35,307 nt of DNA from the NCBI GenBank assembly GCA_003022945.1, contig PXRZ01000067.1, positions 1 to 35,307 on the forward strand, in the 5' to 3' direction. The position numbers and the translations under genes are program-made. Below are positions 1 to 35,307 of this stretch, piece after piece; position 1 is the stretch's first letter, and each line of letters starts with the position of its first letter. The notes under the pieces were generated by a model that saw only the letters and a list, made by a program, of their open reading frames with translations, did no database searches and was not told the origin of the DNA. The DNA is from Halobacteriales archaeon QS_8_69_73 (GTDB lineage Archaea; Halobacteriota; Halobacteria; Halobacteriales; Haloarculaceae).

Positions 1-345
1 TACGCCCCGATGCGGGCCATCCGGACGGACCGCTTCAAGTACATCAGGAGCTTCTGGCGCAACCCGAGAGTGTTCCTCCCGAACGACGTGTACGCGAGCC
101 GCGCCGGTCGCGAGGTGCGGGGGCGCTACGGTCGCCCATCACGGGTGAACGAGGAGCTGTACGACCTCGAGGCCGACCCCCACGAACGGCAGAACCTCGC
201 CGACGACGAGGGCCACGCGCAGGTCCGCGACAAGCTGGCGACGACGCTTTCGACATGGATGCACGAGACCGAGGACCCGCTGCTCGAGGGTCCGGTCGTA
301 CCGGACGATTACGACCGGATGTTCGACCGAATCGGCCGCCCGTAG
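1..345 (+). CDS. Sulfatase family protein, C-terminal part (5' end outside window)
   Basis: The reading frame is open from base 1, so the start lies upstream. The visible 114 residues match the C-terminal end of alkaline-phosphatase-superfamily sulfatases. They contain the AIRTDRFKYIR strand and the ELYDLEADPHERQNLADD segment that typically closes these enzymes (known of the family). The catalytic and metal-binding regions are not in the window, so activity cannot be judged. A second sulfatase-like gene lies about 2.2 kb downstream on the other strand and shares the same C-terminal pattern (AIRTPEYKYVR, then LYDVRTKPRERRDCL). The two are probably paralogues. Their substrates cannot be inferred from this DNA. 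Confidence 0.85.
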   Translation, partial: YAPMRAIRTDRFKYIRSFWRNPRVFLPNDVYASRAGREVRGRYGRPSRVNEELYDLEADPHERQNLADDEGHAQVRDKLATTLSTWMHETEDPLLEGPVVPDDYDRMFDRIGRP

Positions 346-515
346 TGATGTAGCGTGGGCGGTTACCCGAATCGAATCGTCTCGAGCGCACCGCCGACGG
401 TCGGCGGAAGGTGACCGACGACGGTCCCGGTTCGGCGGCGCTGTCGGGAGCGCGCGGTGATCGACACGCGTCGAAAAAAGACCGGACGAGAGGTGCCAGC
501 GGTCTCGGGGAGCGG

Positions 516-749
516 TTACTCGCTGAGTCGGATCTCGTCGTCGGTGATCGTCTCGATGGACGCCTCCTGCAGCGGGTAGGTGTCTTCGTCGCGGTCGGCC
601 CAGCCGAGCTTCGACATCACCGTCTCGGTGATGCCAGGGTCGGGATCGACGTAGGCCGTCCCGTGTTCGACGTCGATGACGCGGCCGACTTTGTCGTTAC
701 CGTGCTTGATGGGCTTGCCCTCGTCGTCCTCCGTGACGTTCTGTGTCAT
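516..749 (-). CDS. Small PRC-barrel-like haloarchaeal protein
   Basis: This encodes a 77-residue acidic protein starting MTQNVTEDDEGK at the ATG at 749. The open frame extends further upstream, but that extension is basic, Arg-rich and unlike a haloarchaeal protein, so I chose the internal ATG. The core GRVIDVEHGTAYVDPDPG resembles the beta-barrel of small haloarchaeal PRC-barrel proteins, followed by an acidic tail (SIETITDDEIRLSE). Such proteins are small cytosolic units of uncertain function. No catalytic motif is visible. An AT-rich stretch at about 774-790 could supply its promoter. It stands alone between the sulfatase tail and a promoter-bearing gap. The family assignment is by pattern only and is moderately sure. 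Confidence 0.7.
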   Translation of the reverse strand: MTQNVTEDDEGKPIKHGNDKVGRVIDVEHGTAYVDPDPGITETVMSKLGWADRDEDTYPLQEASIETITDDEIRLSE

Positions 750-1237
750 CGCGTCCCATTGTTCCGCCGCGCGATGATTGAAATCTATGCCTGCAGATGC
801 AAGTGCCGTCCAGCCACTCCACGGTATCAAGCCCCCGACGGCCGTTCGCGGGAGAAACCGGGGGGGCGGCCGGCGCGCTCGTCGGGATAGTCCCGTCCGG
901 GGAACGCGGCGACTCCGGAGGCGATCGATGCCTCGGGTCCTGTACTCACTACCGTACGTCATTTCGGTATCGACCGCACGACGGCGTGCGGTCGTACCGG
1001 TACGCGGTTACGAGGGTGTTATGAGACGTTTTTCCAACGAAGTCGATTTCATCCATTTATACAGCAAACACGCCAGTAGGTGCACGCACCGGTCACCGAG
1101 ATTCCTATCAGTCTCGGATAACGTTCAGGGCACCACGCAAGATAAGCATACGTAGTCAGCACTGCTGGTTTCGACTCGGTGACCAGCCTCTTCCAACCGG
1201 GGATAATTTTTAATGCGCGTTACCGTATTTGATGCGT
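750..1237. other. Gene-poor intergenic region with promoters at its edges
   Basis: I see no credible coding sequence in this 488-base stretch. Open frames here are Arg/Ser-rich and lack haloarchaeal acidity. The left edge (about 774-790) is AT-rich and probably carries the promoter of the leftward PRC-barrel-like gene. The right edge carries the box A of the trkA-type gene. Base composition falls toward the right, matching the lower-GC trkA and membrane-protein genes that follow. No tRNA, inverted-repeat pair or mobile-element end was recognised. Confidence 0.5.
1207..1214 (+). promoter_or_regulatory. Box A (TATA) of the trkA-type gene
   Basis: TTTTTAAT is centred about 28 nt before the ATG at 1238 and about 22 nt before the ATG at 1232. 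This fits an archaeal TATA box with transcription starting at or next to the start codon. The spacing favours the ATG at 1238 and a leaderless mRNA. Confidence 0.5.
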
Positions 1238-1891
1238 ATGGCTAGCAACAGTCGAACAGTAATCGCTGGCGGTGGACGCGTCGGCTTTCGAGTCGCTCGA
1301 TTTTTCACACAACGCAGAGGTGAGGTGACGATTATCGAAAAGAATCCGGACCAGTTGGACGAGGAGAAGTCGGACGGCATCACCGTAGTGAGAGGTGACG
1401 CGACGAATCCAGCCGTGCTGTCGGATGCGCTCACGGACGACACGACCGTCATCGGCGCGCTGACGGACAGCGACAGCACTAATCTCGCAGTCTGCTTAGC
1501 TGCGAGAACGTTCCAACCGGATATCCGGACGGTCGCGCGCATCACTAACTCCGATACCGACGAATACGAACAACTCGTCGACGAGGTCGTGTTCCCCGAG
1601 CGTGCAAGCGTCAAAACTGCGGTGAACGCACTCAGCGGGAGCGACGTGCGAACGTTCGAGGAGGTTACTGGTAAGATGGAAGTGTTCGATATCCGCGTTG
1701 CTACCGATTCGACGGTGGCGGAACAACGTCTCGCCGACATCGATCTTCCAGAAGGCAGTCTCGTGATTTCTGGAGCCGGAGGAGAGCGGACGGCCACCTC
1801 TGAAACGCGACTGGAGGCCGGCGAACGGTATATCGTCGCAGCCGATCCCGACGCCGCAGACTCCGTTATTTCCGCGTTTCGGGGAGAGTAA
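1238..1891 (+). CDS. TrkA-type NAD-binding potassium channel/transporter regulatory protein
   Basis: This 217-residue protein has an N-terminal Rossmann RCK_N (TrkA-N) domain: VIAGGGRVGFRVARFF, an acidic strand end EVTIIEKN, and GDATNPAVL. An RCK_C (TrkA-C) domain follows from about residue 135 (EVFDIRVATDSTVAE). RCK proteins bind NAD(H) or nucleotides on the cytosolic face and gate K+ transporters or channels. No membrane partner is adjacent; the next gene encodes an unrelated 4-TM protein. TTG at 1229 and ATG at 1232 are also in frame, but box A spacing favours 1238. GC is visibly lower than in the operons further right, hinting at different ancestry or weaker GC pressure. The family call is firm; the partner is unknown. 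Confidence 0.88.
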   Translation: MASNSRTVIAGGGRVGFRVARFFTQRRGEVTIIEKNPDQLDEEKSDGITVVRGDATNPAVLSDALTDDTTVIGALTDSDSTNLAVCLAARTFQPDIRTVARITNSDTDEYEQLVDEVVFPERASVKTAVNALSGSDVRTFEEVTGKMEVFDIRVATDSTVAEQRLADIDLPEGSLVISGAGGERTATSETRLEAGERYIVAADPDAADSVISAFRGE

Positions 1892-2063
1892 TTCGACTAC
1901 GGTGATCTCGCTGTAATAGTGGAGGAATCGGAGTCGCTCTACTGATTATAACCTTCGGACAGAATGGGAAAGCATTACTACTCACCGACGAGCGGCCTTC
2001 CGAAGTCCACAAAAATACAAATATCGTCGCTGAATCTTATCGTTGCTCGAATCTGAACGAGAG

Positions 2064-2495
2064 ATGTACTCCGGAAACGCGTTGGTGCTCGTGCCGCTCC
2101 TGTGGGTTGTGGTGACGGTTGGGTGGGTACCGATGCTGCTGTCCGAACGCCTCCGTGATCTCTGTGGCCGATGGCCGACCGGACGAGTTGTCCTGAACTA
2201 CCCCCTCTTCGTTACCGTCGTCGTCGGCACACACGTCTTGATTTTCCTCGCGGTCGGCATCCGGTTTCCCGCCGGAAGTCCGCTACTGCCGGCATGGGCT
2301 TTCGGCTCGACGTTTCTGGTAACGGTCGTCGGCTGGCTGATCGTCGCTGTCGTCCTCCCAGCGACCCGCGACGTGAGTCTCCCCTCCAATAACCGATTGC
2401 TTCTCGCTGTCGGCGCAGTCTGGTACGGTGTGCTGGTTAGCATCGTGTTTGCGGTGTTAGCACTGCTGATATTTGCGCTGTTCTTCCCGGGGTGA
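2064..2495 (+). CDS. Four-helix membrane protein, function unknown
   Basis: This encodes a 143-residue hydrophobic protein starting MYSGNALVLVPLLW. Four transmembrane segments are visible at about residues 5-25, 47-67, 77-99 and 117-142. The first loop contains Arg residues (LSERLRDLCGRWPTGR) that probably face the cytosol. No catalytic or binding motif was recognised. A TTG seven codons earlier (2043) is in frame and could be the start; I prefer the ATG. AT-rich DNA at 2009-2027 (aaaaatacaaat) is a plausible promoter. The gene follows the trkA-type gene on the same strand after a gap of about 170 nt and shares its lower GC. A link to ion transport would be guesswork. Confidence 0.6.
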   Translation: MYSGNALVLVPLLWVVVTVGWVPMLLSERLRDLCGRWPTGRVVLNYPLFVTVVVGTHVLIFLAVGIRFPAGSPLLPAWAFGSTFLVTVVGWLIVAVVLPATRDVSLPSNNRLLLAVGAVWYGVLVSIVFAVLALLIFALFFPG

Positions 2496-2540
2496 GTGGA
2501 TTTTCGGAAGCCGGAGGTTACTCACGGAGTACCGGAGAAT

Positions 2541-4022
2541 CTAAAGATAGCCGAGGCTCTCGAGGTGCCGCTCCGTCTCGGCGGTCATCTCGACGTCGGC
2601 GTCGGGGTCGACCGCGGCGTGCTCGAAGGAGTCCCGCCAGGCGTCGAGCCGTTCGCGGAGCCGTCGTGCCCGCTCCGGGCGGTCGGCCAGGCAGTCTCGC
2701 CGCTCACGGGGTTTCGTCCGGACGTCGTACAGTGCCTCGTGGCCGTCGGAGCCGCGAACGTACTTGTATTCGGGGGTTCGGATGGCCCGGAGCGACCGGT
2801 CGTACTCGCGGACGTGCTCGGAGAGGTCGCCGAACCGTCTCTCGAGTCGCTCCATCGAGGGCTGCGGCGCGGCGTACTCCGCGAAGACGGCTTCGCGGGG
2901 CTCGACGCCGGCGCCGGGGTGGAACGACCGGGCCTGACTCTGTTCGCGGAGCCGGGGGTCGTCGACCCCGGTCGCGTCGAGAAGCGTCGGCACCAAATCC
3001 GGAAGCTGGACGAGCCGGTCGGTGTCCGGACCGCCGGTGAATGCCCCGCCGTGGACGACGAGCGGAACGTGGAGGAGCGTGTCGGAGAGGTTGTACTGGT
3101 GGCCGAGGAAGCCGTGGTCGCCGACGTTCTCGCCGTGGTCCCCGAGGATGACGAACAGGGTGTCCTCCCACTCGCCGGTCGCCCGGAGGGCGCCCCGGAG
3201 GCGGCCGAGCTGGCGGTCGACGTAGGCGAGTTCGCCGCGGTAGAGGCCCCGCAGGAGCCGGCAGTCGCGTTCGGTCAGCTCGTACTCGCCGACGTCGTAC
3301 GCCCGGGGGTCCTGTCGGACCGACCGCGCCTCCTCGTAGCTGGCGTCCGCCGGGAGGAACGGCTCGGCGAACTCCCGCGGCGGGCGGTACTCGATGTGCG
3401 GCTCGATGAGGTTCGCGAACAGGAAGAACGGCCGGTCGTCGTCCCGCCCGCGCAGCCATCCATCGATACGGTCGGTCGTCCTCGCGGCGCCGTCGTCGCC
3501 GGTCGGCTGGAACAACTCGCTGTAGGCGACGTTGACCGCGTTGACGAGCGGGTTGCCGTCGAAGAGGTCGACGGCCATCCGTCTGAGCTTCTCGGTCCGC
3601 TCGCTGGCCCGGACGACCCTCCCCATGTCCGAGTCGGACTGCCAGTACTGCCAACCCTTCCAGAACGTCTCGAAGCCGCGGGCGAACCCGAACTCCTCGG
3701 TGATCCAGGTGTTATTGGTGACGCCGATCGTCTCGTACCCGGAGTCCGCGAACGATTCCGCCAGAAGACGGTGGTCCGCGTCGAGATAGGTGTGACCGCC
3801 GTGGGCGCCGTGTCGCGACGGGTAGGTGCCGGTGAACAGCGAAGCGTGGGAGGGAAGCGTCCAGGGAGCGGTCGCGAAGGCGCGTCCGTAGGCGGTGCCC
3901 GCTATTGCCAGTTCCGACAGCGTCGGCATCGCTTCCGGGTCGGGCCCTTCGGGGTCCGGTCCGACCGGAGTGTCCAGCGCGCGAGCCGTGTCGAGGACGA
4001 CGAGTGCGACGTTGATTGTCAT
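2541..4022 (-). CDS. Sulfatase-like hydrolase (alkaline phosphatase superfamily)
   Basis: This 493-residue protein starts at the ATG at 4022, giving MTINVALVVLDTARA, the usual metal-binding N-terminus of haloarchaeal sulfatases. The open frame extends 33 codons further, but without family similarity. The second metal site is visible as LGDHGENVGDHGFLGH. The C-terminus closes with the AIRTPEYKYVR and LYDV patterns. The nucleophile region reads WTLPSHASLFTG: Thr55 and His59 stand where classical sulfatases have Cys/Ser (converted to formylglycine) and Arg. It is therefore not a canonical formylglycine sulfatase and could be a phosphodiesterase or phosphonate-type hydrolase. No signal peptide is visible. 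It is transcribed divergently from the trehalose genes. Confidence 0.88.
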   Translation of the reverse strand: MTINVALVVLDTARALDTPVGPDPEGPDPEAMPTLSELAIAGTAYGRAFATAPWTLPSHASLFTGTYPSRHGAHGGHTYLDADHRLLAESFADSGYETIGVTNNTWITEEFGFARGFETFWKGWQYWQSDSDMGRVVRASERTEKLRRMAVDLFDGNPLVNAVNVAYSELFQPTGDDGAARTTDRIDGWLRGRDDDRPFFLFANLIEPHIEYRPPREFAEPFLPADASYEEARSVRQDPRAYDVGEYELTERDCRLLRGLYRGELAYVDRQLGRLRGALRATGEWEDTLFVILGDHGENVGDHGFLGHQYNLSDTLLHVPLVVHGGAFTGGPDTDRLVQLPDLVPTLLDATGVDDPRLREQSQARSFHPGAGVEPREAVFAEYAAPQPSMERLERRFGDLSEHVREYDRSLRAIRTPEYKYVRGSDGHEALYDVRTKPRERRDCLADRPERARRLRERLDAWRDSFEHAAVDPDADVEMTAETERHLESLGYL

Positions 4023-4082
4023 GATTGGTGTGCCCGACGCCACATGGCCCGGACATGCGGCGTCGCCGTCCGTCGATATCAT

Positions 4083-4113
4083 TGCCGGCAGATGATAAGG
4101 ATCGACTGCCGGC
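4083..4113. promoter_or_regulatory. Pair of TGCCGGC palindromes between divergent genes
   Basis: Two near-identical palindromic octamers, TGCCGGCA at 4083-4090 and TGCCGGCG at 4106-4113, lie 23 bp apart in the spacer between the sulfatase-like gene and otsA. The spacing is about two helical turns, as expected for two operator half-sites on one DNA face. GC-rich palindromes arise easily in this genome, so the regulatory role is only inferred. Confidence 0.25.
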
Positions 4114-4232
4114 GAGCGCAAGGCATCGCCCGTGCACTGTCGTTACCCGTGCGGCGCGACCGATTTCGGCGTCGCCGATCGAGACGTATCGGGACGGCTA
4201 CCGGCCTCACCTGCTTGTTTGCACCTGCAGGC

Positions 4233-4240
4233 AAAATTTA
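4233..4240 (+). promoter_or_regulatory. Box A (TATA) of otsA
   Basis: AAAATTTA is centred about 35 nt before the otsA ATG at 4272, inside the only AT-rich patch of this intergenic region. Transcription would start roughly 8-10 nt before the ATG. Confidence 0.4.
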
Positions 4241-4271
4241 CTTTCTTCAATATGTAACTATCATCGATAGT

Positions 4272-5547
4272 ATGGCGGAGCCACTCCTCGATTATGAACT
4301 CGGTGACGGCGTGGTTACGACGGACGTTCACGTCGTCTCCAACAGACAGCCGTATCGGCACGAGTACGACGGGGGGGAAACCGCCAGGGGCGGGACGGCA
4401 GGCGGACGGGCGGACCCGGGCGTCACCGTCGATCGGCCGACCGGCGGGCTCACCGCCGGTCTCGACCCGGTCATGCGTCGGCTCGGCGGAACCTGGATCG
4501 CGTGGGGCGACGGCGAGGCCGACTTCGCGGTCAGCGACGACAGTAACCGCGTCGCGGTCCCGCCGGAGGACCCACAGTACACCCTCCAGCGCATCCCGCT
4601 GTCCGACGAGGAGGTCGCCGGCTACTACGAGGGGTACGCCAACCGGACGCTGTGGCCGCTGTGTCACGCCCAGATTGCTCGCGAACGACCTCCTCGGCTT
4701 TCACGTCCCGCTGTACTGCTCGAACTTCCTGGAGTGCGTCGACGACCTCCTCGAGGGCGCCACCGTCGATTGGGCCGAGGGCCGCGTCCACTACGGCGAC
4801 CGGCCCACGCGGATCGAGTCCCTGCCGCTGACGATCGATGCCGCCGAAATCCGGGAGCTGGCGGACACGGGGACCGACGACGCGGGCAGACGGTTCCGCG
4901 TCGAACACGGTATCGACCCCGACCGGCGGCTGATGCTGGGGGTCGACCGGCTCGACTACACCAAGGGCATCCCCGAACGGCTCGCCGCGCTGGAGCACCT
5001 CTGGGAGACCCGTCCGGAGCTCCGCGGTGCGTTCACCTACGTCCAGAAGGGCCGGGAGAGCCGCGAGGGCATCGAGGCCTACCGGGAACTGCAGACGACG
5101 GTCGACGACGCCGTCGCGCGCATCAACGACCGGTTCGGTACCGACGAGTGGCGACCGGTGGTCAACACCACCGCTCACCTCCCCGCGGAGCAGCTCTACG
5201 AACTCTACCGGGACGCTGACGTCGCGCTGCTGACGCCGCTGCGCGACGGCATGAACCTCGTCGCCAAGGAGTACGTCGCCGCCCAGGACGGCGACGACGC
5301 CGCGCTCGTGTTGAGCAAGTTCGCCGGCGCCTACCGCCAGCTCGACGACGCCATCGGCGTCAATCCGCGCGACACCCCGGGGACGGCAGCCGCCATCGAG
5401 CACGCCCTCAAGATGGACGACGCGGAGCGCCGGGTCCGCATGCGACGGCTCCGGAAGCAGGTCGCCGGCGAGACGGTCGAGGGATGGATCGAGTCGGTCA
5501 TCGACGCCGCGGCGACGGTCGCCGGTCGCCGGGGGCAGGTGCAGTGA
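4272..5547 (+). pseudogene. otsA: Trehalose-6-phosphate synthase, broken by an internal out-of-frame deletion
   Basis: OtsA joins UDP- or GDP-glucose to glucose-6-phosphate. The first 130 or so codons (4272 to about 4665) are a good N-terminus: VVSNRQPY, PTGGLTAGLDPVMRRLGG, YANRTLWPLCH. The frame then changes. From about 4670 the +1 frame continues with LLANDLLGFHVPLYCSNFLE, GVDRLDYTKGIPERL and [16 protein letters not shown] through to the stop at 5547. What normally lies between WPLCH and LLANDLLGFH is absent: some 80 residues including the His-Asp-Tyr-His segment and the FFLHIPFPS-like strand of the sugar-binding cleft. The span is 1276 nt, so the missing length is not a multiple of three. 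Both flanks are otherwise undamaged. The cause is either a recent deletion or an assembly omission. Confidence 0.9.
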
Positions 5548-6467
5548 GCCCGGACCCGACCGGGGGCCCCTCGTCCGGAGACCGGTCGTCGGCCGGGTCC
5601 TCGACCGGGGACCGACCGGCCACAGGGTCGTCGCCGAGAACCCGGCCGTCCGGCGAGACGCCGCCCCTACTCGGCAACTGGCTGTCGAGGCTCGAGGACG
5701 GCCTCTCGCGGTGCGAGCACCTGACGCTGTGTCTCGACTTCGACGGCACGCTCGCGCCCATCGCCGAGGACCCGGACGCGGCGGCCGTGCCGGCCGACGT
5801 CGAGCGGGCCCTCGCGGCGCTGGCCGACCGGCCGGGCGTCGAACCCGCCGTCGTCAGCGGACGGGCGCTATCGGACCTCCGCGAGCGCGTCGACCCGGAC
5901 GTGACGCTGGCCGGCAACCACGGCCTCGAGATGGACCGCGGGGAGCAGGAGTGGGTCCACCCCGCCGCCGCCGAACGGCGCGGGGCGCTCGAGCGCGCCA
6001 TCGGAGATATCACCGAGCGCCTCGCGGCGTATCCGGACTGTCGTATCGAGGACAAAGGCGTGACCGCGACGGTCCACCACCGCGGGGCCGACGCCGACCA
6101 CGCGACCGTGCGGGCTGCCGTCCGGACGGCCCTCTCCGACGAACCGGTCCTGGTCGCCACCGAGGGCCGGAAGATAGTGGAGGTGCGGCCCGACGTCGAG
6201 TGGCACAAGGGCGAGGCGGTGTGCGAACTCGTCGACGACGGCGAACGCACCTCCGCGGTGTACGTCGGGGACGACGTCACCGACGAGGACGCCTTCGAGG
6301 CGCTCGAGGATCTCTCCTGTCGGAGCGTGGGTGTCCTCGTCGGGAACCGTCCTTCCGCCGCCGACTACCGCGTCCACGACGTCGGCGGCGTGCGCGCGTT
6401 TCTCGCGTGGCTCGCCGACGAGGTGTACCCCGCAAGCGGGCCCCCGGACGGCGACGCCGGCCCGTGA
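5544..6467 (+). CDS. otsB: Trehalose-6-phosphate phosphatase
   Basis: OtsB dephosphorylates trehalose-6-phosphate to trehalose, a compatible solute, in the cytosol. The 307-residue product has HAD motif I (CLDFDGTLAPIAEDP), motif II region VVSGRALSDL, the family signature AGNHGLE, a cap domain, the motif III lysine in VEWHKGEAV, and motif IV VGDDVTDEDAF. The GTG start at 5544 overlaps the otsA stop (GTGA), so the two are translationally coupled. The first 50 residues are a Ser/Pro/Gly/Asp-rich leader that is probably disordered. The open frame reaches further upstream, but only inside otsA. With otsA broken as sequenced, the enzyme would lack its usual substrate source unless another synthase exists. 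Confidence 0.9.
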   Translation: MSPDPTGGPSSGDRSSAGSSTGDRPATGSSPRTRPSGETPPLLGNWLSRLEDGLSRCEHLTLCLDFDGTLAPIAEDPDAAAVPADVERALAALADRPGVEPAVVSGRALSDLRERVDPDVTLAGNHGLEMDRGEQEWVHPAAAERRGALERAIGDITERLAAYPDCRIEDKGVTATVHHRGADADHATVRAAVRTALSDEPVLVATEGRKIVEVRPDVEWHKGEAVCELVDDGERTSAVYVGDDVTDEDAFEALEDLSCRSVGVLVGNRPSAADYRVHDVGGVRAFLAWLADEVYPASGPPDGDAGP

Positions 6468-6695
6468 CGACACCCCCGTGACCCAGGTACGAAGAAGAAA
6501 CGCGGGCAGTCCCCGGAACGCCGAAGGGTCACCGGGTGCCGCGCGGTGGCTCGACCGCCGTCGTCCGTCTTCCTCAGCCCACACGAGGTCCGCTCGACCG
6601 GGCGACGGCCAGTTCTTATCAGCCAAAACACGTCGAATACAATCCCTGCTACTGCAAGCAGCGTCCGTATCGGGGTCGGGCTCGATGATCCGTCG

Positions 6696-6848
6696 ATGGC
6701 TCGATACCCACGTGCCGTTCGCGACGCGAAGATCAAGTGTCTGGAGTGCAACGCGCCGGTCGTCGAGACCATCGACGGGCGCTTCCTCTGTGTCGACTGC
6801 GGAGGGCGTATCCGCGACGGACCGGAAGACCCCTCGGACGACCGGTAG
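6696..6848 (+). CDS. Zinc-ribbon microprotein
   Basis: This is a 50-residue protein, MARYPRAVRDAKIKCLECNA through RIRDGPEDPSDDR. Two CxxC knuckles (CLEC and CVDC) are separated by 15 residues in a beta-ribbon-like spacing, as in the many haloarchaeal zinc-finger microproteins. The end is acidic. The frame is open for another 50 codons upstream, but that part is Ser/Arg/Pro-rich and not protein-like, so the start is the ATG at 6696. Its partner and role are unknown. It lies alone between otsB and the HTH_10 gene. Short length limits certainty, but the conserved cysteine pattern and acidity support a real gene. Confidence 0.65.
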   Translation: MARYPRAVRDAKIKCLECNAPVVETIDGRFLCVDCGGRIRDGPEDPSDDR

Positions 6849-7058
6849 CTCCGCCGGGGTCGCGGCGTTCACGAGAGCGACGCTCCCGTGCGGTCCACCG
6901 GAACTCTCCGACATCCGGGTGGCTGTGCCACCGCGCACGTCAGTTCCATTGCAGTCGCGTTCTCGGCGGTCGTCCGGTCGGCTGCCGTCCGTACGCGGTC
7001 CCCGACGGTCCGAGGTTTCATTATCTGTCAGTCGAAAGGAAGTTCGTGAGATCCAGTA

Positions 7059-7583
7059 ATGCCGACAATCGTCGTCGCCAACATTCCCGCAGAAGAGTTC
7101 GCGCTCCGCGAATCGCTCCGGGCCGTCCCCGATCTCGCGGTAGAGAGCCAGCGGGTGGTCGAGAAGGACAGGGACCTCGTGATGCCGCTCATGTGGGTTC
7201 GCGGCGCCAACGGCGAGACGGTTCAGACGGCGTTGGCCGACGATTCGAGCGTCCGCTCGGCTAGCCGCATCGCCAGTTACGAAGACGAGTCGCTGTACCA
7301 GATGGAGTGGAAACGGGACGTCGAACTCGCCGTCCAGATGATAACCGAAGACGAGGCCACCATCCTCGATCTCTACGGGACGAGCGACGGCTGGCAGCTG
7401 CGTTCGATGTTTCCCGACCGCGACACGCTCACGGGCTACTTCGGCGTGCCGCGGGAGGCCGACCTCGGCGACGTCGCCGACCGACTGGACATCAGCCACC
7501 AGGCGCTGTCCGAACGCCTCCGGCGCGGTCACACCAATCTCATCAAGGAGACCATCGGCGTCGGAGCCCCGGAAAAAACCTGA
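7059..7583 (+). CDS. HTH_10 (bacterio-opsin activator-type) regulator with an apparent internal in-frame deletion
   Basis: This 174-residue protein follows the layout of haloarchaeal Bat-like regulators: an N-terminal regulatory domain (MPTIVVANIPAEEFALRESL) and a C-terminal HTH_10 DNA-binding domain (FGVPREADLGDVADRLDISH, then ALSERLRRGHTNL). HTH_10 domains normally begin with a helix of the LTDRQREAL type just before the G-Y-F. Here the preceding domain's WQLRSMFPDRDTL is followed almost directly by TGYFGVPRE. About 40 residues, including that first helix, seem to be missing without loss of frame (junction near 7424-7438). The DNA-binding domain would be incomplete. An AT-rich ttcattatc at about 7016 may be the promoter. 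The gene converges on the cobalamin operon. Confidence 0.8.
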   Translation: MPTIVVANIPAEEFALRESLRAVPDLAVESQRVVEKDRDLVMPLMWVRGANGETVQTALADDSSVRSASRIASYEDESLYQMEWKRDVELAVQMITEDEATILDLYGTSDGWQLRSMFPDRDTLTGYFGVPREADLGDVADRLDISHQALSERLRRGHTNLIKETIGVGAPEKT

Positions 7584-7719
7584 CACCGTCGACCGCAACT
7601 GTCCGGAACGGCCCGCCGGGAAGTGCGGGGTTCTCGGGAGATATTCCGGCCGGGGATCACGTGAAGACGGGCACGAAAGCACGGCCGGTAGTACCAGAGA
7701 TTGCGAAGCGAGTCTCGGA

Positions 7720-8493
7720 TCACGGCTCGAAGACGGTCGCCGTCTCCTCGGTCGAGACACCGTGTTCGGCCGACGACGGACTCGGCACCGTTTCGCCGGC
7801 GTACCGCGACGCGAGGCTCGCCCGGAGGGCCTCCCGGACGCAGACTCTCGCGGCAGCCCCGACCGTCGTCGCGCTGCCGGCGAAGCGCGTCGCCTCGCCC
7901 GCCGGGTCACAGCCGACGACGACGGCGTCGCTCGACGTTCCGGTGACGCCGACGGTCGCCGAGAGCGTCGCCGTCTTCGCCTCCACCGCAGTCGCGAGCA
8001 GGCCCACCTGCGCGCCGGCGACCAGGTTCCGCGTCGTGCCCACGAATACGTTGACGGTCCCCGGTCGCCACGCGTCCCTGGGGTCGCTTCCGGGATCGCC
8101 GTCGGCGTCCGGGGGGTTCGGGTCGGGGGGTTCGGATCCCTTTCCGGGCATCGGGAGCGTCGCGGGGTTCGAGAGCCCGGCCGTCACGACGGCTGCCACC
8201 GACCGGCAGTGGGCGCCGCGGGCGTGTCGCTGCGACACGCCGGTGAGGAGGATCGGGGCCGAAACGGGGCCACCGAGGCGCTCGGCCGCGTACGCCGCGA
8301 GATCGGTCCGCTGGAAGCCCTCCGGAACCGTCAGGTTGTATGCGGCGTCGGCCGTCACGGTACCGCCGGGCCGGTCCGCCCCCTTGCTGTCCCCGCCGTC
8401 CCCCCCGACCGGAACCGCCGCGTTCGAGAGCCACCGCGTCCCCGGCCGCCGCAGGGTCAGCCGGTCGTCGGTCCGGTCGTACCCGAAGGTCAT
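7720..8493 (-). CDS. cbiZ: Adenosylcobinamide amidohydrolase
   Basis: CbiZ cleaves the aminopropanol arm from adenosylcobinamide to give adenosylcobyric acid, letting archaea salvage cobinamides. The 257-residue product shows the family's conserved stretches: RPGTRWLS, ADAAYNLTVPEG, LLTGVSQRHARGA, GTVNVFVGTTRNL, VVGCDPAGEATRFAGSATTV. It starts at the ATG at 8493, which overlaps the cobD stop at 8490 (ATGA). It is the last gene of the six-gene operon. Length and motifs look complete. The Gly/Pro/Asp-rich insertion around residues 115-140 is a variable loop in these proteins. Confidence 0.88.
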   Translation of the reverse strand: MTFGYDRTDDRLTLRRPGTRWLSNAAVPVGGDGGDSKGADRPGGTVTADAAYNLTVPEGFQRTDLAAYAAERLGGPVSAPILLTGVSQRHARGAHCRSVAAVVTAGLSNPATLPMPGKGSEPPDPNPPDADGDPGSDPRDAWRPGTVNVFVGTTRNLVAGAQVGLLATAVEAKTATLSATVGVTGTSSDAVVVGCDPAGEATRFAGSATTVGAAARVCVREALRASLASRYAGETVPSPSSAEHGVSTEETATVFEP

Positions 8494-9420
8494 GCGTCCA
8501 GTGCGTCGAACAGCGCCTCGGTCGACTCGCGGTTCCGGACGGCAACCCGGACGTGGCTGCCCGGCCCCCGGAAGGTCGTCGCGTCCCGCAGGACGACGCC
8601 CCGCTCGCGGCATCTCGCCAGCAGGTCCGCGGGGTCCGACCCGACATCACACAGTAGGAACGGCGCCTCCGACGGCGCAACGTCGAACCCGCGGGCCGCC
8701 AGCCCCGACCGGAGGTACTCGCGCTCGCGGGCGACCCGACGGCGCGTCTCGGCGACGAACCCCGTGTCGCGCATGGCGTGGGCGCCGACGGCGGCGGCAG
8801 GGGCGCCGAGCGACCACGTCGGTCGGGCGGTCCGGAGCCGGTCGAGAGCGTCGCCGGCCGCGACCGCGAAGCCCGCCCGCAGGCCCGGCAGCCCGAACAA
8901 CTTCGTCAGCGAGCGGGCGACCACGGTCCCGGGGCGGCCCGCCAGTGAGTCGCGGTCGGTGAAGCCGAGAAACGCCTCGTCGACCACGAGGAGCGTGTCG
9001 GCGCCGGCACACCGGTCGGCGAAGACCCGCAGGTCGCCCGCATCGGGACAGTCGCCGGTCGGGTTGTTCGGCGTACAGACGACGGCCGCGGCGTACGGCG
9101 CCGGGTCCGCCGCGAGCAGTTCGTCGTGCGGGACGAACACGGGGTCGCCGCCGGCCAGCTCGACCTCGCGGGCGTACTCGCCGAACGGCCGTCGGGACGA
9201 CGCGGCCGGCGTCGCAGCCGACGTAGTCGGCGGCCGCCGCCCGGAAGTCGGGGTAGTCGTCGTTCGGGTACGAGCGAGCCGCCGCCAGCGCGTCCTCGTA
9301 GACCGCGCGGGTCCCGTCCGGCGTCCGCGGGTTGACGTTCGCACTCAGGTCGACGACATCGGGGTCGTCGCTGGAGCCGTGCGGCACCCGCTCGGCGTCG
9401 GCGACGCTGTCAGGGTCCAT
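8490..9420 (-). pseudogene. cobD: Threonine-phosphate decarboxylase-like aminotransferase (CobD), broken by an internal deletion
   Basis: CobD is a PLP enzyme making aminopropanol phosphate for the cobalamin nucleotide loop. The gene starts at the ATG at 9420 (MDPDSVADAERVPHG, VDLSANVNPRTPDG), overlapping the end of cobY. The frame runs to VVPTA near 9190. It then continues in another frame as FGEYAREVELAGGDPVFVPH, NNPTGDCPDAGDL, VVDEAFLGFTDRDSL and SLTKLFGLPGLRAGFAV (containing the PLP Lys), to the stop at 8490. Between VVPTA and FGEYARE the usual GG-LAAIRL type segment and following strand, about 25 residues forming part of the PLP-phosphate pocket, are missing. The total of 931 nt is not a multiple of three. 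Flanks are intact. Confidence 0.85.
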
Positions 9421-9967
9421 CGGCGAGCACCTCCGCGACGTCGGCGTCCGCGGGTCGATTGACGTTGACCGCCAGCCGGGCGTCGTGGCTGACCCGGACC
9501 CGCTCGTCGTCGCCGACGACGTTCAAACCGGTCGGTGACAGCCGGCGGCCGTCCCGTTTCCGGGTGGAATCGGCGCTGACGCCCAGCGCCTCCTTCAGCG
9601 CCGTCGGCACGCAGACCGTCAGCGAGCCGCCGACGTGGGCCGCGAGCGTCCGGTCGACGACTTCAGCCGACAGCAGCGGCAGGTCGGCGACGACCGTGAG
9701 GACCGGCTCGTCGACGGCACCGAGGGCCTCGGCCAGGTCCGTGACGTAACCCTCGCCGGCCGCCTCGATGCGGTCGACGCGGCCCCCGAGGTGGGCCGCC
9801 GTCTCGGGGACGTGCGGCGACGTGACGGCGTGGACCCGGTCGGCTCGGCTCCTCTCTAGCGCCGCGAGCACGCGATCGACCATCGGGTCGCCGCTCACTT
9901 CGAACAGCGGCTTCTCGCCGCGGTCCAGCCGGGTCCCCCGACCGCCGCACATCAGAAGCGCGTCCAC
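9410..9967 (-). CDS. cobY: GTP:adenosylcobinamide-phosphate guanylyltransferase (CobY)
   Basis: CobY is the archaeal non-orthologous replacement of CobU. It transfers GMP from GTP to adenosylcobinamide phosphate. The 185-residue NTP-transferase fold starts MDALLMCGGRGTRLDRGEKP (nucleotide loop), with the metal-site strand LTVVADLPLL, then TVCVPTALKEALGVS and the C-terminal LAVNVNRPADADVAEVL. The start at 9967 lies inside the end of cobS (16-nt overlap) and its end overlaps cobD by 11 nt. Position between cobS and cobD supports the identification. Length is normal and no damage is seen. Confidence 0.88.
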   Translation of the reverse strand: MDALLMCGGRGTRLDRGEKPLFEVSGDPMVDRVLAALERSRADRVHAVTSPHVPETAAHLGGRVDRIEAAGEGYVTDLAEALGAVDEPVLTVVADLPLLSAEVVDRTLAAHVGGSLTVCVPTALKEALGVSADSTRKRDGRRLSPTGLNVVGDDERVRVSHDARLAVNVNRPADADVAEVLADGP

Positions 9968-10623
9968 GCGACCACCCCCGCATGCAGCGCGACGACGCGG
10001 CCGAGCTCGTTGACCGCGCCGAAGACGTCGCCGTTGACGCGCGAGAGCCCGGTCAACAGCGCGGCAGGGACGGCGACGAGCGCCGGGCCGACCAACAGCG
10101 CGGGACCGGCGGCGCTCGTGAACCCCGAGCCCAGCCCTTCGTGACTCGCCGACCCGAGACAGGCGACCGTCGCCATGCCGAGTTTCGCGCCGACCTCGCT
10201 CGCGACGACGACGGCCGCGGCGGCCGGCGCCGGCAGGTCCGCGAGCGCCAGCCCCGCCAGCGCCAGCCCCGCGACGACGATCGCGACGGCGACGACCGCG
10301 CCGACGCCGGTCGTAGTGTCCGTCAGGACCTCGCGCCGGCTGTCGGCGTCGTGGACGACGGCCGCGTCGCCGAGGTCGGCGACACCGTCGAGGTGGGCGA
10401 TGCCGACCAGTCCGACCAGCGCGAGAATGTAGCCGAAGGCGCCGGCCTCGGCCGGCAGGACGACGAGCGGGACCGCGGCGGCCGCGCCGACGAGGTAGCC
10501 GACGAGCGGGAAGACCGCCGGCGCCGTCTGGAAGCGCCGCCAGTCGGCCTCGTCGACCCCGACGGGCAGCCGCGTGAGGAACGCGACGCCGCCACGCAGC
10601 GCCGCCGTGAACGCTACAACCAC
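9952..10623 (-). CDS. cobS: Adenosylcobinamide-GDP ribazoletransferase (cobalamin synthase), apparently shortened
   Basis: CobS is an integral membrane enzyme that joins adenosylcobinamide-GDP to alpha-ribazole(-phosphate). The 223-residue product begins at a GTG at 10623 (VVAFTAALRGGVAFLTRLPV) and has the signature GIAHLDGVADLGDAA, VLTDTTTGVGAVVAVA and GAKLGMATVACLGSASHEGL. Near the end ALLTGLSRVNGDVFGAVNEL is continuous. In the family, a transmembrane helix and an Arg-rich loop of roughly 25-30 residues normally sit between the LLT-type turn and the GDVFGA motif. That helix is absent here, without loss of frame (junction near 10039-10056). The shortened protein might fold with altered topology. 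It overlaps cbiB by 10 nt and cobY by 16 nt. Confidence 0.85.
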   Translation of the reverse strand: MVVAFTAALRGGVAFLTRLPVGVDEADWRRFQTAPAVFPLVGYLVGAAAAVPLVVLPAEAGAFGYILALVGLVGIAHLDGVADLGDAAVVHDADSRREVLTDTTTGVGAVVAVAIVVAGLALAGLALADLPAPAAAAVVVASEVGAKLGMATVACLGSASHEGLGSGFTSAAGPALLVGPALVAVPAALLTGLSRVNGDVFGAVNELGRVVALHAGVVAWTRF

Positions 10624-11546
10624 CGTACCACCCCGACGGCCGCCGCGAGTATATACGTCACGACGCCGGCCCGCCGGACGGCCGCGAGCGCGGCCTCGCC
10701 GTCAGCGACCGTCGGCAGTCCGGCGACGTCGTTGAGGACGTAGGCGCCGGGCTTCTCGAGTCGGACGGTGAGCGCGGCCGCGAGCGTCCCCATCGGCCAG
10801 CCGGCGTTTGGCGACGCCGGCTTTCGGGCGTACCGGCGGGCCCGCCACGGCGCCTCCGGGTCGCCGGCGGCGATCCCGAGCAGGAGCGCCGATAGACGGG
10901 CGGGGACGACCATCACGAGGTCGTCGAGACGGGCGCTACCCCATCCGAAGGCGCCCGGGTAGCCGACCATCGAGTCCATCGTGTTGACCGCCTTGACGAG
11001 CGTCGCCGCGGCGGCGGCGGCCGGCAGCGAGACGACCGAAAGGGCGACGAAGGCGACGAGCGGCGCGACCAGCCCGTCCGAGAGGTTCTCCGCGAGGCTC
11101 TCGACGGCGGCGCTGCGGACCAGCGGCGGCGACATACTCTCGGGGTCGCGGCCGACCAGCGCCGGCAGCGCCTCGCGGGCGGCCGCGGGGTCCGTGTCGC
11201 TCCGCTCGAGCACCCGCCGACCGGACGCCAGCAGGAACCGCAGGCTCGATGTCGACCACAGCGTCAGCCCCGCGAGGCCGGCGAGGACGGCCGCCGCGAC
11301 GGCCGGTCGGCCCTCGAGGGCGACCGCGACCGCCGACAGCAGGCCGTAGACGGCTCCGGCGGCCGCCGCCGGCAAAGCGACCGCGAGAACGGCGCCGGCG
11401 AGCCGCGGCGCCGGCCACGACCGGTCGGCGACGCCGACGACGCGGCCGAACAGCGCGACGGGGTGGTAGTCGGCCGGCGGCTCCCCGAGCGTCCAGTCGA
11501 GGCCGGCGGCGAGGCCGACGGCCGCCGCCGCGGCCAGCGGGGTCAC
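10614..11546 (-). CDS. cbiB: Adenosylcobinamide-phosphate synthase
   Basis: CbiB (also named CobD in bacteria) is a membrane protein that attaches aminopropanol or its phosphate to adenosylcobyric acid. The 310-residue product starts at GTG 11546 (VTPLAAAAAVGLAAGLDWTL). It carries family motifs DWTLGEPPADYHPVALFGR, SLAENLSDGLVAPL, VKAVNTMDSMVGY, FGWGSARLDDL and KPASPNAGWPMGTLA, with several Ala/Val/Leu-rich membrane helices. The start codon shares bases with the stop of the upstream HAD gene (GTGA overlap), and its 3' end overlaps cobS. Length is typical and no lesion is seen. Confidence 0.9.
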   Translation of the reverse strand: MTPLAAAAAVGLAAGLDWTLGEPPADYHPVALFGRVVGVADRSWPAPRLAGAVLAVALPAAAAGAVYGLLSAVAVALEGRPAVAAAVLAGLAGLTLWSTSSLRFLLASGRRVLERSDTDPAAAREALPALVGRDPESMSPPLVRSAAVESLAENLSDGLVAPLVAFVALSVVSLPAAAAAATLVKAVNTMDSMVGYPGAFGWGSARLDDLVMVVPARLSALLLGIAAGDPEAPWRARRYARKPASPNAGWPMGTLAAALTVRLEKPGAYVLNDVAGLPTVADGEAALAAVRRAGVVTYILAAAVGVVRWL

Positions 11547-12163
11547 GACGGCCGCTCCAGCGCCGCCTCGAGCGCCGACAGCGGCGTCTCGCCGACGTCG
11601 ACGAACCGACCGCCGGCCTCGGCGACGCCGCCGTCGGTCGCCGGGTCGTCGCCGACATGGACGAGCCGCTCGACCGGGACATCGAGCCGGCGGGCGACCG
11701 TCTCGAAGGCCCGGATGTCCGGCTTGCGCCAGCCGCAGGCGACGCTGGTGACGACGCAATCGAAGGCGTCCCGGAGGTCGGCCCGGATCAGCGCCCGGCG
11801 GGCCAGTTCGGGGACGCTGCAGTTCGAGCAGACACCGACCGGGCCGCGGTCGCGGGCCGTCGCGACGGCCTCGGCAGCCCCCGGGCGCCGCCGGATTTCG
11901 GGGTCGAAGGCGGCGACGACGGCCCGCCTGGCGGCGTTGCCCGGTGCCTCGACGCCCCGGGAGGCCAGCGCCGCCGAGACGTGCGCCGGCAGCGGCACCT
12001 CGGCGCCGGCCGGCGCGTCGACGTGTCGCTCCCGGTAGGCGTCGCCGAACTCCGGCGGGACGTCGACGCCGCGGTCCCGCAGTTCGGTCGCGATCGCCGC
12101 CGCCGGGTCGGCCGGCCGGTCGGCCTCGACGAGCGTGCCGAAGAGGTCGAAGGAGACTGCCAC
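11543..12163 (-). CDS. HAD-superfamily phosphatase, first gene of the cobalamin operon
   Basis: This 206-residue HAD hydrolase starts at GTG 12163 (VAVSFDLFGTLVEADRPADP). Motif I is SFDLFGTLV (nucleophile Asp plus a Leu at the usual acid/base position), motif II is VCSNCS, motif III lysine is in CGWRKPDIRAFE, and motif IV is HVGDDPATDGGVAEAGG. A small helical cap lies between motifs I and II. Coupled by a 4-nt overlap to cbiB, it is probably a phosphatase of this pathway. Alpha-ribazole-phosphate or a cobalamin-phosphate product is the obvious candidate, since no CobC/CobZ-like gene is seen in the operon. This is inference from context. The motif order is that of general HAD phosphatases, so the substrate is unproven. 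Confidence 0.8.
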   Translation of the reverse strand: MAVSFDLFGTLVEADRPADPAAAIATELRDRGVDVPPEFGDAYRERHVDAPAGAEVPLPAHVSAALASRGVEAPGNAARRAVVAAFDPEIRRRPGAAEAVATARDRGPVGVCSNCSVPELARRALIRADLRDAFDCVVTSVACGWRKPDIRAFETVARRLDVPVERLVHVGDDPATDGGVAEAGGRFVDVGETPLSALEAALERPS

Positions 12164-12304
12164 CGTCCGTTCTACCGGAGGGGCCGACTTGAATCTCCGG
12201 GGGCGGGTTCGAGAGAGATCAGGCTCCGGCGAATGACGAGGAGTCGGTGGACGACGGATGATGTACTGTCGTCGAAACCAAGTTACAACCGTCCAGAGCC
12301 CGAA

Positions 12305-13846
12305 ATGACACACGAGCGGTCACCTGCCGCCGATCTCAACATGAACGGACCGTCACGTACCGACGTACTCGAACGGGTTCCCGGCGTACGGGCGGTCGTC
12401 GTCGCCACCTTCGCGGGCGTCGCCGGCGTCGGCGGGTCGTACGCCGTCGCCGGCTTCACGCCGTCGTTCGTCGCCGGGCCGATCGCCGGGCTGATGGCCC
12501 GCGGGATGCCGGACATCGTCATCAGGTACGCCATCACGGTACTGGGCGACCTGGGCGACCAGCTGAACCTCGTCACTGCGGTTGCGATCGCGACGGCGCT
12601 ATTCGCCGGCGCCGCCCTCGCGGGCACCGCGGCTAGCCGCCGGACCGGGGTTCGGCCGGTCGGCCCGCTCGCCGCGGGCGGCCTCGCAGCGGTGATCGCA
12701 CTGCTGGTGACCGGCGCACCGCTGGCGTCGGTCGGCAGCGGCCTCGCGGTCGGGGTCGTCCTCGCGGTCGCGGCGGTCGCGTCGGTTCCCGAGATCGACG
12801 GCGTCTCTGAGGGCCGGCGGCGCGTACTCGGCGGCGCCGCGAGCGCGGTCGGGCTGGCCGGGGGCGGCTATCTCCTCGGTAGCAGCGCCCCGACGGCGAG
12901 CGGCGCCGGCCGGCCGCTCGGGGTCTCCGGTGCGCTGCGGTCGGAGATCGACGACCTATTGGGCGCGGCCGACCGGCAGTCCCTCGGCGTCGACGGCCTC
13001 GAGCCGCTCGTCTCCGAGGAGTTCTACGAGGTCGACATCAACGCGACGGACCCGACGATCGACGCCGCGGAGTGGGAGCTGACCGTCACCGGTGCCGTCG
13101 AACGGGAGGTCAGCTATACGTACGACGAAATCCGCGGAATGGACGCGGAGAACCGCTTCGTCAGCCTCCGCTGCGTCGGCGAGAGCCGCAACGGCGAGAA
13201 GCTGGACACCGCCCTCTGGACGGGCGTCCCGATACCCGACCTCGTCGAGCCGGCCGGCCCCGGCGAGGAGTGCTGCGTGATGCTGCGGGCCGACGACGGC
13301 TTCTACGAGGAGTTTCCCCTGTCGGCGCTGGCGGACGGCTTCCTCGCGTTCGGCATGAACGGCGAGACGCTACCGCGGGGTCACGGCTACCCCGCCCGGG
13401 CGCTCATCCCCGGCCACTGGGGGGAGATCAACGTCAAGTGGATCACCGAGATCGAGGTGCTGGAGGAGGAGGTCGACGGCTACTGGGAGGAGCGCGGCTG
13501 GCACGGCACCGGGCCAGTCAACACCGTCGCGAAGCTCCACCACGAGCGACAACTCGACAACGGCCGGATGCGGGTCGGCGGCCACGCCTACGCCGGCATC
13601 CGAGGCGTGGGTTCGGTCGAGGTGTCGACGGACGGCGGCAACTCCTGGACGGAGGCGGAGCTGTCCGAGCCGCTACCCGGCGACGACGTCTGGCGGCAGT
13701 GGATCCACACGTACGACCCGCCGAACGGCGAACACGAGGTCGTCGTCCGGGCGGTCGAGGCCGACGGCACCGTCCAACCCGCCGACGAGACCGACGCGTT
13801 CCCGAGCGGTCCCTCGGGGTGGGTTTCGCGGACGGTTCGCACGTAA
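12305..13846 (+). CDS. Membrane-anchored sulfite-oxidase-family molybdopterin oxidoreductase
   Basis: This 513-residue protein has a membrane N-terminus with several hydrophobic segments (about residues 28-50, 88-108, 122-160, 175-193). The oxidoreductase molybdopterin-binding domain starts near 235 (EEFYEVDINATDP), and a C-terminal Ig-like dimerisation domain ends at GWVSRTVRT. The Mo-ligand cysteine is Cys290 in VSLRCVGE. Other family marks are LDTALWTGVPIPDL, HGYPARALIPGHWGEINVKW and VEVSTDGGNSW. Haloarchaeal proteins of this layout are anchored with the Mo domain outside the membrane; the natural substrate is not known. It starts at the ATG at 12305, divergent from the cobalamin operon with a 141-nt spacer. 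No cytochrome partner is adjacent. Confidence 0.88.
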   Translation: MTHERSPAADLNMNGPSRTDVLERVPGVRAVVVATFAGVAGVGGSYAVAGFTPSFVAGPIAGLMARGMPDIVIRYAITVLGDLGDQLNLVTAVAIATALFAGAALAGTAASRRTGVRPVGPLAAGGLAAVIALLVTGAPLASVGSGLAVGVVLAVAAVASVPEIDGVSEGRRRVLGGAASAVGLAGGGYLLGSSAPTASGAGRPLGVSGALRSEIDDLLGAADRQSLGVDGLEPLVSEEFYEVDINATDPTIDAAEWELTVTGAVEREVSYTYDEIRGMDAENRFVSLRCVGESRNGEKLDTALWTGVPIPDLVEPAGPGEECCVMLRADDGFYEEFPLSALADGFLAFGMNGETLPRGHGYPARALIPGHWGEINVKWITEIEVLEEEVDGYWEERGWHGTGPVNTVAKLHHERQLDNGRMRVGGHAYAGIRGVGSVEVSTDGGNSWTEAELSEPLPGDDVWRQWIHTYDPPNGEHEVVVRAVEADGTVQPADETDAFPSGPSGWVSRTVRT

Positions 13847-13892
13847 CGCACCCACGGACCCACGTCGGGCGAACCGACCGACTCGAATCTGG

Positions 13893-14023
13893 ATGCGGAA
13901 AGCGCTCTGGCATCTGCTGGCCGGTACGCGAGGCGGGAAGAGCCGGGCGCGACTCGTCCGGGTTATCGATGACCGACCGTGGAACGCCGGCCGGCTCGGC
14001 GAGGCGCTCGACCTGAGGTACTC
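13893..14023 (+). pseudogene. Truncated winged-helix (ArsR-type) regulator stub
   Basis: The first 40-odd codons from the ATG at 13893 read MRKALWHLLAGTRGGKSRAR, then LVRVIDDRPWNAGRLGEALD and LRYST. This is the start of a common haloarchaeal winged-helix protein in which the helix-turn-helix (NAxxLAExLDLxYxT) is followed by VRHHLDVL and a beta-wing. The expected recognition helix and wing do not follow in any frame before the convergent IMPase gene ends at 14118. The frame instead runs into Cys/Pro/Arg-rich, non-protein-like sequence. It is therefore a 5' remnant, or its 3' part is missing from the assembly as in other genes here. The family call rests on the N-terminal pattern only. Confidence 0.55.
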
Positions 14024-14117
14024 TACGTCAGCACCGGCATGCTCTACTCCGCAGACGGCACCGCGCGGCGGGCGCTACCGCTGCTGCGGGCGCCGGAACC
14101 GGCGGCGCTGAGCTTTC

Positions 14118-14912
14118 TCACGCACGTGTCGATGCGGCAGCGGCCTCGACGACCGATAGGAGCCGCTCGCGGAGCGCCGACGTCCGGGCAGCGACGAACC
14201 ACCCGTCGCCATCGACGGTACCGTGGCCGACCGACTCGACGAACAGCTCGCCGAGCAGCTGCTCCTCCTCGTCGGGCCGGTAGCAGACGGCGCCGTCGAT
14301 CCGGCCGCGGGCGAGCAGCCCCCAGTGGATCGTCGGACACCAGCTCTCGAGGCGCCGCTTGCAGGCCGACTCGACGCCGCGAGCGATCTCGTCGGCGACG
14401 GCGGCCGCGGCGGGGTCGCGCTTGACGTCGTGGCCGATGACTGACATGACCGTTGCGGCCTCGACCGCTGGCGCCGGCGTCTCGGCGCCGTCGACCGGGG
14501 TGGCACCGTACCGGAGTCCGCGGTCGCGGCGACAGACGTAGAGGTCGTCCGGAATGGGGGCGTAGGCGGCCGCCAGCGCCGGCTCCCCGTCGAGCACGAG
14601 CGTGACCGCCGACGCGAACGTCGGGAGCCCGGCCTCGAGGTTGTTGGTCCCGTCGAGCGGGTCGACGACCCATCGGCGGTCGTCGTCGCCAGCGTGGCGG
14701 CCGGACTCCTCGGCGTCGATCGCGTGCTCCGGGAACGCGTCGGACAACGTCTCGAGGATTCGCCGCTCGGCGGCGACGTCGGCGCTCGAGGTGACGTCGG
14801 TCGCCGAGCGGTCGAAGTCGGCAGTGTCGTCGCGGTAGACCTCCCGGAGGTACCGGCCGGCCGCGAGACAGGCGTCGACCGCCACGGGTTCGGCGTCGTC
14901 GAGGAGGGACAC
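14118..14912 (-). CDS. Inositol-monophosphatase/FBPase-family phosphatase, haloarchaeal variant
   Basis: This 264-residue protein starts at GTG 14912 (VSLLDDAEPVAVDACLAAG). The first metal motif is DAEESGR, and the signature VVDPLDGTNNLEAGLPTFA supplies the two Asp ligands and the phosphate loop. In the C-terminal half the usual Trp-Asp metal motif is not seen; the region reads LLARGRIDGAVCYRPDEEEQ. The third metal ligand may therefore differ, and the substrate could be a sugar phosphate, inositol phosphate or PAP. It is the last gene of a five-gene minus-strand run, 45 nt after the M24-fold gene. Soluble and cytosolic. Confidence 0.85.
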   Translation of the reverse strand: MSLLDDAEPVAVDACLAAGRYLREVYRDDTADFDRSATDVTSSADVAAERRILETLSDAFPEHAIDAEESGRHAGDDDRRWVVDPLDGTNNLEAGLPTFASAVTLVLDGEPALAAAYAPIPDDLYVCRRDRGLRYGATPVDGAETPAPAVEAATVMSVIGHDVKRDPAAAAVADEIARGVESACKRRLESWCPTIHWGLLARGRIDGAVCYRPDEEEQLLGELFVESVGHGTVDGDGWFVAARTSALRERLLSVVEAAAASTRA

Positions 14913-14957
14913 AGAGTCGGACCGAAGCCGCCGCCGGGCAAGGGCGTTTCGGTGTCG

Positions 14958-16157
14958 TCACCGGATGACGTTGGACTCCAAGTCCCGCGGGAAGTGGGTG
15001 AGCCGTTCGGTGCCGTCGTCGGTCACCGCGACGGTGTCGGAGTGGCGGTAGCCGGCGTCGTCGGTGTAGAGCCCCGGCTCGATCGTGTAGACGTGGCCCG
15101 GCTCCATCGTCACGTCGCCGGGAGCGAAGTCGGTGTGGTCGCTTTCGCAGTGGTCGCCCCAGTCGGCGTCGATGTACGGCGGCTCGTGGGCGCCGAGGCC
15201 GATGTTGTGGCCGACGTGGTGCCGTGCGAGGTCGGCGACGCCCTGCTCGGCGAGGTAGTCGTTAACGACGTCGTCGACGTGGGCGACCGCGACGCCCGGT
15301 CCGAGCGCCTCCATCGCCAGCGTCTGTGCCTCCAGCATCAGCTCAAAGAGGTGGGCCTGCTCGTCGGTCGGCTCGCCGACGAACATCGTCCGTTCGAGCT
15401 CCGAGCGGTAGCCGGCGACGTTCGCGGTCGCGCCGGTGACGATGACGTCGCCGGTCGTCAGCCGCTCGTTCGGCGTATGACCGTGCGGGAGGCGGGTCTC
15501 CTCGCCGCTGATGTAGCCGGCGGTGACGGGGCCGTCGCCCCGGACCCGCTCGACGTAGCGGTCGCCGAGGGCGTCCAGCATCGCCCGCGAGGCCTCGGTC
15601 GACGCCCGCTGGCTCACCGTCGCCGGATGGGCTCCCGGCTCGGTGTGCTCGGCGAGACGACGGTGGCCGAGGTTGGCCCACGTCGCCGACTCCCGGATCA
15701 GCGCGATTTCGGCGTCGGATTTGGCCCACCGCATCCGGTCGACCCACGACTGCGTGTCGACGTCGACGAACGCCGACAGCGGCGGCCCCTGATAGCCCAT
15801 GACACCGGGGGCACCGTCGGCGTCGGCGACGACCGACTCGGCGCCGAGGTCGGCGAGGACGCCCGCGGCCGTCTCGACCGGCCGGCCGGCGGGGTAGTCG
15901 AAGTACGTCTCGACCCAGTCGAGGCGGGAAACCGCCGTCGCCCGCTCTCGTTCGAGCCGCGGGACGACGAGCGCGACGGTCTCGGCGGTGACCGCGAGCA
16001 CGACCGGCCGCTCGGTCTGCACGTGCGCGAAGCCGGTGAGGTATTCGATTGCGGTCGCACCGAACCAGACGCCGGCGTCGGCGTCGGTCGCCGCGAGCCG
16101 GTCGCGAACGGCCGCGAGTCGGTCGTCGAACTCCGAGGGCGGCAGGTCGGTCGGCAT
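14958..16157 (-). CDS. M24-fold (aminopeptidase P/creatinase-like) protein with altered metal ligands
   Basis: The 399-residue protein has the two-domain M24B layout: a creatinase-like N-terminal domain (ATAIEYLTGFAHVQTERPVV, YFDYPAGRPVE) and a pita-bread C-terminal domain from about residue 150. The His of the active site is present (HHVGHNIGLGAHEPP), as is the first Glu (MEPGHVYTIEPGLYTDD). The region that normally carries the two Asp ligands reads TGATANVAGYRSELERTM, so Gly and Glu stand at the Asp positions. The last Glu ligand is replaced in GYRHSDTVAV. It may be a non-metallo creatinase-type amidinohydrolase or an unusual peptidase rather than a classical Xaa-Pro aminopeptidase. Same-strand spacing to lplA is 42 nt. 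Confidence 0.85.
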   Translation of the reverse strand: MPTDLPPSEFDDRLAAVRDRLAATDADAGVWFGATAIEYLTGFAHVQTERPVVLAVTAETVALVVPRLERERATAVSRLDWVETYFDYPAGRPVETAAGVLADLGAESVVADADGAPGVMGYQGPPLSAFVDVDTQSWVDRMRWAKSDAEIALIRESATWANLGHRRLAEHTEPGAHPATVSQRASTEASRAMLDALGDRYVERVRGDGPVTAGYISGEETRLPHGHTPNERLTTGDVIVTGATANVAGYRSELERTMFVGEPTDEQAHLFELMLEAQTLAMEALGPGVAVAHVDDVVNDYLAEQGVADLARHHVGHNIGLGAHEPPYIDADWGDHCESDHTDFAPGDVTMEPGHVYTIEPGLYTDDAGYRHSDTVAVTDDGTERLTHFPRDLESNVIR

Positions 16158-16199
16158 GCCGGCCCTGTGGGCGCCGGCGACAAAAACGGTCGGGCGGGG

Positions 16200-17045
16200 T
16201 TAGTCCAACGGGTCGGTCCGCTCGCGGACCCAGGCGTCGGCGCCGTACTTCGCGTCGACGAACTCGCCGGCGCGTTCGGCCTCGTCGTCGGTCCACTCGC
16301 CGTCCTCGGCACCGGCCCACGACGCGAGGGCGTCCTCCAGTTCGGTGACCAGCCGGGAGCGCTGGAGGTCGTAGCCGCCGAGGGCGCCCGCCCCCGTCTC
16401 GACGACGTCGTCGTGGTCGACGAACTCGACGGCGCCGCAGACCCGCTTTTCGAACTCGCCGGGAGCGACGGGCGGGTCGGCGAAGCAGCCGAGGTGGGTT
16501 TCGGCGTCGACGTCGAACGACAGCGAGCCGTGCTGGACGATGGCGTCGCGGGTCCGGTACTGGGCGTTGCCGGCGATCTTGCGGCCGTCGGGGCCGACGA
16601 GATCGTGGGCCGGGTCGAGCTCCCGGAGGTAGCAGGCCGGCGACCACAGCGCCTCGCGCCGCTCGTCGGCGAAGTCGACGTCGACGCCGAACGCCTCGAA
16701 AGCCGAACACACCGGCTGCAGCAGCTGGCGGTAGCTCTCGGTGACGTCGCCCGGGAACGCCTCGGCCGGCGCGACGATGGAGTATGCGACGTCCTCGGCG
16801 GAGCCGTGGTAGATGGCGCCGCCGCCGGTCGGCCGCCGCGTGACGTCGACGGCCCATTCTTCGCAGAATTCCCGGTCGACGGTCCCGGGGTCGGTGCCGT
16901 AACCGAGCGAGAGCGTGCTCGGGAACCACCGGTAAAGCCGGACGGTCGCCGGTCCGCCGGCGGCGACGGTCTCGGCGGCCACCTCGTCGAGCGCCATCGC
17001 CGTCGCGCCGTCGAGCATCTCCTCGCGGATGAGCCGCCAGTCCAT
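16200..17045 (-). CDS. lplA: Lipoate-protein ligase A family protein
   Basis: The 281-residue protein, from the ATG at 17045 (MDWRLIREEMLDGATAMALD), is of the biotin/lipoate ligase fold. The lipoyl-AMP loop RRPTGGGAIYH is at residues 70-80, and the conserved lysine that contacts lipoyl-adenylate is Lys156 in GPDGRKIAGNAQYR. It would attach lipoate to E2 subunits or the glycine cleavage H protein in the cytosol. LipM-type octanoyltransfer cannot be excluded from sequence alone. The C-terminal extension (LVTELEDALASWAGAEDGEW and on) resembles an accessory domain. It lies between the RNase H-like gene (80-nt gap) and the M24-fold gene. Length is typical, with no lesion. Confidence 0.85.
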   Translation of the reverse strand: MDWRLIREEMLDGATAMALDEVAAETVAAGGPATVRLYRWFPSTLSLGYGTDPGTVDREFCEEWAVDVTRRPTGGGAIYHGSAEDVAYSIVAPAEAFPGDVTESYRQLLQPVCSAFEAFGVDVDFADERREALWSPACYLRELDPAHDLVGPDGRKIAGNAQYRTRDAIVQHGSLSFDVDAETHLGCFADPPVAPGEFEKRVCGAVEFVDHDDVVETGAGALGGYDLQRSRLVTELEDALASWAGAEDGEWTDDEAERAGEFVDAKYGADAWVRERTDPLD

Positions 17046-17125
17046 ACTTCGTGTTGCGCTGGCGGCGACAAAGCAGTTGTGTCCAGGTGGGTGGCGCGCG
17101 ACGGCCCGCCGGGACCGCAGGCGGC

Positions 17126-17857
17126 CTACGGTAGCAACTCGCGGTCCAGCCGCTCGACGACCCCCTCGGCGACCGTCCGCAGGTTGACCGTGTCCTCGCG
17201 ATTGTAGGAGACCAGCGTCTCGAGGGCGCCGTCGACGCCGCGTTCGTGTTCCCGCCACAGCCGGATGGCGTCCCTTCCGGCGAGGTCCGGTCGGTCCCGC
17301 TCGACGCCGACCGCCGGCTCGATCGCTTTCAGCCCGCCGGTCAGCCCCGCCCGACGACAGGGGTACATCAGATCCAGATGCGGCGCGTCGATCGAGAGGT
17401 CGAACGACGTCTCCAGGAACGGGACGTCGAAGCGGGCGCCGTTGTACGTGACGAGCAGCGGCGCGTCGAGCAGCTCCCGGAGGTTCTCGCGGGTCAGGTC
17501 GTCGCCGCGGACGAGCGTCTCGGTGTCGTCGCCGCGGTGGACGCTGACGCAGGTGACCCGGTCGCGGGTCTGGCTCAGGCCCGTGGTCTCGATGTCGAAG
17601 AAGCAGGCCGCCTCCCGGAAGTTCTCGTAGAGGCGCCACCGCTCGGCGGACGGGAGCTGCTCGTCGAAGAACGTCGCGTCGCCAGCGTCGAGCCGCGGGC
17701 GGGCCGATTCGATGAACGACTCGATGCGGTCGGCGGTCGTCGGCCCGCACAGCGAGGGGTCGAACTCCGCCCACCTGCGGGCGCCGGCCTCCCAGAGCCG
17801 CCGCTCGGTGGTCTCGCCGACCCCGTCGACGCCGATGTAGGTGTTCTCCAGTCGCAC
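17126..17857 (-). CDS. RNase H-like DEDD exonuclease (YprB family)
   Basis: This 243-residue protein has a short N-terminal helix-hairpin-helix-like segment (YIGVDGVGETTERRLWEAGA) and a DnaQ-like ribonuclease H fold. The metal-binding acids are visible: FFDIETTGLS (Asp88, Glu90), LVTYNGARFDVPFLE (Asp near 145) and SYNREDTVNL (Asp near 223). Proteins of this RNase_H_2 family are widespread in haloarchaea and presumed to be 3'-5' exonucleases. Substrate and partner are unknown. It starts at a GTG at 17857, with ATTTAG about 25 nt upstream as possible box A, and follows the DJ-1 gene after 24 nt. Confidence 0.82.
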   Translation of the reverse strand: MRLENTYIGVDGVGETTERRLWEAGARRWAEFDPSLCGPTTADRIESFIESARPRLDAGDATFFDEQLPSAERWRLYENFREAACFFDIETTGLSQTRDRVTCVSVHRGDDTETLVRGDDLTRENLRELLDAPLLVTYNGARFDVPFLETSFDLSIDAPHLDLMYPCRRAGLTGGLKAIEPAVGVERDRPDLAGRDAIRLWREHERGVDGALETLVSYNREDTVNLRTVAEGVVERLDRELLP

Positions 17858-17881
17858 GACTAATTATGGGGGCGGCGGCCC

Positions 17882-18466
17882 CTAAATCGCTCGTTCGTAC
17901 TCGAGTTCGCCGGCGACGGCCGCGGCGGTCTCCGCGCCGCAGGCCCGCTCGAGGAGGTGCAGCGCGAGGTCGAGCCCCGCGGTGACGCCGCCGGCGGTGA
18001 GGACGTCGCCGTCGTCGACGACGCGGGCCTCCCGGACCGACGCCTCCGTCTCCCGGAGGTCCGACATCGCGGTCCGGTGGGTCGTCGCCGGCCGGCCGTC
18101 GAGCAGGCCCGCTTCGGCGAGCAGCATCGCGCCCGTACAGACCGACGCGACGGTCGCGCCGGCCTCGTGGGCGCGGGCGGCGGCGTCGGGCACCACGCCG
18201 CGTTCGCATTCGGTCCAGGCGCCGGGCGCGGCGCGGTCGTTCCAGCCGCCGCCCGGGACGACGACCACCCCGGGGTCCCGGTCGGCGAGCCGGGCGTCCG
18301 GAACGATGCGGGCGCCGTGGCTGGCCTCGACCTGGCGTTCGTCGTCGACGGTGACCAACGAGGCATCGATGTCGGCGTCGAGCGCCGCCGCGGTCCGGAC
18401 GACCTCGTACGGGCCGATAGCGTCCAGCTCGTCGAACCCCTCGTACAGGAGGATAGCGACGTCCAT
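17882..18466 (-). CDS. DJ-1/PfpI family protein (glutamine-amidotransferase-like)
   Basis: The 194-residue protein starts MDVAILLYEGFDELDAIGPY, with the conserved Glu of the DJ-1 active site in that first helix. The nucleophile-elbow Cys lies in ASVCTGAMLLAEAGLLDGR, followed by ATTHRTAMSDL. Members include glyoxalase/deglycase-type enzymes, AraC-linked sensors and isonitrile hydratase-like proteins. No AraC domain is fused here, and the activity is not predictable. It is the first gene of the minus-strand run 18.5-14.1 kb. Its upstream region contains a copy of the 22-bp motif whose TTTAT part could serve as box A. Confidence 0.85.
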   Translation of the reverse strand: MDVAILLYEGFDELDAIGPYEVVRTAAALDADIDASLVTVDDERQVEASHGARIVPDARLADRDPGVVVVPGGGWNDRAAPGAWTECERGVVPDAAARAHEAGATVASVCTGAMLLAEAGLLDGRPATTHRTAMSDLRETEASVREARVVDDGDVLTAGGVTAGLDLALHLLERACGAETAAAVAGELEYERAI

Positions 18467-18507
18467 GCGGGCGGTCGGGCCGCCGTCGGCATGAGCCTGC
18501 GGGTCAT

Positions 18508-18529
18508 CGATAAACCGTATGTCGCGATA
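18508..18529 (+). repeat. Copy 1 of a 22-bp intergenic motif
   Basis: The core TAAACCGTATGTCGCGATA lies between the DJ-1 gene and a decayed regulator. It recurs with few changes at 25160-25181 (opposite strand, 19 of 22 matching) and at 26176-26197 (same strand, 17 of 22). Copies 1 and 2 contain two direct CGATA boxes 17 bp apart. Seen on the DJ-1 coding strand, it includes TTTAT about 45 nt before the ATG and could act as a promoter or operator. Confidence 0.5.
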
Positions 18530-18671
18530 GCAAACCGGCGGGGCGGCATCAACACAGTTTCGGAGGATGGATTTGATGCGTGGCTTCGTTTCATGTTGTC
18601 TGTGCTGTAACTGGTTTTCCTGGAGTGAAGTCCGGTTCTACCGAAGATCAGACCGTCGTTATTTCGTCCAC

Positions 18672-19051
18672 TTATATCGTCGTGCCCCGAAGGAGGACCT
18701 CGTCACTTGTGTCTCGATACTCGTGGAACGTCTTGAGCGCCCATTCGACGGCGTCATCCAACCCGTTTGTAATAGTGCCGAAGAGCCGCATCGACTCGTC
18801 GTAGACGCCCAGACAATGGTTTCTTCGTCGGCGATCGCCAATCCAAACGATAGCTCCTGGTCAGTTTGCCAGAGCATACAGGTTTCACCTCCTAAGCAGG
18901 CGTGGAGTTCCTCAGAGTACGTCGACCAGAGTTCGTCTATTACGTCACCGCTCACAATGATATCAACTTTCGCGACGAAAGCGTTGAGGCCACGACGGAC
19001 TTTTGCAATGGCGACTCCGGAGGCCGACGTACCTGCTTCATGGGGACGCAT
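18672..19051 (-). pseudogene. Decayed transcription regulator, C-terminal FilR1-like domain with frameshift
   Basis: Reading leftward, the frame gives VDIIVSGDVIDELWSTYSEE, then CMLWQTDQELSFGLAIADEE. This is the ligand-type C-terminal domain of haloarchaeal FilR1-like HTH regulators. Near 18812 the frame breaks. One extra G would restore it, and the neighbouring frame continues VYDESMRLFGTITNGLDDAV, then EWALKTFHEYRDTSDEVLL to the TAA at 18672. The N-terminal helix-turn-helix is missing upstream. It is thus a 5'-truncated and frameshifted regulator remnant in lower-GC DNA. A sequencing error could explain the single-base shift, but not the missing N-terminus. Confidence 0.7.
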
Positions 19052-19244
19052 ACGTCTCCCACGTTTCGACGTACCGATATTATGACCGCGGTGCTGTTGA
19101 TGGATGTGATGACGATGCTGATAAAGAGATCAAAGTCGGAAACGCCGCTGGAACGGCCGGTTACTACATCTGAAATGATGAGCCTATCACGTTCGGCTGA
19201 TGATATCTCGGCGGGAAGAATTCGTGACGAAAGACGTGGATGGA

Positions 19245-19844
19245 CTATCGGTCGGGCGCTGGATTACGTCCCTCCGGTCTGCGAGAGAGGAGAAGTGCCC
19301 CAACAAGTCCGGGGCCCCCCACAGCGACAAGCATCTCCAAGAGCACTGCACCCACGAGTGTCAGGCTGACCCCACAGAATCCGGCCAGACAGGCCCGGGG
19401 CCCTTCTAGCGAGAGGAGGTCTCCACCGAAGAGACCACCGGGAGCGACGAAGATGGCAAACACGAACAGCATGGCGACCGGCCAGCCATATGTTGTGAAC
19501 CGGAACGCTGTCGCCGAATCGGTGTCCCGGAGGCGCGTGACGAGTCGCTTGCCGATCCAGAGCGGGAGTGCAACGAACACAAGGAGGGTCGCAACACCAG
19601 TCGCAAGGAGGGTCGCTGGGATCTCCCACAGTTCCGGATCAATGCCACCGCTGGCAATAGACCAGATGACGCCGATGCCGAGGATGTACAAGAGGCCAGC
19701 CTCGTAGAGCGCTCCCGTAAGAGCTGTGCGGAAGTCGTCCGTGCCGGTTCGATGGAATCGGTGTGCAGCTAACGTCACCGGGACCGAAATACCGACCGTA
19801 ATCACGAACACGAGCGTCGGGATCAGTCCAGTCGGAAGCACCAT
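19245..19844 (-). CDS. Multi-pass membrane protein, function unknown
   Basis: This 199-residue protein has about five transmembrane segments: residues 7-27, 43-62, 75-98, 117-138 and 145-185 (possibly two helices). It begins MVLPTGLIPTLVFVITVG and ends with a basic/polar tail. A loop RFHRTGTDDFRTALTGALYE precedes the second helix. No motif was recognised. It lies just downstream of a decayed HTH-plus-membrane regulator on the same strand, and such regulators are often paired with a membrane protein they may control (inference). GC is lower than in the surrounding operons. The open frame appears intact, unlike its neighbours. Confidence 0.6.
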   Translation of the reverse strand: MVLPTGLIPTLVFVITVGISVPVTLAAHRFHRTGTDDFRTALTGALYEAGLLYILGIGVIWSIASGGIDPELWEIPATLLATGVATLLVFVALPLWIGKRLVTRLRDTDSATAFRFTTYGWPVAMLFVFAIFVAPGGLFGGDLLSLEGPRACLAGFCGVSLTLVGAVLLEMLVAVGGPGLVGALLLSRRPEGRNPAPDR

Positions 19845-19952
19845 CTCAGGCAGCCACCTCCGTTGTGCGTATCATGAATGCACGTTGATGACCACGAAAC
19901 GTAAATCGCTCTGTCGTTCAAATTCGATTTTGAGCGATGGAGATCATGCCAG

Positions 19953-20429
19953 TCACCGGTGTTCCACCCACCACCACAAACCGGTCAGCAATGGCACGAA
20001 CATCCCGCCGAGCATGAATTCGACGCCCAGAATCGAGAGCGCTGTTCAAACAAGCGATCCGTCCACTCCGCCAGCACCCAGCCCGAACCCCTGATAGACG
20101 TACAGGAGCACGCTCCCGATGAACAGGGGGCTGGTCGCGCTGATGAGTCGCTTCACCACGTCAAAGAATCCGCGCTTGCGCTCGTCGGTTCCGACAAACA
20201 CGATCGTCGGTTCGGACGCGGGGGCCGTACACGTTCATTTCAGCTCCCTTCTCCGAGTACCGTGTGTCTGCGACTCTGAGGAGGCCCGCGTCGGCAAGGT
20301 TGTCGAGGTGTAGGAGACGTTCTGGATGGACATATCGAGGCGGTCGGCCACTTCAGACGGGGGAGCTGGTTCATCGTAGATTGCGGTGAGGATTCGTCGG
20401 GCGGTTTCCGAAGAGAGGGCTTCAAACAC
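19953..20429 (-). pseudogene. Decayed winged-helix regulator with C-terminal membrane helices
   Basis: From GTG 20429 the protein begins VFEALSSETARRILTAIYDE with the helix-turn-helix PPSEVADRLDMSIQNVSY, an ArsR-like fold. Three lesions follow. A G seems lost near 20308, after which the restored frame reads HLDNLADAGLLRVADTRYSE. One G too many sits in the run at 20220-20224. An in-frame TGA at 20046-20048 interrupts the membrane part. Around that stop the frame gives FFDVVKRLISATSPLFIGSV, then LYVYQGFGLGAGGVDGSLV and ALSILGVEFMLGGMFVPLLT, ending at 19953. The normal product would be a DNA-binding domain followed by two transmembrane helices. Two lesions are in G runs and could be read errors; the TGA is less easily explained that way. 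Confidence 0.72.
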
Positions 20430-20635
20430 GTCCGCTGTTGCGTTTAACTCTTCCCGTCAGCTGAGAGCGGTGTCGATCGCCACGCTGCCTACTGAACGGC
20501 GCAGTCCGAGCGGCGTGCGTGGCACACGGCGCACCGGAAGTCTCGGTCGGTCCGACCGCGACGGTCCGGCACCGTCGAGAGCGGACGGTCGGACTCGCCC
20601 CCGCCGCGAGCCTCCGCACGGCGCGGCGTACTCCG

Positions 20636-22999
20636 TCACCAGTCCCATGAGTTGGGGTCGTCGCCCAACGCGGCTTCGGTCACGGCACCGCCGCGGGGGG
20701 CGTCGTCACGACGCCCCTGCTGGAGCGCTATCGTTACCGTCGTCCCGTTCTCGGCGACGACATTGACCTCGCCGCCCATCTCGGTCACCAGCCAGTTCAC
20801 CATCCACAGCCCGAAACTGCTCCCGTGGTCAACGGGAGACTCACTGGCTTGTCTGAGTACGCGTGCCTCCATGGCCGGCAGTCCCGGCCCGTCGTCGCGC
20901 ACCTCCACGGTGACGCGGCCGTCGTCGTCCGGCGGCACCACCGCCACCGTCACCTGCGATCCACCGGCGGCGATGGCGTTTTCGACCAGCTCCACGAGCA
21001 CCATCTCCAACCGGTCGGTCGCTATCGCCCGCTGGACACCCGGCAGTTCACACCGGATCGTCGTCTCAGGATGCGTCTCCCGTAGCTCCGTGACGGCCCG
21101 TTCGACGACCTCGACGACATCGAGCGGCCGTGGCGCGGGGTCGTCCCGGAGCGCCGTCTCGACCGTTTTAGCCTTCTCGCTCACACGTATCAGGTCGCGG
21201 GCGGTTCCGACCATCATCTCGGCACGAGCCGCTACGTCGTCGTCGGCGGTCGCCGCGATGGTTTCGCCCAGTCCCGCGACGACGTTCATGTCGTTGCGGA
21301 GGTTGTGGCGCAACACCCGATTGAGGACGCCGACCAGCCGCTCGCGGCGCTTCCGGCTGGTCACGTCGCGCTGAATGCCGATGAAGTGGCTCGTCTCGCC
21401 GGCCGAGTTCGCGACCGGCGTCACCGTCAGTTCGTTCCAGAACGGCGTTCCGTCGGCCCGGTAGTTCAACAGTTCCGTCGTGCGGGTCTCCTCGTGCTCG
21501 ATCGCGTCTCGGATGACGTCGACCGCAGTCTCGTCGGTGTCGGGTCCTTGGAGGAACCGGCAGTTCGCCCCGACCGCGTAATCCCGGTCGTATCCCGTCA
21601 GGTCAGTGAACGCGTCGTTGACGTACACGAGCGGAGCGTCAGGTTCGGTCGCGTCGGCGATCGAGATGCCGACGCCCGCTTCGTCCATCGCTCGCGTCCG
21701 CAACCGCAGCTGCCGTTCGCGTTCTTTGCGCTCGGTGACGTCTTGGAAGGTTCCCCGCAGCCGCACCGTGTCGCCGTCCTCGCGGGTAGGCCGGCCTTGG
21801 ACACGCACCCAGCGGAGGTCGTCGTCGGCCGTAACGACCCGGAGTTCGAGGTCGTACGGCTCACCGTCCTCGATGGCGCGGTCGTTGGCCACCCGTATGT
21901 CCGACCGATCCTCCGGATGGTAGAACGAGAGGGCGTCCTCGACGGTGGGCGTGAAGGTCTCGTCCACGCCGTGGATGCGGCAGACTTCGTCGGTCCAGTA
22001 GAGGACTCCGGTCCGGCAGTCGTACTCCCAGCCGCCGACGCTGGCGAGCTGTTGGCTGTACGCGAACAGCTCCCGCTCGCGGGCCAGTTCCCGTTCCCGC
22101 CGGACCCGCTCGGAGATGTCCCGGACGATGCCCTGGATGTAGCGGCCGTCACTGAGTTCGACGGTGCTGGCGCTCATCTCGATCGGGACCCGGTCGCCGT
22201 CGGCCGTCCGGAACTCGAGCTGGCCGCCGTCGGGCAGTGTGCTCGTCGTGTCGCCGGCGGCTGCCAGGCCCTCGAGCAGTCGCTGGCACTGGTCGCGGCC
22301 CTGCGTCGGATGGAGGTCGAACACGGTCATCCCTTCGAGGTCGGCGCTATCGTAACCCGTGAGTGAGATGGCCGCTTCGTTGACGTCGGTGATCTCGGCG
22401 GTGTCGGCTTCCACGAGGAAGATGGCGTCGGGCGCGGCCTCGACGAGGGTACCCCGGCGCTTGTGCGCGTCCGTGAGCTCCGCCTCGTAGCGGGTGGCGG
22501 CCAGCTCCCGGCCGAGTAGCCGCGCGAGGAGTTCGACGAACGCCTTCTCGCCGGCCTCGAAGCTGTCCTCTCGGGCGGTCTCGTCGACGAAACACACCGT
22601 CCCGTAGGATTCCCCGCGAACGAAGATCGGAGCCCCGAGATAGCAGGCGAGCCCATGTTCCTCGTACGCGGGGTCGTCAGCCCATCCTTCCTCGGGGGCG
22701 TCGGCGAGGGCGACCGGCGAGTCGGCGTCCATCGTGCGGCGGCAGTACGTCGTCGCCCGGTTCAGGGTCTCCCCCGGCGGAAACAGGGTTGCGGGGCCAC
22801 CGGCGCTGGCGACGATCTCGTGGATGCCAGCTGCCTCGTCGGCGCGTTCGATGTGGCCGTTCTCGACCCCGAGATACTCGCGGCCGAGCGCGAGCGCTTC
22901 GGTCTGTTTATCCTCCAGCGACAGCCCATCGGCGGACATGACCTCGTAGAGGCGCTGTCTGATAGTGTCGCTCGGATCACCTGGTGTACTAGCTGACAT
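20636..22999 (-). CDS. GAF-PAS-PAS-LOV sensor histidine kinase
   Basis: This 787-residue soluble kinase has, in order: GAF (about 20-170), PAS (180-297), PAS_3-type (315-425) and a LOV-type PAS (437-547). A HisKA-like domain follows with RVLRHNLRND (phospho-acceptor His565), then HATPase_c with N-box LVENAIAAG (Asn674), G1 RDDGPGLP and G2 GSSFGLWMVNWLV. The LOV domain contains GANCRFLQG with Cys480 at the flavin-adduct position, plus Asn512, Asn522 and Gln543 in the usual flavin-contacting places. It is predicted to sense blue light through FMN. No transmembrane segment and no receiver domain are present, so its response-regulator partner is elsewhere. The ATG at 22999 is preceded by TTATTCG about 36-42 nt upstream. 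Confidence 0.92.
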   Translation of the reverse strand: MSASTPGDPSDTIRQRLYEVMSADGLSLEDKQTEALALGREYLGVENGHIERADEAAGIHEIVASAGGPATLFPPGETLNRATTYCRRTMDADSPVALADAPEEGWADDPAYEEHGLACYLGAPIFVRGESYGTVCFVDETAREDSFEAGEKAFVELLARLLGRELAATRYEAELTDAHKRRGTLVEAAPDAIFLVEADTAEITDVNEAAISLTGYDSADLEGMTVFDLHPTQGRDQCQRLLEGLAAAGDTTSTLPDGGQLEFRTADGDRVPIEMSASTVELSDGRYIQGIVRDISERVRRERELARERELFAYSQQLASVGGWEYDCRTGVLYWTDEVCRIHGVDETFTPTVEDALSFYHPEDRSDIRVANDRAIEDGEPYDLELRVVTADDDLRWVRVQGRPTREDGDTVRLRGTFQDVTERKERERQLRLRTRAMDEAGVGISIADATEPDAPLVYVNDAFTDLTGYDRDYAVGANCRFLQGPDTDETAVDVIRDAIEHEETRTTELLNYRADGTPFWNELTVTPVANSAGETSHFIGIQRDVTSRKRRERLVGVLNRVLRHNLRNDMNVVAGLGETIAATADDDVAARAEMMVGTARDLIRVSEKAKTVETALRDDPAPRPLDVVEVVERAVTELRETHPETTIRCELPGVQRAIATDRLEMVLVELVENAIAAGGSQVTVAVVPPDDDGRVTVEVRDDGPGLPAMEARVLRQASESPVDHGSSFGLWMVNWLVTEMGGEVNVVAENGTTVTIALQQGRRDDAPRGGAVTEAALGDDPNSWDW

Positions 23000-23275
23000 G
23001 GTGCGAAGAGAACCAGTCCTTGGTTCGTTTTCGACGAATAAGGATTGTGTCCGACCGGTTTAGGTTTGGTGTTGGTATCACGCTATCGGACCGCCTCTCG
23101 TCTGACGCTGGCTGCCGATGCGTTTCTCGGACTCCTCTCGGGTGGCGTCCCCCTCGGGGTCGGCAGTAGCAAAGGATCACGGCGATCGCTACGGGACGGT
23201 CAGTTTCCGACGACCACGTTCCCGCGACGACCCGGACCCCGTTCCGACGAGCCGGAGAACCCGCGAGTCTCGGAA

Positions 23276-24317
23276 TCAGGTTACGTCGGCGTCGACGTCG
23301 ACGGATTCGTAGGCCCCCTCGTCGAGTACCGCCCGAAATCGCTCGACGGCGCGGTGGACGTCCTCGAAGCTCGTGTACAGCGGCGACGGACAGACGCGGA
23401 CGACGTTCGGCGGGCGGTAGTCGACCACGACATCACGCCGTTTCAGCGCCGCGGCGACCCCCTCGGCGGCGGGGTGCTCGACGGCGACGTGGCCGCCGCG
23501 ACGCGCCGACTCGCGGGGCGTGCCGACCGAACACTCCGGCAACCGCTCGTCGGCGAGCTCGATCAGGTACTCCGTCAGCGCGACTGACTTCTCGCGGACG
23601 GCGCCGATACCGGCCGCCTCGAGAACGTCGAGGGCGCCCTCCAGCGGCGCCAGCGACAGCAGCGGCGGCGTCCCGATCTGGTAGGTCGACGACGCCGACG
23701 GAGTGCGCGAGGTCGAACCCCGCCAGCGCGCCGTGGTCGTGGGCCGCGGCGGTCAGCCGCTCGACGTCGAACAGCTGGCCGGACCGGTACAGCACCGACG
23801 GCATGAACAGCAGCTCGACGTCGTCGTCCAGTGCGTCGATCACGTCGGCCTCCTCGACGGTTCGGCCATCCCTCGATTCGACGACGACGAGGTGCTCCTC
23901 GGGGTCGAGCCCCCGGCGGCGGAGCTGCGCCCGCAGCGCGTAGTGGTCAGACGGGAAGTCGAGTTCGTTGACGACGATTGTCCCCGAATCGAGGAAGGTG
24001 TCGACCAGCGCGTGGACGTTGACCGTCGTGGCGTTGGCGACGACGACCTCCTCGGGGGCGGCGCCGACGAGGCCGGCCACGCGGTCGCCCAGCCGCTCGG
24101 CGTAGCCGAACCACGGCGGGTCGCCGTCGGTCCACCCCTCGATCGCGAGACGGCGCCACTCCTCGCGGACCCGCTCGAGCGTCCGGGCGGCGTCCCGCGA
24201 GACCGGGCCCAGCGAGTTGCCGTCCATATAGAGCCCCGGCGGGTCGAACCGGTCGGCGAACGCCGACAGCGGGTCGGCCTCGTCGCAGGCCCGGGCGTGC
24301 TCGCGGCTCGTGTCCAT
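23276..24317 (-). pseudogene. kynU: Kynureninase, broken by an internal deletion removing the PLP lysine
   Basis: Kynureninase is a PLP enzyme converting kynurenine to anthranilate and alanine. From the ATG at 24317 the N-terminal half is well preserved: PPGLYMDGNSLGPVSRDA, NATTVNVHALVDTFLDSG, VELLFMPSVLYRSGQLFDVE, LAGFDLAHSVG. The frame then shifts near 23683-23697. The other frame continues with STYQIGTPPLLSLAPLEGAL, AGIGAVREKSVALTEYLIEL and VVDYRPPNVVRVCPSPLYTS to the stop at 23276. Roughly 65-70 residues are missing, including the SYKYLN-type segment with the PLP-binding lysine. The span of 1042 nt is not a multiple of three. As sequenced it cannot be active. Confidence 0.9.
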
Positions 24318-24375
24318 ACCGGGCGGTCGGCCGGCGGCCACAAGTGGCTTCCTCTCGGGCCGCAAGCGGCCGTCC

Positions 24376-25145
24376 ATGGATCCCGAGTTGGAGGCCGCCC
24401 TGTCGGCGCTGCCCGATATCCCGCCGTGGCACGCGCTGTCCGTCGAAAGCGCCAGACGGCTCGAAGACGAGCTGTTCTCGACCGACGTCGACCACGACTG
24501 CACGGTCCGGGAGTTCGCCGTCGACGGCCCCGGCGGCGACCTCCCGCTGCGGAGCTACCGGCCGGCCGACGACCCGCTGCCGACCGTCGTCTTCCTCCAC
24601 GGCGGCGGCTGGACGCTCGGAACGCTGGACTCCGCGGAGAGCATCTGCGTCGAGTTAGCCGAACGGGTCGGCTGTCTCGTCCTGTCGGTCGACTACCGGC
24701 TCGCGCCGGAGCACCCGTTCCCTGCGGCCGTCGGTGACGCCCAGGCTGCCGTCGAGTGGGCCGCCGAGCATGCCGGGTCGCTGGGCGGCGACGGTACCGT
24801 CGCGGTCGCCGGGACCAGCGCCGGCGGCGGGCTGGCGGCCGCGACGGCGCTCCGTGCCCGTGGGGCGGGGCCGGACCTCGCCGCACAGCTGCTGCTGTAT
24901 CCGATGCTCGACCCCGGGCTCGACACCGACTCCTGCCGGGAACACGCCGACGCGCCGCTGCTCACCCGGGCGGACCTGGCGTGGTTCTGGGCGCAGTACA
25001 CCGACTCGCCGACGCCGGCGTCGCCGTCGACCACCACCATGCGCCATCGCTGTGTCACGGCTTTTGCTCGCTAACGGACCGCGTGTCCGCCGCCGACGAG
25101 GCCGTCGACGAGATCGCCGCCTCGCTCGGCGACCGGCTCGCGTAG
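24376..25145 (+). pseudogene. Alpha/beta hydrolase (hormone-sensitive-lipase-like esterase), broken by an internal deletion
   Basis: From the ATG at 24376 the protein shows the HSL-family oxyanion motif VVFLHGGGWTLGT, VDYRLAPEHPFPAAV and the nucleophile elbow VAGTSAGGGLAAA, and runs to FWAQYT near 25000. The frame then changes and continues LADAGVAVDHHHAPSLCHGF, which contains the catalytic His, to the stop at 25145. About 40-45 residues between these points are absent, including the GHDPLRDEG-type segment with the catalytic Asp. The total of 770 nt is not a multiple of three. It is divergent from kynU with a 58-nt spacer, and both genes are damaged in the same way. The substrate would be a small carboxyl ester; family knowledge only. 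Confidence 0.88.
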
Positions 25146-25159
25146 CGCCGGCGATTTCG

Positions 25160-25181
25160 TATCGTCGCATACGGTTTATCG
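25160..25181 (-). repeat. Copy 2 of the 22-bp intergenic motif
   Basis: On the minus strand the core TAAACCGTATGCGACGATA matches copy 1 at 19 of 22 positions. It lies between the broken hydrolase gene and RIO2. On the plus strand it contains GGTTTATCG about 57 nt before the RIO2 ATG, so it may include the RIO2 box A. Confidence 0.5.
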
Positions 25182-25236
25182 CGGATGACGCCGCACACAG
25201 GGCGCTTTTGACCGCTCGCCCGCTACGTGAGGTGAG

Positions 25237-26136
25237 ATGGTCCAGAACGTCGCGACGCAGGTGGCCGAGCTGGAGCCGGAGGACTTCCATCTCCTCTCGG
25301 GAGTCGAACATGGGATGCGCTTTTCCGAATGGGTCGCGACGGGGAAGATCTCGGAGTTCTCCCGGCTGGACGGCGAGGAGGTCGACTACCGGCTCGACCG
25401 CTGCATGGACCGCGAACTGGTCGAGCGCAAGACCATCCAGTACACCGGCTACCGGCTGACGTTCGAGGGATACGACGCCCTCGCGCTGCACACCTTCGCC
25501 GAGCGGGAGACCGTCGACGGCGTCGGCGCGCCGCTGGGCGTCGGCAAGGAAAGCGACGTCTACGAGGCGCGGTCGTTCGAGCCGCTGGCGCTGAAGTACC
25601 ACCGCGAGGGGTACACCAACTTCCGGGAGGTCCGGAAAGAGCGGGACTACACCGCCGACAAGGAACACCTCTCGTGGCTCTACACCGCCCGGAAGGCCGC
25701 CGAACGGGAGTACGAGACCCTCCAGGGGCTCTACCCGGACGTGTCGGTGCCGAAACCGGTCGATCAAAACCGCCACGCCATCGTCATGGAGCGGGTCGAC
25801 GGCGTCGAGCTGTCGCGGGCCGACCTTACCCCCGCACAGGTCGTCGGCGTGCTGGAGCTCGTGCTCGAGGAGATGGCCGCCGCCCACGCGGCCGGCTACG
25901 TCCACGCCGACATGAGCGAGTACAATGTCTTCGTCTCGGCCGACGGCGTGACGGTCTTCGACTGGCCGCAGGCGGTGTCGACCGACCACGACAACAGCGA
26001 CGAGCTGCTGGAGCGGGACGTCGAGAACGTCCTCGGCTACTTCGAGCGGAAGTACCCCAACGAGACGCCCGACCTCGATGCGGACGCACTAGCCGGCGCG
26101 CTGGCCAACGACAGCTTCGACGGCGTCGCCGGCTGA
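25237..26136 (+). CDS. rio2: RIO2-type serine/threonine protein kinase
   Basis: This 299-residue protein is an archaeal RIO2 kinase/ATPase involved in small-subunit ribosome maturation. It has an N-terminal winged helix (about 1-90; HLLSGVEHGMRFSEWV, LDRCMDRELVERKTIQYTGY) and a RIO kinase domain. The glycine-poor P-loop is GVGKESDVYEA, the ATP lysine lies in LALKYHREGYTNFREVRKE, the catalytic loop is YVHADMSEYNVFV and the metal loop is VFDWPQAV with Asp. Length and motifs are complete. GAGGTGA ends only one base before the ATG, too close for an efficient Shine-Dalgarno site. Two copies of the 22-bp motif flank the gene in opposite orientations. Confidence 0.93.
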   Translation: MVQNVATQVAELEPEDFHLLSGVEHGMRFSEWVATGKISEFSRLDGEEVDYRLDRCMDRELVERKTIQYTGYRLTFEGYDALALHTFAERETVDGVGAPLGVGKESDVYEARSFEPLALKYHREGYTNFREVRKERDYTADKEHLSWLYTARKAAEREYETLQGLYPDVSVPKPVDQNRHAIVMERVDGVELSRADLTPAQVVGVLELVLEEMAAAHAAGYVHADMSEYNVFVSADGVTVFDWPQAVSTDHDNSDELLERDVENVLGYFERKYPNETPDLDADALAGALANDSFDGVAG

Positions 26137-26175
26137 CGCGAAGGGTCGACCGCCGGGGGTCCGGACCACACCCCT

Positions 26176-26197
26176 GCGTAAATCGTATGCCGCGATA
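26176..26197 (+). repeat. Copy 3 of the 22-bp intergenic motif
   Basis: The core TAAATCGTATGCCGCGATA lies between the convergent ends of RIO2 and nikR. It matches copy 1 at 17 of 22 positions, with differences at the left end. No gene starts downstream in either direction, so a simple promoter role does not explain this copy. Confidence 0.5.
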
Positions 26198-26293
26198 GGA
26201 AATCCTATTATGTCGGCCGCGGCGACGCCAAAGGGTCGGCCACGTATGGAGCCGCCGCTGTCCGCGTCGAGAACGGGGAACAAAGAGCGCGGC

Positions 26294-26722
26294 TCAGTCC
26301 ATGTCGGCCAGCGGGCCGAAGTCGTCGACCGGTAGCACCGAGTAATCGATCGTGAGGGTGTCCTGCGTCGCGCGAATCTTCCCGACGAACGCCGAGATGT
26401 CCTCCAGTGAGCCGTCGAGGACGAACAGTTCCATGCAGTGGTGGCCGCCGACGTGGCTGTGGAAGTTCGAGGCGACGAGCGCCTCGTGTTCGTGGCGGAG
26501 CCGCATCATCCGCTCCTCGACGGTCGTCGTCTCGTAGTCGAAGAGCACGGTGACGACGCCCATCAGGTCGCGGCCCTCGAGCGTCCGGTCCTGGAACTCC
26601 CCGAGCAGGTCGCGGCTCGCCTCCCGGAGCACCTCGCTCCGGCCGGTGTAGCCGTGTTCGTCCGCGAACCGGTCGATGCGCTCGACCAACCCTTCCGGCA
26701 TCGAGACGCTGACGACGCTCAC
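26294..26722 (-). CDS. nikR: NikR-type nickel-responsive regulator
   Basis: This 142-residue protein has an N-terminal ribbon-helix-helix DNA-binding domain ([35 protein letters not shown]) and a C-terminal ACT-like domain. Candidate nickel ligands His77, His88, His90 and Cys96 (in [15 protein letters not shown]) have exactly the 11-2-6 spacing of the high-affinity square-planar site of NikR. It would repress nickel uptake genes when Ni(II) is plentiful. No nickel transporter gene is in the window, so its targets lie elsewhere. Box A TAATATTTC at 26742-26750 lies about 20-28 nt upstream of the ATG, indicating a leaderless mRNA. It is divergent from the L15e gene. Confidence 0.92.
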
Positions 26723-26741
26723 GTAACAACTCGAGCCCGAA

Positions 26742-26750
26742 GAAATATTA
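26742..26750 (-). promoter_or_regulatory. Box A (TATA) of nikR
   Basis: On the minus strand the AT-rich TAATATTTC lies 20-28 nt before the nikR ATG at 26722. It is the only AT-rich patch in the spacer, and the distance fits a leaderless transcript. Confidence 0.5.
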
Positions 26751-26810
26751 AGCCTTATTGCTTCGGTGGCGCCCCCGACGCTGGCGGCCGGGGCGGCGGC
26801 GTTCCGAAGT

Positions 26811-26945
26811 GCTTAACCGACATCGTGGAGTACCTCCGGCAACTCGCTGGACGACGGGCACCGGCGGGCGCCTGTACACGCAGGTCGGGATGTGACCGCC
26901 GCGGCCGACGGCCGCCGGGGTTGAACCACGCAACGCCCGTGGTGA
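26811..26945 (+). promoter_or_regulatory. L15e promoter and leader with Shine-Dalgarno site
   Basis: GCTTAAC at 26811-26817 is a plausible box A, placing the transcript start near 26840 and giving a leader of about 110 nt before the ATG at 26950. The leader contains GC-rich inverted segments around 26893-26918 (CCGCGGCC, GACGGCCGC). It ends in GGTGA at 26941-26945, four bases before the ATG, matching the 16S anti-Shine-Dalgarno. This contrasts with the leaderless neighbours nikR, mutS and the DUF6735-like gene. Confidence 0.4.
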
Positions 26946-26949
26946 ACAC

Positions 26950-27540
26950 ATGACACGAAGCTTCTACTCGCACATCCGCGAGGCGTGGAAGACGCCGAAG
27001 GAGGGAAGACTCGCCGAACTGCAGTGGCAGCGCCAACAGGAGTGGCGCGACCAGGGCGCGATCGAGCGCATCGACCGCCCCACCCGGCTCGACCGGGCAC
27101 GATCGCTCGGCTACAAGGCCAAGCAGGGCGTCGTCGTCGCCCGGGTGTCGGTCCGGAAGGGCAGCGCCCGCAAGCAGCGTTTCAAGGCCGGCCGCCGCTC
27201 CAAGCGGCAGGGCGTCAACAAGATCACCCGCCGGAAGAACCTCCAGCGCATCGGCGAGGAGCGGGCCTCCCGGAAGTTCCGCAACCTGCGCGTCCTGAAC
27301 TCCTACTGGGTCGGCGAGGACGGCTCCCAGAAGTGGTTCGAGGTCATCCTCCTCGATCCGGAGCACGGCGCCATCGAGAACGACGACGACCTCGGCTGGA
27401 TCTGCGACGACAGCCAGCGGGGCCGGACGTTCCGCGGCCGGACCTCCGCGGGCCAGCGCGGCCGCGGCCAGCAGCAGCGCGGCAAGGGCACCGAAAAGAC
27501 CAGCCCCAGCATCCGCGCCAACGGCGGAAGCGGAAAGTAA
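26950..27540 (+). CDS. rpl15e: 50S ribosomal protein L15e
   Basis: The 196-residue basic protein starts [20 protein letters not shown]. It has the characteristic L15e stretches [40 protein letters not shown] (from RSKRQGVNK), [20 protein letters not shown] and the basic tail [20 protein letters not shown]. It is an archaeal/eukaryotic large-subunit protein. Length and sequence are complete. It is preceded by a likely Shine-Dalgarno site and an unusually long leader, and followed after 74 nt by a site-2 protease gene on the same strand. Confidence 0.97.
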
Positions 27541-27614
27541 CCGCTCTCGACCGACGCGGCCGACGGCGCCGCATCGGGCCGCGCGCTTTTGTGACCGCGC
27601 CGCGATTTGTCGGC

Positions 27615-28778
27615 ATGCGGAACTTCAACGTCGGGACCGTCACCGGGATTCCGGTCCGGCTCAACGTCACGTTCGTCCTCTTCCTGCCGGCGCTGGCGTG
27701 GCTCATCAGTCGGCCGGCACAGCTGTCGCTGTACGCCGACGTCGTCGGGCGGGTCTCGCCACAGACGGTCGATGTCGCCGCCCTGCAGGCCGGGCGGACG
27801 CCGCTCGCGGTCGGCGTCGTCGGCGCCGTCGGGCTCTTCGTGGGGGTCCTGCTGCACGAACTCGGTCACTCCTGGACCGCCCGGCGGTACGACGTCACCA
27901 TCACCTCCATCACGCTGTGGATCTTCGGCGGGATGGCCCGCATGGACGACCTGCCGGAGGACTGGAACGTCGAGTTCTACGTGGCGCTGGCGGGACCGGC
28001 GACCAGCCTGCTGCTGGCGGCGGGCTGCTACGGGCTGCTGTTCGTCGTGCCCGGAGACCCGGTCGTCGTCTTCCTGGTCGGCTGGCTGGCGGTCGTCAAC
28101 GTCTCGCTGGCGGTCTTCAACATGCTGCCGGCGTTCCCGATGGACGGCGGCCGCGTGCTGCGGGCGCTCCTGGCCCGGTCGCGGCCGTACGCGGAGGCGA
28201 CCCGGACCGCCGCAACCGTCGGCAAGGGGACAGCCATCCTGCTGGCGCTGGCGGCCGTCGTCTCCTTCGCGCCGGTCATGCTGCTCGTGGCGATGTTCGT
28301 CTACGTCGCCGCCGGCGCCGAGTCGCGGGCGGCCGTCCTCCGGGAGCTGCTGGGCGGGATGACCGTCCGGGAACTGATGTCGACGGACGTCCGGACGGTG
28401 ACGCCGGACGCGACCGTCGAGGAGTTCCTCGACCGGATCGCCGCCGGCCGGGCGACCGCACACCCGGTGATGGTGATGGACCGCGGGACCGTCACCGGCC
28501 TCGTGACGCCGGCGGCCGCCCGGGCGGTGCCGCTCGGGGAGCGCGCCGGCCGGACCGTCGCCGACGTGATGGACGGAGCGCCGCCGTCGGTCGCCCCGAC
28601 GGACGACGCCTTCGAGGCGCTGCGGGCGATGAGCGGGGCGACGAGCGACCGCGTACTCGTCGTCGAGGACGGCCGGTTCGTCGGCCAGGTGACGAACGAG
28701 GACCTGCTCGACGCCATCGAGGTGCTGCAGGGCATCGACCCCGGACAGAACGTCGAGGTCCCGGACGGCTACGCTTGA
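27615..28778 (+). CDS. Site-2 protease family zinc metalloprotease with CBS domains
   Basis: This 387-residue membrane protein carries the zinc motif HELGH at residues 81-85 within a transmembrane helix, and the third ligand Asp177 in NMLPAFPMDGGRV. Six or so hydrophobic helices span residues 15-235. A cytosolic C-terminus follows with two CBS motifs (MTVRELMSTDVRTVTPDATV and ADVMDGAPPSVAPTDDAFEA onward), which usually bind adenine nucleotides and regulate activity. Site-2 proteases cleave membrane-bound regulators within the bilayer. No substrate gene is visible nearby. It starts at the ATG at 27615. Length is normal for the haloarchaeal S2P-CBS type, with no lesion. Confidence 0.92.
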   Translation: MRNFNVGTVTGIPVRLNVTFVLFLPALAWLISRPAQLSLYADVVGRVSPQTVDVAALQAGRTPLAVGVVGAVGLFVGVLLHELGHSWTARRYDVTITSITLWIFGGMARMDDLPEDWNVEFYVALAGPATSLLLAAGCYGLLFVVPGDPVVVFLVGWLAVVNVSLAVFNMLPAFPMDGGRVLRALLARSRPYAEATRTAATVGKGTAILLALAAVVSFAPVMLLVAMFVYVAAGAESRAAVLRELLGGMTVRELMSTDVRTVTPDATVEEFLDRIAAGRATAHPVMVMDRGTVTGLVTPAAARAVPLGERAGRTVADVMDGAPPSVAPTDDAFEALRAMSGATSDRVLVVEDGRFVGQVTNEDLLDAIEVLQGIDPGQNVEVPDGYA

Positions 28779-28905
28779 TGATGACGATGATCGTCGCGGA
28801 TCTGTACCGTCACTCGTCAGGCGAACCGGTCGCGTAGCGCGGGTACGGCCTCGTTTTCGTCACCGAGCTGAAAGCTACCGCAATAATCGCTACGACGCGG
28901 CGCGG

Positions 28906-28912
28906 GTTTATG
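28906..28912 (+). promoter_or_regulatory. Box A (TATA) of the DUF6735-like gene
   Basis: GTTTATG is centred about 28 nt before the ATG at 28937. This spacing points to a leaderless mRNA beginning at that ATG, and argues against the in-frame ATG at 28910 that overlaps the box. Confidence 0.5.
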
Positions 28913-28936
28913 CCCGAAGCCGCGGCCACCCTCGCC

Positions 28937-29467
28937 ATGGGACACCGGACGCTCGTCGCATACGACCGCGACGGCTACGACCTCCACTACGCCCACTGGC
29001 CGCCCGATCCCGCGGCCCTCGCCCCGGAGACGCCGTTCGGCGGGCCGCCCGACGACGAGGTGGTCCGCGACCGCGTGGCCGACCTACTGGAGCCGATCGG
29101 CGGCCGACTGGCCGACGATCGCCGCCACGCCGTCGACCCGGAGCCGCTGGCGACCGGGCTGTCGTTCGAAGCGGTCTGTCGGCGGATCGACCCCCTCGAA
29201 CACGAGGCGCTGTACGTCGTCGACGCGGACTTCTCGGTGCGGCGCTACCTCGTCGTGGGCCTCCGGGCCGGCGGCCGCCGCCGGACCGCCCTCGTCGGCT
29301 ACGACGCCGATGGCGACGCCGCCTACCTCCGGGGGTGGCTGGCCGGCGCCCGGGCCGTCCGCGCCGTCGTCGGCGCCGAGAAAGGAGCGATCGCCCGGGC
29401 GCTGCGGTGGCTCGACCCCGCCCGCGGGACGGTCGTCTACCCAGTCACGGCCGGGCGGGGCGTTTAA
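28937..29467 (+). CDS. DUF6735-like haloarchaeal protein
   Basis: This 176-residue protein starts MGHRTLVAYDRDGYDLHYAH. The opening motif and the His-Trp that follows (YAHWPPDP) match a family of uncharacterised haloarchaeal proteins I recall as DUF6735. Further conserved-looking parts are LSFEAVCRRIDPLEHEALYV and the alternating strand VRRYLVVGLRAGGRRRTALV. No enzyme motif or membrane segment is visible. The start is chosen from box A spacing; an ATG nine codons earlier overlaps the box. It is followed after 25 nt by nucS on the same strand. Function is unknown, and the family name should be confirmed by a profile search. Confidence 0.7.
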   Translation: MGHRTLVAYDRDGYDLHYAHWPPDPAALAPETPFGGPPDDEVVRDRVADLLEPIGGRLADDRRHAVDPEPLATGLSFEAVCRRIDPLEHEALYVVDADFSVRRYLVVGLRAGGRRRTALVGYDADGDAAYLRGWLAGARAVRAVVGAEKGAIARALRWLDPARGTVVYPVTAGRGV

Positions 29468-29492
29468 GCGGCCGACCCCGCTACCCCGAGGC

Positions 29493-30227
29493 GTGCCGAG
29501 TGACGAGTCGCCGGCCGGCGTCCGGACGCTGACGGCGCCCGACGCCGCGAGCGCCGCCGCCCTCGTGACCGACGGCCTCGGGGCCGACGCGCTCGTTGCG
29601 CTGTTCGGCCGCTGTACCGTCGACTACGAGGGCCGGGCGGCCTCGGAACTCGGGCCGGGCGACCGTCACGTCATGCTGAAGCCCGACGGGGCGGCGCTCG
29701 TCCACACCGACGAGGGCCAGCAGCCGGTCAACTGGCAGCCGCCCGGCTGCGAACACGACTGCCGGGCGACCGAGGGGGCGACGGTCGTCGAGAGCCGCCG
29801 GACGAGCCCCGAGGAGTCGCTCGTGGTCCGCTTCTCGACGGTCGCCCACGCGGCCGCCTTCGACGTCTCCGACCACGAGACGCCGGAGGTAATCGGCACC
29901 GAGGCCGACCTCAAGCGGCGAATCCTCGAGGAGCCGTCGCTCGTCGAGGACGGCTTCACGCCGCTCGCAACCGAGCGGAAGACGCCGGCCGGCGCCGTCG
30001 ACGTCTACGGCGAGGACGACGCCGGCCGGACGGTCGTCCTCGAGCTGAAGCGGCGGCGGGTCGGCCCGGACGCCGTCGGCCAGCTGGACCGCTACGTCGG
30101 CGCCCTGCGGCGGGATCTCCACGCCGACGCCGAGGTCCGGGGCGTCCTCGTGGCGCCGTCGGTCACCGGGCGGGCGCGGGCGCTGCTGGCCGAGCGGGGC
30201 CTCGAGTTCGTCCCGCTGACGCCCTGA
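29493..30227 (+). CDS. nucS: Mismatch-specific endonuclease NucS/EndoMS
   Basis: NucS cuts both strands at mismatched bases, giving archaea and actinobacteria a MutS-independent mismatch repair route. The 244-residue product starts at a GTG at 29493. The N-terminal DNA-binding domain includes DRHVMLKPDGAALVHTDEGQ, then PVNWQPPG and VVRFSTVAHAAAF. The RecB-like nuclease domain has AGAVDVYGEDDAGRTVVLEL (Asp170, Glu184) and Lys186, with GQLDRYVGALRRDL as the downstream Gln motif. All catalytic residues are present. A box A-like GTTTAAG sits at about 29462. The gene converges on the Mrr-like gene, with only 28 nt between stops. Confidence 0.92.
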   Translation: MPSDESPAGVRTLTAPDAASAAALVTDGLGADALVALFGRCTVDYEGRAASELGPGDRHVMLKPDGAALVHTDEGQQPVNWQPPGCEHDCRATEGATVVESRRTSPEESLVVRFSTVAHAAAFDVSDHETPEVIGTEADLKRRILEEPSLVEDGFTPLATERKTPAGAVDVYGEDDAGRTVVLELKRRRVGPDAVGQLDRYVGALRRDLHADAEVRGVLVAPSVTGRARALLAERGLEFVPLTP

Positions 30228-30255
30228 GCGAGACCCGGAGTTCGTCTCGCCGGGC

Positions 30256-31575
30256 TCAAACGAGGCCGACGGCGAGAACGGCGAGGGCGGCGACGACGAC
30301 GGCCGCGGCAGCGGCAGCGGCGACCAGCCGGGGGTTCTCCATCGCCTTCCGGTGGAAGGGCATCGCCTCGTACTCCCGTCGGAACGCCTCGGCGTTGCCC
30401 TCGTCGAAGAAGTACTTCGTGTCGCGGAAGAACTCCGCCGTCACTGCACAGCCGGTACAGACCGGCTCGCCGGTCAGCCGCTCGGTCTCCGTGTGCGTCT
30501 CGCAGCTGACGCTGCCGCAGTTGTCACAGTAGGTGTACGGTACCAGTCCGTCCTCGCAGTGGACGCAGCGGCGCACCGCGTCCCGGCGGACGACCCGACG
30601 GGAGCCGGCGGCGTCGTAGGCGAGGCCGTGCTCGTACTCGTCCAGTGTGACGACGGCCTCGACCCGGGGAATGTACAGCGACCGCACCCGCTGGAGGTCG
30701 ACGTCGTCGGGTGAGGGCCTGCAGTCCCGCCGGTAGGTGACGTTGTTGTCGCCGGTGTAGGTGACCGTCGTTTCGAGGGCCGAACACAGCAGCTCCGCGG
30801 CGGCCTCGCGGTACTCCGCTTCGGTGCCGTCGAACCGCTCGATTCGGCCGTCGTGTCGCCCCCGCGCCGCCTCGAGGGCGACCGGCTCGACGCCCGTCAG
30901 CTCCAGCAGGTCCGTCGCCGGCGTCGTCGCGGCCGGGTCGTCCGCCGGGACGACGACGCGGTCCCGGCGGTCGACGCGGTGGATGACGCCGACGCTCGTC
31001 TCGAAGGTCGCCCGCGTGACGGCCTCGACCTCGACGACCGGCCGGTAGACGACCTCGACGTCCGGCGCCGGTAGCGCGGCCCGCGGCGGGGCGTCGTCGA
31101 CGTCCTCGAAGACCTCCGCGAGCGCCAGCCCGGGCTCGCCGACCGGCAGCGTCTCCTCGCAGATGATCTCGATGCGGCCGTTGTAAAGGTCCATCCCAAC
31201 CGCCTCGCCGAGCTCGCGGAGGTCGTCGCCGTCGACCAGCTCGACCGGGTGCGGGTCGCCGGCCTCGCGCAGCCCCTCGGCGTAGGCCTCCGCCGGGCCG
31301 GTGAACCGGCCGGAGGTAACCACCATCCCCTGCGTCGGTCCGTCGTGATCGTAGGTGGCGGCCGCCGAGTGGAGCTTCTGGACGACCGGCCGCGAGACCG
31401 TATCGGTGTGCTTGCACTCGACGACGTGGGCGGTCTCCCCGTCCCGCATCGTGACGTCTCGGCCCTCGTCGGCGACGCGGGCCGCGACGGCGACGTCCTC
31501 GTAGCCGTGGGCGCGGAACAGCGACGCCACGGCGTCCTCGAACTCGTAGCCCGAGAGCTCGTCCAGCAGCGTCAC
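30256..31575 (-). CDS. Membrane-anchored Mrr-like restriction endonuclease-fold protein with zinc fingers
   Basis: This 439-residue protein starts at GTG 31575 (VTLLDELSGYEFEDAVASLF). The N-terminal Mrr-type PD-(D/E)xK nuclease shows DEGRDVTMR (Asp40), AHVVECKHTD (Glu53, Lys55) and VVQKLHSAA (Gln66). A middle domain of beta strands (VEVVYRPVVEVEAVTRATFE) follows. Next comes a cysteine cluster with four CxxC-like pairs, CVHC, CDNC, CETH and CTGC, likely binding two zincs. A single transmembrane helix lies near the C-terminus (LVAAAAAAAVVVAALAVLAV). The nuclease would thus be tethered to the inner membrane face. No methyltransferase neighbour is seen, so it is not a standard restriction-modification pair. 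A role in degrading foreign or damaged DNA is inferred. Confidence 0.85.
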   Translation of the reverse strand: MTLLDELSGYEFEDAVASLFRAHGYEDVAVAARVADEGRDVTMRDGETAHVVECKHTDTVSRPVVQKLHSAAATYDHDGPTQGMVVTSGRFTGPAEAYAEGLREAGDPHPVELVDGDDLRELGEAVGMDLYNGRIEIICEETLPVGEPGLALAEVFEDVDDAPPRAALPAPDVEVVYRPVVEVEAVTRATFETSVGVIHRVDRRDRVVVPADDPAATTPATDLLELTGVEPVALEAARGRHDGRIERFDGTEAEYREAAAELLCSALETTVTYTGDNNVTYRRDCRPSPDDVDLQRVRSLYIPRVEAVVTLDEYEHGLAYDAAGSRRVVRRDAVRRCVHCEDGLVPYTYCDNCGSVSCETHTETERLTGEPVCTGCAVTAEFFRDTKYFFDEGNAEAFRREYEAMPFHRKAMENPRLVAAAAAAAVVVAALAVLAVGLV

Positions 31576-31615
31576 TGCCGGCGGGTGGGCGCCGAGCGAC
31601 AAAAGTCCGGGGCCG

Positions 31616-32137
31616 TCACAGCGCCTGGATGACCTCGCGGACGGGCTCGAGGTCCGGGTCGGTCCACCCCTCGGCGTCCGACCACGCGTACCGGACCGTC
31701 CGGTCGGCGTCGACGACGAACAGCGCCCGTTCGGCGACCCGTCGCATCCCGTCAAACTCCTCGTGGAGGACACCGTACCGCTCGGCGACGCTGCCGTCCG
31801 TGTCCGACAGCAGCGGGTAGTTCAGGTCCCGCCGTTCGGCGAAGACCGCGTGGCTGTAGGGGCCGTCCGCCGAGATGCCGTAGACGTCCAGGTCGTCGGT
31901 CAGCTGGAAGAACTCCGCATCCCGCATCCGGCAGGACTGCTCGGTACACGCCGGCGCGAAGTCGAACGTGTAGAACGACAGCAGCACGGCGTTGCCCGCC
32001 ACCGTGGAGTCGGACAGCCGGAACCGCTGCAGCTCCGACTCGGGGGTTCGGTCGTCGTCCGCCTCGAGATGTGCTTCGAGCCGGTCCGGCACGCCGACCA
32101 GCTCGAAGTCCGGTGCCGTGTCGCCTTCCGACAGCAT
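31616..32137 (-). CDS. Peroxiredoxin (AhpC/TSA, Bcp-like)
   Basis: This 173-residue thioredoxin-fold peroxidase starts at the ATG at 32137 (MLSEGDTAPDFELVGVPD). The active-site region LLSFYTFDFAPACTEQSC contains the peroxidatic Cys with a nearby second Cys, followed by RMRDAEFF. Other family marks are LDVYGISADGPYSHAVFAE, YPLLSDTDGSVAERYGV and ALFVVDADRTVRYAW. It reduces hydrogen peroxide and organic hydroperoxides in the cytosol. Its electron donor is not encoded nearby. It lies 71 nt downstream of mutS on the same strand and 40 nt upstream of the Mrr-like gene. The longer open frame upstream runs antisense-like inside mutS and was discarded. Confidence 0.92.
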   Translation of the reverse strand: MLSEGDTAPDFELVGVPDRLEAHLEADDDRTPESELQRFRLSDSTVAGNAVLLSFYTFDFAPACTEQSCRMRDAEFFQLTDDLDVYGISADGPYSHAVFAERRDLNYPLLSDTDGSVAERYGVLHEEFDGMRRVAERALFVVDADRTVRYAWSDAEGWTDPDLEPVREVIQAL

Positions 32138-32208
32138 ACCGTAGAGACGAGAACCCAGGAGGAAAAACCCCGGAGGAGTTACGGGAGCCGTGGCGGCCGT
32201 CCCGGCGG

Positions 32209-34851
32209 CTACTCGGCGCGTTCCTTCAATCGTGCGAGCAGGTTCAGCGCCTCCAGCGGCGTGGTGTCGGCGAGGTCGACCGCACGCAGCTCCGCTCGTA
32301 GCTTCTCGGGGAGTTCGCCGCCGTCCGTGGAGGCGGTCGACGCGGTCGGCGTCGTCGGGCGGGCGAGTCCGTCGTCGGCGTCGGCCCCTTCGTCGAGCAG
32401 CGCGTCGGCCCGCTCGACGACCCGCGGCGGGACCCCGGCCATGTCGGCGACCTCGACGCCGTAGGAGGCCGTTGCCGGCCCCTCCCGGAGGTCGTGGTCG
32501 AAGGCGACGCCGTCGGCCGTCCGATCGGCCGAGAAGTGGAGGTTCCGGGCCCGCGGCAGGTCGGCGGCGACGTCCGTCAGCTCGTGGTGGTGGGTCGCGA
32601 ACAGCGTGTACGCGCCGACCTCGTCGTGGAGGTACTCGGTGGCCGCCTGGGCGATGGCGTAGCCGTCCGTCGTCGAGGTGCCGCGGCCCACCTCGTCGAG
32701 CACCACCAGCGAGTCGGGGCCGGCATTCTCGAGGATGGCCGCCAGCTCCGTCATCTCGACCATGAACGTCGAGCGGCCGCCGGCGATGTCGTCGGAGGCG
32801 CCGACGCGGGTGAACACCCGGTCGACGACCGGCAGTTCGGCGCGCTCGGCGGGGACGAACGACCCCAGTTGCGCCATCACACACAGCAGCGCGACCTGCC
32901 GCATGTATGTCGACTTGCCGGACATGTTGGGGCCGGTGACGACCGCCATCGGGCGGTCGGCCGACAGCTCCGTCGGGTTCGGGACGAACGCCTCCTCGGT
33001 CCGCTCGACGACCGGGTGGCGGCCGCCCTCGACGTCGATTCCGCCGGACGCGTCCGGTGGCGACGACGGTCGGCTCGCGTCGCTCGCCTCCCCGACGGCG
33101 CCGACCGTCGGCCGGCAGTAGTCGTAGCGGGCGGCGACCGTCGCCAGCGAGCAGAGGGCGTCGAGCCGCGCCACCGCGGCGGCCGTCGCCTGGATCCGCT
33201 CGGTCGCCGCCGCGGTCTCCGTCCGGAGCCCGCGGAACAGCTCGTACTCCAGCTCGTCGGCCCGCTCGGTCGCGCCCAGAATCTCGTCCTCGCGCTCTTT
33301 CAGCTCCGGCGTGTAGAACCGCTCGGCGTTCTTCAGCGTCTGCCGCCGCTCGTAGTCGTCGGGCACGGCGTCGAGGTTCGGGTTCGTCACCTCGATGTAG
33401 TAGCCGTGGACGGAGTTGTGGCCGACCTTCAGCGAGTCGACGCCCGTCCGCTCGCGCTCCCGGGCCTCGAGATCGTCGATCCAGGCCTTTCCCTCGCGTT
33501 CCGTCGCCCGCAGCTCGTCCAGCCGGTCGTCGTACCCCTCGCGGATGACGCCGCCGTCGGTTATCTCGATGGGCGGCGACTCGACGACCGCGCGGTCGAT
33601 CAGTTCGCGCACCTCGGGACAGTCGTCGAGCGCCTCGTGGATGTCGGCCAGCAGGTCGCTGTCGGCGGCGGCGTCGGCAACGCAGCCCCGGAGGTCGGGG
33701 ACGACCGACAGCGTCGACTCCAGGGCCCGCAGGTCGCGGGCGTCGGCCCGGCCGCGGGAGACGCGCGACACCAGCCGCTCGAGGTCGTAGACGTCGGCGA
33801 GCAGCTTTCTCGCCCGCTCGCGGTCGCCGACCCGCTCCAGCAGTGCCTCGACGGCGTCCAGTCGGGCGTCGATTCGGCCGGCGTCGAGCAGCGGCCGCCG
33901 CAGCCAGCTCCGCAGCCGCCGGCCGCCGAGGGCGCAGGCCGTCTCGTCGAGCGTCTCCACCAGCGCCGCCCCCTCCAGGCCGTGGACGTGCCGCGGCTCG
34001 AACACCTCCAACGACCGCAGTGCCACCGCGTCCAGCAGCATGTACTCCCGGGGGTCGTAGCGGGTGAGGTGGGTGATGTAGTCGAGCCGCTCGCCGTCGC
34101 CGTCGGTCGTCGTCCCACGGGCGTACTCCGCGTAGGCCAGCAGCGCCCCGCAGGCCCGCACCTCGGCTTCGCTGGCCAGCGACGTCGACCCGAAGTACGC
34201 CTCGACCGTCTCGCGGGCGGTCTCGGGCTCGAACGCCGATCGCTCGTACGGCGTCACCATGCAGCCGTCGTCGAAGGGGTCGGTCGGCGCCTCGGGGCCG
34301 ACGACGGCCTCGGCGGGGTCGAACCGCTCGAGTTCGGCCTCGACGGCTTCGGGGCGGTCCAGCCGCGTCGCGTAGAACTCCCCCGTCGAGACGTCGAGCA
34401 GCGCCAGCCCGTAGCCGTCCGTGAGACAGGCGACGAAGTTGTTGTCGGCGTCGGCCAGCAGCTCCGTCTCGGTGAGCGTGCCGGGCGTGACCACCCGCGT
34501 GACCGCGCGGTCGACCAGCCCCGTCGTCTCCTCGGGTTCCTGGACCTGGTCGGCGACGGCCACCCGGAAGCCGGCGTCCAGGAGCGTCTCGATGTACGAC
34601 TCGGCGCTGTCGATCGGGATGCCGGCCATCGGGTAGGTACCCGTCGAGTCCTCCCGCTGGGTGAGCGTGATCTCGAGAATCCGGGCGGTGACCTCGGCGG
34701 CCTCGCAGAACGTCTCGTAGAAGTCACCCACCTGGAACAGCACCAGGGCGTCGTCGTAGCGCTCGCACAGCTCCAGGTACTGCGACAGCATCGGCGTCAG
34801 CTCCTCGGCCTTCTCGGCCATGACGGACGGTGGCCCCAGCGCCTCCTCCAT
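32209..34851 (-). CDS. mutS: DNA mismatch repair ATPase MutS
   Basis: This 880-residue MutS1 starts at the ATG at 34851 ([20 protein letters not shown]). The mismatch-reading motif is [10 protein letters not shown] (Phe-Tyr-Glu). Further regions are the connector ([20 protein letters not shown]), lever and clamp ([20 protein letters not shown]), Walker A ([20 protein letters not shown]), Walker B ([19 protein letters not shown]) and the [11 protein letters not shown] switch. It ends with a short helix-turn-helix and linker region ([17 protein letters not shown]). It recognises mismatches with MutL, and no mutL lies immediately downstream in this window. The open frame extends 64 codons upstream, but the box A at 34875-34881 fits the internal ATG. 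No lesion is seen over 2.6 kb. Confidence 0.95.
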
Positions 34852-34874
34852 GGTGTCGGCGTGCGCCTCCCTCG

Positions 34875-34881
34875 TCAAATA
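34875..34881 (-). promoter_or_regulatory. Box A (TATA) of mutS
   Basis: TATTTGA on the minus strand lies 24-30 nt before the mutS ATG at 34851. It supports that start over the longer open frame and suggests a leaderless mRNA. Confidence 0.45.
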
Positions 34882-35120
34882 CTCTCCGACCTTGGCATCC
34901 GGACGGGGCCCGGCCACGGGTCGACCCGCGGGTTCGACCGTCCGAAACAAAGAAAACGACCTGTCGGCGCGACGGACCGATGGCGGAGCCATGCCGGTGT
35001 TACTCCTGCCAGGATCAACATGGAGGTATCCCTGCCGAGACACCGCGACGGTTCGGAGTAGGTGTCTCGGCCGAGCCGAGTCTCGGCCGGGCCGGGTCCC
35101 GGCGTCTCGACGTCGTGCAT

Positions 35121-35307
35121 TTAGTCGTCGCTTTCGGCCTCCACTTCCGCGGCCGCCTCGTCGCGCAGTTCTGTCCGGCGTATCTTTCCGGTGACCGTTT
35201 TCGGAAGATCCTCGACGAACTCGATTTCGCGGGGGTACTCGTGGGCGCCGAGCTCGTTCCGGACGTGCTCCTGGATGTCGTCGGCCGTCCCGGCGGTCGG
35301 CTCGGCG
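35121..35307 (-). CDS. Acyl-CoA/AMP-forming synthetase, C-terminal end (5' part outside window)
   Basis: The minus-strand frame open from the window edge to TAA at 35121-35123 encodes the last 61 residues of an ANL-superfamily adenylating enzyme. [20 protein letters not shown] is followed by [20 protein letters not shown], which contains the conserved catalytic Lys in TVTGKIRR. An acidic tail (EVEAESDD) closes it. The ending matches medium-chain acyl-CoA or acetyl-CoA-type synthetases of haloarchaea. Substrate specificity cannot be told from this part. The 269-nt gap before mutS contains GC-rich stem-like repeats around 35065-35100, but no clear gene. Confidence 0.88.

Follow-up and report, generated by a model that had tools for sequence, protein, structure and literature searches.

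Six genes in one contig of a fragmented haloarchaeal draft genome are each missing one internal segment that is present in one or more relatives, and the comparisons described here make it highly probable that these gaps are artefacts of assembly and not properties of the organism, whose cells almost certainly carry the genes intact. The draft, Halobacteriales archaeon QS_8_69_73 (G000; 76.3% complete), contributes the window, by which we mean the whole stretch of 35,307 nt analysed (contig PXRZ01000067.1), and the yardstick is a relative of approximately 94% identity, G011, through its contig G011:C2. A sequence-only reading of the window had proposed the six losses, four of them breaking the frame and two keeping it, and both parts of that proposal stand on comparison with G011 and, for otsA, with loci from other genomes. 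Alignment to these relatives measured each gap at approximately 26–86 codons, close to the lengths first estimated, with blunt ends and near-random microhomology.

Segments missing from genes of the window

Support is firm for otsA, cobD and cobS, whose segments are spanned across relatives, a result that refutes the idea of ancestral shortened forms for these three genes. The trehalose-6-phosphate synthase gene otsA (Glyco_transf_20; 4272–5547, plus strand) has a blunt loss of approximately 248–257 nt between 4667 and 4676; its halves lie in two different reading frames, a loss of 248 nt breaking the frame. As G011 ends short of this site, the comparison used nine of the 12 otsA loci, one from each of nine genomes, and all nine carry the extra 248–257 nt (305 nt in one). 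With the family model PF00982, the 5′ part aligns at profile positions 4–103 (29.9 bits, under the cut-off of 32.5) and the 3′ part at 194–471 (261.5 bits). In the threonine-phosphate decarboxylase gene cobD (8490–9420, minus strand), 77 nt are gone at 9185/9186 and the frame is broken, the segment being spanned in all 17 loci with a match, from 16 genomes; the name follows the best NCBIfam match of the G011 form, TIGR01140, which at 255.8 bits does not reach the cut-off of 290.55. The adenosylcobinamide-GDP ribazoletransferase gene cobS (9966–10623, minus strand) has lost 78 nt at 10040/10041 with the frame kept; here the segment is spanned in 18 of 18 loci with a match, from 17 genomes, and the G011 form scores above the TIGR00317 cut-off.

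Two further genes are backed by G011 and one additional draft, G014. The HTH_10 (BAT-type) regulator (7059–7583, plus strand) lacks 135 nt, in frame, at 7430/7431; the G011 form matches BAT positions 20–145 and HTH_10 positions 1–52, whereas the window form matches 20–121 and 16–52, respectively. The alpha/beta hydrolase gene (Abhydrolase_3; 24376–25145, plus strand) lacks 133 nt at 24999/25000 with the frame broken, and here G014 has the segment at a looser criterion. For the kynureninase gene kynU (23280–24316, minus strand), where 203 nt are gone at 23683/23684 and the frame is broken, the evidence is G011 together with a family model, the G011 protein fitting TIGR01814 over positions 2–400 of 400 and above its cut-off; a search of the third-genome database of 31 loci returned no match. 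A winged-helix (wHTH) stub (13893–14023, plus strand) had been suggested as a seventh case. The loss itself stands, in that 332 nt of G011 are missing at 14021/14022 and the frame is broken, but G011 is the sole support, its own frame there reaches a stop, and no third genome with the segment was found among the same 31 loci.

Losses across the draft, its sister and a control pair

The window is not exceptional within its genome. With a filter that required a length of 25 nt or more and a flank identity of 0.85 or more, 31 losses were counted in G000 over 177.7 kb of alignment on three contigs, and 12 in G011 over the same alignment; the otsA loss lies outside the 31, since G011 ends before it, and the smaller, mostly intergenic indels between the window and G011 were not counted as losses. 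The same filter, applied to 93.3 kb from two near-complete genomes of one genus that served as the control (G010 and G015, 92.2% identity), found no event, with one event under a looser flank filter in this single pair. The wider pre-filter lists held 13, 16 and 23 events, against one in the control. The losses are thus not chance. Among the 43 events that passed the filter, six (370, 547 and 697 nt in G000; 399, 474 and 506 nt in G011) lie outside any open frame of the kind required; these may be real indels, although they were kept in the counts. The frame was kept in four of the 31 G000 losses, against an expectation of one third (p 0.013), and in six of the 12 in G011.

The blunt losses in G000 are mostly approximately 30–330 nt long, and their spread over the genome follows neither gene function nor GC nor repeats. 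Essential genes, which had been thought spared, are among those cut: ileS has lost 31 nt and gatB 83 nt, both with loss of frame, smc has lost 177 nt and 47 nt, and in G011 mutS is affected. A second-copy search, made for ileS and gatB, found the broken copies to be the sole close matches in G000.

G011 shows the same kind of loss at other sites, and five stretches missing from it are present in the window. They comprise 83 nt of otsB (named by reading; 5962–6044) and 92 nt of cobD (8560–8651), both spanned in other genomes; 90 nt of a cobalamin-cluster gene (8041–8130); 75 nt of a PAS-type histidine kinase gene (named by reading; 20962–21036), without a third-genome match in the database of 31 loci; and 90 nt of mutS (named by NCBIfam; 34576–34665), spanned in loci L162 and L196. 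At the cobalamin-cluster site relatives differ in length, several being approximately 30–36 nt shorter, and the difference there may be partly natural. Two further in-frame differences between the window mutS and that of G011, one of 54 nt with 11 nt of microhomology and one flank at 0.80 and one of 21 nt, were filtered out and look like natural indels. G011 is itself lossy and so not a perfect reference, and a small number of the 31 losses scored in G000 may instead be insertions in G011.

N-runs and a proposed scaffolding route to blunt losses

Further evidence comes from the 13 N-runs in 834.7 kb of G000. All eight that were measured are shorter than the corresponding gap in G011, by 78–262 nt (N-run/G011 gap in nt: 37/115, 73/252, 78/159, 96/194, 96/262, 157/307, 176/438 and 204/347), as expected if scaffold gaps were underestimated and small ones abutted. 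One-for-one masking would have preserved length, and these runs are too short. The true lengths at N-runs also exceed those of the blunt losses (Mann–Whitney p 0.0016). Loss in assembly or gap closing, the first of the two causes considered in the original reading, gains support from the genome-wide blunt losses, the control pair and the short N-runs.

Within assembly loss, a particular scaffolding step, the abutting of contig ends, is moderately favoured. Contigs would stop at unresolved or uncovered spots, and read pairs from a library of wide insert range would then join neighbouring contigs. Since a gap can be bridged by long inserts only, a naive estimate of its size would come out too small; whenever that estimate was zero or negative, the scaffolder would abut the contig ends without Ns, and the bases of the gap would vanish without a scar. 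A simple model of this bias with 100-nt reads, a mean insert of 700–800 and an SD of 150–200 gives 41–223 nt for gaps of 50–450 nt, and just 18–99 nt with an SD of 100. Fitting the N-run shortfall to sigma^2/(M−g) gave sigma 220 and M 624 from eight points; the relation was first noticed by hand on six, and the later 73/252 and 96/262 lie well off the trend, so that what we would claim for the bias is its direction and rough size. A bias of the estimated size would not usually hide the larger losses (203, approximately 250, 332 and up to 697 nt), and some of these may be real indels or the product of another assembly failure.

Underestimation of gap size in paired-end scaffolding was reportedly treated by Sahlin et al. 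in 2012, with wide insert distributions said to bias naive estimates. The eight N-runs, all too short, resemble that bias; unlike in that work, the bias here is deduced from comparison with a relative and not from reads. G011:C2 is identical to PXRL01000002.1 (MAG QS_4_69_225) over the 10,588 nt compared, and G011, by its MAG name, appears to come from a salt-crust data set whose sites are coded Sw, Qh and Qs, for which the paper's account gives 100-base pairs, libraries of 600–1000 bp and assembly with IDBA_UD (PMC5532433); this link concerns G011 only. IDBA-UD is an assembler suspected of such errors in the relevant part of Chen et al. 2020 (PMC7111523), which treats local assembly and scaffolding-gap errors in metagenome-assembled genomes. 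That part describes assembled sequence that no reads support and Ns placed where there is overlap, whereas the case here would be the opposite, bases being dropped at a join free of Ns.

Competing explanations and consequences

The segments could also have been lost in assembly through repeat collapse or the removal of graph bubbles instead of abutted scaffold ends, which we consider unlikely, though the best placed of the alternatives. Microhomology of at least 4 nt is found at three of the 31 G000 junctions (9.7%, against 3.1% at random places), few but above expectation, and stretches of 3–5 nt at four; the mean, however, is 1.06 nt, where random places give 0.81, 15 of the 31 junctions have none and the longest stretch is 5 nt. 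Usual k-mer sizes are far above 5 nt. The near-random level and the 15 junctions without any also lead us to reject microhomology-mediated deletion as a general cause. According to PMC7111523, de Bruijn assemblers can be confused by strains that occur together, a point in favour of repeat collapse or bubble removal.

A second route within assembly, dropout of high-GC or strongly folding segments, is very improbable. Single lost segments are indeed GC-rich (cobS 0.87, hydrolase 0.82), and the original reading had offered loss of high-GC segments as part of one of its two causes, but the mean over the 31 segments is 0.703 against 0.701 at random (p 0.45), and the 27 losses below 300 nt do not differ from random segments in folding energy per nt (−0.392, random −0.381), so that strong folding is likewise rejected as a cause.

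Real deletions, in a lineage whose genes are decaying fast through blunt end joining, would account for the blunt junctions and for losses being common in two sister drafts, yet essential genes are cut, the sole close ileS and gatB matches are broken, the sites differ between G000 and G011, and the control pair shows no such event under the same filter. This, the unusual spread of short deletions offered earlier as the second cause, is accordingly very unlikely, and we give it still less credence than dropout. Haloarchaea are polyploid, and a population with frequent real blunt deletions of 30–330 nt, in which intact and deleted copies of many genes were mixed and the assembler took the deleted form, seems more improbable again. 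Programmed excision of internal segments has clean ends in its favour and nothing more, and is scarcely credible given near-random microhomology, no common motif by eye in the 12 junctions inspected, sites that differ between sister drafts, and broken frames.

Taking assembly loss as the preferred reading, the missing segments reflect a mistake in a deposited genome, not a real feature, and they carry no new biology. The draft is unsuitable for inferring gene loss, pseudogenes or missing functions. For curation, blunt indels between sister drafts and the comparison of N-runs with true gaps can flag similar drafts. Extrapolation from the 31 losses in 177.7 kb, or approximately 0.17 per kb, gives some 460 damaged sites in 2.63 Mb, and broken marker genes may have lowered the completeness score.

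Segments absent from the window or from its closest relative

The window lies in contig C67 of a draft genome (G000) of 2,633,186 bases in 79 contigs that is 76.3% complete. Among 60 genomes searched, its own included, its closest relative is contig C2 of G011 (also in draft state, at 88% completeness in about 30 contigs), with ~94% identity, making G011:C2 the natural comparison. By blastn and global alignment against this contig, the window lacks 135 nt of the HTH_10 gene, 77 nt of cobD, 78 nt of cobS, 203 nt of kynU and 133 nt of the alpha/beta hydrolase gene. As G011 starts downstream of the otsA junction, otsA was set against other genomes, and nine of nine loci compared, out of 12 otsA loci, carry an extra 248-257 nt (305 in one). 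The internally cut genes described in the sequence-only reading are a sound observation, with sizes, frame calls and positions borne out by these alignments, and for otsA and the HTH_10 gene family matches lie on either side of the cut. The long G011 forms of cobD, cobS, kynU and the hydrolase match their families, cobD under the curated cut-off. The junctions are blunt, with exact microhomology of 0 to 4 nt across the 12 inspected, a set that includes an intergenic difference at 12235.

The direction of change was read from third genomes, using a database of 31 loci. Every locus with a match spans the segment concerned, for cobD 17 loci from 16 genomes and for cobS 18 loci from 17 genomes. 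A further draft, G014, spans the HTH_10 segment and, at a looser criterion, that of the hydrolase. For kynU, no match was found among the loci searched; the G011 protein fits kynureninase TIGR01814 over its full length. The winged-helix stub, proposed as a possible seventh case, does have 332 nt extra in G011, but support comes from G011 alone, where the frame is not clean either.

Losses also occur in the other direction. G011 lacks 83 nt of otsB, 92 nt of cobD in the cobalamin cluster and 90 nt of mutS, the window form being clearly backed by third genomes in each case, as well as 90 nt in the cobalamin cluster where relatives vary (several are about 30-36 nt shorter) and 75 nt of a histidine kinase gene without a third-genome match. 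The names otsB, histidine kinase, rio2 and L15e were assigned by reading, without a family search. As each genome retains pieces that the other is without, both drafts drop short pieces, at differing sites.

Frequency of losses and the genes affected

Two extra long-contig pairs were aligned (G000:C8 with G011:C10 and G000:C3 with G011:C27), and keeping differences of 25 nt or more with flank identity of at least 0.85 left 31 losses in G000 and 12 in G011 over 177.7 kb aligned, the window's own pair included. The same filter found none in 93.3 kb aligned of a near-complete control pair, G010 and G015 (two contigs each, 92.2% identity, 200 kb taken from each genome), and a looser one found a single loss. 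The G000 losses have a median of 85 nt (n=31), with mean microhomology of 1.06 nt against 0.81 nt at random, reaching at least 4 nt in 3/31 against 3.1% at random. Frame is kept in four of the 31, below the one third expected (p 0.013), and in 6/12 in G011. The suggestion that high-GC segments are preferentially lost did not hold (GC 0.703 against 0.701 in random segments), nor was stronger folding found, the folding energy of the 27 losses under 300 nt showing no difference from that of random segments.

Essential genes are also cut: besides mutS in G011, elsewhere in G000 31 nt are missing from ileS, 177 and 47 nt from smc and 83 nt from gatB, genes identified through NCBIfam hits of their G011 forms. 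When the full G000 draft, an assembly 76.3% complete, was searched for second copies of ileS and gatB, each gave a single close match, that of ileS split across two frames at the loss and that of gatB limited to residues 1-452 of 497, with all remaining matches at 28-44% identity. Given what is established about ileS, smc and gatB, a living cell with solely broken forms of them is not plausible. That the losses are an assembly artefact is close to shown.

N-runs and a proposed scaffold-gap mechanism

Within 834.7 kb examined, G000 contains 13 N-runs, and all eight that were measured are too short against the G011 gap, the shortfall ranging from 78 to 262 nt and averaging 145, where the true length was read from G011 and matches end flush with the Ns. 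They are not masked stretches, as a mask would preserve length. The blunt losses are shorter than the true gaps at N-runs (Mann-Whitney p 0.0016). We infer scaffold-gap underestimation as the mechanism: paired-end scaffolding would underestimate gaps, such that moderate gaps would become short N-runs, while small gaps, with an estimate of zero or below, would be closed with nothing inserted. Short N-runs, and blunt losses smaller than N-run gaps, are expected if this is so. For 100-nt reads and a broad insert distribution (SD 150-200), a simple calculation yields a bias of suitable size, an SD of 100 giving too little; losses above about 200 nt fit less well. G011:C2 is identical across the 10,588 nt compared to PXRL01000002.1, from the MAG Halobacteriales archaeon QS_4_69_225, whose name suggests that it is part of an Atacama salt-crust data set (site codes Sw, Qh and Qs). 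The paper on that data set describes HiSeq2000 100-base pairs, 600-1000 bp libraries and IDBA_UD (PMC5532433), a record that concerns the data set and not G000 by itself. IDBA_UD has come under suspicion for assembly errors (Chen et al. 2020, PMC7111523). The phenomenon is an ordinary one, that of a draft whose scaffolds were joined at many points without a scar, and a biological mechanism is unneeded for the missing segments.

Other differences between the window and G011

Several differences are of other kinds. In mutS, at 33081/33082, the window has 54 nt fewer than G011, in frame and with 11 nt of microhomology, which, unlike the blunt losses, looks like a natural indel. About 1.17 kb (30344-31510) of the open frame at 30256-31773 is absent from G011; this length is beyond the gap model, and the segment may have been truly deleted or lost when assembly failed on a larger scale. 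GC is lower (0.579 at 19001-20000) in the roughly 1.9 kb at window 18547-20446, where the G011 flanks lie only about 250 nt apart, and this stretch was probably acquired or replaced. Conversely, in G011:C2 the hydrolase and rio2 genes are separated by about 0.8 kb (18990-19799) that is missing from the window, including a 122-codon frame that by eye resembles DUF5615-type PIN-like proteins. Between a regulator gene and the L15e gene G011:C2 has a further stretch of about 1.4 kb (21366-22776), without counterpart at window 26759-26762, whose 423-codon open frame has, by eye and from its CxxC motifs, the look of an IS200/IS605-type TnpB.
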